Assembly (NCBI GenBank): GCA_021203365.1
Contig: JAJQBI010000028.1
Span: forward strand, 1-51,686
Direction: 5' to 3'
Source of the DNA: Clostridiales bacterium
GTDB taxonomy: Bacteria > Bacillota > Clostridia > Lachnospirales > Lachnospiraceae
DNA: 51,686 nt
Part shown: in pieces, positions 1 to 51,686 of the stretch
How positions within the stretch are numbered: the stretch's first letter is position 1
How the letters are laid out: every line of letters starts with the position of its first letter
Made by a program: the position numbers and the translations under genes
The notes under the pieces: generated by a model
Database searches by the model: none
Seen by the model: only the letters and a program-made list of their open reading frames with translations
Told to the model about the DNA's origin: nothing

Positions 1-55
1 ATGATAAACTTACGAAAACGATTTAGAAAAAGCAGAAAGAAAGTACGTGGCGCCT

Positions 56-1069
56 ATGGCTTCTATGAAGGAAATCGCAAAACACTGTAATGTTTCCATA
101 GCCACGGTGAGCAAGGCTCTGAACGGCTATTCAGACATTGGAGAAGACACCAAAAGTAACATATTAAAAACAGCATCCGAGATGGGATATCTTCCCAATT
201 CCTCGGCCAGAGCACTGAAAACCAAACGAACCTATAATCTGGGAGTTCTGTTTGTGGACGAGGCCCTGAGTGGCCTGACCCATGATTATTTCAATCATGT
301 GCTGGAAAGCTTCAAAAATACCGCGGAGAGCAGAGGCTATGACATTACCTTCACCAGCGGAAATGTCTCCGGAAGGAGGATGAGCTATCTGGAGCACTGC
401 TGGTACCGGGGAGTGGACGGAGTGGTGATTACCTGCGTGGATTTTTACGCGGAGGAAGTACAGGAGATGATCCGGTCTGATATTCCGCTGGTTACGATTG
501 ACCATATCTGTGATGGAAGGATCGCAGTGGTATCCAATAATATTCTCGGGATTGAAGAGCTTGTATCCTATGTGATTGGCAGGGGGCACCGGAAAATCGC
601 GTATATCCACGGCGACGATACTTCGGTTACCAGAAACCGGCTGGGAAGCTTTTACCGCACACTGCAGAGATTTCATGTGGAGATTCCGGATGAATATGTT
701 TGCCAGGCACTGTACCGGGACGCGGATCTGGCGGCGGAAAAAACCGGACAGCTGCTGGATCTGCCGGATCCCCCAACCTGCATCCTCTATCCGGATGATT
801 ACGCGGCCATGGGCGGTGTCAACGAAATCCGGGAACGGGGATTTCGCATACCGGAGGATATTTCCATCGCCGGTTATGACGGAATCAATATCGCGAGAAT
901 TCTGGAGCCAAAGCTGACCACAATCTGTCAGGATACGAAGGCTCTTGGAAGAATTGCGGCGGAGCAGCTGATTGAACTGATCGAACACCCCAGAACCACG
1001 ATCATTGACAAGTATACCGTGGACGGAACTCTTTTTAAAGGCGCCTCAGTGCGGGACTTAAGAATCTGA
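56..1069 (+). CDS. LacI-family transcriptional regulator
   Basis: DNA-binding sugar-responsive regulator. The N-terminus carries a LacI-type helix-turn-helix (MKEIAKHCNVSIATVSKALN) followed by the hinge region (NSSARALKTKRTYNLGVLF), then a periplasmic-binding-protein-like effector domain to the C-terminus. Length, about 338 residues, is normal for the family. Start choice: GTG at 47, ATG at 56 and ATG at 65 are all in frame. I chose 56 because the purine-rich stretch at 32-43 is too close to 47. It lies 47 bp upstream of a sugar-binding protein gene in the same direction, so it probably controls the ABC operon that follows. The inducer cannot be told from the sequence. Confidence 0.9.
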   Translation: MASMKEIAKHCNVSIATVSKALNGYSDIGEDTKSNILKTASEMGYLPNSSARALKTKRTYNLGVLFVDEALSGLTHDYFNHVLESFKNTAESRGYDITFTSGNVSGRRMSYLEHCWYRGVDGVVITCVDFYAEEVQEMIRSDIPLVTIDHICDGRIAVVSNNILGIEELVSYVIGRGHRKIAYIHGDDTSVTRNRLGSFYRTLQRFHVEIPDEYVCQALYRDADLAAEKTGQLLDLPDPPTCILYPDDYAAMGGVNEIRERGFRIPEDISIAGYDGINIARILEPKLTTICQDTKALGRIAAEQLIELIEHPRTTIIDKYTVDGTLFKGASVRDLRI

Positions 1070-1116
1070 GGCGGCGGGAAGACGCAAAAACAGAATCAGT
1101 TAAAGGAGGCAGAAAC

Positions 1117-2466
1117 ATGAAGAAAAAAATGCTGAGTATCTTATTAACCGCGGCGATGGTAACCGGAATGTGTGCAGTTGCGGTTCCTGTTATGGCAGAG
1201 GAGGAAACTCCGGATAACGAGGTTACCGGCGATTCCTCTGCGGAGGATGCCTTCGTTGTATGGGGCTGGAATGACGACATCAAGAATATACTGGACGGCC
1301 CGTTTAAGGAAGCCTATCCGGAGGAATATGAACGGATCGTATTTGTAAATACCGGTGGTTCCGATTATTATCAGAGTAAGCTGGATCCCATTCTGGACGA
1401 TACCTCCAATGAGCTGTATCCGGATCTGATGGGCCTGGAAGTGGACTATGTACAGAAATACGTAAACAGCGACTGGGTTATAAGCGCCGCGGATCTTGGA
1501 ATTACGGAAGAAGATTACGGAAATATGTATCAGTATAACCTTGATCTGGGCACAGACGCAGACGGGAATGTAAGGGCCCTGTTCTGGCAGGCAACTCCCG
1601 GCTGCTTCCAGATTCGTGCAGATCTGGCGGAAAAATATCTGGGAACAACGGACCCGGATGAGCTGGCGGCCAAATTCGCGGATCTTGATACCATTATTGA
1701 GACCGCGAGAGAGGTTAATGAAGCCTCCGGCGGTACCTGCAAGCTGTTTTCCGGCTACGATGAGATTAAACGTATGCTGACCAATTCCAGAAGTGTAGGC
1801 TTCTATGACGAGAATGATGTAATCACTCTGGACGAGAACATAACCACTTATCTTGAAACCGCGAAGATTCTTTATGACGAGGATCTCACCTTCAATACGG
1901 ATCAGTGGGATGCGGACTGGTATGCCAATATGGATGGCGACGGTGAGAGCAGCAGTGCCGCTATCGCGTATTTTGGATGCCCCTGGTTTACATACTGGAG
2001 CCTGAGCGATACCTGGAAAGACAATACGATTCTTGTTGAAAGCCCCATCGCGTGCTACTGGGGAGGTACCGGACTTGCCGCCACCAGCGCCTGCTCGGAT
2101 ACAGAGCTCGCCGCACTTATTATAAAGTATATCACCTGCGATACAGAGGGTATGGTAGCCATTAACGCTTTGAATGCGGACTTTGTAAACAATACGGAAG
2201 CAATCTCCCAGATTATTGAGAGCGGCGCCTCTGCGGACGGCAACGGATATCTGTATTCTGAATCCGGACAGAATTTCATGGAATTCTTCCTGCCGCTGGC
2301 GGACAACCTGGACGCATCCACCGTTACCGCGGAGGATCAGACCATTCTGTCTCTCCTGGATACACAGACCAAGGCTTATGCTACCGGCGAAAAGGATCTG
2401 GACACAGCTCTGGAGGATCTGAAAGCCGCGATTCATGACACATATTCTTACCTGAGTGTAGAATAA
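1117..2466 (+). CDS. Extracellular sugar-binding protein of ABC transporter (family 1 type)
   Basis: Solute-binding protein of a carbohydrate ABC importer (MalE-like, CUT1 class), 449 residues. It starts with a signal peptide (KKKM, then a hydrophobic stretch to about residue 27, with a likely signal-peptidase-I cut after VPVMA before EEE). There is no proper lipobox: the only Cys nearby is preceded by TGM, which does not fit. That is odd for a Gram-positive binding protein, which is usually a lipoprotein. The mature part has the acidic, Trp/Tyr-rich composition typical of these proteins. Ribosome site AAAGGAGG lies just before the ATG. The operon continues with two permeases. Substrate is not identifiable; an oligosaccharide is likely for this class. 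Confidence 0.85.
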   Translation: MKKKMLSILLTAAMVTGMCAVAVPVMAEEETPDNEVTGDSSAEDAFVVWGWNDDIKNILDGPFKEAYPEEYERIVFVNTGGSDYYQSKLDPILDDTSNELYPDLMGLEVDYVQKYVNSDWVISAADLGITEEDYGNMYQYNLDLGTDADGNVRALFWQATPGCFQIRADLAEKYLGTTDPDELAAKFADLDTIIETAREVNEASGGTCKLFSGYDEIKRMLTNSRSVGFYDENDVITLDENITTYLETAKILYDEDLTFNTDQWDADWYANMDGDGESSSAAIAYFGCPWFTYWSLSDTWKDNTILVESPIACYWGGTGLAATSACSDTELAALIIKYITCDTEGMVAINALNADFVNNTEAISQIIESGASADGNGYLYSESGQNFMEFFLPLADNLDASTVTAEDQTILSLLDTQTKAYATGEKDLDTALEDLKAAIHDTYSYLSVE

Positions 2467-2478
2467 ACGAAACAGACT

Positions 2479-2555
2479 GCAGGGAATCCTGTGAATCCTC
2501 GTGCTGCTTCTTCTTTAGGGGGGAGCAGCACTTTCCCATTGAGGGCAGTCCCTGC
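2479..2555 (+). promoter_or_regulatory. Nested hairpin between binding-protein and permease genes
   Basis: Inner arms GTGCTGCT (2501-2508) and AGCAGCAC (2524-2531) are perfectly complementary. Outer arms GCAGGGA (2479-2485) and TCCCTGC (2549-2555) enclose them. No T-run follows. By position this is most likely an mRNA-stabilising or partial-termination hairpin that keeps the binding protein more abundant than the permeases, as in many sugar ABC operons (inference). Confidence 0.6.
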
Positions 2556-2588
2556 CAAAAGTGACCACGGACAGGAGGATGTGATGTT

Positions 2589-3557
2589 ATGAAAAAAAGG
2601 AAGAAAAAAGTAAATTACGGAAGATACGGCTATTATTTCATAGCGCCCTTTTTCCTTGTTTATCTGCTGTTTCAGCTCTGGCCGCTTATCAATACCTTTT
2701 ATTACAGCACTCTGAGCTATTATAAACGGAACGGGAGAGAGTTTGTTGAGTTTGCCGGCATTCAGAATTTCCTGAATATTTTCGGTATTACTGCGGGGGA
2801 ACGGGCCTATGTTCTCCAGTATCTGAAAAATACGCTGATTATGTGGGGCTGCAATTTTGTTCCTCAGATTCTGGTTTCCCTCCTTCTTGCCGTATGGTTT
2901 ACGGATCAGAAGGTAAAAATGAAGGGGACCGGAGCGATGAAGGTCATCGTCTATCTGCCCAGTGTCATCACAGCAGCATCCGTGTCTGTTTTGTTCAACG
3001 CGCTTTTTTCGCAGTATGGACCGATTACGCAGACCCTGAAAGACTGGGGGATTCTGGGAAGCAACTTTGACTTTATGTCCAGCACCGCCGGAACGCGGGG
3101 CCTGATTTCTCTGATTCTGTGGTGGATGTGGTATGGAAATACAACACTTCTTCTGATTTCCGGGGTACTGGGGATTGATCCGGGACTATTTGAGGCGGCG
3201 GAAATTGACGGTGCCTCCGGCTTTAAGAAATTCCGCTATATCACCCTGCCCCTTTTAAGGCCGATCATGCTTTATACTCTGGTGACCTCGGCCATCGGCG
3301 GTCTGCAGATGTATGACATCCCGGCGCTGTTTAACGTTCCGGAAACCGGACTGGTGGGGCTCCCGGACGATACGACCACAACAGTCACCATGTATATTAT
3401 GCGCCTGTATAACAGCGATGTGGGGAAAGCCGCTGCGGTTTCCGTCTTCCTTTTTGTAGTGACGCTGATTGTCAGTCTGCTCCTTTTTGCATCAATGGGA
3501 GATCGTGATGAAAGGCGCCTGAAAAAAGCACAGCGAAAGGCAGGTAGGAAACGATGA
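2589..3557 (+). CDS. Sugar ABC transporter permease (MalF/UgpA type)
   Basis: Inner-membrane permease, 322 residues. A basic N-terminus (KKRKKKVNYGRYGYYF) is followed by about six hydrophobic segments. The cytoplasmic coupling loop is visible as EAAEIDGASGFKKFRYITLPLLRP, the classic EAA motif that docks to the ATPase. Ribosome site AGGAGGA sits upstream of the ATG. Its stop overlaps the start of the next permease by 4 nt (ATGA), showing translational coupling. It forms a heterodimeric channel with that permease. No ATPase gene is present in this operon, so a shared MsmK-type ATPase encoded elsewhere is expected. Confidence 0.9.
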   Translation: MKKRKKKVNYGRYGYYFIAPFFLVYLLFQLWPLINTFYYSTLSYYKRNGREFVEFAGIQNFLNIFGITAGERAYVLQYLKNTLIMWGCNFVPQILVSLLLAVWFTDQKVKMKGTGAMKVIVYLPSVITAASVSVLFNALFSQYGPITQTLKDWGILGSNFDFMSSTAGTRGLISLILWWMWYGNTTLLLISGVLGIDPGLFEAAEIDGASGFKKFRYITLPLLRPIMLYTLVTSAIGGLQMYDIPALFNVPETGLVGLPDDTTTTVTMYIMRLYNSDVGKAAAVSVFLFVVTLIVSLLLFASMGDRDERRLKKAQRKAGRKR

Positions 3558-4426
3558 CGAAGGTAAAAACGAAAGACAATTATACCCGGTCCCTGCGGCG
3601 CCAGAGAATATTCCGCACGGTAATCAGCGTAATGTTCTGTGCCATTTCCCTGTTTCCGTTTCTGCTTCTGGTTATGAATGCGACCCGGACCTCCGACGCC
3701 ATCAAATCCGGAATTTCGCTGATCCCGTCCACTCATTTTCTGGAGAACTGGAGAAACCTTCTGGAAAAACAAAATGGAATGCAGATTACGCTGCAGAGGG
3801 CTACGCTGAATTCCCTGGCCATTACGGTTCCGGGAACCTGCCTGTCCGTGTATTTTTCCACGCTGACCGCCTATGGGATTCATGTGTATGATTTTAAATT
3901 CAAGAAATTTGCCTGGGCCTTTATTATGGCAGTTATGATGGTCCCAAGTCAGATTTCCATTATCGGTTTCTATCGCTTTATGCTGGATCTGGGGCTGGTG
4001 GATACATATATTCCGCTGATCATTCCGACGATCGCCACCCCCACAGTGGTTTTTTTCATGAAACAGTATATGGAAAGCTCGTTGTCCCTTGAGATGATCG
4101 AGGCGGCCCGGATCGATGGATCCGGGGAATTCCACACTTTCAACACGATCAGTCTTCCGATTATGAAGCCGGCGGTTGCGACACAGGCGATCTTTCAGTT
4201 TATCGCCCAGTGGAATAACCTGTTTACCCCTACGATTCTCCTGACCACGGATTCCAAAAAAACCCTGCCGCTGTTTGTGCAGCTTTTAAGCTCCAATCAG
4301 TTCCGCACGGATTACGGTGTGGTGTATGCGGCCCTGTTTGTAACGATTATACCGCTGGTGGTTGTTTACCTGATCCTTTCCAGATATATTGTGGCAGGTG
4401 TGGCCCTGGGAGGCGTGAAAGGGTAA
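3554..4426 (+). CDS. Sugar ABC transporter permease (MalG type)
   Basis: Second membrane subunit of the importer, 290 residues. About six transmembrane helices and the EAA loop EAARIDGSGEFHTFNTISLP near residues 178-197 identify the MalG/AraQ branch. The C-terminus ends with the family-typical ...GGVKG. The start overlaps the preceding stop by four bases. It is the last gene of the operon: a strong terminator follows 50 bp downstream. Confidence 0.9.
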   Translation: MTKVKTKDNYTRSLRRQRIFRTVISVMFCAISLFPFLLLVMNATRTSDAIKSGISLIPSTHFLENWRNLLEKQNGMQITLQRATLNSLAITVPGTCLSVYFSTLTAYGIHVYDFKFKKFAWAFIMAVMMVPSQISIIGFYRFMLDLGLVDTYIPLIIPTIATPTVVFFMKQYMESSLSLEMIEAARIDGSGEFHTFNTISLPIMKPAVATQAIFQFIAQWNNLFTPTILLTTDSKKTLPLFVQLLSSNQFRTDYGVVYAALFVTIIPLVVVYLILSRYIVAGVALGGVKG

Positions 4427-4475
4427 CCGGAGAGAAGTGAACTCTGAAAAGTACATATTATGTTTGACGGGACTT

Positions 4476-4518
4476 AAGGCCAGAAATGGAATGCAGGCGT
4501 TTCATTTCTGGCCTTTTT
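4476..4518 (+). terminator. Rho-independent terminator of sugar ABC operon 1
   Basis: Arms AAGGCCAGAAATG and CATTTCTGGCCTT pair perfectly over 13 bp (4476-4488 with 4503-4515), and the 3' arm runs into a TTTTT tract. Confidence 0.92.
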
Positions 4519-4565
4519 ATGTTTTCCTGTGAAGGCGGGTTCGCCGTATCGGAAGAACTGCGGTA

Positions 4566-4593
4566 TTGACATATCTGAATTTCAGGATAAAAC
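4566..4593 (+). promoter_or_regulatory. Possible second promoter upstream of the MITE
   Basis: TTGACA at 4566-4571 and TAAAAC at 4588-4593 with a 16-bp spacer. The spacer holds the inverted repeat CTGAATTTCAG (4575-4585), which could be an operator. The 194-bp repeat element now lies between this promoter and the kinase operon. Confidence 0.35.
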
Positions 4594-4623
4594 TTTTTTG
4601 TTTTTACATTATGCCGGAAAAAT

Positions 4624-4833
4624 GTTAATTAGTTACTATTCACAGCCGCTTCCCCTCACATGCGCAATCCCGCCCGCTGCGCGTGCTTTCTCGCTGCTTA
4701 CGCAGCTAAGATTGCTTATGTGGGGGAAGTGACTGATTCCATCCAACTTTGAGCAGGCAGATGGAACCTTATAAGTGAACTTAACGTTTCCATCTGCCTG
4801 CTCAAAGTCGGCTGTGAATAGTAACGTTAATTA
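4624..4833. mobile_element. MITE-like element with 17-bp TIRs and 8-bp target duplication
   Basis: A 194-bp element (4632-4825) begins with GTTACTATTCACAGCCG and ends with its exact reverse complement (4809-4825). The direct repeat GTTAATTA flanks it at 4624-4631 and 4826-4833, as expected of a transposition target duplication. It has no coding capacity. Inside are two more hairpins. One pairs about 4649-4669 with 4710-4729, imperfectly. The other pairs ACTTTGAGCAGGCAGATGGA (4746-4765) perfectly with 4789-4808. Folded, the element makes a three-way structure. It lies between the terminator of the first sugar operon and the promoter of the kinase operon. The parent transposase is not in the window. 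Confidence 0.75.
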
Positions 4834-4855
4834 TTAGATATTTCAAAAAGTCTTA

Positions 4856-4884
4856 TTGACAAGTATATAAATCACTGGTATAAT
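4856..4884 (+). promoter_or_regulatory. Main promoter of the (deoxy)ribose operon
   Basis: TTGACA (4856-4861), 17-bp spacer, TATAAT (4879-4884) preceded by TGG: a near-perfect vegetative promoter. Transcription should start near 4891. The -35 box is 22 bp beyond the end of the repeat element. Confidence 0.85.
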
Positions 4885-4891
4885 TGCACCA

Positions 4892-4905
4892 TGAAAGCGG
4901 TTACA
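4892..4905 (+). promoter_or_regulatory. cre box (CcpA operator)
   Basis: TGAAAGCGGTTACA matches the catabolite-responsive element consensus TGWAANCGNTNWCA at every position. It sits on the predicted transcription start, where CcpA bound with HPr(Ser-P) would block transcription. This implies glucose repression of the pentose operon. A LacI-family local regulator could bind a related site. Confidence 0.75.
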
Positions 4906-4938
4906 TTTTCAAAAAAATTGGAGAAAGGAGTAATGCGT

Positions 4939-5874
4939 ATGGGGAGTAAGATTACGGTATTTGGCAGTTTTGTCGTAGATCTGATGGCAAGGACGCCTTC
5001 CCTTCCGATTCCCGGGGAGACGGTAAAAGGATCCGTTTTTAAGATGGGTGCCGGCGGAAAGGGCTTTAATCAGTGTGTCGCAGCGCACAAGGCCGGCGCA
5101 GACGTGGTAATGAGTACCAAGCTGGGCAGAGATTCTTTTGCGGATGTTGCCCTTAATACTATGACAGAATTAAATATGCCGAAGGACTACATTTTTATTG
5201 AGGATGAGGCCTCAACCGGCATTGCGCTGATTCTCGTTGATGAGAATACGGCGCAGAATGAAATTGTCATTGTGTCTGGCGCCTGCGCCAGAATTAATGA
5301 TGAGGATATTGCCAGGGTTGCTCCGCGGATCCAGGAGTCGGAATATGTGCTGATGCAGCTGGAAGTCAATCAGGATGCCAACGAGAAGGTGGCAAGGCTG
5401 GCGAAAGACGCTGGTGTGAAGGTGATTATTAACACAGCTCCTTATCAGGAAGTCAGTGATGAATTCCTGAATGGAAGTTATCTGGTTACTCCGAATGAGG
5501 TGGAAGCCGAACTGATGACCGGTGTGCATGTAGATGACCTGGAATCTGCCTCTAAAGCAGCTGAGGTTTTCCGGAGCAAGGGCGTTGAAAATGTATTGAT
5601 AACCCTTGGCGGAAACGGTGCGTTTGTCTCATCTGCTGGACGGGAGGAAATTATTCCGGCCTATCATGTCAGAGCCGTCGATACTACCGGTGCCGGTGAC
5701 GCGTTTAATGGCGGTCTGTTAGCTGCGCTGTCGGAAGGAAAAACGTTATGGGAGGCTGCCGCATTTGCAAATGCGCTGGCTGCGCTGTCTGTGCAGAAGA
5801 TGGGTACGACACCTTCAATGCCGACTCGTGAAGAAGTTGATACTTTTATCAGGACAAATAAAAGTGATTTTTAA
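4939..5874 (+). CDS. PfkB-family kinase, ribokinase/deoxyribokinase type
   Basis: Phosphorylates a pentose at O5 using ATP. It shows the PfkB signatures: GAGGKGFNQ near the N-terminus and the C-terminal DTTGAGDAFNGG holding the catalytic Asp and anion-hole Gly residues. Start set at 4939: ribosome site AAGGAG ends 8 nt upstream. The earlier in-frame ATG at 4891 lies at the predicted transcription start within the cre box. This gives 311 residues. The N-terminal substrate motif reads GSFVVD where ribokinases usually have GSxN(A/M)D. The missing Asn and the overall look (VDLM, DTTGAGDAF, QLEV) recall deoxyribokinase DeoK as I remember it. Ribokinase remains possible. First gene of an operon with a mutarotase and importer. 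Confidence 0.85.
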   Translation: MGSKITVFGSFVVDLMARTPSLPIPGETVKGSVFKMGAGGKGFNQCVAAHKAGADVVMSTKLGRDSFADVALNTMTELNMPKDYIFIEDEASTGIALILVDENTAQNEIVIVSGACARINDEDIARVAPRIQESEYVLMQLEVNQDANEKVARLAKDAGVKVIINTAPYQEVSDEFLNGSYLVTPNEVEAELMTGVHVDDLESASKAAEVFRSKGVENVLITLGGNGAFVSSAGREEIIPAYHVRAVDTTGAGDAFNGGLLAALSEGKTLWEAAAFANALAALSVQKMGTTPSMPTREEVDTFIRTNKSDF

Positions 5875-6156
5875 AAGGGACTGCCGGGAAACGACATAAT
5901 TTCAGGGATGCAGGTTTCCAAAGCAGCCCATCGACAGAAGGGAGGTGTTCGCATATACCGGGTAACTTACAGGTAACCGAAAAAGTTCAGATTCAGTTTT
6001 TTCAGATTTCTTTGGCACAGAGATGAAAAACTGACGTCTGCCATTGCCTGACCTCCGAGCGGCCGAATGACCATATTATATGCTAATAACAGCGCGTGGT
6101 CAAGCAAAAATAGCTGAAAAACTACAAGCAATATTTCGAGAAAGGAGATCCTGATT
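5875..6156 (+). other. Intergenic region between kinase and mutarotase genes
   Basis: No terminator and no intact gene was seen. A strong ribosome-site-like AGAAGGGAGGTG (5936-5947) has no ORF behind it. A direct repeat GGTAAC...GGTAAC follows near 5959-5978. It may be the remnant of a lost gene. Confidence 0.35.
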
Positions 6157-6600
6157 ATGCTAAGAGGTATCCCCACTGAGATCAGCCCCGATCTGCTGCA
6201 CGCGCTGGCCTGCACCGGACATGGCGATCTGATAGTGATTGCCGATGATTTTTATCCCCCTTACAGTAAATCCCCCAATGCCATTACGGTATTTAGCAAG
6301 GGAAATACGGCGGGGGAAATGGTTGATGCGATTCTGAAGCTGGTTCCTCTGGATGTGGACTATGTGGATCACCCTGTTTTGCACATGATTCCTGATGCGG
6401 ATTCCGGTGTCACAATAGAAGGGTCCAAGGCCTGGGAGGATGTATTTAAGGCGGTGGAATCCAATGGCTACAGCAAAGAATGCATCGGAACAATTGAGAG
6501 AAGTAAATTCTACGAAATGGCGGCCAGGGCGGCGGTAACCGTCTGCACCAGCGAACGCCTGCCCTACGGATGCTTTATCCTGCAAAAAGGCGTTTTATAG
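6157..6600 (+). CDS. RbsD/FucU-family sugar mutarotase
   Basis: Catalyses interconversion of sugar anomers or ring forms so that imported sugar matches the kinase. It has 147 residues, close to FucU (about 140). The N-terminal catalytic His lies in GHGD, and the C-terminal block ERLPYGCFILQKG resembles FucU (ERAKYGNILLKKG) more than RbsD. It is preceded by a 282-bp gap after the kinase, but has its own strong ribosome site (GAAAGGAG). The substrate cannot be fixed. In this context (kinase upstream, ribose-type importer downstream) a pentose is more likely than fucose. Confidence 0.85.
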   Translation: MLRGIPTEISPDLLHALACTGHGDLIVIADDFYPPYSKSPNAITVFSKGNTAGEMVDAILKLVPLDVDYVDHPVLHMIPDADSGVTIEGSKAWEDVFKAVESNGYSKECIGTIERSKFYEMAARAAVTVCTSERLPYGCFILQKGVL

Positions 6601-6665
6601 AAGAATACCTGAAATATGAATGTTACAGTATATAAGAAAATGAAGTTTTCAGAGGAGGAAACAAA

Positions 6666-7718
6666 ATGAGGAAAAAATTTGCGTTGTTTCTGGCTGTCGC
6701 AATGACGATCAGTACTGTTACGGGTTTCACAACTGCCAGCGCTGCTGAGGAAGAGACCTCTGCGGACGGCGGTACATACAGCATCATTTATCTGACCCCT
6801 TCCACCGCTTCGGATTTCTGGTCTCAGGTTGAAACCGGTATTCAGCAGGCTATGAAGGATTATGAAGAAGAGCTGGGCATTACCATAGAATACCAGAGCA
6901 TGGGCCCTGCGGAGGAATCTGACGCAGAAGGTTATGTTGAAGCATTTGAAAATGCAATCGCTGCGGCTCCGGATGCCATTGTCACTGCGACTCTGAATAT
7001 CGACCCGACGGTTCCGAAGGCAAAGGAAGCTACGGAGGCCGGCATTGTTCTGAATTTTGTAAACTGTGGACTTGGTCTTGGGGGCGAAGGTACCTACGCT
7101 GAATATTATAATGAATTCTATTACTGCTCAAATACGACCATTGGTGAACTGGCAGCCGAAGCTTTCCTGGATGCCATGGATGCCGCCGGTATGTCCACGG
7201 ATTCCGGTGTTATAGGTATGCAGATGAATATGGAAAATGCCGCACTGGATTACAGAATGCAGGGATTTGCGGATTACATGGCTGAGAATGCCCCGGATCT
7301 TACACTGACAGATATTCAGTATAATGGCAATGATTCTGCAGATGCGCAGACAGATGCCGAGGCTACTATTTCCGCTTATGGGGATGAGCTGATTGGAATT
7401 TATTCCGGCAACAATGTAACCTGCGACGGCGTTATCGCTGCGCTGCGGGCGGCCGGTATGTCAGAAGGCTTTGTTTCGGTTGGCGTTGATTCGGACGATG
7501 TAGAAATAACGGCTTTGAGCGAGGGCTATCTGTCCGCGATCATTGTACAGGATGCCTTCACACAGGGCTACTATTGTATGGAGAATGCGATTCTGACGGT
7601 TGTTAATGGTGAGAATCCTGAGTCTGAGCAGGAAGTAAATGTTCCGCCGGTTATCGTTACAAATGACAATATTAATGATGATGATATTGTGTTTATGATG
7701 TCTCCGTATGTACAGTAA
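6666..7718 (+). CDS. Sugar-binding protein of ribose-type ABC transporter (RbsB-like)
   Basis: Periplasmic-binding-protein type 1 fold, 350 residues, receptor of a CUT2 (ribose/xylose) importer. The signal peptide (MRKKFALFLAVAMTISTVTG) ends in TASA|AEEE. There is no lipobox Cys, so as with the other binding protein in this window it appears to be released by signal peptidase I. The mature part opens with YSIIYLTPSTASDFW, the usual first beta strand and sugar-stacking region, and contains a hinge-type GVDSDD segment late on. Ribosome site AGAGGAGG precedes it. ATPase and permease genes follow. Confidence 0.85.
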   Translation: MRKKFALFLAVAMTISTVTGFTTASAAEEETSADGGTYSIIYLTPSTASDFWSQVETGIQQAMKDYEEELGITIEYQSMGPAEESDAEGYVEAFENAIAAAPDAIVTATLNIDPTVPKAKEATEAGIVLNFVNCGLGLGGEGTYAEYYNEFYYCSNTTIGELAAEAFLDAMDAAGMSTDSGVIGMQMNMENAALDYRMQGFADYMAENAPDLTLTDIQYNGNDSADAQTDAEATISAYGDELIGIYSGNNVTCDGVIAALRAAGMSEGFVSVGVDSDDVEITALSEGYLSAIIVQDAFTQGYYCMENAILTVVNGENPESEQEVNVPPVIVTNDNINDDDIVFMMSPYVQ

Positions 7719-7762
7719 GCTTAAGTTTCGTTTACTATTACTAAAAACCTGAACACACATTA

Positions 7763-7808
7763 AGCAAACGGGGCTCTGTGGAATCAAAGCCACAGGGCTC
7801 CGTTTGCT
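7763..7808 (+). promoter_or_regulatory. Strong intercistronic hairpin after the binding-protein gene
   Basis: Arms AGCAAACGGGGCTCTGTGG and CCACAGGGCTCCGTTTGCT pair over 19 bp with two G-U type pairs and an 8-nt loop. It lies between the binding-protein and ATPase genes with no T-run after it. It probably acts as an mRNA stabiliser or attenuator that sets subunit ratios. It also rules out the earlier ATG at 7778 as a good start for the ATPase. Confidence 0.75.
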
Positions 7809-7828
7809 CTGAAAAGTGGGGTGTAAAA

Positions 7829-9337
7829 TTGGAAGATGCAATTATCAAAGTTGAGCATGTCAGCAAATTTTATCCAGGTGTTGTCGCGCTGAATGATGTG
7901 AGTTTCTCATTAAAAAAAGGTGAAATTCGCGCTCTGGTGGGTGAGAACGGCGCGGGAAAATCCACTATGATTAAATGTATCATGGGCGTGGAAAAGCCCG
8001 ACAAAGGCAAAATTTCCATGAATTATGACGGCCAATGGATTGTGAATTCCAATGCCGTCGAGGCGCAGGCTCATGGCGTCTTTGCCAACTACCAGCATGT
8101 GAATATCGCTCCCGAACTGAGCATCGCGGAGAATTATTACCTTGGCCGCCAGCCAAAAACCAGACTGGGCGCTGTGGACTGGAAAAAAATGCAGAGGGAC
8201 AGCCGGGCGGTTATTGACAAGTTTGAGATGGGCGTAAACCCTCTTGATAAAATCCGTGAACTGCCTATAGCCATGCAGGCAATGGTTACCATCAGCAAAA
8301 TCTCTGTGAACGAAGACATCCGTGTGGTAATTTTCGACGAACCGACCGCTTTGCTGGAAAACGAAAAAGTAGACATTCTCTTCCGTTTTATTGCGGAGCT
8401 GAAAGAGAGAGGCGTCAGTATTATTTATATTTCCCATCGTCTTGAGGAGGTAATTCAGATCTGCGACAGTGTTACTATTCTCAAAGACGGCAGATATGTG
8501 GATACTCTGCCTGTGGCGGAGGTTACCAGGGATTCTCTGATTCAGAAAATGGTCGGCAGGGCTGTGAGCGACATTTATAATATTGAGCATTTTGATCCCG
8601 GTGAAGAAATCCTTCGTGTGGAGAATTTTTCGGATACCGAGCATTTTAAAAATATCAGTTTTTCTCTGCACAAAGGTGAAATCCTTGGGTTTGCCGGGTT
8701 AGTCGGAGCAGGCCGCAGCGAGATTATGCGAGCTTTGATGGCGGTGGAAAAGCATTCGGAGGGAGAGGTTTATGTTCATGGCGAAAAAGTCAGCTTTAAA
8801 GACCCTGGTGACGCTTTGCGGCATGGGATCGGATTTCTGACGGAAGACCGCCGGGCGGATGGGTGTGCGCTGAAGCTTGATATTAAAGCGAATATAAACA
8901 TGAGTTCTTATGATATGATCAGTAAATGCGGTATTCTCAATCTCCGCAGGGAAACCCAGCGGGCCGAGGAATTTTCTGAAAGCGTTGGCGTAAAAACACC
9001 GTCCATCCATCAGCTCGTTGCGAATCTCTCTGGTGGAAATCAGCAAAAGGTGGTTGTTGCCAAGCTGTTGTGCCGTGATCCGGAGATTCTGATCTTTGAT
9101 GAGCCGACGGTTGGCATTGACGTTGGTGCCAAGCAGGAAATTTTTAAACTGATTGAGCGTCTGACTGCTCAGGGACGTGGAGTTATCCTGATTTCGTCCT
9201 ACCTCCCTGAGGTGATGAGCCTTTCGGATCGTCTGATTGTCATGGCGCAAGGCAGGATTACTGCAGAATATGATAAGGAAGCCCTGAAGACCCTCACGGA
9301 AGAGGATGTTCTCCGCATGGCCTCCATTGAAGGATAA
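7829..9337 (+). CDS. Sugar ABC transporter ATPase (RbsA-like, two ATPase domains)
   Basis: Energises import of the sugar bound by the preceding protein. It has two fused ATPase domains. The first has a full Walker A (GENGAGKST, about residues 38-46) and a Walker B (VIFDEPTA). The second has the degenerate P-loop GLVGAGRSE typical of RbsA/MglA, but a good signature (LSGGNQQK) and IFDEPTVGID. I chose the TTG at 7829 because a purine-rich ribosome site (GTGGGGTG) lies 5-10 nt upstream and the upstream ATG falls inside the hairpin. The resulting 502 residues equal the family norm. The upstream start would give 519. Confidence 0.88.
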   Translation: MEDAIIKVEHVSKFYPGVVALNDVSFSLKKGEIRALVGENGAGKSTMIKCIMGVEKPDKGKISMNYDGQWIVNSNAVEAQAHGVFANYQHVNIAPELSIAENYYLGRQPKTRLGAVDWKKMQRDSRAVIDKFEMGVNPLDKIRELPIAMQAMVTISKISVNEDIRVVIFDEPTALLENEKVDILFRFIAELKERGVSIIYISHRLEEVIQICDSVTILKDGRYVDTLPVAEVTRDSLIQKMVGRAVSDIYNIEHFDPGEEILRVENFSDTEHFKNISFSLHKGEILGFAGLVGAGRSEIMRALMAVEKHSEGEVYVHGEKVSFKDPGDALRHGIGFLTEDRRADGCALKLDIKANINMSSYDMISKCGILNLRRETQRAEEFSESVGVKTPSIHQLVANLSGGNQQKVVVAKLLCRDPEILIFDEPTVGIDVGAKQEIFKLIERLTAQGRGVILISSYLPEVMSLSDRLIVMAQGRITAEYDKEALKTLTEEDVLRMASIEG

Positions 9338-9352
9338 AGGAGGTAAAACGCT

Positions 9353-10345
9353 ATGTCTACGAATACAAAAACGAATCAGTCAAGTGTGCTGCGGCGCATG
9401 ACCAAACGCTCGGAGTTTACCATCGGCCTGGTTGTTATCATTCTGTTTCTGGCCGCAACTTTCTTTGCGTCAAATTTCTTCACCTCATACAATCTGATGA
9501 ACCTGGCCAAACAGGGAGCTATTGTTGGGGTATTGGCCATTGCCCAGACCTTCATTATTATTACCGGAGGCATTGATATTTCCGGTGGTGCGATTGCGGG
9601 TTTTGGCTGTATGGTGATGGCGCTGATGATCCGTGACGGCTCCGCAGTCGGTGTAGCAGTTCTGGTAAACTTTGTAGTATGTATCCTCTGCGGTTTTCTG
9701 AACGGGATTATTATTTATGACCTGAAGGTTCCGGCAATGATTGCGACACTGGGAACGCAGACGATTTACCGGGGCATTCTGAAGATATTGTGCAATGGAA
9801 ACTCTGTCACTTTCTATGAGGCCGATGGTGTAACCTTTGTTTCACTGTTTGATAATATTGGAAATTACAATCTGTTTGGATTTATTCCACTGCTGACCGT
9901 AATCTGGGTCTGCGTGACGATTGTCGGGTTCCTGATTCTGCGTTATACGATTTTTGGACGCAATCTTTTTGTGATTGGCTCAGGACTTGATGTTGCCCGC
10001 CTCTCCGGCGTCAAGGTTCGCAAAACATTTTATATGGTTTATTCCTTTGCAGGCATGCTGTATGGTGTTGGCGCCATGATGTTTGCGGGACGTATTCTTC
10101 GTGCCATGCCGAACACCGGTGAGGGCTATGATATGCAGGCTATTGCGGCGGCTGTTATTGGCGGAGCGTCTCTGGCCGGAGGCCGGGGGACAGTTACAGG
10201 AACCTTTATCGGCGCCCTGCTGATGGTAGTTATTCAAAATGCCGGAAAGGCATTTTCCATCAGCGATTATATCCTGGATGTTATCACAGGTGCGTTGATT
10301 ATCCTGGCCGTTGCAATGGATATGATGCGAAGCAAAAAGGACTGA
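9353..10345 (+). CDS. Sugar ABC transporter permease (RbsC-like)
   Basis: Membrane subunit of the ribose-type importer, 330 residues, with eight to ten hydrophobic helices. The family motifs GGIDISGGAIAG near residue 70 and AAAVIGGASLAGGRGTV near residue 265 are clear. The gene follows the ATPase by 15 bp with a full AAAGGAGGT ribosome site. A possible stem-loop lies downstream before the regulator gene. Confidence 0.92.
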   Translation: MSTNTKTNQSSVLRRMTKRSEFTIGLVVIILFLAATFFASNFFTSYNLMNLAKQGAIVGVLAIAQTFIIITGGIDISGGAIAGFGCMVMALMIRDGSAVGVAVLVNFVVCILCGFLNGIIIYDLKVPAMIATLGTQTIYRGILKILCNGNSVTFYEADGVTFVSLFDNIGNYNLFGFIPLLTVIWVCVTIVGFLILRYTIFGRNLFVIGSGLDVARLSGVKVRKTFYMVYSFAGMLYGVGAMMFAGRILRAMPNTGEGYDMQAIAAAVIGGASLAGGRGTVTGTFIGALLMVVIQNAGKAFSISDYILDVITGALIILAVAMDMMRSKKD

Positions 10346-10397
10346 GTCTGACTTTGAGAGAGTAAAAAAGAATTCAAAATGAATTTTTGAACGATTG

Positions 10398-10431
10398 ACA
10401 TGGTGGAGATCCGGATGGAAATCCATCATGT
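10398..10431 (+). terminator. Probable terminator after the ribose-type importer
   Basis: Arms ACATGGTGGA and TCCATCATGT form a 10-bp stem with one G-U pair, followed by TTTCGTCT. A weaker CTCTG/CAGAG stem with CGGTTTTTC lies at 10575-10600. The regulator may therefore be partly separate from the transport operon. Confidence 0.45.
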
Positions 10432-10706
10432 TTTCGTCTCAGAAAATCACGTTGAAGAATCAGCTTTTACAGGAAAGATGAGAGTGTTAACCTTTGTTAA
10501 ATATCGGTGTTTAAATTTGAAGCCAACATTGATTTTTTTATAGAATTGAATTAAGATATCTGTAATAGACTATTCTCTGTTAAATTTCAGAGCGGTTTTT
10601 CTTTGCTTTAAACAGGAGAATGTAAAATTGAAAATATGAAAAAGGCGAAATTTCGGGATGCTTTGAATTTCCGGGAATATTCGTTATGGAATAGGGAGAA
10701 ACAGAG
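10432..10706 (+). other. AT-rich region upstream of the second LacI gene
   Basis: It contains no ORF. Several GTTAA repeats (around 10478-10500) and TTGATT/TATAGA-like boxes are present, but I could not assign a convincing promoter. Confidence 0.4.
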
Positions 10707-11756
10707 ATGACAATTTCCGAAATTGCGGCAAAGGCCGGCGTGTCAGCGGCAACCGTTTCCCGGGTTCTGAACGGGAATCCTCATGTCAAAGAGAGTACAC
10801 GTGAACGAATTCTTAATGTGATCCAGCAGAATGATTATATTCCCAGTGAAATTGCCCGGGGACTGAGCAAAAACGAATCAAACAGCATCAGCGTATTTGT
10901 TACAGATATTGAAAACTCCTTTTTTTCCAGGGCAATGCGCGGTATTGTGGAAAGAGCGGATCTGTATGGTTATAATGTCTTTTTATTTAACACAAACGAG
11001 GATATAGAAAAAGAGCACCGGTATCTGCAGACGGTAATGGGGCTGCGTATTATGGGACTGATTATCACACCGGTTGCGGAAACCGACGATGAGACAAGAA
11101 TTCGTCTGCAGCGTATCCAGGCCAGCGGAGTACCGGTGGTATTGCTGGACCGTGATATCAACGGCCTGCAGCTGGACGGTGTTTTTTCCGAGGACGAGGA
11201 AGGCGCATATAAGGCGGTTATGGCTCTGGTCGAAGCCGGGCACCGCAAAATCGCAATTATTTCCGGACCGGAGCATACACGTCCCAGTAAGGAAAGAATG
11301 GCGGGATATCAGCGCGCAATGCGGGATGCGGGCCTTCCGGTGCGGCCGGAGTATGTCAGCCGGGGAGATTTTCGGACCGATCTGTCCTATGTCTGTACGA
11401 AGGAGCTGATGGGTCTGCCAGATCCGCCGACCGCGATTTTTTCAACAAATAACCTGACGACAATTGGCTGTCTGAAATATTTCAGCGAAGCGGGTCTTGT
11501 TGTGGGACGTGATATATCCCTGGTCAGCTTTGATGATCTGGATTATCTGGACTATTTTGATTTCTCCATCTCAGCGGTGCGGCGTTCCTTTGACGGCATG
11601 GGGCGTCAGGCGATGAATCTGCTTCAGCAGCGGATGCGGGAAAACAGGGGAGAGGGAGCCGCGGCTTCACTACAGCGAATCTATGAAAAGACACAGCTGG
11701 AACTGCGGGGATCTGAACGTCTGCCGGCCCTGGAAAAAGCGATTGTACAACCGTAA
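10707..11756 (+). CDS. LacI-family transcriptional regulator
   Basis: 349 residues. It begins directly with the LacI helix-turn-helix (MTISEIAAKAGVSAATVSRV), then the hinge IPSEIARGLSKNES and a type-1 periplasmic-binding-like effector domain with DRDINGLQLDGV and the family block GHRKIAIISGP. Ribosome site AGGGAGAAA. It follows the kinase-mutarotase-importer cluster and is the natural local repressor (RbsR/DeoR-like role), but its operator was not identified. It is a distant relative of the LacI protein at the window start, not a duplicate. Confidence 0.92.
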   Translation: MTISEIAAKAGVSAATVSRVLNGNPHVKESTRERILNVIQQNDYIPSEIARGLSKNESNSISVFVTDIENSFFSRAMRGIVERADLYGYNVFLFNTNEDIEKEHRYLQTVMGLRIMGLIITPVAETDDETRIRLQRIQASGVPVVLLDRDINGLQLDGVFSEDEEGAYKAVMALVEAGHRKIAIISGPEHTRPSKERMAGYQRAMRDAGLPVRPEYVSRGDFRTDLSYVCTKELMGLPDPPTAIFSTNNLTTIGCLKYFSEAGLVVGRDISLVSFDDLDYLDYFDFSISAVRRSFDGMGRQAMNLLQQRMRENRGEGAAASLQRIYEKTQLELRGSERLPALEKAIVQP

Positions 11757-11780
11757 ATATCTTTGTTTATAGTGACGATC

Positions 11781-11809
11781 GATTCCCCGCAGCCGGACTG
11801 CGGGGAATC
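11781..11809. terminator. Bidirectional terminator between lacI-type gene and deoC
   Basis: GATTCCCCGCAG and CTGCGGGGAATC pair perfectly over 12 bp with a 5-nt loop, between two convergent genes. There is no long T-run on either side. Confidence 0.7.
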
Positions 11810-11858
11810 AGAGCATGAAACTTAAACGAGTATGTTAACCAAAGGAGGAAGGCTTAAG

Positions 11859-12530
11859 TTATCTGTCAATGCCATTTACAACTGCAATGCCCGCGCTTAC
11901 GCCCAGTCGGCTGGCGCCCGCGTTTATACAGGCAATCGCTTCCTCTGCATTATGAATGCCGCCGGATGCCTTTACACCCATGTCAGGGCCGACGGTTTTT
12001 CTCATCAGTGCAACATCCTCGGGTGTTGCTCCGCCGGTAGAAAAGCCGGTTGATGTTTTTACAAAATCAGCACCACATTCTTTTGCGATTGAGCAGACCT
12101 TTACTTTTTCTTCGTCTGTAAGAAGGCAGGTTTCAATAATCACCTTAACCAGTGTCTTTGTCGGCGCGGCAGCATTTACAACAGCCTGGATGTCTTCCTT
12201 TACATAATCCCAGTCCTCAGACTTGATTTTCCCCACATTGACGACCATATCCACTTCGTCGGCGCCATCTGCGATCGCTGCCAGAGCCTCATAGGCTTTG
12301 GATGTACTGGAGGTTGCGCCTAAGGGAAAGCCGATAACGGTACAAACGTTCACAGGGCTGTCCTTCAATGCGACTGCGCATTGCTTCACATAACAGGGAT
12401 TAATACACACGGAAGCAAACTGGTATTCCTTAGCTTCCTCGCAGAGCTTTGCGATCTGGGCCGCGGAAGCGTTCTGCTTTAATAATGTATGGTCAATCAT
12501 GCCTGCCACATTTTTTTTCGTAATTTCCAT
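11859..12530 (-). CDS. deoC: Deoxyribose-phosphate aldolase
   Basis: Cleaves 2-deoxy-D-ribose-5-phosphate to acetaldehyde and glyceraldehyde-3-phosphate. About 223 residues from the chosen ATG at 12530, which has AAGGTGGG 5 nt upstream (a GTG at 12542 is also in frame). Family features seen: IDHTLLK at the N-terminus, the Schiff-base lysine in [11 protein letters not shown], the second active-site lysine in [20 protein letters not shown], and VKASGGI. It has its own promoter with a palindromic operator candidate. It is convergent with the pentose operon, whose kinase could provide its substrate. Confidence 0.95.
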
Positions 12531-12561
12531 ATGTTTACCCACCTTGGTCTGTGTAATATTG

Positions 12562-12593
12562 GAACATAATTAACTTTTCTGTAACTTATGTTC
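12562..12593. promoter_or_regulatory. Palindromic operator candidate of deoC
   Basis: GAACATAA (12562-12569) and TTATGTTC (12586-12593) form a perfect 8-bp inverted repeat just downstream of the deoC -10 box, over the expected transcription start. AACTTATG recurs at 12626-12633 upstream of the -35 box, so a repressor could bind on both sides of the promoter. The SorC-type regulator next door is the likely binder (inference). Confidence 0.55.
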
Positions 12594-12595
12594 AT

Positions 12596-12624
12596 ATTAT
12601 AAGTGGTTTATGGCACTTTGTCAA
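12596..12624 (-). promoter_or_regulatory. deoC promoter
   Basis: On the minus strand TTGACA (12624-12619), 17-bp spacer, TATAAT (12601-12596): a consensus vegetative promoter 66 bp upstream of the deoC start codon. Confidence 0.88.
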
Positions 12625-12653
12625 GAACTTATGATAATATAAAAGGAACGTTT

Positions 12654-12710
12654 GTTACTGCCTGTAGTCGGCTTTAAGCAGACCGATGGAACCGTTCGGT
12701 TTGTCTGCAA
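12654..12710. repeat. Diverged relative of the 4.6-kb MITE end, also a hairpin
   Basis: The first 41 bases from 12654 align without gaps to the reverse complement of the right end of the 4632-4825 element. 29 of 41 match, and 10 of the 12 differences are transitions. The shared landmarks are GTTACT, GGCTTT/GACTTT, AGCAG and GATGGAAC. An adjoining arm (GGTTTGTCTGC) still pairs with part of it. It lies just after the stop of the SorC-type gene and may now serve as its transcription end. Confidence 0.5.
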
Positions 12711-12714
12711 AGTT

Positions 12715-13665
12715 TTATCTTTCAATTATGGCGGCGGCTGTTTTTTCGTTTGTGATCAGCACATTCATAATTCCGCTTTTTAACGCACCGAAAATGGAGG
12801 CCTCCTTGCTGCCCCCCTGGGCGACTCCGATACGGAGCTTTTTTCCGGCAATTTCGTCAAGCGAAATTGCCATTGTCCGTGCATCCAGATCCATGTCACA
12901 AAGTTCTCCGTCTGCGTTGATCATGTGGCAGCAGATGTCTCCAACTGCGCCTTTTTCAGTAAGCAGCCGGGTTTGTTCCTCATCCAGATAGCCTTCACGT
13001 ACAAGGGCGCTTCGCCGGCCATCCACGCCGAACGCGCCAATGGTAAACATGGCAATGTCCGCTTTGCATCCCAGAAGCAGGACTTTTTTAATATTCACAT
13101 CATTTTCCAGCATTTTTTTGGTTTCCCTGCTGCCAACAACGGCGGGTATGGGCATTAAAAAAGAGGTGGAGCCAGTCTTCTTGGAAAAATTATTTGCTAT
13201 TTCTGAAGCGTGTACAGCGGAATTTACATTACTCACTCCGCCACAGAGCTGCACATAGGTTATATTCCTCAAATCAGTTCTGTGATTCAGTGCGCAGGAT
13301 ACGTGATACAGGGTGTCTCCCCATGAAGTGCCGATGATTGTTTCATCGGTTAAAACTGTGTTCAGAAACCGGGCCGCGGCCTCACTTACATGGTGTAAAT
13401 CCCCGGCCTCTGCCGTCGAGGGAACAACAATTACCTTTTCCAGTCCGAAGCGCTGCCGGATCCGGGTTTCCAGGCTGTTTTCCGTATTCAGAGGATCTAC
13501 AATCTGGATTCTGACAATCCCCGCTTTCTTTGCTGCCTGAAGGAGTTTGGAAACATAAGGGCGGGAAAGCTGCATTTCCTGCGCGATCTGTTCCTGACTG
13601 TATTCATTCTCGTAATATAGCTTTGCCACATGCACCAGTAACCGGTTTTTTTCATAGCTGTTCAT
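12715..13665 (-). CDS. SorC/DeoR-type sugar-phosphate-sensing regulator
   Basis: Helix-turn-helix regulator of the SorC family (which includes Bacillus DeoR), 316 residues. The HTH is near the N-terminus (YSQEQIAQEMQLSRPYVSKLLQ). The C-terminal sugar-phosphate-binding domain has the family landmarks GTSWGDTLYHV and VAQGGSKEASIFGALKSG. Start set at ATG 13665, preceded by AAGGAAAG. Its position directly upstream of deoC on the same strand fits a deoxyribose-5-phosphate-responsive repressor, as in Bacillus. It sits only 22 bp behind the carboxypeptidase gene and may share its transcript. Confidence 0.85.
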   Translation of the reverse strand: MNSYEKNRLLVHVAKLYYENEYSQEQIAQEMQLSRPYVSKLLQAAKKAGIVRIQIVDPLNTENSLETRIRQRFGLEKVIVVPSTAEAGDLHHVSEAAARFLNTVLTDETIIGTSWGDTLYHVSCALNHRTDLRNITYVQLCGGVSNVNSAVHASEIANNFSKKTGSTSFLMPIPAVVGSRETKKMLENDVNIKKVLLLGCKADIAMFTIGAFGVDGRRSALVREGYLDEEQTRLLTEKGAVGDICCHMINADGELCDMDLDARTMAISLDEIAGKKLRIGVAQGGSKEASIFGALKSGIMNVLITNEKTAAAIIER

Positions 13666-13687
13666 GGTTCTTTCCTTCTCTGCACTG

Positions 13688-14911
13688 TTAATCTGACAGG
13701 ATAGTGCGCTCATACCGCATCCCAAAGCCCACCTCATGGTCGTTGTAATAGTAGGTGGTTTTCAGCCGGGGCATCCCGGCGGCATTGGCAAGGAGCTCCT
13801 GGCTCTCTGTGAGGAGGGACTGGTCCGCACCGACGGGAACTGTGGCATAGGATTGGGTTTTATAGTAAAAGGCGCTGGTATCTGCGTCATCTCCCAGGAT
13901 AGACTGCTGGGAAGGGAGGAGGGCTCTTCCTGTGTCTGAGGTATCCAGGCTTATGAGCTGAAAATTGCCGAAGGCGTAATCCAGAAGAGACGCCGTGTCA
14001 GAATAACCGCCGCCGGTGGAATTGAGAACCACCACGACTACGGTGAGACTGCCTCTCTGGGCATAGGTGACCAGTGTGTTTCCGGCGGCTTCCGTATAGC
14101 CGGTCTTTCCGCCCAGTACACCGTCGTAGGCGTAATCATGGCCGGCCATCATTCCGTGATGGTTACGCAGGTACCGGGTCTCCGCCATCACGTTGGTGGC
14201 GGGAATTTCATAATAGTCTGTGGTGCAGTATTTGCGGAAGCAGGCGTTGCTGTAGGCGGCTCTTGAGATCAGAGCCATGTCGCTGGCGGTGGTATAGTGG
14301 GTCTCATCCGGCAGGCCGTTGGGGTTGTTAAAATGGGTGTTGGTACAGCCGATGATCCTGGCTCTCTGGTTCATCAGCTCCACGAATTTCTTGACGCTGC
14401 CGGAGGTCAGTTCGGCCAGCTCCAGAGCCATCTCATTGGCGGATTCCAGCATGAGGGCCATCATACCCTGCTCCATGGTAAAGACCTCACCGGTGTCGGC
14501 GTAGATGGTAGAGCTTCCGCTTTCGATTCCATAGGCCGCGGATTCCGACATGGAGAAGCTGGAGGACTGATCCAGATTTTCACAGGCCAGCAGGGCCGTC
14601 ATGATTTTGGTGATGCTGGCGGGATAGAGGCGGGTGTCTCCGTTTTTGGAGTAAAGGACGGCGCCGGTGTTTATATCCATGACCACCGCAGCCTGTCCCT
14701 CAATGTTCGGTCCTGTGGGCCAGCCCGGGATGGCGTCCGTATCGGCGGCCTGATCGTAGTAGGCGGAGTGTTCGGGGACCGGAGTGGCTGTCACAACAGG
14801 GTCGCCCGAGGCGTCGGTGCTCTCGGCGGATGCCGGTGCTGCGCAGGACAGTATGAGAGAAAGACAGAGGACCGCGGCGAAAAATGAGTGCGGTTTATTT
14901 ATTATGATCAT
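13688..14911 (-). CDS. D-alanyl-D-alanine carboxypeptidase (DacF/DacA, peptidase S11)
   Basis: Trims the terminal D-Ala of peptidoglycan stem peptides outside the cell. 407 residues with an N-terminal signal peptide ending near APASA. All three penicillin-binding motifs are present: SxxK as SITK (99-102), SxN as SAN (157-159) and KTG (269-271). After the catalytic domain comes the usual all-beta C-terminal domain. There is no clear C-terminal amphipathic anchor in the last residues. It is divergent from plsC and is followed within 22 bp by the SorC-type regulator. Confidence 0.92.
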   Translation of the reverse strand: MIIINKPHSFFAAVLCLSLILSCAAPASAESTDASGDPVVTATPVPEHSAYYDQAADTDAIPGWPTGPNIEGQAAVVMDINTGAVLYSKNGDTRLYPASITKIMTALLACENLDQSSSFSMSESAAYGIESGSSTIYADTGEVFTMEQGMMALMLESANEMALELAELTSGSVKKFVELMNQRARIIGCTNTHFNNPNGLPDETHYTTASDMALISRAAYSNACFRKYCTTDYYEIPATNVMAETRYLRNHHGMMAGHDYAYDGVLGGKTGYTEAAGNTLVTYAQRGSLTVVVVVLNSTGGGYSDTASLLDYAFGNFQLISLDTSDTGRALLPSQQSILGDDADTSAFYYKTQSYATVPVGADQSLLTESQELLANAAGMPRLKTTYYYNDHEVGFGMRYERTILSD

Positions 14912-15079
14912 AACGGGCTTCCTTTCCAGTGTAGAAGATTCTGAATTCCTGCAGCGGCGCTGCGGTATGATTTAACAGTATATCATCTATTGTGGCTCTT
15001 GTGTGTGAAAATTATTAAAATATCCTTAAAAACCGCCGCGGATCTCAACGGAAGAGTATGGCCGTTTTGCGAAGAGAAT
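14912..15079. other. Divergent intergenic region dac/plsC
   Basis: A TATACT-like -10 for dac is visible on the minus strand (near 14982) without a good -35. I saw no gene or repeat in this part. Confidence 0.35.
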
Positions 15080-15108
15080 TTGCAGAATGCCGGTGTATGT
15101 GGTATGAT
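15080..15108 (+). promoter_or_regulatory. Promoter of the structured leader upstream of plsC
   Basis: TTGCAG (15080-15085), 17-bp spacer, TATGAT (15103-15108). Transcription would begin at about 15115, inside the first arm of the structured element. Confidence 0.7.
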
Positions 15109-15110
15109 AT

Positions 15111-15178
15111 GATACAAGGATTTCGGGAGCACGAAGTGCGGACACCCGTAGGGCGCTCTATGAGGAAATCCGTGTATC
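15111..15178 (+). ncRNA. Structured RNA element, copy 1 (leader of plsC)
   Basis: Outer stem GATACAAGGATTTC (15111-15124) pairs with GAAATCCGTGTATC (15165-15178) with one mismatch. Inside are two short hairpins, GCAC-GAA-GTGC (15129-15139) and CCC-GTA-GGG (15145-15153), and a possible GAG/CTC helix, giving a three-way junction. The 40-nt core matches copy 2 (near 34.6 kb) at 34 positions. Two base pairs of the first hairpin and most of the outer stem change together between copies. It has its own promoter. The plsC ribosome site begins 17 nt after it. It is not one of the well-known riboswitches I can recognise. Confidence 0.6.
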
Positions 15179-15205
15179 ATAGCGGCGACATAGGGAGGGG
15201 AAAAG

Positions 15206-15928
15206 ATGAAGCGGATTTTGCTGATGGTGGTGCGGAATATTGTCAGGATTCCATATGCGTGGATAAAGCTTTGCTATCTTGCGGCCCATGTGGATCAATA
15301 TCCGGAGAAGGAGCTGTATGAATATCTGCGCTGGATGGATTTTCATGCGAACCGGGGCGGGAATGTAAAGATTGATGTCTGCGGCCTGGAAAATGTGCCT
15401 GAAAAGGACGGGTTTATTTTTTTCCCCAATCACCAGGGGCTGTATGACGTGCTGGCTGTGATCGAGGCCTTTCCCCGCCCGTTTTCCGTGGTGGCGAAAA
15501 AAGAGATCGGGGATATTCCTTTCCTGAAACAGGTATTCGCCTGTATGAGGGCCTACATGCTGGACCGGGAGGATGTGCGGCAGGCCATGCAGGTGATCCT
15601 GGAGGTTTCCCGGCAGGTGAAGGACGGGCGCAACTATCTGATTTTTGCAGAAGGGACCCGCTCCAGGAACGGGAACCGAATCGGCGAATTCAAGGGCGGA
15701 AGCTTTAAGGCGGCGACGAAGGCCCGCTGTCCCATTGTTCCGGTGGCCCTGATTGATTCCTTTAAGCCCTTTGATACAAATACAACAAAGCCGGTAACCG
15801 TGAAGGTGATTTTCCTTCCGCCGCTGAATTATGAGGATTATATGAATATGAAGACAACGGAGATTGCGCGGCTGGTACAGGAGAGAATCCAGACGGCGAT
15901 CAATGAGAGGATCGGAATGGACGGATAA
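15206..15928 (+). CDS. plsC: 1-acyl-sn-glycerol-3-phosphate acyltransferase
   Basis: Adds the second acyl chain to lysophosphatidic acid in phospholipid synthesis, at the inner face of the membrane. 240 residues. The acyltransferase motif NHxxxxD is seen as NHQGLYD (His76, Asp81) and the glycerol-phosphate-binding motif as FAEGTRSR near residue 148. The N-terminal hydrophobic stretch is short. Ribosome site GGGAGGGG. It is transcribed alone, behind a structured leader, and followed by the separate ileS leader. Confidence 0.9.
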   Translation: MKRILLMVVRNIVRIPYAWIKLCYLAAHVDQYPEKELYEYLRWMDFHANRGGNVKIDVCGLENVPEKDGFIFFPNHQGLYDVLAVIEAFPRPFSVVAKKEIGDIPFLKQVFACMRAYMLDREDVRQAMQVILEVSRQVKDGRNYLIFAEGTRSRNGNRIGEFKGGSFKAATKARCPIVPVALIDSFKPFDTNTTKPVTVKVIFLPPLNYEDYMNMKTTEIARLVQERIQTAINERIGMDG

Positions 15929-15965
15929 ATCGTAACTTTTAAATCAGTAAATTGCCGGAAAGGTC

Positions 15966-15995
15966 TTGACAGATGGTTTTTAATACCTTTATAAT
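15966..15995 (+). promoter_or_regulatory. ileS promoter
   Basis: TTGACA (15966-15971), 18-bp spacer, TATAAT (15990-15995). It begins a leader of about 400 nt that contains the T-box. Confidence 0.85.
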
Positions 15996-16119
15996 AGCGG
16001 TGTTGCGCGGATTCGTGCATTTATTTATGAAGAATCAGCTTTGATGGAGACAGTATGCCGCTGGGTTTTGCATCAGGAAGACTGTACAGAGATACTGAGA
16101 GTATGTACAGGCGTCCGCA

Positions 16120-16374
16120 GAATCCGGGAGAAAGAGACAGCGAGTCGGGAAGGGTGGAAGCCCGGCGCGAGTATCGGCGGCGGAAAATCGCTCCGGAGCT
16201 TTGGGCCTGAAGGACGGCGGCCACCGCGATAGGTTTCGCGGAGACAGAAGAGTCTGGTAAGGGTCAACGGTTTTCCCCCGTTATCGGGAACGTGTATCGG
16301 CAGAGACGCCCGTATATGTAACAGGTGGTATAGCGAAATCAGACTTCGTCCTTTTACAGGGGGAAGTTTTTTTT
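16120..16374 (+). promoter_or_regulatory. Isoleucine T-box leader with terminator
   Basis: A tRNA-sensing leader of ileS. Stem I shows AGCGAGTCGG and GGGTGGAAGCCC, then the specifier loop GGAAAATCG with the codon ATC (16187-16189) for isoleucine. The T-box bulge sequence appears as AACAGGTGGTATAGCG (16320-16335). A terminator follows, in which ACTTCGTCC (16343-16351) pairs with GGGGGAAGT (16359-16367), then a T-run to 16374. Uncharged tRNA-Ile would favour the antiterminator and let ileS be read. The boundary on the 5' side is approximate. Confidence 0.88.
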
Positions 16375-16399
16375 AATCACAGGAGTAGGAGGAGAAATT

Positions 16400-19300
16400 G
16401 TGTACCAGAAAGTTGATACGAATCTGAATTTCGTGGACCGCGAAAAAAAAGTGGAAAAATTCTGGAAGGAAAACCATATCTTTGAAAAAAGTATGGAAAA
16501 CCGCAAAGAAGGCGAAACCTATACCTTTTATGACGGACCGCCCACGGCCAACGGAAAGCCCCATATCGGCCATGTGCTGACCCGTGTAATCAAGGATATG
16601 ATCCCGAGATATCGTACCATGAAGGGATATATGGTTCCCCGAAAGGCCGGATGGGATACCCATGGACTTCCTGTGGAGCTGGAAGTAGAGCGCAAGCTTG
16701 GTCTGGACGGCAAGGATCAGATCGAAGAATATGGCATTGAGCCATTTATAAAAGAATGCAAGGAAAGTGTATGGAAATACAAGGGGATGTGGGAGGATTT
16801 TTCCTCTACCGTGGGCTTCTGGGCGGATATGGAGCATCCCTATGTCACTTATGACGACGACTATATTGAATCGGAATGGTGGGCGCTGAAGGAAATCTGG
16901 AATAAAAATCTTCTTTATAAGGGATTTAAGATTGTTCCTTACTGCCCCCGCTGTGGAACCCCCCTTTCTGCTCAGGAAGTTTCCCAGGGATATAAAACCG
17001 TAAAAGAGCGGTCTGCCATCGTGCGCTTTAAGGTGAAGGGCGAGGATGCCTATTTCCTGGCCTGGACAACCACGCCCTGGACGCTGCCCTCCAATGTGGG
17101 CCTGTGTGTAAATCCGCAGGAGACCTATTGTAAGGTGAAGGCTGCGGACGGCTACACCTACTATATGGCGGAAGCTCTGCTGGATACCGTTCTCGGAAAA
17201 CTGGCGAAGGACGATTCGCCCGCCTACCAGGTGCTGGGGACCTTCCGGGGGACAGATCTGGAATATAAAGAATATGAGCCTTTGTTTGCCTGCGCCGGGG
17301 AGGCGGCGGCCAGACAGAATAAAAAGGGATTTTACATTACCTGTGATTCCTATGTTACCATGAGCGACGGTACCGGAATCGTTCACATTGCCCCGGCCTT
17401 TGGTGAGGACGACGGAAGGGTGGGACGCAACTATGATCTGCCTTTCGTGCAGTTTGTGGATGGAAAAGGAAATATGACCGATGACACGGCCTACGGCGGA
17501 ATCTTTGTGAAGGACGCGGATCCGAAGATCCTTGTGGATCTGGACAAGGAAGGCAAGCTTTTTGACGCGCCCAGATTTGAACATGATTATCCGCACTGCT
17601 GGCGGTGTGACACTCCTCTGATCTATTATGCCCGTGAGTCCTGGTTTATCAAAATGACCGCGGTGAAGGAGGATCTGATCCGGAACAACAATACCATCAA
17701 CTGGATTCCGGAGAGTATCGGAAAGGGACGTTTCGGGGACTGGCTGGAGAACGTACAGGACTGGGGAATTTCCCGGAACCGTTACTGGGGAACCCCGCTG
17801 AATATCTGGGAATGTGGCTGTGGTCATATGCATTCTGTGGGAAGCCGTCAGGAGCTGTTTGAAATGAGCGGCGATGAGCGGGCGAAAACCGTGGAGCTTC
17901 ACCGTCCCTATATTGATGAGATAACCCTGAAGTGTCCGAAGTGCGGCGGAGCCATGCACCGTGTGCCGGAGGTGATCGACTGCTGGTTTGACTCAGGCGC
18001 CATGCCTTTTGCCCAGCATCACTATCCATTTGAGAATCAGGAGCTGTTCCGGCAGCAGTTTCCGGCGCAGTTTATCTCGGAGGCGGTAGATCAGACGAGA
18101 GGCTGGTTTTACTCTCTCCTGGCGGAATCTACCATTCTGTTTAACTGTTCTCCTTATGAGAACGTCATTGTACTGGGCCATGTTCAGGACGAAAACGGTC
18201 AGAAGATGAGCAAATCCAAAGGGAACGCGGTGGATCCCTTTGAGGCCCTGGAAAAATATGGCGCGGACGCCATCCGCTGGTATTTCTATATTAACAGTGC
18301 TCCCTGGCTGCCCAACCGCTTCCACGGAAAGGCGGTCGTGGAAGGCCAGAGAAAGTTTATGAGTACATTCTGGAATACCTATGCCTTTTTTGTACTGTAT
18401 GCAAATATTGACAATTTCGACGCAACCAAATATACTTTAGACTATGAGAGCCTTTCAGTGATGGACAGATGGCTTCTGAGCCGTCTGAACACCATGGTGA
18501 AAACTGTGGATGAGGGTCTGGCCGCCTATAAGATCCCGGAGAGCGCCAGAGCGCTTCAGGATTTTGTGGATGAGATGAGCAACTGGTATGTGCGCAGGAG
18601 CCGTGAACGCTTCTGGGCAAAGGGGATGGAACAGGATAAGATCAATGCCTACATGACCCTTTATACGGCTCTGGTGACCACCGCGAAGGCCGCGGCGCCC
18701 ATGATTCCCTTTATGACAGAGGATATCTATCTGAATCTGGTGAAAAGCATTGATCCGGAGGCGCCGGAGAGCATCCATCTGTGTGATTTCCCTGCGGTGA
18801 AAACACAGTGGATCGACACGGAGCTGGAAGGGAATATGAAGGAGCTTCTGGAGATTGTGGTTCTTGGCCGTGCCGCGAGAAATGCGGCGAATATCAAGAA
18901 CCGTCAGCCCATCGGCACCATGTATGTAAAAGCTGCGAAGGAAATGGAGCGTTTTTATACGGATATCATTGCAGATGAGCTGAATGTGAAGGAAGTAAGA
19001 TTTGCCGACAGCGTGGAAGATTTTATTTCCTACAGCTTTAAACCCCAGCTTCGCACCCTTGGTCCAAAGTACGGGAAGCTTCTGGGCGGGATCCGCAAAG
19101 CGCTTGCCTCCATCGACGGAGCGAAGGCGATGAGGGAGCTTCGTCAGAAGGGAGTTCTCACGCTGGAGATCGACGGAACGTCCGCGGAGCTCTCAGAGGA
19201 AGATTTACTGATTGAAACGGCCCAGACGGAGGGCTTTGTGACAGAGACCAGCGGAGAGACATCCGTGGTTCTGGACACCCGGCTGACCCCGGAGCTGGTT

Positions 19301-19567
19301 GAAGAAGGCTTTGTGCGTGAGATCATCAGCAAAGTGCAGACCATGCGCAGAGAAGCGGGATTTGAAGTTATGGACAGGATTATTGTCTATGCCCGGGAAA
19401 ATGAAAAAATCATGAATATCATGAAGACACACCAGGAAGAGATCCAGACAGAGGTTCTGGCTGAAGACATTTTACTGGGAGAAACCGAAGGCTATGTGAA
19501 GGAGTGGAACATCAATAAGGAGAAGGTGACACTCGGGGTAGTCAGGGTTGACGCTGATAAAAACTGA
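16400..19567 (+). CDS. ileS: Isoleucyl-tRNA synthetase (type 2)
   Basis: Charges tRNA-Ile. 1055 residues. Class I motifs: HIGH at 55-58 within DGPPTANGKPHIGH, and KMSKS at 602-606. Zinc-type Cys pairs occur in PYCPRCGTP and LKCPKCGG. The large editing domain lies between. Length and the N-terminal form (FVDREKKVEKFWKENHIFEKS) mark the type 2 (eukaryote-like) branch, which in other bacteria is linked with low sensitivity to mupirocin (family knowledge, not shown here). The GTG start at 16400 is supported by GGAGTAGGAGG upstream. It is controlled by the T-box in front of it. glgP follows 42 bp later. Confidence 0.96.
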   Translation: MYQKVDTNLNFVDREKKVEKFWKENHIFEKSMENRKEGETYTFYDGPPTANGKPHIGHVLTRVIKDMIPRYRTMKGYMVPRKAGWDTHGLPVELEVERKLGLDGKDQIEEYGIEPFIKECKESVWKYKGMWEDFSSTVGFWADMEHPYVTYDDDYIESEWWALKEIWNKNLLYKGFKIVPYCPRCGTPLSAQEVSQGYKTVKERSAIVRFKVKGEDAYFLAWTTTPWTLPSNVGLCVNPQETYCKVKAADGYTYYMAEALLDTVLGKLAKDDSPAYQVLGTFRGTDLEYKEYEPLFACAGEAAARQNKKGFYITCDSYVTMSDGTGIVHIAPAFGEDDGRVGRNYDLPFVQFVDGKGNMTDDTAYGGIFVKDADPKILVDLDKEGKLFDAPRFEHDYPHCWRCDTPLIYYARESWFIKMTAVKEDLIRNNNTINWIPESIGKGRFGDWLENVQDWGISRNRYWGTPLNIWECGCGHMHSVGSRQELFEMSGDERAKTVELHRPYIDEITLKCPKCGGAMHRVPEVIDCWFDSGAMPFAQHHYPFENQELFRQQFPAQFISEAVDQTRGWFYSLLAESTILFNCSPYENVIVLGHVQDENGQKMSKSKGNAVDPFEALEKYGADAIRWYFYINSAPWLPNRFHGKAVVEGQRKFMSTFWNTYAFFVLYANIDNFDATKYTLDYESLSVMDRWLLSRLNTMVKTVDEGLAAYKIPESARALQDFVDEMSNWYVRRSRERFWAKGMEQDKINAYMTLYTALVTTAKAAAPMIPFMTEDIYLNLVKSIDPEAPESIHLCDFPAVKTQWIDTELEGNMKELLEIVVLGRAARNAANIKNRQPIGTMYVKAAKEMERFYTDIIADELNVKEVRFADSVEDFISYSFKPQLRTLGPKYGKLLGGIRKALASIDGAKAMRELRQKGVLTLEIDGTSAELSEEDLLIETAQTEGFVTETSGETSVVLDTRLTPELVEEGFVREIISKVQTMRREAGFEVMDRIIVYARENEKIMNIMKTHQEEIQTEVLAEDILLGETEGYVKEWNINKEKVTLGVVRVDADKN

Positions 19568-19609
19568 CAACAGATTGGGGAGACACAACAACCATCAGGA
19601 GGGAAACGA

Positions 19610-22072
19610 ATGATTGACAAGCAGTTTCAGAAAGAGGAATTCAAGAAGAGTGTAAAGGACGCCGTAAAATTTCTCTACCGGAAGACCATTGAGGAGGCAA
19701 CACAGGAGCAGATTTTCCAGGCGGTAAGCTATGTGGTAAAGGATGTTATTATTGACAACTGGTTAAAATCACAGAATGCTTTTGCCCAGCAGGATCCCAA
19801 GATCGTGTACTATATGTCCATGGAGTTTCTGCTTGGCCGGGCACTGGGGAATAATCTGATCAATCTGGGTGCTTACGGTGAGGTAAAGGAGGCTCTTGAC
19901 GAGCTGGGCTTTGACCTGAATGTAATTGAGGATCAGGAGCCGGATCCCGCGCTGGGCAACGGAGGCCTGGGAAGACTGGCCGCCTGCTTCCTTGATTCTC
20001 TGGCTACTTTGAATTATTGTGCCTATGGCGAGGGAATCCGCTATCATTATGGAATGTTCAAGCAGGAGATTAAGGACGGATATCAGATTGAGGTTCCGGA
20101 TAACTGGCTGAAAAACGGCTATCCCTTTGAGCTGCGCCGTCCGGAATACGCCAAGGAAGTTCATTTCGGCGGTTATGTGAGGGTTGAGTACAATCCGGTT
20201 ACCCGTGAGAATAAATTTATTCATGAGGGTTATCAGTCTGTAAGAGCCGTACCCTATGATATGCCGATTGTGGGATATGACAATGATCTTGTGAACACGC
20301 TTCGGATCTGGGATGCGGAGCCGATTGTGGATTTTGCTCTGGATTCCTTTGACAAGGGAGATTACAAGAAGGCGGTTGAGCAGGAAAATCTGGCCAGAAA
20401 CATTGTGGAGGTGCTTTACCCCAACGACAATCATTACGCTGGAAAAGAGCTTCGTCTGAAACAGCAGTATTTCTTTGTCTCCGCGACCCTGCAGTCTGCG
20501 ATCGCGAAATATAAGAAGAATCATGATGATATCACGAAGCTCTATGAAAAAGCTGTCTTCCAGATGAACGACACCCATCCCACCGTAGCGGTTGCCGAGC
20601 TGATGCGTATTCTGATAGACGAGGAGGGCCTGGGCTGGGATCAGGCCTGGGAGGTTACCACCAAATCAGTGGCCTATACCAATCACACCATTATGTCCGA
20701 GGCTCTGGAGAAATGGCCCATCGAGCTGTTTTCACGCCTGCTTCCCAGGGTATATCAGATTATCGAGGAGATCAACCGGAGATTTATCCAGGAGATCCAG
20801 CAGAGATATCCGGGCAATTATGATAAGATTAAGAAGATGGCCATCATTTATGATGGACAGGTGAAGATGGCGCATCTGGCCATCGTTGCCGGTTATTCTG
20901 TAAACGGTGTGGCGAATCTGCATACCGAGATCCTGAAGAACCAGGAGCTGAGGGATTTCTATGAGATGATGCCCGGAAAGTTCAACAATAAGACCAACGG
21001 CATTACCCAGAGACGTTTCCTTCTTCACGGGAACCCGCTTCTCGCGGACTGGGTGACGGAGCACATCGGACCGGACTGGATCACCGATCTCTCCCAGCTG
21101 AGAAAGCTGGCGGTTTACGCGGACGATGAGAGGGCTCTTCAGGAGTTTATGAACATTAAGTTCCGCAACAAGCAGCGCCTGGCGAAATATATCCTGGAGC
21201 ACAACGGCGTGGAGGTGGATCCACATTCCATCTTTGATGTGCAGGTAAAGAGACTTCATGAGTACAAGCGCCAGCTGCTGAATATCCTTCATGTAATCTA
21301 TCTGTATAATCAGATCAAGATGCATCCGGAGCAGGATTTCTATCCCAGAACTTTCATTTTCGGTGCGAAGGCATCGGCGGGATATGAGCGCGCGAAGAAG
21401 ATTATCAAGCTGATCAACTCCGTGGCGGATGTGGTGAATAATGACGCTTCCATCAAGGGGAAACTGAAGGTAGTGTTTATTGAGAACTATCGGGTTTCCA
21501 ATGCGGAGATGATCTTTGCAGCGGCGGATGTTTCCGAGCAGATTTCCACGGCCAGCAAGGAGGCTTCCGGTACAGGAAACATGAAGTTTATGCTCAACGG
21601 AGCGCCTACTCTTGGAACCATGGACGGAGCCAATGTAGAGATTGTACAGGAGGTTGGCGAGGAGAACGCGTTTATCTTCGGCCTTTCCTCGGATGAGGTT
21701 ATCAATTATGAGAACAACGGCGGGTATGATCCTCATGTGATTTACAACACCGACGGGGATGTACGCCAGGTGCTGATGGAGCTGATTAACGGCACGTTCT
21801 CCAGCGATACGGAACTGTTCCGCGATCTCTATGATTCTCTGCTGACTACCCGGTATTCCAGCCGCCCGGATCAGTACTTTATTCTGGCAGATTTCCGCTC
21901 CTATGCTGAGGCGCAGAAGCGTGTGGAAGCCGCGTACAGAGATGAGAAAAGATGGGCGAAGATGGCTCTTCTGAATACGGCCTGCTGCGGAAAATTCTCT
22001 TCCGACCGTACCATTGAGGAGTATGTGAATGACATCTGGAAGCTGAATAAGGTGACTGTGAGGGAAAAATAA
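19610..22072 (+). CDS. glgP: Glycogen/alpha-glucan phosphorylase
   Basis: Phosphorolysis of alpha-1,4-glucan to glucose-1-phosphate. 820 residues, normal length. The pyridoxal-phosphate lysine is K659 in the signature EASGTGNMKFMLNG, followed by GTMDGANVEI. N-terminal ALGNGGLGRLAACFLDS and the FQMNDTHPT block are intact. Ribosome site CAGGAGGG. No other glycogen genes are adjacent. It may be partly cotranscribed with ileS because no terminator separates them. Confidence 0.96.
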   Translation: MIDKQFQKEEFKKSVKDAVKFLYRKTIEEATQEQIFQAVSYVVKDVIIDNWLKSQNAFAQQDPKIVYYMSMEFLLGRALGNNLINLGAYGEVKEALDELGFDLNVIEDQEPDPALGNGGLGRLAACFLDSLATLNYCAYGEGIRYHYGMFKQEIKDGYQIEVPDNWLKNGYPFELRRPEYAKEVHFGGYVRVEYNPVTRENKFIHEGYQSVRAVPYDMPIVGYDNDLVNTLRIWDAEPIVDFALDSFDKGDYKKAVEQENLARNIVEVLYPNDNHYAGKELRLKQQYFFVSATLQSAIAKYKKNHDDITKLYEKAVFQMNDTHPTVAVAELMRILIDEEGLGWDQAWEVTTKSVAYTNHTIMSEALEKWPIELFSRLLPRVYQIIEEINRRFIQEIQQRYPGNYDKIKKMAIIYDGQVKMAHLAIVAGYSVNGVANLHTEILKNQELRDFYEMMPGKFNNKTNGITQRRFLLHGNPLLADWVTEHIGPDWITDLSQLRKLAVYADDERALQEFMNIKFRNKQRLAKYILEHNGVEVDPHSIFDVQVKRLHEYKRQLLNILHVIYLYNQIKMHPEQDFYPRTFIFGAKASAGYERAKKIIKLINSVADVVNNDASIKGKLKVVFIENYRVSNAEMIFAAADVSEQISTASKEASGTGNMKFMLNGAPTLGTMDGANVEIVQEVGEENAFIFGLSSDEVINYENNGGYDPHVIYNTDGDVRQVLMELINGTFSSDTELFRDLYDSLLTTRYSSRPDQYFILADFRSYAEAQKRVEAAYRDEKRWAKMALLNTACCGKFSSDRTIEEYVNDIWKLNKVTVREK

Positions 22073-22154
22073 ATCAGCGGAGGAGGCCGGTTCTGTCAGG
22101 CAGAATGCTGGAAAAAGCCTCTTGCTGTCAACGCTGTGTGAAGTGAATGAGTAT

Positions 22155-22196
22155 AGCCCCGGCGGCCGGTTCTGTGTGAATGTGCCACCGGGGTTT
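22155..22196 (+). terminator. Hairpin after glgP
   Basis: CCCCGGCGGC pairs with GTGCCACCGGGG over most of its length, followed by TTTGGTTAT. A 12-bp direct repeat, GGCCGGTTCTGT, occurs at 22085-22096 and inside the hairpin at 22164-22175. Termination is likely but not certain, given the short T-run. Confidence 0.5.
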
Positions 22197-22224
22197 GGTT
22201 ATCCCAAAGGAGTGATAGATAAAC

Positions 22225-23520
22225 GTGGACGCAGACGGTATAATTCAGCTGCTGATACTGATGGTTCTTCTGATGCTTTCTGCATTTTTTTCGTCCTGTG
22301 AGACGGCTCTTACCATGGTAAACAAGGTGCGGCTTCGCACACTGGCCGATGATGGAGATAAAACGGCGGCGCTGGTTCTTGATATGGCGGAAAACAAAAC
22401 CTCCAAGATGCTCAGTGCCATTCTCATCGGCAATAATATTGTGAATATCTCCGCGTCCGCTCTTGCGACGACTCTTGCGTACAGGGTTGGAGGCTATATG
22501 ATCAGCCTGGTGACCGCACTGCTCACCATACTGATTCTGATTTTCGGGGAGGTAACGCCCAAGAATTACGCGACCATTAACGCGGAAAAAATATCTCTGC
22601 GCTATGGGAGAATTATTTATGGCTTTATGGTGATCACAACGCCGGCTATTTTTGTGCTGAATTTTATCTGTCGCCGGGTGCTGCGCCTGCTGGGGGTAGA
22701 TCTGGATTCGAAAAATCCGGCCATGACAGAGGAGGAGCTGCGTACTATTGTGGATGTCAGCCATGAGGACGGAGTAATCGAATCCGATGAAAAAGAGATG
22801 ATTTACAATGTCTTTGATTTTGAGGATGTGAAGGCCAGGGACATTATGGTGCCGCGGGTGCATGTTACCTTTGCGGATGTGGACAGCACCTACGAAGAAC
22901 TGCTGGAGATCTATCAGGAAGAGAAATATACCCGGCTTCCGGTCTACGAAGAAAACCAGGACAACATTGTGGGAATCATCAACATGAAGGATCTGCTGCT
23001 GTATGATAAATACCGTCCCTTTCATGTGCGGGATATTATGCGGGAGCCTCATTTTACCTACGAATACCGGGGGGTTTCCGAACTGCTGGGGGAGATGCGA
23101 TCAGGCGCGTTTAATATTACCGTTGTGCTGAATGAGTACGGCGAGGTGGCCGGGCTGGTCACGCTGGAGGATATCCTGGAGGAGATTGTGGGTGAGATCC
23201 GGGATGAGTTTGACGAAGACGAGGAAGACAAGGTATCTCAGCTTTCCGAGAGGGAATATATCGTGGACGGCGCCATGAGTCTGGATGATGTGAATGACCG
23301 GCTGAATACGGGGCTGACCTCTGAGGACTACGATTCTCTGGGCGGTTACGTCATTGAACACCTGGGACGTTTTCCGGAGGCCGGAGATGAGATCTCCACG
23401 GAGGACGGGACGAGGCTTCGAGTGGAGAAGTTAAATAAGAATCATATTGAACGCATATATGTCTCCCTTCCGGAAAATGCAGAGGAAGAGGAAGCGTCAA
23501 AAGAGGAGCAGCCGGATTAA
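22225..23520 (+). CDS. CNNM/HlyC-CorC family membrane protein with CBS domains
   Basis: Membrane protein of the CNNM (DUF21) family, 431 residues. The N-terminal DUF21 domain has three to four helices (LLMLSAFFSSCETALTMVN start, ALATTLAYRVGGYMIS). Two CBS domains follow (about residues 205-320: ARDIMVPRVHVTF and VRDIMREPHFTY), then a C-terminal transporter-associated CorC/HlyC domain (LGGYVIEHLGRFPEAGDEI). Relatives are implicated in magnesium/cobalt efflux; the hemolysin name is historical. GTG start with a distant AAAGGAG. The stop codon lies in its terminator loop. Confidence 0.9.
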   Translation: MDADGIIQLLILMVLLMLSAFFSSCETALTMVNKVRLRTLADDGDKTAALVLDMAENKTSKMLSAILIGNNIVNISASALATTLAYRVGGYMISLVTALLTILILIFGEVTPKNYATINAEKISLRYGRIIYGFMVITTPAIFVLNFICRRVLRLLGVDLDSKNPAMTEEELRTIVDVSHEDGVIESDEKEMIYNVFDFEDVKARDIMVPRVHVTFADVDSTYEELLEIYQEEKYTRLPVYEENQDNIVGIINMKDLLLYDKYRPFHVRDIMREPHFTYEYRGVSELLGEMRSGAFNITVVLNEYGEVAGLVTLEDILEEIVGEIRDEFDEDEEDKVSQLSEREYIVDGAMSLDDVNDRLNTGLTSEDYDSLGGYVIEHLGRFPEAGDEISTEDGTRLRVEKLNKNHIERIYVSLPENAEEEEASKEEQPD

Positions 23521-23532
23521 ATCGGCTGCTCC
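23505..23532 (+). terminator. Terminator overlapping the CNNM-family stop codon
   Basis: GGAGCAGCCG (23505-23514) pairs with CGGCTGCTCC (23523-23532). The TAA stop is in the loop region and TTCTGT follows. Confidence 0.75.
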
Positions 23533-23578
23533 TTCTGTATGATTCTGTTATTGTGTGATACCAGGATCAAATGATTGA

Positions 23579-23601
23579 AACGACAAAAGGTATTTGTCGT
23601 T
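23579..23601. terminator. Hairpin between convergent CNNM-type and araA-like genes
   Basis: AACGACAAA and TTTGTCGTT pair perfectly (9 bp, 5-nt loop) just downstream of the araA-like stop on the minus strand. Confidence 0.5.
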
Positions 23602-23636
23602 GTCCCTTGTATCATTAAATGCTTTTAACCTCAACA

Positions 23637-25055
23637 TTATCTGGTAACAATATCAACCGGCACATTGAAGATCTTGGCAACCTTCAGAATCGTGTCGATA
23701 TGTCTGCCTGTAGCGGCTCCGAAATGATGGGTGGGGCCGCACTCGCTCCAGCGGTTTACAAACTCGCGCGCGCCGCAGGTGAAGCGTGTCCGCATATTGG
23801 TATCTCCAAAGGAAAGGATGTCGCCCTCCTCGTTGACGCCCTCGGCTACGATAAACTTGAAGTGTCCGTCGCCGTCCTGGGTGATTGCAAGGTAGGTGAC
23901 CGGTCCTGTGTAGGGATAGAACTGGGTCAGGTAGCCGCCGCCGGTCTTGCCGTGGAATACCTCCACGATCTTCATGGTGGGCTTTTTGTCCGAGATATCT
24001 GCATCGCCGGATCCGCTGTGGCCGATGATGGCGATATCGTCGTTAAAGTCAATGGAGTACATTTCTGCCAGCTGCCCGGTTCCGGAGATGGTCTTCAGGA
24101 TGCTCATGGCCATGGCAACCTTCATATCACCCTCCACCGCGCAGGCAACTCCCTGCTTGATCAGCATGGAGAAGGCAGGGATCAGCATACTGTCCAGAAC
24201 GCCGGCCTTACCAGTGGCAAGTCCGTCATAGTGGGAGGCGATCAGTCCGATCTGCTCGTCCTTCGCCCACTGTTCAAAGGCAACCACATATTTGGCCATC
24301 TCCCATACCTTTTCGATGGTTCCGCCGCCCTCAATGTCAAAGGTGTCCAGAATATCCTGCGCCTTGGCGCGGATGGCGTCTTCATCGGTGATGTTGTCTG
24401 CGATGATCCACATTCTCTCCCAGTCAAACTGTTTGGTATACAGATGCATCCTTCTGTACAGGTTGGATTCGTCGATATAGAGGTCCATCATTCCGGGATA
24501 GGGCCTTCCGATCTGGGCGATATTGGTATCGCGGAATCTGCGCCTGGTCTGCGCCGCGCGGCACCAGTCCTCGATCTCTGCCTGTACGGCGGGATCTCCG
24601 CCCTCTACAACGCCTGTGATTACGGCATGTCTCTTTCCGTATCTCTCAAGGTCGGCTACCATCTCGCCTACGGCTCCGCAGGCATAGCCCTCGCCAAGCC
24701 AGGATGCGATGTCCGTATGTTCATAGTCAAGAGCCTTCAGCTTCTGCACATTGACAAGAACCACGGGAACATCCAGATCCTTTACGGCCGGAAGCATATT
24801 GTAGGATGTGGCGTAAGTAAGAAGCTGCAGAAATACCAGGTCAACATCCGCCGCGCGGAAAAGGTTTCCCGCTGCCTGAGACTGCTCCTTGGTTGTCACC
24901 ATTCCGCCGTCTATGATTTCCACCGTATCCGGAAGTGTCTTCTTGAAGGCCTCATACTGCGCCTCAAATTCCGGCACCAGTGACGGAAACTGGGGAAGAT
25001 ACGCGCCTAAGGCGATTGAAAAGGTTCCAACCTTTGCTTTGGTTTCCACTAACAT
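23637..25055 (-). CDS. L-arabinose isomerase-family protein
   Basis: Aldose-ketose isomerase of the L-fucose/L-arabinose isomerase superfamily, 472 residues, cytosolic and Mn-dependent in characterised members. N-terminal domain VGTFSIALGAYLPQFPSL, middle region with PVVLVNVQ and the C-terminal THHFGAATGRH block that holds metal/substrate residues. Slightly shorter than typical AraA (about 500), so a different sugar substrate is possible. Start supported by GCAGGAGG. It is a single-gene unit with its own promoter. No araB or araD neighbours are present, so I give no gene symbol. Confidence 0.8.
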   Translation of the reverse strand: MLVETKAKVGTFSIALGAYLPQFPSLVPEFEAQYEAFKKTLPDTVEIIDGGMVTTKEQSQAAGNLFRAADVDLVFLQLLTYATSYNMLPAVKDLDVPVVLVNVQKLKALDYEHTDIASWLGEGYACGAVGEMVADLERYGKRHAVITGVVEGGDPAVQAEIEDWCRAAQTRRRFRDTNIAQIGRPYPGMMDLYIDESNLYRRMHLYTKQFDWERMWIIADNITDEDAIRAKAQDILDTFDIEGGGTIEKVWEMAKYVVAFEQWAKDEQIGLIASHYDGLATGKAGVLDSMLIPAFSMLIKQGVACAVEGDMKVAMAMSILKTISGTGQLAEMYSIDFNDDIAIIGHSGSGDADISDKKPTMKIVEVFHGKTGGGYLTQFYPYTGPVTYLAITQDGDGHFKFIVAEGVNEEGDILSFGDTNMRTRFTCGAREFVNRWSECGPTHHFGAATGRHIDTILKVAKIFNVPVDIVTR

Positions 25056-25107
25056 AAAACCGTCCTCCTGCTCTGTTTAATTTTTGATAAAATTATCTGC
25101 TTTCTTT

Positions 25108-25136
25108 ATTTTATAAGACAAGAGCGGAAATAGCAA
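25108..25136 (-). promoter_or_regulatory. Promoter of the arabinose-isomerase-family gene
   Basis: Minus strand TTGCTA (25136-25131), 17-bp spacer, TAAAAT (25113-25108), about 53 bp upstream of the start codon. Confidence 0.65.
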
Positions 25137-25185
25137 GCTTTTTCTGAGTCTTTACAGATACCATTCACGATTTTGGAAAATTGCA

Positions 25186-25214
25186 TTGCAAAACCTTTGT
25201 GAATTAGGTATATT
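25186..25214 (+). promoter_or_regulatory. Promoter of the ECF transporter operon
   Basis: TTGCAA (25186-25191), 17-bp spacer, TATATT (25209-25214). The leader is short, about 45 nt, with no room for a riboswitch. Confidence 0.65.
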
Positions 25215-25265
25215 ATTCATTGTATTTATTTTTTACATTCTACATAAGAAAGGAAGGAAGAAGTC

Positions 25266-25820
25266 ATGAAGAATAAGTTTGGTATCCGGGAAGTGGTGGC
25301 CATCGGCATTGGAACTGCGCTGTTTGTGGTACTGACCAATGTGCAGATTCCGGTAGGATTCATTCCCAACACGGCGCTGCAGACCCGCGCGGCTGTGCTG
25401 GCATTTTTTGCTGCGATTTTCGGTCCCATTGTGGGTGGCGCGGTGGGCCTGATCGGGCATGCGCTGGGCGACGCACTTTTTTACGGAAGCGTATGGTGGA
25501 GCTGGGTATTCCCGGAGGCAGTCTTCGGCATTCTGGTGGGCCTTTTTGCCAGGTTCTATAAGGTGAGGAAGGGTTCATTCGGAGCGAAGCAGATTGCAGT
25601 TTTTAATATTGTACAGGCCATTGCCAATGTAATTGCATGGGTGCTGGCGGCGCCGGCTCTGGATATCGCGATTTACGCGGAGCCCGCCAACAAGGTTTTT
25701 GTACAGGGTGCGACCTCCTGCATTCTGAATATTGTGATCATTGCGATCCTTGGGACACTGCTTCTTGCCGCTTATTCCAGAGTCGGGGCAAAAACCGGAA
25801 GTCTTTCCAAAGAGGACTGA
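25266..25820 (+). CDS. ECF transporter S component (UPF0397 family)
   Basis: Substrate-binding membrane subunit of an energy-coupling-factor transporter, 184 residues with five to six helices. The block GIGTALFVVL...IPNTALQTRAAVLAFFAAIFGP...GHALGDALFYGSVWWSW matches the UPF0397 family. Substrate is not established by sequence. The absence of a vitamin riboswitch means regulation gives no clue. Ribosome site AAGGAAGGAAG. Double-ATPase and T-component genes follow directly. Confidence 0.87.
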   Translation: MKNKFGIREVVAIGIGTALFVVLTNVQIPVGFIPNTALQTRAAVLAFFAAIFGPIVGGAVGLIGHALGDALFYGSVWWSWVFPEAVFGILVGLFARFYKVRKGSFGAKQIAVFNIVQAIANVIAWVLAAPALDIAIYAEPANKVFVQGATSCILNIVIIAILGTLLLAAYSRVGAKTGSLSKED

Positions 25821-25823
25821 TCT

Positions 25824-27578
25824 ATGACACCAATCATTGAATTTAAGAATTATACCTTTCAATATGACGCACAGACGGAACCCACACTCCGGGATATTGA
25901 CCTTCGGGTCTATCCCGGAGAGAAGGTTCTTATCGTGGGACCATCCGGTTCAGGCAAATCCACACTGGTACACTGCATAAACGGAATGGTTCCATTTTCA
26001 TTTCCCGGAAAATCTCAGGGTTCTGTTACAGTAAAGGGGTTGGATCCGGCAAAAACCGGCATTTTCGGCATGTCCAAAATTGTGGGAACCGTGCTGCAGG
26101 ATACGGACGGTCAGTTTATCGGCCTGACTGTGGCGGAGGATGTGGCCTTTGCCCTGGAAAATGACTGTGTGGAGCAGCAGGAAATGTTCCGGATCGTGGA
26201 TGAAGTGGCAAGGACGGTTGAAATCGAGAAGCTCCTGGAGAATGCACCCACAGAGCTCTCCGGAGGACAGAAGCAGAGAGTTTCCATGGCAGGCGTGCTG
26301 GTGGATGATGTGGATATCCTGCTTTTTGACGAGCCCCTGGCGAATCTGGACCCGGCTACCGGCAAGCGTGCCATTGACCTGATTGATCGGATCTGCAGAG
26401 ACCGGAATAAAACTGTGATCCTCATTGAGCACCGGCTGGAGGATGCCCTGTATAAGGATGTGGACCGGATTGTGGTAATTGGAGATGGCCGTGTGGTTGC
26501 GGATCAGAAGCCGGATGAGCTTCTGGCTTCCAATATTCTGGAGCGGGAGGGAATCCGGGAACCTCTCTATGTCACGGCGCTGAAGCATGCGGGATGTACG
26601 GTCTGCGCCGAGGATCATCCCCGGCACATCGAAACCATGAATCTTGCGCCCTATCGGGAGAAGGTCCGGTCCTGGTATGAGGCGGTACAGCTTCCCCCGG
26701 CGCCGCCGCAGAGGGCCTCCGCCCTGGAGGTCCGTGATCTTGATTTTTCCTATATTCCCGGAAAATCGGTTCTTTCGGATGTCTGTTTCCGGGTGGGAAA
26801 GGGTGAGATGATTTCCATAGTCGGGAAAAACGGCGCGGGGAAAAGTACGCTTTCCAATCTGATCTGCGGATTTATACGTCCGGACAGAGGAAAGATTCTG
26901 CTTAACGGTGAGGATATCGCAGACAAGTCTATTAAGGAAAGAGGGGAAGTCATCGGACTGGTAATGCAGAATCCCAACCAGATGATTTCCAGGCCCATGA
27001 TTTTTGACGAGGTTGCCCTGGGCCTTCAGGTGCGGGGAGTACCGGAGGAGGAGATAAAGGAGAGGGTGTACGACAAGCTGAAAATCTGCGGCCTGTATCC
27101 TTTCCGGAACTGGCCGGTCAGCGCATTGAGCTTCGGGCAGAAAAAACGGGTGACTATTGCTTCTATTCTGGTCATGGATCCGGAAATCCTGATACTGGAC
27201 GAGCCTACGGCCGGACAGGATTACCGGCATTATACGGAGATCATGGAATTTCTGAAGGAGCTGAATGAGTCTCTGGGGATCACCATTCTCATGATCACAC
27301 ATGATATGCATCTCATGCTGGAGTATACGGACCGGGCCATTGTGGTCGCCGATGGGCATATGATTGCGGACGATACTCCTGCCGCTGTGCTGACGGATGA
27401 GTCTGTGGCTGACCGCGCCTATCTGAAAAAGACCTCTCTTTATGACCTGGCGCTGAAATGCGGAATTGAGGATGCCCCCGGTTTTGTAGAGCGTTTTATC
27501 TATTATGAGCGGACCCATGTGCGGGGGAAAGAGTTAAAGGAGGTGGGCGAAAATGGCTGGAAGACTTCTGACCTATAA
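25824..27578 (+). CDS. ECF transporter ATPase, two fused ABC domains
   Basis: Energising subunit, 584 residues. First ATPase domain: Walker A GPSGSGKST (39-47), signature ELSGGQKQR, Walker B ILLFDEPLANLD. A linker of about 90 residues with EGIREPLYVTALKHAG follows. Second domain: Walker A GKNGAGKST (about 334-342), signature ALSFGQKKR, Walker B ILILDEPTAGQD. Both domains look active. It replaces the separate EcfA1/EcfA2 pair, as in YkoD-type dedicated ECF systems. It starts 3 nt after the S-component stop and overlaps the T-component gene by 26 nt. Confidence 0.92.
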   Translation: MTPIIEFKNYTFQYDAQTEPTLRDIDLRVYPGEKVLIVGPSGSGKSTLVHCINGMVPFSFPGKSQGSVTVKGLDPAKTGIFGMSKIVGTVLQDTDGQFIGLTVAEDVAFALENDCVEQQEMFRIVDEVARTVEIEKLLENAPTELSGGQKQRVSMAGVLVDDVDILLFDEPLANLDPATGKRAIDLIDRICRDRNKTVILIEHRLEDALYKDVDRIVVIGDGRVVADQKPDELLASNILEREGIREPLYVTALKHAGCTVCAEDHPRHIETMNLAPYREKVRSWYEAVQLPPAPPQRASALEVRDLDFSYIPGKSVLSDVCFRVGKGEMISIVGKNGAGKSTLSNLICGFIRPDRGKILLNGEDIADKSIKERGEVIGLVMQNPNQMISRPMIFDEVALGLQVRGVPEEEIKERVYDKLKICGLYPFRNWPVSALSFGQKKRVTIASILVMDPEILILDEPTAGQDYRHYTEIMEFLKELNESLGITILMITHDMHLMLEYTDRAIVVADGHMIADDTPAAVLTDESVADRAYLKKTSLYDLALKCGIEDAPGFVERFIYYERTHVRGKELKEVGENGWKTSDL

Positions 27579-28383
27579 GAAAAAGGATACCTGGATCGAC
27601 CGGTTGTCCGGTGTGTCCAAGATGCTGTTCTTTCTCCTCTGGTCCATTACAGGCATGCTGACCTATGATACACGGGTTCTGGCGGTGATGCTGGTGGTAA
27701 GCCTTGTGATTTTCAAAGTGTCAGAGACGGAATGGAGTCAGGTGGGAACCGTGTTTAAATTTATCACATTTTTCCTTTGCCTGAACCTTCTGGCTGTGTG
27801 GATTTTCTCTCCCTACCAGGGGACAGAGATCTACGGGACCAAAACTCTCCTCCTGACCCTGCCCTGGGATCACAGTCTCACTGCGGAGCAGCTTTTTTAT
27901 GAGCTGAACATCGCGCTGAAATATTTTACGGTGACTCCAGTGGTTCTGATGTTTATTGTCAACACCAATCCCAGTGAGTTTGCCGCTAGCCTGAACCGGA
28001 TCGGGGTCAGCTATAAGGTGGGGTATTCCATTGCCATCGCCCTGCGTTATATCCCGGACGTCCAGGCGGATTTTACCAAGATCAGGAATGCTCAGGAAGC
28101 CAGGGGAATTGAGATGAGCAGCAAGACTTCTATCTGGCAGCGGGTGAAGAGAATGAGCGCCATTATTTTTCCCCTGCTGTTCTCCAGTATAGACCGGATC
28201 GACGTGGTCAGCAACGCCATGGAGCTGCGGGGCTTCGGAAAAAACAGAAAGCGGACCTGGTATATGGGCAAAAAACTGTCCCGCAGTGATTACGCCGCGA
28301 TCTTCTTCGCGGTTGCGTTTATGATAGTGGCGCTGGCCATTACCTACGCGGACGGAAGTCGGTTCTGGAATCCTTTTCTATAA
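27553..28383 (+). CDS. ECF transporter T component (EcfT/CbiQ family)
   Basis: Membrane scaffold joining S component to ATPase, 276 residues. It has four to five helices and the two coupling-helix motifs with ARG: AQEARGIEMSS and AMELRGFGKNRK. The start lies inside the end of the ATPase gene with AAAGGAGGTGG as ribosome site, so translation is coupled. Last gene of the three-gene ECF operon. Confidence 0.9.
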   Translation: MAGRLLTYKKKDTWIDRLSGVSKMLFFLLWSITGMLTYDTRVLAVMLVVSLVIFKVSETEWSQVGTVFKFITFFLCLNLLAVWIFSPYQGTEIYGTKTLLLTLPWDHSLTAEQLFYELNIALKYFTVTPVVLMFIVNTNPSEFAASLNRIGVSYKVGYSIAIALRYIPDVQADFTKIRNAQEARGIEMSSKTSIWQRVKRMSAIIFPLLFSSIDRIDVVSNAMELRGFGKNRKRTWYMGKKLSRSDYAAIFFAVAFMIVALAITYADGSRFWNPFL

Positions 28384-28421
28384 TCCTTTTGCAGGTGGTT
28401 TTGTACCTTATTAAGAACATA

Positions 28422-28439
28422 TCGTTAAACCGTTGACAA
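28422..28439. promoter_or_regulatory. Rex-like redox operator over the pflB -35 region
   Basis: TCGTTAAACCGTTGACAA matches 12 of the 14 fixed positions of the Rex site TTGTTAA-N4-TTAACAA. It contains the TTGACA (28433-28438) that looks like the -35 box of pflB. Rex senses NADH/NAD and commonly controls fermentation genes in Clostridia (family knowledge). Binding here is inferred. Confidence 0.55.
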
Positions 28440-28604
28440 TAAAAATTGTACATGATAAGTTGTACCTGGGTAATGAGAGAACGCTCATTACAGGGTTAAG
28501 CGGAAACAGGAAACGAGAGTGCGCACATCATCGGGGTTCCTGTTGAATATATTCATCGGGGCACGAATATTTTAAGGGCTGATGAACCACCATAATAAGT
28601 GAAA
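28433..28604 (+). promoter_or_regulatory. pflB promoter and structured leader
   Basis: TTGACA at 28433-28438 with a weak -10 (ATAAGT/TAAGTT near 28455-28461). Directly repeated TTGTAC flanks the -10. The leader holds the hairpin GTAATGAG-agaacg-CTCATTAC (about 28470-28491) and a longer one formed by AACAGGAA and TTCCTGTT (about 28505-28544). No known riboswitch was recognised. Confidence 0.5.
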
Positions 28605-28618
28605 GGAGTGCATTGCAA

Positions 28619-30871
28619 GTGGCAGAATTTACACAGTGGGATGGATTTGAGGGTGTGGTATGGAAAGAGAGAGTAGCTGTCCGCGATTTCATCCAGCATA
28701 ATTATAAACCCTATGAAGGCGACGAGTCTTTCCTGGAAGGACCTACCGAGGCGACCGATAAGCTCTGGGGAAGACTGCAGGAGCTGCAGAAAGAGGAGCG
28801 GGCCAAGGGCGGCGTTCTGGATATGGAGACAGACGTTGTGTCCGGCATTGACGCTTACGGCGCCGCCTATATTGACGACAGCATGAAGGATCTGGAGAAG
28901 GTTGTGGGCCTTCAGACAGACAAGCCTCTGAAGCGGGCGTTTATGCCTTACGGCGGTATCAACATGGCGGAGCAGTCCTGCAAGATGTACGGCTATGAGC
29001 CAAACGAGCAGATTCATGAAATATTTACCAAATATCACAAGACCCATAACCAGGGTGTATTTGACATCTACACCCCGGAAATGAAGAAGGCCCGTCACAA
29101 CAAGATTCTTACCGGTCTGCCGGACACCTATGCCCGGGGCCGTATCGTGGGCGATTATCGCCGCGTGGCGCTGTACGGAATTGATTACCTGATTGAGAAA
29201 AAGCTGAAGGATTTTGAGGCCACGGCCCGTCACGGCATGCGCCGCGGAGATTTCCAGCTTCGGGAGGAGATTTCCGATCAGGTCCGGGCTCTGAAGGCCA
29301 TGAAGGTAATGGCCCAGTCCTACGGTTATGATATTTCCCAGCCCGCGAAGGATGCCAGAGAGGCGTTCCAGTGGCTGTATTTCGGATATCTGGCAGCCAT
29401 CAAGACTCAGAATGGCGCTGCCATGAGTGTGGGCCGTATTTCCACCTTCCTTGATATTTATGTGGAAAGAGACCTGGCGAAGGGAATTCTTACCGAGAAA
29501 GAGGCCCAGGAGCTGGTGGATCACTTTGTGATGAAGCTCCGCATGGTAAAATTCGCAAGACCGGAATCCTATAATCAGCTGTTCTCCGGAGACCCGGTAT
29601 GGGCCACTCTGGTTGTGGGCGGCATTGGCATGGACGGTCGTTCCATGGTGACCAAGAACGATTATCGTTTCCTGCACACACTGCAGAACATGGGACCGTC
29701 CCCGGAGCCCAACCTGACGGTTCTCTATTCCTCCAGACTGCCGGAGAATTTTAAGAAATTTGTATCTCTGATCTCCATTGAGACCAGCTCGATCCAGTAT
29801 GAGAATGACTGTGTGATGCGTCCGGAGTGGGGCGATGACTATTCCATCTGCTGCTGTGTATCCGCGACCGAGACCGGCAAGGAAATTCAGTTCTTCGGCG
29901 CCCGAGCCAACCTGGCCAAGTGTCTCCTCTACGCCATCAACGGCGGTGTGGATGAGAAGACCTTCCAGCAGGTGGCTCCGGAATATGAGAAGATTACCTC
30001 CGAGTATCTGGACTATGACGAGGTGATCCGCAAGTATGAGCAGATGATGGACTGGCTGGCACACCTGTATGTGGGTACGCTGAACATGATTCATTATATG
30101 CATGACAAATACTATTATGAGGCGGCGGAGATGGCGCTGATCGATACTAATGTGCGCCGTACCTTTGCAACCGGCATCGCAGGCTTCTCTCATGTGGTGG
30201 ATTCCCTGTCTGCCATCAAATATGCGAAGGTAAAGGCCATCCGCAATGAGAACGGCATTGCCACAGATTTTGAGGTGGAGGGCGACTTCCCACGCTACGG
30301 CAATGATGACGACCGTGCGGACCGCATTGCGAAGTGGCTGCTGAATACCTTCCTCTCGAAAATCAAATACGTGCATACCTACCGGGATTCCAAGCCCACC
30401 ACCTCCATTCTTACCATTACCTCCAATGTGGTTTATGGAAAGGCTACCGGATCTCTTCCGGACGGAAGAAAGGGCGGTGAGCCGCTGTCTCCCGGAGCCA
30501 ACCCCAGCTACGGCGCGGAGAAGAACGGGCTTCTTGCCTCACTGAATTCCGTAGCCAAGCTGCCCTACGAGGACGCTCTGGATGGGATTTCCAATACCCA
30601 GACCATTAATCCGGGCGCGCTGGGACACAACACCGAGGAACGTGTGGAGAATATGTGGCATGTACTGGACGGCTATTTTGACCAGGGCGCACATCACCTG
30701 AATGTAAACGTGTTCGGGAAGGAAAAGCTGGTGGACGCCATGGAGCATCCGGAAAAAGAGGAGTACGCGAATTTTACCATCCGTGTTTCCGGTTATGCCG
30801 TGAAGTTTATTGACCTGACCAGAGAGCAGCAGCTGGATGTAATTGCCAGAACCTGCCATGAAAGGATGTAA
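28619..30871 (+). CDS. pflB: Formate C-acetyltransferase (pyruvate formate-lyase)
   Basis: Converts pyruvate and CoA to acetyl-CoA and formate by a glycyl-radical mechanism, under strictly anaerobic conditions. 750 residues from the GTG at 28619, which sits about 10 nt after AAAGGAG; a TTG at 28613 is too close. The active-site cysteine pair lies in [14 protein letters not shown] (Cys412-Cys413 by analogy). The glycyl radical is Gly725 in RVSGYAV near the C-terminus. Neighbour pflA follows without a gap. A Rex-like site overlaps its promoter. Confidence 0.97.
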
Positions 30872-31615
30872 ATGACAAAAGGAGAAATGACGGGCTACGT
30901 TCATTCTCTGGAAAGCTTTGGGTCCGTGGACGGACCGGGTGTCCGGTTTGTGATTTTTTTCAGCGGCTGTGGGATGCGCTGCCAGTTCTGTCACAATCCG
31001 GATACCTGGGACATCCGGACGGGGACCCGGTACACCGCCGGTGAGCTGGTGGAAAAAGCCTGGAAATACCGCGCTTACTGGGGAAGTAAGGGCGGTATTA
31101 CTGTCAGCGGAGGCGAGCCCCTGTTACAGATGGAATTCCTGACGGAGCTTTTCCGGAAGGCGAAGGAGAAGGGAATCCATACGACGCTGGATACCAGCGG
31201 CAATCCCTATACCACGCGGGAACCCTGGCATTCTGAATTTGAAACCCTGATGAAATATACGGATCTGGTGATGCTGGATATCAAGCACATTGATGAGGAA
31301 CAGCACCGAATCCTCACCGGCCAGACAAACCGGAACATTCTGGAGATGGCGGTCTGTCTTTCGGATATGGGAATTCCCGTCTGGATCCGCCATGTGCTGG
31401 TTCCGGAGCGAAATGACCGGGACGAGTATCTTTATCGTCTGGCGGATTTCATTCACACACTGAAGAATGTGGAGAAGGTGGAGGTGCTTCCCTATCATAC
31501 CCTGGGAGTTTTTAAGTGGGAGAATCTTCATCTGGATTATCCTTTGAAGGGGATTGATCCCCCCACTGCACAGAGGGTGGAAAACGCCAGAAGGATTCTT
31601 GGATGTGAGGAGTAA
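30872..31615 (+). CDS. pflA: Pyruvate formate-lyase activating enzyme
   Basis: Radical-SAM enzyme that installs the glycyl radical on PflB. 247 residues. The 4Fe-4S motif CxxxCxxC is CGMRCQFC, followed by HNPDTWD, typical of PflA. GGE motif in TVSGGEPLLQ binds SAM. The ATG follows the pflB stop immediately, and the ribosome site GAAAGGATG lies within the end of pflB, so the two are translationally coupled. A hairpin ends the unit. Confidence 0.97.
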   Translation: MTKGEMTGYVHSLESFGSVDGPGVRFVIFFSGCGMRCQFCHNPDTWDIRTGTRYTAGELVEKAWKYRAYWGSKGGITVSGGEPLLQMEFLTELFRKAKEKGIHTTLDTSGNPYTTREPWHSEFETLMKYTDLVMLDIKHIDEEQHRILTGQTNRNILEMAVCLSDMGIPVWIRHVLVPERNDRDEYLYRLADFIHTLKNVEKVEVLPYHTLGVFKWENLHLDYPLKGIDPPTAQRVENARRILGCEE

Positions 31616-31829
31616 AGGGCGGAGAAAAGCGCCCGCCGTTTGCAGGAATAAATCAGTTTACAAATTGGTTTGGATGTGGTACGCTTTTCTAAGTGAAAAT
31701 CTGTCTTCTCATGAATGGAATGACAAGGACAGGCCTGCGTCGGCGGGCCTGTCCGTTTAGGAGCTGTAACGGGATGCGCAGGCCGTCCCGCTGCAGTTTC
31801 TTAGTATATTTGAACGGAGGAAATCACAC
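31616..31829 (+). other. Intergenic region pflA/metG
   Basis: It contains the terminator described separately and a weak promoter-like pair TTTACA (31656-31661) with TACGCT 17 bp later. No T-box or other leader was found for metG. Confidence 0.4.
31727..31754 (+). terminator. Terminator after pflA
   Basis: GGACAGGCC (31727-31735) pairs with GGCCTGTCC (31746-31754), followed by GTTTAG. Strong stem, weak T-run. Confidence 0.6.
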
Positions 31830-33800
31830 ATGGAAAAGCAGAAATATTACATTACCACAGCGATCGCCTATACATCGGGCAAGCCTCACATCGGCAATAC
31901 CTATGAGATCGTTCTCGCAGACGCCATTGCCCGTTTTAAACGGCAGCAGGGTTATGACGTACGTTTTCAGACCGGAACCGACGAGCACGGACAGAAGATT
32001 GAGCTGAAGGCCGCAGAGGCAGGCGTTACGCCCAAGGAGTTTGTGGACAGCGTGGCGGGCGAAATCAAGGGGATCTGGGATCTGATGAATACCTCCTATG
32101 ATAAATTTATCCGCACCACGGATGAGGACCATGAGAAACAGGTCCGGAAGATTTTCAGGAAAATGTACGCCAAGGGGGATATCTATAAGGGCGCCTATGA
32201 GGGACTTTACTGTACGCCCTGTGAGTCCTTCTGGACGGAATCCCAGCTGGTGGACGGAAAGTGCCCGGACTGCGGCCGGGAGGTGAAGCCGGCTAAGGAG
32301 GAAGCCTACTTCTTCCGTATGAGCAAGTACGCGGATCGTCTGATCGAGCACATTAACTCCCATCCGGAATTTATCCAGCCGGTTTCCCGCAAGAATGAGA
32401 TGATGAACAACTTCCTTCTTCCGGGTCTGCAGGATCTGTGTGTATCCCGGACCTCCTTCAAATGGGGAATTCCGGTGGATTTTGATCCCGGCCATGTGGT
32501 TTATGTGTGGCTGGACGCGCTGACCAACTATATTACCGGCATTGGCTATGACTGCGACGGGGAGAGCGACGAGATGTTCAGCCGCTACTGGCCTGCGGAT
32601 CTGCATCTGATCGGAAAGGATATTATCCGCTTTCATACGATTTACTGGCCCATTTTCCTGATGTCTCTGGATCTTCCGCTGCCGAAGCAGGTGTTTGGCC
32701 ATCCCTGGCTTCTGCAGGGAGATGGGAAAATGAGCAAGTCCAGGGGAAATGTACTCTATGCGGACGAACTGGTGGATTTCTTCGGCGTGGACGCGGTGCG
32801 CTATTTTGTTCTGCATGAGATGCCCTTTGAAAACGACGGTGTAATCACCTGGGAACTGATGGTGGAGCGCCTGAATTCCGAGCTTGCCAACACCATGGGG
32901 AATCTGGTAAACCGCACCATCTCCATGTCCAACAAATATTTCGGCGGAGTCGTGGAGAACAAAGGAGTGTCCGAGCCGGTGGATGAGGAACTGAAATCCT
33001 TTATTCTGGCGGTTCCGAAGAGGACTGAGGCAAAGATGGACGAGCTGCGTGTGGCGGATGCCATCACGGAAGTGTTCTCAATTTTCAAACGCTGCAATAA
33101 ATATATTGACGAGACCATGCCCTGGGCTCTGGCAAAGGATGAGACGAAGCAGGACCGTCTGGCCACGGTGCTTTACAATCTGGTGGAGGGAATCGTGATC
33201 GGCGCTTCTCTGCTCCGGGCCTTTATGCCGGATACCACGGACCGGATCCTTGCCCAGCTGAACGTTGTGGAACGGCCTCTTTCCCAGATGGATTCTTTTG
33301 GCCTGTACCCCTCCGGAAATAAGGTGACGGCCAGGCCGGAGATCCTGTTTGCCCGTCTGGATGTGAAGGAGGTCCTGGCCCGGGTGGAGGCTCTGCATCC
33401 CGCGGAGCCGGAAAAGGCACAGGAGGAGCCGAAGAGCGAACCGGAGGATTTGGCGGTGGATATGGAACCGAAGCCGGAGATCACCTACGACGACTTTGCG
33501 AAGCTTCAGCTTCAGGTCGGTGAGGTGGTTGCCTGTGAGGCGGTGAAAAAATCAAGAAAGCTTCTCTGCTTCCAGGTGAAGGTGGGAAGCCGGGTCCGCC
33601 AGATTGTCTCCGGAATCAAGGCATATTACGCGCCGGAGGACCTGATCGGGAAAAAGGTGATGGTGGTAACCAATCTGAAACCCGCGAAGCTGGCCGGTCT
33701 GGTCAGTGAGGGCATGATCCTCAGCGCGGAGGATGCAGACGGAAATGTGTGTGTGATGGTCCCCGAGAAGGATATGCCGGCGGGGGCGGAAATCTGCTGA
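31830..33800 (+). CDS. metG: Methionyl-tRNA synthetase with C-terminal tRNA-binding domain
   Basis: Charges tRNA-Met. 656 residues. The HIGH-type motif reads HIGN (20-23) and KMSKS is at 300-304. One Cys-x2-Cys zinc knuckle pair (CTPC, CPDC, about 127-148) lies between. The C-terminal 110 residues (DFAKLQLQVGEVVACEAVKKSRKL onward) form an OB-fold tRNA-binding/dimerisation domain, joined by an acidic Pro/Glu-rich linker. Ribosome site ACGGAGGA. tatD follows one base after the stop, so the two are one unit. Confidence 0.96.
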   Translation: MEKQKYYITTAIAYTSGKPHIGNTYEIVLADAIARFKRQQGYDVRFQTGTDEHGQKIELKAAEAGVTPKEFVDSVAGEIKGIWDLMNTSYDKFIRTTDEDHEKQVRKIFRKMYAKGDIYKGAYEGLYCTPCESFWTESQLVDGKCPDCGREVKPAKEEAYFFRMSKYADRLIEHINSHPEFIQPVSRKNEMMNNFLLPGLQDLCVSRTSFKWGIPVDFDPGHVVYVWLDALTNYITGIGYDCDGESDEMFSRYWPADLHLIGKDIIRFHTIYWPIFLMSLDLPLPKQVFGHPWLLQGDGKMSKSRGNVLYADELVDFFGVDAVRYFVLHEMPFENDGVITWELMVERLNSELANTMGNLVNRTISMSNKYFGGVVENKGVSEPVDEELKSFILAVPKRTEAKMDELRVADAITEVFSIFKRCNKYIDETMPWALAKDETKQDRLATVLYNLVEGIVIGASLLRAFMPDTTDRILAQLNVVERPLSQMDSFGLYPSGNKVTARPEILFARLDVKEVLARVEALHPAEPEKAQEEPKSEPEDLAVDMEPKPEITYDDFAKLQLQVGEVVACEAVKKSRKLLCFQVKVGSRVRQIVSGIKAYYAPEDLIGKKVMVVTNLKPAKLAGLVSEGMILSAEDADGNVCVMVPEKDMPAGAEIC

Positions 33801-33801
33801 T

Positions 33802-34587
33802 ATGGATACGCTCATATTTGACACCCATGCGCACTACGATGATGAGGCTTTTGACGGGGACCGGGAGACGCTCCTTGCGTCCCTTAAGGCCGGGGGAATC
33901 GGCTGGGCCGTGAACGCCTGCGCCTCAGTGGACGGCTTTTCCCGGGCACTGGCCCTGGGAGAGAAATATCCTTTTATTTATAATGCCATAGGCGTTCATC
34001 CGGATGACGCGGACCGGATGACACCGGAAACCCTGGAGGAGATCCGCCGGCTCTGTGACCGGGAAAAAACAGTGGCAGTGGGTGAGATCGGCCTGGACTA
34101 TTACTGGCATAAGGAGAAAGAGGAGCACCTGCGGCAGCAGGAAATGTTCCGGGCCCAGATGGAAATTGCCCGGGAGAAAAGGCTTCCTTTTATGATTCAC
34201 AGCCGGGATGCGGCTTCGGATACTCTGGAGATTGTGCGGGAGTATATGGCCGGGGGAATGTACGGCGGAATCATTCACTGCTTTTCCTACAGCCGGGAAA
34301 TTGCCAGGGAATATCTGAACATGGGACTTTTCCTGGGAATCGGTGGAGTCGTCACCTTTAAAAATGCCCGCAGGCTGAAGGAGGTGGTGGAATATGCGCC
34401 TCTTTCCCAGCTGGTGCTGGAGACAGACTGCCCCTACCTGGCGCCGGTTCCCTTCCGGGGAAAGCGGAATTCCTCCCTGTACCTCCCTCTGGTGGCGGAA
34501 GCCATCGCAGAACTGAAAAAAATAACGCCGGAGGAGGTCGTCACGGCCACCACCCGGAACGCGAAAACCCTTCTGAACCTGGTATAA
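33802..34587 (+). CDS. tatD: TatD-family metal-dependent hydrolase
   Basis: Amidohydrolase-fold enzyme; relatives are 3'-5' DNA exonucleases or D-aminoacyl-tRNA-like hydrolases. 261 residues. Metal ligands are seen as HAH (His9, His11) in FDTHAHYD, Glu in AVGEIGLDYYW, His in MIHSRDA, His in IIHCFSYS and Asp in ETDCPYLAP. It starts one nt after metG, the common metG-tatD pairing. Its stop codon TAA is part of the TATAAT that begins the next element. Confidence 0.93.
   Translation: MDTLIFDTHAHYDDEAFDGDRETLLASLKAGGIGWAVNACASVDGFSRALALGEKYPFIYNAIGVHPDDADRMTPETLEEIRRLCDREKTVAVGEIGLDYYWHKEKEEHLRQQEMFRAQMEIAREKRLPFMIHSRDAASDTLEIVREYMAGGMYGGIIHCFSYSREIAREYLNMGLFLGIGGVVTFKNARRLKEVVEYAPLSQLVLETDCPYLAPVPFRGKRNSSLYLPLVAEAIAELKKITPEEVVTATTRNAKTLLNLV
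34579..34587 (+). promoter_or_regulatory. Extended -10 promoter of structured element copy 2
   Basis: TGGTATAAT spans the tatD stop codon. No good -35 is visible, but the TGn extension can compensate. Copy 1 has TGGTATGAT in the same relative place, suggesting that the promoter belongs to the repeated unit. Confidence 0.5.
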
Positions 34588-34596
34588 TGCTGATGA

Positions 34597-34701
34597 TGAG
34601 AATTCCGGGAGTGCGAGGCACGGACACCCGTAGGGCGCTCTGTGAGGGAATTCTCAGGTATCATTTAAAAAAGTTATACCGGGCCCGGAAGGGCTTTTTT
34701 T
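34597..34701 (+). ncRNA. Structured RNA element, copy 2, with terminator: candidate small RNA
   Basis: Outer stem TGAGAATTCC (34597-34606) pairs perfectly with GGAATTCTCA (34647-34656). Core hairpins are GTGC-GAG-GCAC (34611-34621) and CCC-GTA-GGG (34627-34635). The core matches copy 1 at 34 of 40 positions, with compensating changes in the stems. It is followed by GCCC-GGAA-GGGC and seven T's (34683-34701), a likely terminator that also serves the convergent phosphate operon. Promoter, fold and terminator together could make a free RNA of about 100 nt. Confidence 0.55.
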
Positions 34702-34725
34702 ATGTTTTATGTAAATTATGGCCTT

Positions 34726-35349
34726 TTATGAATTTTTCATGAGAATGCTCTCAATCACATCCGCCACATGCTCACAGTCGTCGGTGCATTTTTCAAGGCG
34801 GAAGTACACATCCCGCTGGGTTATAATGGTCACCGGATCCTTGCAGGTGGTGTGCAGGGTGCGCATGCTGTCTACAAACAGGGCGTCCGCGGCCTCCTCC
34901 ATGGTATTGATCCGGATTACCTTTTCCCGCAGGTTTTTTGAATGCTTGAAATCCGCGAATTCCTTCATCAGCTCCAGGACCGCCTCGCAGCACTGGGTGA
35001 CGAGCCGGGCCATCCGCCGGGTCTCCTCTGTGATCACCTGGATATTGTTGTAATAGATCCGGAACATTACATCCTCCACATGATCTGTGACCTCGTCCAG
35101 ATTCTGGATAAGAAGCAGAATATCTTCCCGCTCAACCGGGGTGATGAAGGCCTTTACCAGCTCGTCCTGGACCAGATGCTTCTTTTCGTCGGCCCGGTGT
35201 TCAATCTTATGGATCTCATCCAGTCTCTCCCGAAGATCCTCCGGGACAAAATGGCTGATGGTTTTCTCCAGCATATAGGCGGCCTGGCAGGACAGCTCCG
35301 CGCAGGCGATAAAGCTGTCAAAATAAAATGCGTCCTGTTTCCGTGACAT
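34726..35349 (-). CDS. PhoU-like DUF47 protein (Pit accessory)
   Basis: 207 residues, all-helical, DUF47/UPF0111 family related to PhoU. Start set at ATG 35349 (MSRKQDAFYF), where the family begins; upstream in-frame sequence belongs to the transporter gene in another frame. Glu/Asp-rich helices with EHRADEKKH and LDEVTDHVEDV carry the probable metal-binding residues. It lies 26 bp behind a PiT-type phosphate transporter gene, the usual partner, and is thought to modulate that transporter (inference from conserved pairing). Confidence 0.9.
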   Translation of the reverse strand: MSRKQDAFYFDSFIACAELSCQAAYMLEKTISHFVPEDLRERLDEIHKIEHRADEKKHLVQDELVKAFITPVEREDILLLIQNLDEVTDHVEDVMFRIYYNNIQVITEETRRMARLVTQCCEAVLELMKEFADFKHSKNLREKVIRINTMEEAADALFVDSMRTLHTTCKDPVTIITQRDVYFRLEKCTDDCEHVADVIESILMKNS

Positions 35350-35375
35350 TTTTCTTCCCCCTGTCTCTCGTTTGT

Positions 35376-36431
35376 TTAAAAGATGGTAATGCAGACTCTG
35401 GCAATTACATAGCTGATAAGTCCGCAGCCGGGAAAGGTAAAGATCCATGTAAGCATCATATCCTTTACCACGCCCCAGTTGATGGCGGACATTCTTTTTA
35501 CGGCGCCAACGCCCATGATGGCGGTTGTTTTTGTGTGTGTGGTGGAAACCGGGAGTCCCCAGATACTGGAGAGAAGCAGGCAGATGGCGCCTGCCAGATC
35601 CGCGGAAAAGCCCTGGTATTTTTCCAGATGAACCATATCCATTCCCACGGATTTGATGATTTTTTCCCCGCCGATGGCTGTGCCGAAAGCCATGACCACA
35701 CTGCACAGGAGCATGATCCAGAGGGGAATGGAGGCGACGCCGGATACATGGGTCTGGCCGTTGACAAAAGCCATTCCAAGAAGAAGAACCCCGATAAATT
35801 TCTGCCCGTCCTGGGCGCCGTGCATAAAGCTCATGGCGGCGGCGCCGAAGATCTGCGCCTTATTAAAAAATCCGTTGGTTTTCCGCCGGTCCATATTCTG
35901 ACAGATTAAGGTTACGGCCTTGCATACGATCCATCCGATGAGGAAGCCCAGCACAAGGCTGAGAACAAGTCCGTACAGAACCTTGGCCACCTCCTGAAGA
36001 TTAATTCCGCCGACTCCATTCTGGATGGCGATGGCGGCTCCTACAAGGCCTGCGATCAGGCTGTGACTCTGGCTTGTGGGGATTCCGAAAAAAGAGGCGG
36101 CCGCGCCGTAAACTACGATGGCGAACTGAGCGGCACACAAAGCGATGACGGCTTCCTGGGCGTTTCCGCCGAAATCCACCAGGTTGCTGATGGTAGAAGC
36201 CACGGAGCTGTTGATCTGCGTCATGATGAGAACACCGAGAAAATTAAAGACGGCGCTCATGAGAATGGCTGTGCGGGAGTCCATACACCGGGTGGTAACG
36301 CAGGTGGCAATCGCGTTGGGTGCGTCGGTCCATCCGTTCACCATGATGGAACCCATAGTGAGGACTACCGTGATGAGAAGCACAGGATTCTGCAGCATCT
36401 CATGGAAAAAATAACTGAATGATAGGTCCAT
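35376..36431 (-). CDS. pit: Low-affinity inorganic phosphate transporter, PiT family
   Basis: Membrane transporter of phosphate (as metal-phosphate) driven by an ion gradient. 351 residues, about ten helices. The duplicated PiT signature is seen: GWTDAPNAIATCV near residue 33 and a C-terminal half with GDN-type replaced by SFMHGAQDGQKF, plus GIPTSQSHSLIAG and PVSTTHTKTTAIMGVGAV. It is the first gene of a two-gene operon with the DUF47 protein. A Pho-box-like array lies 73-110 bp upstream of its start. Confidence 0.93.
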   Translation of the reverse strand: MDLSFSYFFHEMLQNPVLLITVVLTMGSIMVNGWTDAPNAIATCVTTRCMDSRTAILMSAVFNFLGVLIMTQINSSVASTISNLVDFGGNAQEAVIALCAAQFAIVVYGAAASFFGIPTSQSHSLIAGLVGAAIAIQNGVGGINLQEVAKVLYGLVLSLVLGFLIGWIVCKAVTLICQNMDRRKTNGFFNKAQIFGAAAMSFMHGAQDGQKFIGVLLLGMAFVNGQTHVSGVASIPLWIMLLCSVVMAFGTAIGGEKIIKSVGMDMVHLEKYQGFSADLAGAICLLLSSIWGLPVSTTHTKTTAIMGVGAVKRMSAINWGVVKDMMLTWIFTFPGCGLISYVIARVCITIF

Positions 36432-36503
36432 ATTGTTGATACCTGTTATCCTTCTGTAATGTAAAAGCGGTTATTTGTGTCTTTTCGGAGACATACCCGG
36501 AAT

Positions 36504-36541
36504 TTTACAGGAGTTTAACAAGGCTTAACCTGTTTTTAACA
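36504..36541. promoter_or_regulatory. Pho-box-like direct-repeat array upstream of pit
   Basis: TTTACA (36504), TTAACA (36515), TTAACC (36525) and TTAACA (36536) recur every 10-11 bp, the helical spacing of PhoP boxes in Firmicutes. On the minus strand TAAAAT (36507-36502) is a possible -10 for pit, so the array covers its -10/-35 region. The repeats read on the strand opposite to pit, which is not the commonest arrangement. Confidence 0.5.
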
Positions 36542-36788
36542 CAGAAAACGTACCGGCCTCTCTCCTGTCTCTACCGGAAGAAAGGCCAAAGCCCTTCTTT
36601 TTCCTTATTTTCCGACCTTCCAAGAATAACAGTAAACATTATTTTTGTCAATACAGGACGGGAAGAAGGATTTTTGCGCATTTTAATTTTACAGAAACAA
36701 CATGAAAACTTTACACAGATTTTACTTTGCGGAGAAATCCTGGTATCGCAGCGAAAAAATACCTTTTGCTCTTTCAACTATTACATAC
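36542..36788. other. AT-rich intergenic region between pit and capA-like gene
   Basis: No gene seen. A purine-rich imperfect hairpin (AAGAAAGG with CCCTTCTT) lies near 36580-36600. The rest is low-complexity AT-rich sequence. Confidence 0.4.
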
Positions 36789-36833
36789 AGCGGCGGAAGA
36801 ACTTATGCATGAAGCACAGGTTCTTCCGCCGCT
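36789..36833 (-). terminator. Terminator hairpin after the CapA-like gene
   Basis: AGCGGCGGAAGAAC (36789-36802) and GTTCTTCCGCCGCT (36820-36833) pair perfectly over 14 bp, starting 5 bp after the stop codon on the minus strand. No long T-run. Confidence 0.75.
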
Positions 36834-36838
36834 GGGAA

Positions 36839-38380
36839 TCAGTAGCCGTAATCGTCGTACCCGCTGTCTGAGTCGTTATAGTCATCGTCATAATATATGT
36901 TGTAGTAGACGTCCGAATAATCGTCCCCGTAGTCGGAATCGTCGTAACTGCTGTTATAGCTGTCGCCGGAATCGTCATAGCTGTCAGAGGAATCTTCGGA
37001 GGCGTAGTATTCTTCCATGGTGGTGGAGACCGTATCTGTCACTGTATTTCCATTTGCGTCCAGCATGGTGGAGCCTGTGCCGTAGGTTACTTCCAGAAGG
37101 TCTGTACCGGTGGAGGGCGTCACGTTCATGGACATGATTTCTTCGAATTTTGCCTCCAGCTTCTCCACGGTAAACGCGTCGCTGCCAATCTCCTCCACCA
37201 CATCGTGGGAGGCGGCCAGATCGTCGGTGTAATCAGAGAGAAGAAGTGGACCGTAGATGCCGCTGCCGGTATCGGAGTGCATGACGGTGGGCTCCACGGT
37301 GGGATTGACAATTTCTATGGTCGTTTCCCCGTTCTGGACGGTTTTCTGGATGGTAAATTCCCCGATGCCGCCCAGAAGCCGGTCCAGGGCTTCCTGTCCG
37401 GAGACAAAATTCCCCAGGGAATAAAAGATAAGCATTTCATTCCCGGAGTCATCCGAGAGAATCCCGTAGGGCTGCAGAATGTGCGGATGGCTTCCGATGA
37501 CCACATCCACTCCAAGCTCCAGAAGGTATGCGGCCCACTGTTTTTCATATTCTGTGGGCATGGCCTCATATTCCGTGCCCCAGTGCGCCACAAAAATCAC
37601 ACAGTCGCTGACCTCCTTTGCTTTGGCCACCGCCGTGGCCACTGTTTCTTTCTCAAAGGTATCAATGGTGTAGTCCTCGATGTCGAAGTACCCCACGTTG
37701 TTGGTTCCATAGGTGTAATTGAGGAAGGCGATCCGGATTCCGTTGACCTCCCGTACAGTCACCGTATCTGCGTCCTCCTGGCTTTCGTGAATACCCAGAA
37801 GAGAGATATCCGGGTAGCTGGAAGACCAGAAATTCAGCGTCTCATCAATATAATCATTTCCGTAATCATCCACATGGTTGGTGGCAGAGGCGACTACGTC
37901 AAATCCGGCGTTTACCAGGGCGTCCCCCACCTCTGTGGGTGTGGCAAAGGAAGGATAGGAGCTGACCGCGCTGTGTTCAGAGGTGAGGATGGTCTCCTGG
38001 TTGACAATGGCGATGTCCGCCGCCTGTATTTTCTCCCGGAGATTGTCGTATACGTGGTCATAGTTCCAGTCCCCTGTGTCGGATTCCCCGGATTCCAGAA
38101 GATCGCTGTGATACAGATTGTCGCCTACGGCCAGAACTGAAACCGTGGTGACAGTGGCCGCGCTGGCGGCCTCTTCCTCTTCGGCCTCCTTTTCCGCCTG
38201 CAGCTGATCTGCCTGCTTCCTGGCTTCCTGGGCAGGTTTAAGAATAAGTACGGAATCCACCTGACGGAGGAAAATCAGCAGTAAAATCAGGACAGCTATG
38301 GAGATATAAAGGCTGAGCCTGGCGTGGCTTTTTTCTTTAAAATTTAATGGAAGATTGTTTTTTCGTTCTCTGCGGTTCAT
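36839..38380 (-). CDS. CapA-family (PGA_cap) metallophosphatase-like protein with Tyr/Asp/Ser tail
   Basis: 513 residues. A short basic cytoplasmic N-terminus and one membrane anchor (ARLSLYISIAVLILLLIFL) are followed by an Ala/Glu coiled stretch, then the CapA domain. That domain shows VLAVGDNLYHSDL, VNQETIL, ATNHVDDYG, VIFVAHWGTEYE and VIGSHPHILQP, which contain the metallophosphatase-type Asp/Asn/His residues. Relatives act in poly-gamma-glutamate or cell-surface polymer synthesis. The last 55 or so residues (36842-37015) are almost only Tyr, Asp, Ser, Gly and Asn, which is unusual. Monocistronic with its own promoter. Exact role unknown. Confidence 0.85.
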   Translation of the reverse strand: MNRRERKNNLPLNFKEKSHARLSLYISIAVLILLLIFLRQVDSVLILKPAQEARKQADQLQAEKEAEEEEAASAATVTTVSVLAVGDNLYHSDLLESGESDTGDWNYDHVYDNLREKIQAADIAIVNQETILTSEHSAVSSYPSFATPTEVGDALVNAGFDVVASATNHVDDYGNDYIDETLNFWSSSYPDISLLGIHESQEDADTVTVREVNGIRIAFLNYTYGTNNVGYFDIEDYTIDTFEKETVATAVAKAKEVSDCVIFVAHWGTEYEAMPTEYEKQWAAYLLELGVDVVIGSHPHILQPYGILSDDSGNEMLIFYSLGNFVSGQEALDRLLGGIGEFTIQKTVQNGETTIEIVNPTVEPTVMHSDTGSGIYGPLLLSDYTDDLAASHDVVEEIGSDAFTVEKLEAKFEEIMSMNVTPSTGTDLLEVTYGTGSTMLDANGNTVTDTVSTTMEEYYASEDSSDSYDDSGDSYNSSYDDSDYGDDYSDVYYNIYYDDDYNDSDSGYDDYGY

Positions 38381-38425
38381 AATGATTTCCTTTGTAAAAT
38401 ATCTGCATGATGAAGTGCTTTCTCC

Positions 38426-38453
38426 ATTATAGCAAAAGAAAGCTTTCTGTGAA
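38426..38453 (-). promoter_or_regulatory. Promoter of the CapA-like gene
   Basis: Minus strand TTCACA (38453-38448), 16-bp spacer, TATAAT (38431-38426), 46 bp upstream of the start codon. Confidence 0.6.
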
Positions 38454-38464
38454 AGATAAAATAT

Positions 38465-40243
38465 TCAGAATCCGTTTTTCACATATTTTTCCAGAACCGG
38501 GAACGGCACAGGACCGATTTCCAGAACCCGGGCGTGAAACTCTTCCAGATCAAAGTCGCTGCCAAGGTTTTCCTCCTGTTGGTTTTTTAGATCCAGAAAG
38601 TTTATATAGCCCCAGCAATATTTCAGATAATTGGCCGGTGTTTCCACAATGTACTGGAAGATCTCACGGACCGTATCCGTATCTGTGATGCCGAAGGAGG
38701 AGAGGAAGGCCCCGGCCTGCGTCTGATTCCAGCCGTAATAGTGGATGCCCGTGTCGAGAAGGGAGTAGATACACAGGTTTACACTGCGGTTCAGCCAGGC
38801 CAGGCGGGTAATCGAAGCGGCGTTTTCCTCTTCCATGTATTCAGCGGCCCAGGCGTAGGAAAAGGCCTCCACATAGGTGGCCCAACCCTCCGTGTAACCC
38901 TCTGTTCCCAGAAGGCTGCGCAGGGGAGACGCGCCGGTCCGGGAAAAGAAGACCGTCTGGTACAGGTGGCCGGGAAAGCCTTCGTGGGCCAGGGTGACAA
39001 AAAGCTCCAGATGAGAAGTCTGGGAGGCCTGGTTGATGTAGATGACGTTGGGAGTTCCGGTATCTGTGGGCGGAGTCAGATAAAAGGCCGGGCTGAGGTA
39101 ATCCTCCATGGATTCGTGAACCTGGCGGATTTCCCACTGGACAGCGGAAAGCGGGGGAAAGATCTCCGCGGTTTTTCCCTGGAGAAGTTCCAGAATCTCT
39201 TCCGTCTCCATAGACGGAAGATCCGTTTGTGTCAGGCCTGTGAGCAGGCCGGGATCTGTCTTGAGAAGCTCCGACATTTCGTTCAGGTCGCAGGTCAGCT
39301 GCTCTGCCAGCCGCTGCTGTATCTCATCCACGTTTACATAGGTGCCCACCTGGCTCTGGAGAAGATATTCGTAGAAAGCGCGGCCGTTTTCCTGCCAGGC
39401 CAGTCCCCGGGAGGATTTCCCGGTGCCCCTCAGCTCTTCCAGGCCGGCGATCAGACTCTGGTAGGCGGGAAGGAGGGAGTTCTCTACGATCTTTTGATGC
39501 GCCGCATTGAGTGACTCCTGATCTGCCTCGGAAAGAGTTCCCATTTCCCGGATTTTCTCCGCAAACAGCTCCAGAAGATAGTTTTCTTCAGGGGTCTGGA
39601 TAAAGGCCCGGCACTGCTCCAGAATCCGGTCCACGGTGGCGTCGCTCATAAAACAGCCGGCCTTGGATTTCTGCTGCTCAAAGGCAAGGATGCTTTGAAA
39701 ATATGTATCCACGGAGGTGAGAAGATTCAGATAATCCGTGATGTCCTCATATTCCCGGAACTCATATTCCGCCAGAAGAACAGGGAGCTGGGCCTGAATG
39801 CCAAGGCTGGGACCCAGGGGCTCCTGCAGGAGATAAAGATCTTCATCCAGGGAAAGCCGGGTGTGGTAGTACAGCAGCATGTGGTCCAGAGTGATCTGGT
39901 TTTTCGGGGAGAGAGCCGTGGAATCAAATTCCTGCAGTTGGCTTACCAGGGACTGGCAGGCCTCCAGGGATTCCGCCGGAGAGGAAGGGTAAGGAGCCAG
40001 GGCTGCCTCCGGCCGGGAGATGTCCATGGCTTCCGGAGAAGCCAGCGTGTAGTGGAGAGTCAGGGCATTCTGAGAAAGCTCTTCTTTGAGAACCGACTGT
40101 ACAAAGGCGGAAAAACGGGTGTCCTCACTCTGGAGAAGGCGTGAGAGGGGGAGAGGAAGAAGGAGGATGGCCAGAAGGGCCAGAGCCGCCGGAAAAATCC
40201 TCCTTTTCGGAAGTCGTTTTTTGTGAAATGAGATTCTGCGCAT
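38465..40243 (-). CDS. DUF885-family putative metallopeptidase, membrane-anchored
   Basis: 592 residues. An N-terminal basic stretch and one hydrophobic helix (FPAALALLAILLLPLPL) suggest a signal anchor, with the rest outside the cell. The zinc-binding motif HExxPGH is seen as HEGFPGH (420-426), followed by EGYTEGWATYVE, the DUF885 second ligand region. Predicted to be a zinc carboxypeptidase-like enzyme; substrate unknown. It lies 84 bp upstream of the CapA-like gene on the same strand, but that gene has its own promoter. Divergent from the thioredoxin-reductase-like gene. Confidence 0.87.
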   Translation of the reverse strand: MRRISFHKKRLPKRRIFPAALALLAILLLPLPLSRLLQSEDTRFSAFVQSVLKEELSQNALTLHYTLASPEAMDISRPEAALAPYPSSPAESLEACQSLVSQLQEFDSTALSPKNQITLDHMLLYYHTRLSLDEDLYLLQEPLGPSLGIQAQLPVLLAEYEFREYEDITDYLNLLTSVDTYFQSILAFEQQKSKAGCFMSDATVDRILEQCRAFIQTPEENYLLELFAEKIREMGTLSEADQESLNAAHQKIVENSLLPAYQSLIAGLEELRGTGKSSRGLAWQENGRAFYEYLLQSQVGTYVNVDEIQQRLAEQLTCDLNEMSELLKTDPGLLTGLTQTDLPSMETEEILELLQGKTAEIFPPLSAVQWEIRQVHESMEDYLSPAFYLTPPTDTGTPNVIYINQASQTSHLELFVTLAHEGFPGHLYQTVFFSRTGASPLRSLLGTEGYTEGWATYVEAFSYAWAAEYMEEENAASITRLAWLNRSVNLCIYSLLDTGIHYYGWNQTQAGAFLSSFGITDTDTVREIFQYIVETPANYLKYCWGYINFLDLKNQQEENLGSDFDLEEFHARVLEIGPVPFPVLEKYVKNGF

Positions 40244-40279
40244 GGGACAGGAGCCTTTCCCGGGGATTGATATATTTTA

Positions 40280-40308
40280 TTGGAAAACCGGGAAGGGTAT
40301 GATAAAAT
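40280..40308 (+). promoter_or_regulatory. Promoter of the thioredoxin-reductase-like gene
   Basis: TTGGAA (40280-40285), 17-bp spacer, TAAAAT (40303-40308). Confidence 0.6.
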
Positions 40309-40349
40309 GTTGAAAACAGATCTGTGACCATAAGAGAGGAGAGAAGGAA

Positions 40350-41279
40350 ATGGAAGAAATCTTTGACACGGCGATCCTGGGCGCGGGACCGGCGGGGATC
40401 TGCGCGGCAATCTATGCGGCGAGAGCCGGACTGAAGGCACTTTGGCTGGATGGCAAATTTGTTCCGGGCGGACAGATCCAGGACGCGTACAGGGTGGATA
40501 ATTATCCCGGATTTCCCGGGATCTCCGGAATAGAGCTGGGAGAGACCCTGGGAAACCACGCGGGGAAGCTTGGGATGACTCCTCTTTGTGAGACAGTGAC
40601 CGCCATTGAGAGTCCGTGGGAACCTGTAAAAGCCATCTGCACAAGAAAACACCGGTATCTGACCCGGACGGTGATTCTGGCTTCTGGAGCTACCCACAGA
40701 AAGCTGGGGATTCCGGGGGAGGAAGACTTTGAAGGGATGGGAGTGTCCTACTGCGCCGCCTGTGACGGAGCTTTTTTCCGGGGGCGGACGGTGGCCGTGG
40801 TGGGAGGCGGAAATGTGGCTGCGGGGGACGCAGTGTTTCTGGCGGGCCTCTGCAAAAAGGTGTATGTCGTCCATCGAAGAGACGCCCTGCGGGCGGAGAA
40901 AGGGGAGCAGGAGCGGCTGTTCGCCTGTGAGAACGTGGAGATGGTCTGGGACAGCACGGCGCAGAAAATAATCGGACAGGATCAGGTTACCGGCCTTCAG
41001 GTCTGGAATGTGAAGACCGGGGAGGAGAGATGCCTTGAAGTGGACGGTGTTTTTGTGGCTGTGGGGACCCGGCCGCAGACGAAGCTGGCAGAGGATTTCC
41101 TGGAGCTGGATGAGGCCGGCTATATTCCGGCCGGGGAAGACTGTGTGACTCATGTGCCTGGAATCTTTGCGGCCGGGGACATCCGGGGGAAAAATCTGCG
41201 CCAGGTGGTGACTGCCATGGCAGACGGCGCCAACGCAGTTTATTCCGCCCAGAGGTATCTGACCGGTGTGACAAAATGA
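40350..41279 (+). CDS. trxB: Thioredoxin reductase-like FAD/NAD(P) oxidoreductase
   Basis: Flavoprotein that passes electrons from NAD(P)H to thioredoxin or a similar disulfide partner. 309 residues. FAD-binding GAGPAGICAAIYAARAG near the N-terminus, redox-active CAACD (Cys135, Cys138), nucleotide-binding GGGNVAAGDA, VHRRD (NADPH-type phosphate-binding motif) and C-terminal GIFAAGDIR. Ribosome site AGAGAGGAGA... precedes it. No thioredoxin gene lies next to it, so it may serve another partner. Symbol is by family resemblance. Confidence 0.85.
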   Translation: MEEIFDTAILGAGPAGICAAIYAARAGLKALWLDGKFVPGGQIQDAYRVDNYPGFPGISGIELGETLGNHAGKLGMTPLCETVTAIESPWEPVKAICTRKHRYLTRTVILASGATHRKLGIPGEEDFEGMGVSYCAACDGAFFRGRTVAVVGGGNVAAGDAVFLAGLCKKVYVVHRRDALRAEKGEQERLFACENVEMVWDSTAQKIIGQDQVTGLQVWNVKTGEERCLEVDGVFVAVGTRPQTKLAEDFLELDEAGYIPAGEDCVTHVPGIFAAGDIRGKNLRQVVTAMADGANAVYSAQRYLTGVTK

Positions 41280-41640
41280 AGGCAGAGTTTTCGACGGTAT
41301 TTTCAGACAGGAAGAGGAGGGAAATCCGGTCGAAAAAAACCGCGTTTTTGGCAAATTGCACAAAGTATGTCGAAAATCCTCGAAGATGAAAAAAGAAGAA
41401 CCAAAAGTTTTCCACATTTTTAAAGTCGTTCAAAAGTCACAAAATCAAGTTATGCACAAATTTATCCACATTATCCACATGGAAGAAAGTGTGGAGAAAG
41501 GGATTTACATAAAAAAATCTGAAACAAATGTTTTGGAGAAAATGATAAATTTCCGGTTTTGGAAAAAAGAATCGGGAAAGATATTGACTTTTTTATTTTC
41601 AGAAAAAAGGGGCAGTGTTTACAAAAATTAAAAAGAAAGA
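41280..41640. other. Non-coding region between trxB-like gene and V-ATPase operon end
   Basis: It contains an inverted repeat TTTTCGAC (41288-41295) with GTCGAAAA (41329-41336), the DnaA-box cluster, then AT-rich sequence with TTGACT and TTTTTT tracts. No credible ORF. Confidence 0.55.
41408..41498. promoter_or_regulatory. DnaA-box cluster beside AT-rich DNA
   Basis: Two perfect TTATCCACA boxes in tandem (41462-41470, 41471-41479). Three near-matches: TTTTCCACA (41408-41416), TTATGCACA (41450-41458) and, on the minus strand, TTCTCCACA (41498-41490). The next 140 bp (41500-41640) is strongly AT-rich. dnaA and dnaN are not in the window. It may be a DnaA-titrating or DnaA-regulated site rather than the main origin. 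Confidence 0.6.
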
Positions 41641-41643
41641 GAA

Positions 41644-41671
41644 AAAACCGCCGGGCTCAGCCGGCGGTTTT
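41644..41671 (-). terminator. Terminator of the V-ATPase operon, overlapping the last stop codon
   Basis: AAAACCGCCGG and CCGGCGGTTTT pair perfectly over 11 bp. On the minus strand one arm encodes the last residues of subunit D, the TGA stop is in the loop and the other arm ends in TTTTTTC. It can work in both directions. Confidence 0.88.
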
Positions 41672-42277
41672 CATGCGTTTGATAACCTTCAGGCGGGTGA
41701 ATTCCTCCCGCTCTTTTTCCTCCAGGGCGTCGGAGATGTCCTTTGTCAGGGCCTCGTATCTGGGGATGGTAATATTTTTCAGGGCGTTGGCCCGCTTCTG
41801 GGTTTTTTTGATGTTGGTGGCCAGACGGATGGCCGTGTTCTCCACCATGGAAAGCTGTATGGAAAGCTCTTTTACCTTTTCAAAGGCGGCTTTGGCCTCA
41901 TCCAGGGACAGCCTTGTTCCGTAGTAGGAATAAGTGGGTACATTCCCGCTTTTATCGAATTCCACAAGGGGAATTTCGGTTCCCATCACACTTCTGGTTT
42001 TGATGCGAATGGAGTTCTCGATGGGAACAGTGTATGAGATCTGCTGTACAAACTGAATGCCCAGCTCCATGTTGGCCTTCTGCAGGGCCGCGTAGGCGGT
42101 GCGGAAGGTTTCGTCGATCTGTGCCTGGAGGTCTTTGGCCTGGTCGATCAGCTCCATCATTTCCCGGATCAGAATGTTCCGTTTTTTGTCCATCAGGTCA
42201 AAGCCCTGGCGGGAAAGCGCCAGGGAATTCTTTGCCAGAATCAGGTTTCCCTTGGTTGGGAAGGTATTAGGATCCAT
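41657..42277 (-). CDS. atpD: V-type ATP synthase subunit D
   Basis: Central rotor shaft subunit, 206 residues, mostly two long helices forming an antiparallel coiled coil. The N-terminal block PTKGNLILAKNSLALSRQGFDLMDKKRNIL is characteristic. Ribosome site GGAGG about 10 nt upstream. Last gene of the operon: the terminator stem encodes its C-terminus. In the symbols used here atpD means the V-type D subunit (ntpD), not F-type beta. Confidence 0.94.
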   Translation of the reverse strand: MDPNTFPTKGNLILAKNSLALSRQGFDLMDKKRNILIREMMELIDQAKDLQAQIDETFRTAYAALQKANMELGIQFVQQISYTVPIENSIRIKTRSVMGTEIPLVEFDKSGNVPTYSYYGTRLSLDEAKAAFEKVKELSIQLSMVENTAIRLATNIKKTQKRANALKNITIPRYEALTKDISDALEEKEREEFTRLKVIKRMKTAG

Positions 42278-42297
42278 ATGGATGTTGCCTCCTTTTT

Positions 42298-43686
42298 TCA
42301 GGCTTCCCGGACGGTTTCTCTGTAATGGGCATCCAGGGTTTTCGTGTCAATCCGGTCCAGTTCTTCCCTTGGAAGAAGCCCGAGAAGCTCCCAGCCCTTG
42401 TCCAGCGTGGTCAGGATGCTGCGATTTTCCTTTTCCGACTGTCCTACGAATTCCTGTTCAAAGGCCTTTCCGAAAACAAGATACCGTTTATCCAGGGGAG
42501 AGAGCTCATCCTCACCGATGACCGAGGCCAGAGCCCTGGCGTCTCCCACCTTTGCGTAGCAGGAAAACAGCTGGTTTGCCAGATCCTGGTGATCGGCTCT
42601 CGTATAGCCTTCGCCGATGCCGTCCTTCATCAGACGGGAGAGGGAAGGCAGTACGCTGACCGGCGGATAAATCCCCTGGCCGTGCAGCTGGCGGTCCAGA
42701 ACAATCTGTCCCTCTGTGATATAACCGGTGAGGTCAGGGATGGGATGGGTAATGTCGTCGTTCGGCATGGTCAGAATGGGAATCTGTGTAACCGATCCGG
42801 CACAGCCCTGCACGATGCCGGCCCGCTCATAGAGGGTAGCCAGTTCACTGTACAGATAGCCCGGATAGCCCTTCCTGGAAGGAATCTCTCCCTTGGAGGA
42901 GGAGATTTCACGCATGGCCTCGCAGAAGGAGGTAATGTCCGTCAGGATAACCAGAATATGCATGCCCTTTTCAAAGGCCAGGTATTCGGCGGCGGTCAGT
43001 GCGATTCTGGGGGTGAGCAGACGTTCCGCCACCGGATCGTTGGCCAGATTCAGAAACATGACCACATGGTCGGAGGCGCCGCTCTCCTCAAAGGTTCGGC
43101 GGAAATATTCCGCCACATCATATTTCACACCCATGGCGGCAAAGACGATGGCGAATTCCTCGTCGGAGTCATCGCTCAGAGAGGCCTGCCGCACGATCTG
43201 CGCGGCCAGCTTGTCATGGGGAAGTCCGTTTCCGGAAAAAATCGGCAGCTTCTGCCCGCGGATCAGAGTCGTCAGCCCGTCGATGGCAGAGATGCCGGTG
43301 TTGATATAGTTCCGCGGATACTCACGGGTGACGGGATTCAGGGGCAGTCCGTTGATGTTCAGGCGAACCTCCGGGGAGATTTCCCCCAGTCCGTCTATGG
43401 GACGGCCGATTCCGTCAAAGGTGCGCCCGAGGATTTCCGTGGAAAGCCCGATTTCCATGGGATGGCCGGTGAGCCGTGTATGTGTGTTTCCAAGGTCCAT
43501 GCCTTCGGTTCCCTCAAAAGCCTGAATGACGGCCTTGTCCTCATAAATCTCTATGATACGGCCAAGCCTCTGCGTGCCGTCGGCCATGTGAAATTCTACA
43601 ATCTCTTCATAGGAGGCATTTTTTACCCCTTCCAGGACAACCAGAGGGCCGTTTACCTCGCTGAGACCCAAGTATTCAATTGCCAT
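42298..43686 (-). CDS. atpB: V-type ATP synthase subunit B (regulatory)
   Basis: Non-catalytic nucleotide-site subunit of the V1 head, 462 residues. It starts [19 protein letters not shown]. In place of a Walker A P-loop it has [16 protein letters not shown], normal for B subunits. The conserved [16 protein letters not shown] and [30 protein letters not shown] blocks are intact. It lies 15 bp after subunit A and 20 bp before D. Confidence 0.96.
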
Positions 43687-43701
43687 AAACCAAATCCCCC
43701 C

Positions 43702-45471
43702 TTAACCGTTTCTTTCCAGTACATTTTCGTAAAATGTGTCAATTGCGGCCCGGTAGTCGTCAAAGCGTTCAGGCTCGTCATTGGGAACATCATATTTAAT
43801 GGAAATAATTTTTTCAAAAATATTGTCTTCCTTCAGCACGGAAATGGGCATGCCCCGGTTTACCAGAGCCCTGCACTTCTGATCCAGATAGAGAATGGTC
43901 TCCATCATCCGGAACTGTTTTTCCATAGGCACGCAGGTGTCGTCCGGATGAAAGGCGTTCTGCTGGAGGAAGCCAAGCCGGATGACTCTGGCGATCTCCA
44001 GGGTCAGCTTCTGATCATCCGGGAGGACATCGCTTCCGATGAGCTTGACGATCTCCATAAGGGAGCTCTCCGAATTCAGGATTGCCATAAGCTGGTTCCG
44101 GTCCGCGATAAACCGGGGAGAAACGTGCTCCCGATACCAGGGAGACAGATCCTCCAGATATTCACTGTAACTGGTCAGCCACTGGATGGCCGGGAAATGG
44201 CGGGAGTAAGCCAGGGTTTTGTCCAGTCCCCAGAAGCAGCGGACAAAACGCTTGGTGTTCTGGGTAACCGGTTCGGAAAAGTCGCCGCCCTGGGGCGAAA
44301 CCGCGCCGATGATGGTGACAGACCCCTCCGTTCCGTTCAGGTTCTGCATCATTCCCGCCCGCTCATAGAAGGCGGACAGCCTGGAGGCCAGATAAGCCGG
44401 GAAACCCTCCTCGGCCGGCATCTCCTCCAGCCGGCCGGAAAGCTCCCGCAGAGCCTCCGCCCAGCGGGAAGTAGAGTCTGCCATGATGGCCACATCGTAG
44501 CCCATATCCCGGTAGTATTCCGCCAGGGTAACGCCGGTATAAATGGAAGCCTCACGGGCGGCCACCGGCATGTTGGAGGTATTGGCGATCAGAGTTGTGC
44601 GCTCCATCATAAGGTTTCCGGATTTTGGATCAATCAGTTCTCCAAAGTCCTCCAGAACCTGTGTCATTTCGTTTCCCCGCTCCCCGCAGCCGATGTAGAT
44701 GATGATATCCGCGTTGGACCATTTCGCGATGGAGTGCTGGGTCATGGTCTTGCCGGTTCCAAAGCCGCCGGGGATGGCCGCCGTCCCGCCCTTTGCCACC
44801 GGGAAAAGGGTGTCCAGGATACGCTGCCCGGTGATCAGGGGTTCACATGCGGCAAAGCGCTGATGCGTGGGCCGGGGGACCCGGATGGGCCATCTCTGGG
44901 CCAGGGAAAGCTCCCGGGTGGAGCCGTCTTCCAGGGCAAGGGTGACGATGGGCTCCAGAATCCGGTAGGCGCCGTCCGGAACTGCGTGAACCACCTTTCC
45001 GGTGGGGAAGGTGGGCGGAACCATGGATTTGTGAAGGATTGAGGCGGTCTCGGGAGTTTCCGCGATTACCGTTCCCGGTCCGATGATGTCGCCCTCCTTC
45101 ACGGTTATGTGGGTTTTCCATTTCTTTTCGGTGTCAAGGTTCTCCACGCTGACGCCTCTGGAAATGTATTTTCCGGATTTCTCTGCGATTTCTCCGAGGG
45201 GGCGCTGGATGCCGTCAAAAATATTGTTCAGGATTCCGGGCCCCAGCAATACAGAGAGCGGGGCGCCGGTACCGGTTACGGTTTCACCCGGCCGAAGCCC
45301 GGTGGTTTCCTCAAAGACCTGAACGGTGGTCTGGTTTTTCTTAAGGCCAATGACCTCGCCCACCAGATTTTCCGGGCCCACATGAACCATTTCGGATATC
45401 TGGAAGCCGCTGTCGCCCTTCAGATAGATGACAGGGCCGTTCACGCCGTAGATAATACCTGTTTTACTCAT
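43702..45471 (-). CDS. atpA: V-type ATP synthase catalytic subunit A
   Basis: Catalytic head subunit, 589 residues. Start set at ATG 45471 ([14 protein letters not shown]), which overlaps the end of subunit E by 8 nt; the longer in-frame reading is part of the E gene region. Walker A GGFGTGKT (235-242), then [12 protein letters not shown] with the catalytic Glu (arginine-finger partner in B), and the A-type insertion of about 90 residues (positions 110-200) that distinguishes V/A-type from F-type beta. Confidence 0.96.
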
Positions 45472-46051
45472 GATCTGAATCTCCGTCAAATTTAAAGGTC
45501 CGGAATGCAGTCTGATACGCCTCCCGGAAGGAATTGTCAATCAGGATGTTTTTTTCGGGGATGACTGCCCGGATTCCGCCGGGAAAATCGTCCGGCTGAA
45601 TCTGAAGAGGAAGGCCGGATCGCCTGGAAAGACGCTCCGCAAGACCGGAGTCCGAGGTGATGACAGAAATGGTGATGTCCTTTCCCTCGGCGAATTCCAC
45701 GGCCTCCCGGATTTTTTTCAGAAGATAATCCTCATAGGCCGGGGTAGCCATGAAAGCGTCAAGCCGTTTTGAAACTCCGGCAAAAAGAGTCTCCTTCCAC
45801 TGGTTTTCCCTGGCGGTCTGGCTGCGCTTTATGTCCAGCTGCTGAGCTGAGAGGGCTTTGTTTACCTCCCGCCTGGCGTTTTCTTTCTCTGCCCGCAGTT
45901 CCCGCTGGCTTTCCTCCCGGGCGGTTTTCTGGTGTTCCGCCAGGGAGCGGGCCAGGGCTTTTTTATGGGCGGCAAGCTCTGTGTCTGCCCGCTTTTTGGC
46001 CTCTTCCACAGAAGAGTCATAAAAATGCTCCAGCTTTTCTTCAATTGTCAT
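45464..46051 (-). CDS. atpE: V-type ATP synthase subunit E
   Basis: Peripheral stalk subunit, 195 residues. A long charged N-terminal helix (KLEHFYDSSVEEAKKRADTELAAHK...) forms a coiled coil with subunit H/G, followed by a globular C-terminal head that binds B. It overlaps subunit A by 8 nt. Ribosome site GGCAGGTGAG. Identity rests on position and helix pattern as well as weak family similarity. Confidence 0.8.
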   Translation of the reverse strand: MTIEEKLEHFYDSSVEEAKKRADTELAAHKKALARSLAEHQKTAREESQRELRAEKENARREVNKALSAQQLDIKRSQTARENQWKETLFAGVSKRLDAFMATPAYEDYLLKKIREAVEFAEGKDITISVITSDSGLAERLSRRSGLPLQIQPDDFPGGIRAVIPEKNILIDNSFREAYQTAFRTFKFDGDSDHE

Positions 46052-46065
46052 AATCTCTCACCTGC

Positions 46066-46374
46066 CTATAGTTTTAGTCCGATGGCTTCATTTACGTAGG
46101 ATGTGATGAAATCAGGCTTTCGGCCTGTGCCGTGTCTGTCCGGAATTTCGATGATCAGAGGGGTTCTGTGGTGAAGCTTGACGTCGTCAATGATTTCCGG
46201 AAATTCCCGGCCGAATTTTTCGGTCAGGAGAATGATTCCGATTTCCTTATTGGCGATGGCGGTTTCCAGAGCCTTTCCCAGCTCCTCCCGCTGATGGACC
46301 ACAACACCCTCCACGCCAGCCAGCCGCATTCCGGTCAGAGTGTCCACGTTATCGCTGATCAAATACATCTGCAT
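46066..46374 (-). CDS. atpF: V-type ATP synthase subunit F
   Basis: Small rotor-associated subunit, 102 residues, alpha/beta fold. MYLISDNVDTLTGMRLAGVEGVVV and the IILLTEKFGREFPEIID block are typical of V/A-type F (NtpG). It begins one nt after the subunit K stop and is separated from E by 14 bp. Confidence 0.92.
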   Translation of the reverse strand: MQMYLISDNVDTLTGMRLAGVEGVVVHQREELGKALETAIANKEIGIILLTEKFGREFPEIIDDVKLHHRTPLIIEIPDRHGTGRKPDFITSYVNEAIGLKL

Positions 46375-46375
46375 C

Positions 46376-46861
<486 letters not shown>

Positions 46862-46879
46862 TCAGATAACAGATTGTGT

Positions 46880-48820
46880 TTAATGTCCTGTGGGAGCGGC
46901 GGGGAAGGGTTCAAATGCCCGTCCCCGGCCGTGGTAGAACCGGCTGAACATTTCGTAGTATTCCAGACGGAGGACCTGAATTCCCACAATCAGGCCTTCC
47001 ATGCCCATAACGATCAGGTTTCCAAGAACGATGACAACCCAGTTGGTGTTTCCGCTTTCCGCGCCGGCCAGCATCAGCACCACCTGCATCATGGCTGCGT
47101 GGCTTACCGCAAAAGCACCGATCCGGACAAAGGAAAGGGTGTTGGAAAAATAGCTGAGCAGGACTTCAAACAGTTCGAAGAACCCCTGGACAAAGAACAT
47201 TCCCCAGCCGCCCTCGATCAGCCTGGATTTTTTCTCCAGCTTTCTGGAGATGGGCTCCTTAAACAGCATGAGAAGAAGGGGAACCCCAAACATTATGGTC
47301 AGTATGCCTCCCGCCGGCAATGTGTGTCCGGAGACAAACAGGATCAGCACCAGGAAAATGGAGCCGTAAAACACAAGTCCGGCCACCGCATTGGTGTCAA
47401 ACCAGGTTTCCTGAATATCGCCGGCCCGCACGGAATTGATAATGTTGAAAACCATGCACAGCAGAATCAGGCACATGCCAAAGCCGATGGCGATGATGAA
47501 TACGGTATTCAGCTTTCCGATAAACGGAACAGTCATCATGCTGTCCATGGGGCGCAGCCACAGGGCCGGAAGAATATCCTCAAATCCAAAGAAGCTTCCG
47601 AACATAAGGCCGAAGAAGGTGGAAAAAATTCCGGCGCAGCTGATAATTCCCGCCAGGTCCATATGTTTGAATTTATACAGAAGGAAGCCGCCGATGAACA
47701 GCACCAGTCCCTGTCCCGCGTCGCCGAACATGGCGCCGAAAATAAAGGAGTAGGTGAGGGCAACAAACCAGGTGGGGTCCATCTCCCCGTAGGAAGGAAG
47801 ACCATACATTTTTACATACATCTCAAAGGGCTTGAAGAGCCTGGGGCTTTTCAGCTTTGTGGGCGGCTGCAGGTCAGAATTCCGGCTGTTTTCCGTCTCG
47901 ATCATGCAGAAAATGCTGCCGTCGTTCTGAATGTCCTGCTGGAAGGCCTTTGCGTCCTTTTCGGTCATCCAGCCGCAGAGGATGTAGAAATTGTCCCGGT
48001 TCCCGCTGTGTGTGCAGGCCGCGGCCTTTCGCACGTCAAAATTCCGGGAGTACTGCAGGATGGTGGCCCGGGCGGCCAGAATGTCCTCCTGGTTCCGCTT
48101 TACCAGAAGCTGCATTTTTTCCTGTACATCTGCCAGCTCCTTCTGTGCCTGGGCCAGCTCATTTTCCAGCTGGTCGTTGGCTTCCCGGGCGGTGCCTCTG
48201 TATATGTCCGGCATGTAAAACCGCTGGAAATGCATGGAGGTGAACGCGGCGTCCACCTGGGTTACCGCGTGCTCCGGGACAAAGTAGATGCCCCACACAT
48301 ACTGGTCGTCGCTGTCCCCCTTTATAAAAATGGTGTCCGCGTCGTCGTAAATATATTTTTTGAAATTCTCGTAATACTGTTTTTCAATCCGTCCGAAACG
48401 ATAGTGGATGTATTTGAATTTCAGAATGGAAGAAATGTCAAAATCCATGTTCCGGAAGGGGCAGACAGTTCGCAGGGCATCAGAAAGAGATCTGCATTTT
48501 TCCTCCAGGGAGGTCCGGCTTTCGGTCAGGCGCTCCGATTCCGCCTGCAGCTCCTTTACTGTGGAGAGTGCCCGCTCAATATGACTTTCCGGTGTGACCG
48601 CCGTGTCCGGGGAACCCAGCTCCTCATAAAATCCGTTTACCGTGGTCAAAGCCTCTTTATAAGGATTGATTTCCAGGAAGGGGGACAGGTTCTCGACCGC
48701 CGTCAGCTGAGAAAGTGCGTTTTCCAGGTGGATTTCATACCTGGACAGGTATGTGTTGACCACCCGGTCGAGATCGTCTTTTGGCCCGGTAATACTTAAA
48801 AATTCCATTTTTTCAATCAT
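46880..48820 (-). CDS. atpI: V-type ATP synthase subunit I
   Basis: Stator membrane subunit that forms the ion half-channels next to the K ring, 646 residues. The N-terminal half (about 340 residues) is cytosolic with long helices and coiled coils. The C-terminal half has seven to eight transmembrane helices, with family blocks PSYGEMDPTWFVALTYSFIFGAMFGDAGQG and LSYFSNTLSFVRIGAFAVSHAAM, including the channel Arg in SFVRIG. Ribosome site GGAGG, 7 nt upstream. Confidence 0.95.
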   Translation of the reverse strand: MIEKMEFLSITGPKDDLDRVVNTYLSRYEIHLENALSQLTAVENLSPFLEINPYKEALTTVNGFYEELGSPDTAVTPESHIERALSTVKELQAESERLTESRTSLEEKCRSLSDALRTVCPFRNMDFDISSILKFKYIHYRFGRIEKQYYENFKKYIYDDADTIFIKGDSDDQYVWGIYFVPEHAVTQVDAAFTSMHFQRFYMPDIYRGTAREANDQLENELAQAQKELADVQEKMQLLVKRNQEDILAARATILQYSRNFDVRKAAACTHSGNRDNFYILCGWMTEKDAKAFQQDIQNDGSIFCMIETENSRNSDLQPPTKLKSPRLFKPFEMYVKMYGLPSYGEMDPTWFVALTYSFIFGAMFGDAGQGLVLFIGGFLLYKFKHMDLAGIISCAGIFSTFFGLMFGSFFGFEDILPALWLRPMDSMMTVPFIGKLNTVFIIAIGFGMCLILLCMVFNIINSVRAGDIQETWFDTNAVAGLVFYGSIFLVLILFVSGHTLPAGGILTIMFGVPLLLMLFKEPISRKLEKKSRLIEGGWGMFFVQGFFELFEVLLSYFSNTLSFVRIGAFAVSHAAMMQVVLMLAGAESGNTNWVVIVLGNLIVMGMEGLIVGIQVLRLEYYEMFSRFYHGRGRAFEPFPAAPTGH

Positions 48821-48896
48821 GTTCTAGCCTCCGGGTATGTGTTCCGGCTGCAGCGGCTCTGTCCGTGCTCCCGGACGGACCGCCCCTGCCGGACGG

Positions 48897-49940
48897 TTAA
48901 TTGCTGTGGATGTAACGCATCGCTTCCCCGGGCTCTACGCCGTAGCGAACACACTCAAGGGCGATGATGAGACGGTTGACTTCGTGTTCCTTATGGTAAA
49001 GATAGGAGTGGATCACGGCGATGGACCAGGGATCCTTTCGCGCTTCCCGTTCCAGGAGGGTGCGCATGATAAGGTTATAAAACTCCTCCAGGCTGGCGCC
49101 GTTGATGCTTCTGTATTTATCTCCGTACCAGGTGCGGTCAAAAACCGCCGCGGCCTCTTCTTCCGTCTCACATTCAGTCAGGGCGCGGATTTCCTCTTTT
49201 TTCAGACGGTAGTTTACGGGGATGAGCAGTGCGTAAATATCCGTGCTCTCCATGTGATAACACACCTTGGAGCGCTGAATGAACTGCAGGTTCAGCAGAT
49301 CGAATTTTTCTCCGTAAACCTTTGTGATTTCCGCCTGATCGTTTCCGGTGAAAAGCCTTTTCCGCATTTTCCAGATCCTGGAAAAATAGGAGAGATCCAG
49401 GGCCATACCGTAATCAAACAGGAGAGGCGTTCCGCGCTCCTGGATTTTTGCCAGAGGCGAATAAAATTCGCTCCCCTTCAGGGCATGCACAAATTCCTCC
49501 ATGGAGGGACAGGCCGTGAGCCGGTCCATATCCAGTTTTGAGTGAAGCCGGAAAAAGTCCCGATAGGGCGAAATATCTACAGGATCAATGTTCCGGTGGT
49601 CAAAAAGACTGGCCATAATCTTCTTGAGAAGGCGGATCTCATAGCGGGTGGAATACAGCTCCAGAAAAACCCGCTGTTCCTGCCCGGCAAAGTGATAAAG
49701 CCTGGAGAAATTCTGAAATATGGAATTTCTCAGAAGATTTTCAAGCTGCTCCCTGTGCAGGCTGTTTTCATCCAGAGAAGTCCACAGATTTGCGTACTCG
49801 GGGGTTTTCTTCAGATAGGCAGCTACCTGAGGAACATCCGGGAGCTGTACAATCTCCTCCAGCTGGTGATCTGTGATCAGCCGGCTCTGCATGGCACGGA
49901 TTTTTGTGGCGAGTCCGCTGTAGGACAGGACGGAACCCAT
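48897..49940 (-). CDS. atpC: V-type ATP synthase subunit C
   Basis: Socket subunit between rotor shaft and K ring (d/C-type), 347 residues, all-helical. Starts SYSGLATKIRAMQSRLITDHQLEEIVQL, a typical NtpC opening. The repeated three-bundle pattern and the RLIIALECVRYGVEPGEAMRYI end fit the family. Ribosome site GGAAAGGAAG. 36 bp after subunit H/G. Confidence 0.9.
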   Translation of the reverse strand: MGSVLSYSGLATKIRAMQSRLITDHQLEEIVQLPDVPQVAAYLKKTPEYANLWTSLDENSLHREQLENLLRNSIFQNFSRLYHFAGQEQRVFLELYSTRYEIRLLKKIMASLFDHRNIDPVDISPYRDFFRLHSKLDMDRLTACPSMEEFVHALKGSEFYSPLAKIQERGTPLLFDYGMALDLSYFSRIWKMRKRLFTGNDQAEITKVYGEKFDLLNLQFIQRSKVCYHMESTDIYALLIPVNYRLKKEEIRALTECETEEEAAAVFDRTWYGDKYRSINGASLEEFYNLIMRTLLEREARKDPWSIAVIHSYLYHKEHEVNRLIIALECVRYGVEPGEAMRYIHSN

Positions 49941-49976
49941 AGAATCACTTCCTTTCCTTAATTAATGTGGGGCGGG

Positions 49977-50300
49977 TCAGATGCATTGGGAATCTCCCAG
50001 AATCTGATGAAAAAGCTGATCTGTCAGCTTTTCCTGATTTTTTTCAAAACAGGAATCCAGACGGGCGCAGCGCTGCTGCGTTTCCTCCCGGAGGGCGGAG
50101 AGCTTTTCGTCCTTTGCCTTCTCCAGCTTTTGCTGAATCTGCCGGATCTGTTCCTCCGTCTCCTGTTCCAGCCGGCGGTCAAAGGCTTTCTGCTCCTGCT
50201 CGTATTCTTCGGAAAGCGCGGCCTTCCGGCGGCCGGTCTCCGCCACAATCTGCTCCGCTGTGGCTTCGATTTCCGAAATTTTGCTGAGTATTGTTTCCAT
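49977..50300 (-). CDS. V-type ATP synthase subunit G/H (peripheral stalk coiled coil)
   Basis: 107 residues, almost entirely charged helix rich in Glu, Gln, Lys and Arg with heptad spacing (EYEQEQKAFDRRLEQETEEQ). This is the expected partner of subunit E in the peripheral stalk, and it is the first gene of the V-ATPase operon. Coiled-coil sequences are hard to assign by sequence alone; the call depends on operon position. Ribosome site GGAGG before the ATG. Confidence 0.75.
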   Translation of the reverse strand: METILSKISEIEATAEQIVAETGRRKAALSEEYEQEQKAFDRRLEQETEEQIRQIQQKLEKAKDEKLSALREETQQRCARLDSCFEKNQEKLTDQLFHQILGDSQCI

Positions 50301-50522
50301 ATAACTGGCCTCCTTTCGTGAAAACAGCAGTCCGGGTGTCTTGGGAGAAACGCCTCGTCTATATTTTCACGAACCCGATTTTACACTGATTAAAAGGAAA
50401 AATAAACAAAAAAACGACGAAATTTATGCAAAATATACAAAAATAAAAAGCAAAAAAATGAAAATTTTAAGAAGAAGCTTTTGAAACACTGGCAATTTTT
50501 ATGGGAACAGAATCTGAAAAAC
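50301..50522. other. Divergent AT-rich region upstream of V-ATPase operon
   Basis: Extremely A-rich on the plus strand (50395-50470). A TAAAAT-like -10 for the minus-strand ATPase operon lies near 50380, without a convincing -35. No gene. Confidence 0.4.
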
Positions 50523-50527
50523 AGGTA

Positions 50528-50557
50528 TTGACGGGAAAGAAGAGAGGATGATATGAT
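50528..50557 (+). promoter_or_regulatory. trmB promoter
   Basis: TTGACG (50528-50533), 18-bp spacer, TATGAT (50552-50557), 66 bp before the start codon. Confidence 0.7.
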
Positions 50558-50622
50558 ACCCCTGCGGCCGCGCCCGGCAGGCGCAAAGAAAAAGCGGATT
50601 TGGACAGGAGGGGAATGATTTT

Positions 50623-51291
50623 ATGAGGCTGAGAAACATTCCGGAGGCAAAGACGGAGGTTCTGGAAAGCGCGTTTGTGGTGCAGGATCCCCAGGCCTGG
50701 AAGGGAAGATGGTCTCAGGTGTTCGCAAATGAGAACCAGATGCTGCACCTGGAGGTGGAGATGGGAAAGGGGCGCTTTCTCATGGATATGGCCAGACTTC
50801 ACCCGGAAATTAATTATGTGGGGATTGAGATGTATGACAGCGTGCTGCTGCGCGCTTTGCAGAAAAGAGCCCAGCTGGAAGAGCAGGGAGTGAGACTGGA
50901 CAATCTGTATTTTCTGAGAGTGGATGCGCGAAACCTTCCGGATTTTTTCGGGGAGGGGGAGGTGGACCGGATTTATCTGAATTTTTCCGATCCATGGCCC
51001 AAGGCCCGGCACGCCAAAAGGAGGCTGACTTCCGGGGAGTTCCTGGAAAGATATGCGAAAATCCTGAGACCGGAAGGAACGGTGGAATTTAAGACCGACA
51101 ACCGGGAGCTGTTTGACTTTTCTCTGGAGGAAGCCGGGAGAAAGGGGTGGCCGGTTCTGGAATGTACTTTTGATCTTCACAGCGACGGGGAGCTGAGTCG
51201 GGGAAATGTGATGACCGAGTATGAGGAAAAGTTTTCTGCCCTTGGAAATCCTATCTGTAAAATGATCCTTGCTTTGCCGGTGAAATCCTGA
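50623..51291 (+). CDS. trmB: tRNA (guanine-N7-)-methyltransferase
   Basis: Methylates G46 of tRNAs with SAM. 222 residues. The SAM site reads LEVEMGKGRF (motif ExGxG at 46-50). The family catalytic/tRNA blocks are YLNFSDPWPKARHAKRRL and the C-terminal TEYEEKF. The gene sits 330 bp upstream of a tRNA gene, but with separate promoters. Ribosome site GGAGGGG. Confidence 0.95.
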   Translation: MRLRNIPEAKTEVLESAFVVQDPQAWKGRWSQVFANENQMLHLEVEMGKGRFLMDMARLHPEINYVGIEMYDSVLLRALQKRAQLEEQGVRLDNLYFLRVDARNLPDFFGEGEVDRIYLNFSDPWPKARHAKRRLTSGEFLERYAKILRPEGTVEFKTDNRELFDFSLEEAGRKGWPVLECTFDLHSDGELSRGNVMTEYEEKFSALGNPICKMILALPVKS

Positions 51292-51355
51292 AAACTCCGG
51301 GAAGATGCTTCATATTATATAGAAAGATCTTTGTGCGGACACAGGGAGACCGGAT

Positions 51356-51514
51356 ATGAAGCGAGGGAAGGGCCTGAGAAGGCAGGTGACACAGTATGAG
51401 TATGAACACCGGAGGCTGCGGGGACAGATTCTCCGTATGGGAAAATCCCTGGATGAAATTGGGCAGCTGCTGGACAAAATAGCGCCAAAGGACAGACAAA
51501 AGGGCAAAAAGTAA
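51356..51514 (+). CDS. Small basic hypothetical protein (52 aa)
   Basis: ATG at 51356 has GGGAG about 8 nt upstream and the frame stays open for 52 codons. The product is rich in Lys/Arg at both ends (MKRGKGLRRQ and DRQKGKK), with an amphipathic helical middle (GKSLDEIGQLLDKI). No family recognised. It lies between trmB and a tRNA gene with no intervening terminator seen. It could be a real small protein or chance. Confidence 0.5.
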   Translation: MKRGKGLRRQVTQYEYEHRRLRGQILRMGKSLDEIGQLLDKIAPKDRQKGKK

Positions 51515-51557
51515 AAAATAGAAAGCAAAAATATGTTAAAATTGTGAAAAATAAACA

Positions 51558-51586
51558 TTGACTTTTTGGAGGGATTTCCGTATAAT
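51558..51586 (+). promoter_or_regulatory. tRNA-Lys promoter
   Basis: TTGACT (51558-51563), 17-bp spacer, TATAAT (51581-51586), about 35 bp before the mature tRNA. Confidence 0.85.
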
Positions 51587-51621
51587 AATTTTTGCGTTGA
51601 GGGAAACCGAAACGATGAAAT

Positions 51622-51686
51622 GCGCCTTTAGCTCAGCTGGCAGAGCACCTGACTCTTAATCAGGGTGTCCAGGGTTCGAACCCCTG
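51622..51686 (+). tRNA. tRNA-Lys (CUU), truncated by window end
   Basis: Acceptor arm GCGCCTT, then TA and D-arm GCTCAGCTGGCAGAGC. Anticodon stem CCTGA/TCAGG holds the loop CTCTTAA, giving anticodon CTT (lysine, AAG codons). T-arm CAGGG-TTCGAAC-CCCTG is complete. The last acceptor strand is beyond the window. Confidence 0.93.

Follow-up and report, generated by a model that had tools for sequence, protein, structure and literature searches.

The 51,686-nt stretch of DNA analysed here (the window) carries two copies of a short structured sequence, the first upstream of a plsC-like acyltransferase gene (15111 to about 15182) and the second downstream of tatD (34592-34664). The copies and the features surrounding them are collected in Table 1. 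Within a 41-nt core (GGGAG...TGAGG), 35 bases are identical between the two copies, in agreement with the 34 of 40 given in the preliminary description of this DNA. Four of the six core differences lie in the stem of a small hairpin, which remains paired in both versions, while one lies in the hairpin loop and one elsewhere. The outer stems differ in sequence yet are paired in each copy, and folding agrees with what had been described on this point as well. Compared with shuffled sequences, RNA folding gave z = -5.0 for copy 1 (none of 200 shuffles as good) and z = -3.7 for copy 2 (1 of 200 shuffles as good).

Table 1. Features at the two element copies (window positions)
Feature	Position	Strand	Remarks
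Promoter-like site before copy 1, TTTGCA-18-TATGAT	15079..15108	+	9/12 matches; host sequence, outside the element
Copy 1, short subfamily-A element	15111..15192	+	P4 and a P1 remnant present; no P2 or P3; right end apparently degenerate; R1 match and alignment
Copy 1 P1 5' arm and left terminal-repeat start, GATACA	15111..15116	+	Pairs with 15173-15178 (TGTATC); folding
Copy 1 P4	15118..15171	+	Arms 15118-15124 / 15165-15171; folding; arms compared over 20 copies
Copy 1 P4 hairpin, GCAC-GAA-GTGC	15129..15139	+	Two-sided changes
Copy 1 22-nt insertion in P4	15143..15164	+	In neither the Rfam consensus nor the unextended copies
plsC-like acyltransferase gene, downstream of copy 1	15206..15928	+	PF01553, E 9.9e-28
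tatD, ends 4 nt before copy 2	33802..34587	+	PF01026, E 2.7e-81
Copy 2, short subfamily-B element	34592..34664	+	P4 kept; most of left end, P2, P3 and right end absent
Copy 2 P4	34598..34655	+	Arms 34598-34606 / 34647-34655; folding
Copy 2 P4 hairpin, GTGC-GAG-GCAC	34611..34621	+	Two-sided changes, alignment
Copy 2 22-nt insertion in P4	34625..34646	+	Alignment
Terminator-like hairpin after copy 2	34681..34696	+	6 pairs, 4 of them G-C, then a T run; outside the element

The two copies are not an isolated pair, as had been supposed, but members of a repeat family. A 17-nt piece of the core occurs 22 times in the genome with no more than 2 mismatches, compared with 4 times for a reversed control; one of the 22 (L019) is unrelated. 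A covariance model, R1, was built from an alignment of 20 copies, 14 from this genome and 6 from MAGs, with both window copies included and five duplicates, L015, L020, L025 and two spurious L024 rows left out. R1 matches at least 63 places in the 3.1-Mb genome at E <= 0.01 (150 of 1801 candidates scored) and occurs in at least 13 of 397 Lachnospiraceae genomes, this one included (few candidates scored per genome). The window copies, both of which are among its training sequences, score 91.9 bits (15112-15182) and 85.3 bits (34594-34666). The full element in this genome is about 190-240 bp long, encodes no gene and contains nested palindromic helices P1 to P4. Both long and short forms exist, and the copies fall into subfamily A, with a GGATTTC stem and a GCAC/GTGC hairpin, and subfamily B, with GAGAATTCC and a GTGC/GCAC hairpin. 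Copy 1 is a short A element, in which 15179-15192 probably represents the degenerate right end as judged by eye, and copy 2 is a short B element. Two MAG copies (L026, L029) carry a third version of the hairpin, GCGC/GCGC, and the two inner pairs of this hairpin show 6 and 9 two-sided changes across the 20 aligned copies. Because each subfamily comprises many copies, the compensating change between copies 1 and 2 is a subfamily difference, rather than two events at these loci.

Copies of the family adjoin many unrelated genes in all orientations. An automatic ORF call encloses 7 of the 37 copies with enough flank, and no obvious orientation bias relative to genes is seen in the remaining 30. 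Derivatives consisting of P2 only or of the ends only were seen at L045, L187, L188, L189 and similar places, indicating internal deletions of several kinds in this genome. By eye, a similar sequence of 20-odd nucleotides also appears to have entered the element at two points; it reads ACACCGCAGGCGCCCTGTGGGG in P3 and CACCCGYAGGGCGCTCTRTGAG in P4, and was noticed in L007 and L012 (P3 internal loop), in L089 and in both window copies (P4). The P4 insertion was also considered as a possible dispersed repeat in its own right, and a search with a degenerate pattern, which by its wording excludes element copies, returned two places, both within genes. L019 and L024 each contain two look-alikes of this insertion (CACCCGNAGGGCGTNYCTTG), 57 nt and 76 nt apart, respectively, which lie outside the element and in or close to reading frames.

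The long members of the family correspond to an existing Rfam family, RF01699 (Clostridiales-1). All nine long-copy loci submitted to Rfam match RF01699, eight from this genome with 61-82 bits and one from a Lachnospiraceae MAG (L026) with 93.6 bits. Across the whole genome there are 42 matches (E <= 0.001), of which 35 exceed the 48-bit cut-off and the best reaches 128.9 bits, and all 42 overlap places found with R1. Long copies of this genome cover the whole RF01699 model, P1 to P4, above the cut-off. Conversely, 28 of the 63 R1 places in this genome are not above the RF01699 cut-off, and many copies thus escape the Rfam model. Furthermore, RF01699 occurs in at least 215 of 397 Lachnospiraceae genomes (this genome included; few candidates scored per genome), in at least 177 of them above the cut-off. 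In one of the long-copy loci, a cobalamin riboswitch (RF00174, 104 bits) lies at L007:339-526, upstream of the element copy.

The window copies themselves are not among the 42 genome matches, P2 and P3 being missing, and a scan of the window at Rfam gathering scores returned a tRNA only, with no RF01699 at either copy. A permissive scan of the 271 bases around copy 1 gave a single match, to RF01699, of 11.2 bits over model positions 133-150. The window copies bear the P4 hairpin of RF01699 at the corresponding place, weakly matched in copy 1. They differ from the Rfam family in the absence of P2, P3 and the right end and in the added 22-nt insertion in P4, and it is because of these losses and this insertion that Rfam misses them. 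By the R1 model, the copies are classed as derivatives of RF01699, not as full members. Consequently, the proposal of a new RNA family is only partly upheld: the structured family with compensating changes stands, and its novelty does not. The preliminary description had named a match to a known Rfam family or to a described DNA repeat as grounds for refutation; both apply here, although the paper that defined RF01699 had already proposed an RNA. In that paper, Clostridiales-1 is a table row, listed as probably RNA, probably not cis-regulatory, and found in Clostridiales and the human gut (Weinberg et al. 2010, PMC2864571).

While Rfam types RF01699 as an sRNA gene, the family described here shows terminal repeats and target duplications. 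The long element starts with GATACMAGGGWCAAAAGG and ends with its imperfect inverse, CTTTTGACCCCAACATC in subfamily B or CTTTTGTCGCTTCAATC in subfamily A. The terminal-repeat pattern, with at most 1 mismatch, was found at 191 places in the genome compared with 16 for the reversed control. The duplication test dropped copies lacking the right end (among them both window copies) or 20 nt of flank. Among the 30 copies of this genome with both ends located, 18 are flanked by an exact duplication, 16 of 7 bp and 2 others of 8 bp, and 12 are not; mispaired flanks from these copies agreed in 5 of 870 cases at 7 bp and in none of 870 at 8 bp. Similar results were obtained for 20 copies from other genomes, with an exact duplication in 9 (7 bp in 7, 8 bp in 2) and none in 11, compared with agreement of mispaired flanks in 6 of 380 cases at 7 bp and 0 of 380 at 8 bp. 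The duplicated target of 7-8 bp is AT-rich. Among the short copies, L062 and L022/L050 have exact 7-bp duplications by eye, and the remaining ones have none. The possibility that copies terminated at P1 have an alternative right end there, with separate duplications, was rejected: of about 8 viewed by eye, just one (L063) had a repeat, of 5 bp. The family has both the terminal inverted repeats and the target-site duplications of miniature inverted-repeat transposable elements (MITEs) and, on the strength of these sequence features, behaves as one.

Three further observations concern the genome G271. In this complete genome the end pattern occurs at 78 places compared with 1 for the reversed control. 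The list of places suggests two adjacent tandem copies near 541242-541616, in the neighbourhood of L130. At L202 (G271:C1:3000900-3003700), two perfect, facing terminal repeats lie 2.1 kb apart around ordinary-looking reading frames, and no matching duplication was seen by eye in the flanks; L202 may be either two decayed copies or a unit bearing other genes.

In the preliminary description, copy 1 is the plsC leader, considered here as a cis-regulatory one, and copy 2 a possible free RNA, each behind a -10 box. A promoter-like site of modest quality does precede copy 1, at a distance from the plsC start that suits a leader, and a terminator-like hairpin does follow copy 2, although it is no part of the element. 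No promoter at threshold precedes copy 2, where the 'TATAAT' includes the stop codon of tatD, and a transcript from the start predicted for copy 1 would begin within the element and lack the P1 arm. Furthermore, among nine other genomes of the genus, in which plsC orthologues were identified in 7 and tatD orthologues in 9, the element core is absent from 7/7 plsC and 9/9 tatD loci (L219 offers only about 120 nt after tatD). The flanks of these loci do not align with those of the window, so that they are not exact empty sites. A scan of the family for promoter sites (<=4 mismatches), which disallowed the 2-nt gap in the -10 box of copy 1, gave a site before 4 of the 11 short copies, compared with 17% in shuffles, and before 8 of the 21 long ones (one long locus counted twice), compared with 25% in shuffles; reading in from the right side, sites were found at 2 of 8 short and 7 of 20 long copies. 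A promoter as a family feature is not supported, as there is no clear enrichment over shuffles. Together with the many unrelated genes that the copies adjoin in all orientations, these results make a conserved plsC leader and a free RNA at these loci very improbable.

A different question is whether the fold of the whole family is that of a functional RNA. According to this explanation, RF01699 is a structured RNA carried on, or forming, the body of the MITE, with one strand transcribed and its fold selected for transcript stabilisation, protein binding, or action on transposase or host mRNAs. Long sequences from other genomes (30 fetched, of which three were dropped for short flanks, leaving 27) and two from this genome, 29 in all, were used to examine the fold. 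The consensus fold of these sequences reaches -47.3 compared with a mean of -0.6 over 50 column shuffles, and of the 45 pairs in which Watson-Crick cells make up at least 70%, 32 are found as two or more Watson-Crick types, indicating that the stems are conserved. The consensus fold of the opposite strand reaches -28.5, and the Rfam strand is the more stable in all 29 sequences. These results, along with the listing of Clostridiales-1 as probably RNA in the table of Weinberg et al. (PMC2864571), are in favor of a functional RNA. However, palindromic DNA covaries too. Pairs chosen by the RNA folder contain 76 G-U and 20 A-C cells, a ratio that was considered as a sign of strand selection and set aside when it fell to 26:15 (18 and 11 pairs) with pairs chosen symmetrically; within the copies of this genome the counts are 5 and 6 sites. 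Clear promoter enrichment and an obvious orientation bias relative to genes are both lacking, as described above. The compensating changes support a stem, and do not favor RNA over palindromic DNA. Since the symmetric counts do not separate the two, a functional RNA with a selected fold is retained as a tentative and rather unlikely explanation. Equally doubtful is the wider proposal that Clostridiales-1 is an RNA-bearing MITE, widespread in Lachnospiraceae, whose selected transcript fold acts in its spread or in host regulation. If that were true, forms with internal deletions, the window copies among them, would give rise to new transcribed hairpins near genes.

The nature of the enzyme that moves the MITE was also considered. 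The folded body and the hairpins close to its two ends could suggest an element of the IS200/IS605 type, a REP-like repeat or the remnant of a TnpB guide RNA, moved as single-stranded DNA. IS200/IS605 elements are not known to make target duplications, while the present element makes duplications of 7-8 bp. There was no match to the TnpB zinc-ribbon domain in the genome (84% complete), and its sole Y1-transposase match is interrupted by a stop and does not have a pair of any of the end motifs tested. On these grounds, single-strand movers and guide-RNA remnants of this kind were rejected as extremely improbable.

More promising are elements that share the terminal repeat. Nine contigs of the assembly run 47-55 nt into other elements that carry this terminal repeat and break off there; five of these elements begin GATTTGAGCGACAAAAGGGTAAG and four GATTTAGGCGACAAAAGGTAAGC, with their interiors beyond the contig ends. 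Contig C47 ends inside a MITE copy and is thus not among the nine. From their sequence, these nine contig ends look like unresolved multi-copy insertion sequences. Their end pattern is confined to this genome among the 397 Lachnospiraceae genomes. One site shared by two other genomes (G232 and G282) has a GATTAGGGTGTCAAAAGG end and, after it, an IS1182-like transposase gene with a broken frame. This piece matches PF13751 (E 4.1e-12) and NF033551, the NCBIfam model for IS1182 (E 2.7e-20, 72.8 bits), the latter below the 270-bit cut-off, the query being a fragment. A related transposase (39.7% identity), again in pieces, is present in the human-gut record MT838951, where an end reading inward TGATGTTAGGGTCAAAACC lies about 120 bp past the transposase and is identical to the MITE right end at 17 of 19 positions by eye. 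An IS1182-like transposase accordingly adjoins the same terminal repeat both at the G232/G282 site and in MT838951. A ACCTTGAA motif further in is common, by eye, to G232, MT838951, a viral contig (L244) and the second of the two types of element at the contig ends of this genome; the first type is cut off at ACCTT. Because the MITE shares its terminal repeat with ends that adjoin IS1182-like transposase pieces, an IS1182-like transposase is the likely partner of the MITE. No transposase was found at the other end-pattern matches whose neighbourhoods were read (G191, G232, G271, G282). Searches of viral contigs, plasmids and phages turned up no intact insertion sequence with both ends and yielded MT838951 and the contig end L244; the pattern GATACCAGGGTCAAAAGG had no match in viral contigs.

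The best explanation of these results, considered highly probable, is that a gene-less MITE whose full form is RF01699 left the window copies as insertions that have since decayed and suffered internal deletions, with an IS1182-like transposase as the most likely mover. The full MITE duplicates a 7-8 bp AT-rich target, and it is proposed that an IS1182-like transposase would most likely recognise the shared terminal repeat and move the MITE in trans. P2, P3 and the right end are missing from copy 1, and from copy 2 most of the left end as well. Neither window copy keeps both ends, and their arrival by transposition is inferred from the intact members of the family. Copies in the plsC leader and after tatD would fold in any transcript crossing them, with local effects at most, and are probably passive. 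Several results count against this explanation. The lack of an intact IS1182-like element with both ends, a transposase piece below the NF033551 cut-off, the copies with no exact duplication (12/30 and 11/20) and orthologue loci that are no exact empty sites have been described above. In addition, the duplication of 7-8 bp is unlike the 4 bp of ISPse1, and conserved, covarying stems exceed what transposition acting on the ends alone would need.

Part of the interest of these findings lies in the reclassification of RF01699 as an IS1182-linked MITE, of which the window copies, on the best reading, are truncated and decayed examples. If this is correct, an Rfam sRNA family present in more than half of the Lachnospiraceae genomes searched is a transposable element, annotation would be labelling copies of a transposon as genes for RNA, and the covariation seen between dispersed copies would count as weak evidence of a function as RNA. 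The reading also names a testable partner in the IS1182-like transposase. In the titles and abstract openings covered, no link between RF01699 and a transposable element was found; the reading may be new, and an earlier statement of it is possible.

Comparison with known systems places the family close to, and apart from, several of them. Similar to the IS1182 family, the terminal repeat is found together with the ACCTTGAA motif further in, beside pieces of IS1182-like transposase. In contrast to members of that family, the MITE has no gene, and its duplication is longer than the 4 bp listed for ISPse1 (PMC3281130); it differs as well from the inverted-repeat-replacing mechanism named for IS1272 in the title of PMC5678879. 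Like other bacterial MITEs, the element is short, gene-less and multicopy, with imperfect terminal inverted repeats, target duplications and a terminal repeat common to an insertion sequence, while its elaborate four-helix fold, conserved across genera and covarying, sets it apart from them. BOX, RUP, ERIC and NEMIS are likewise repeats scattered between genes, fold as RNA or as DNA and show modular internal deletions, and they differ from the present family in their sequences, hosts and terminal repeats.
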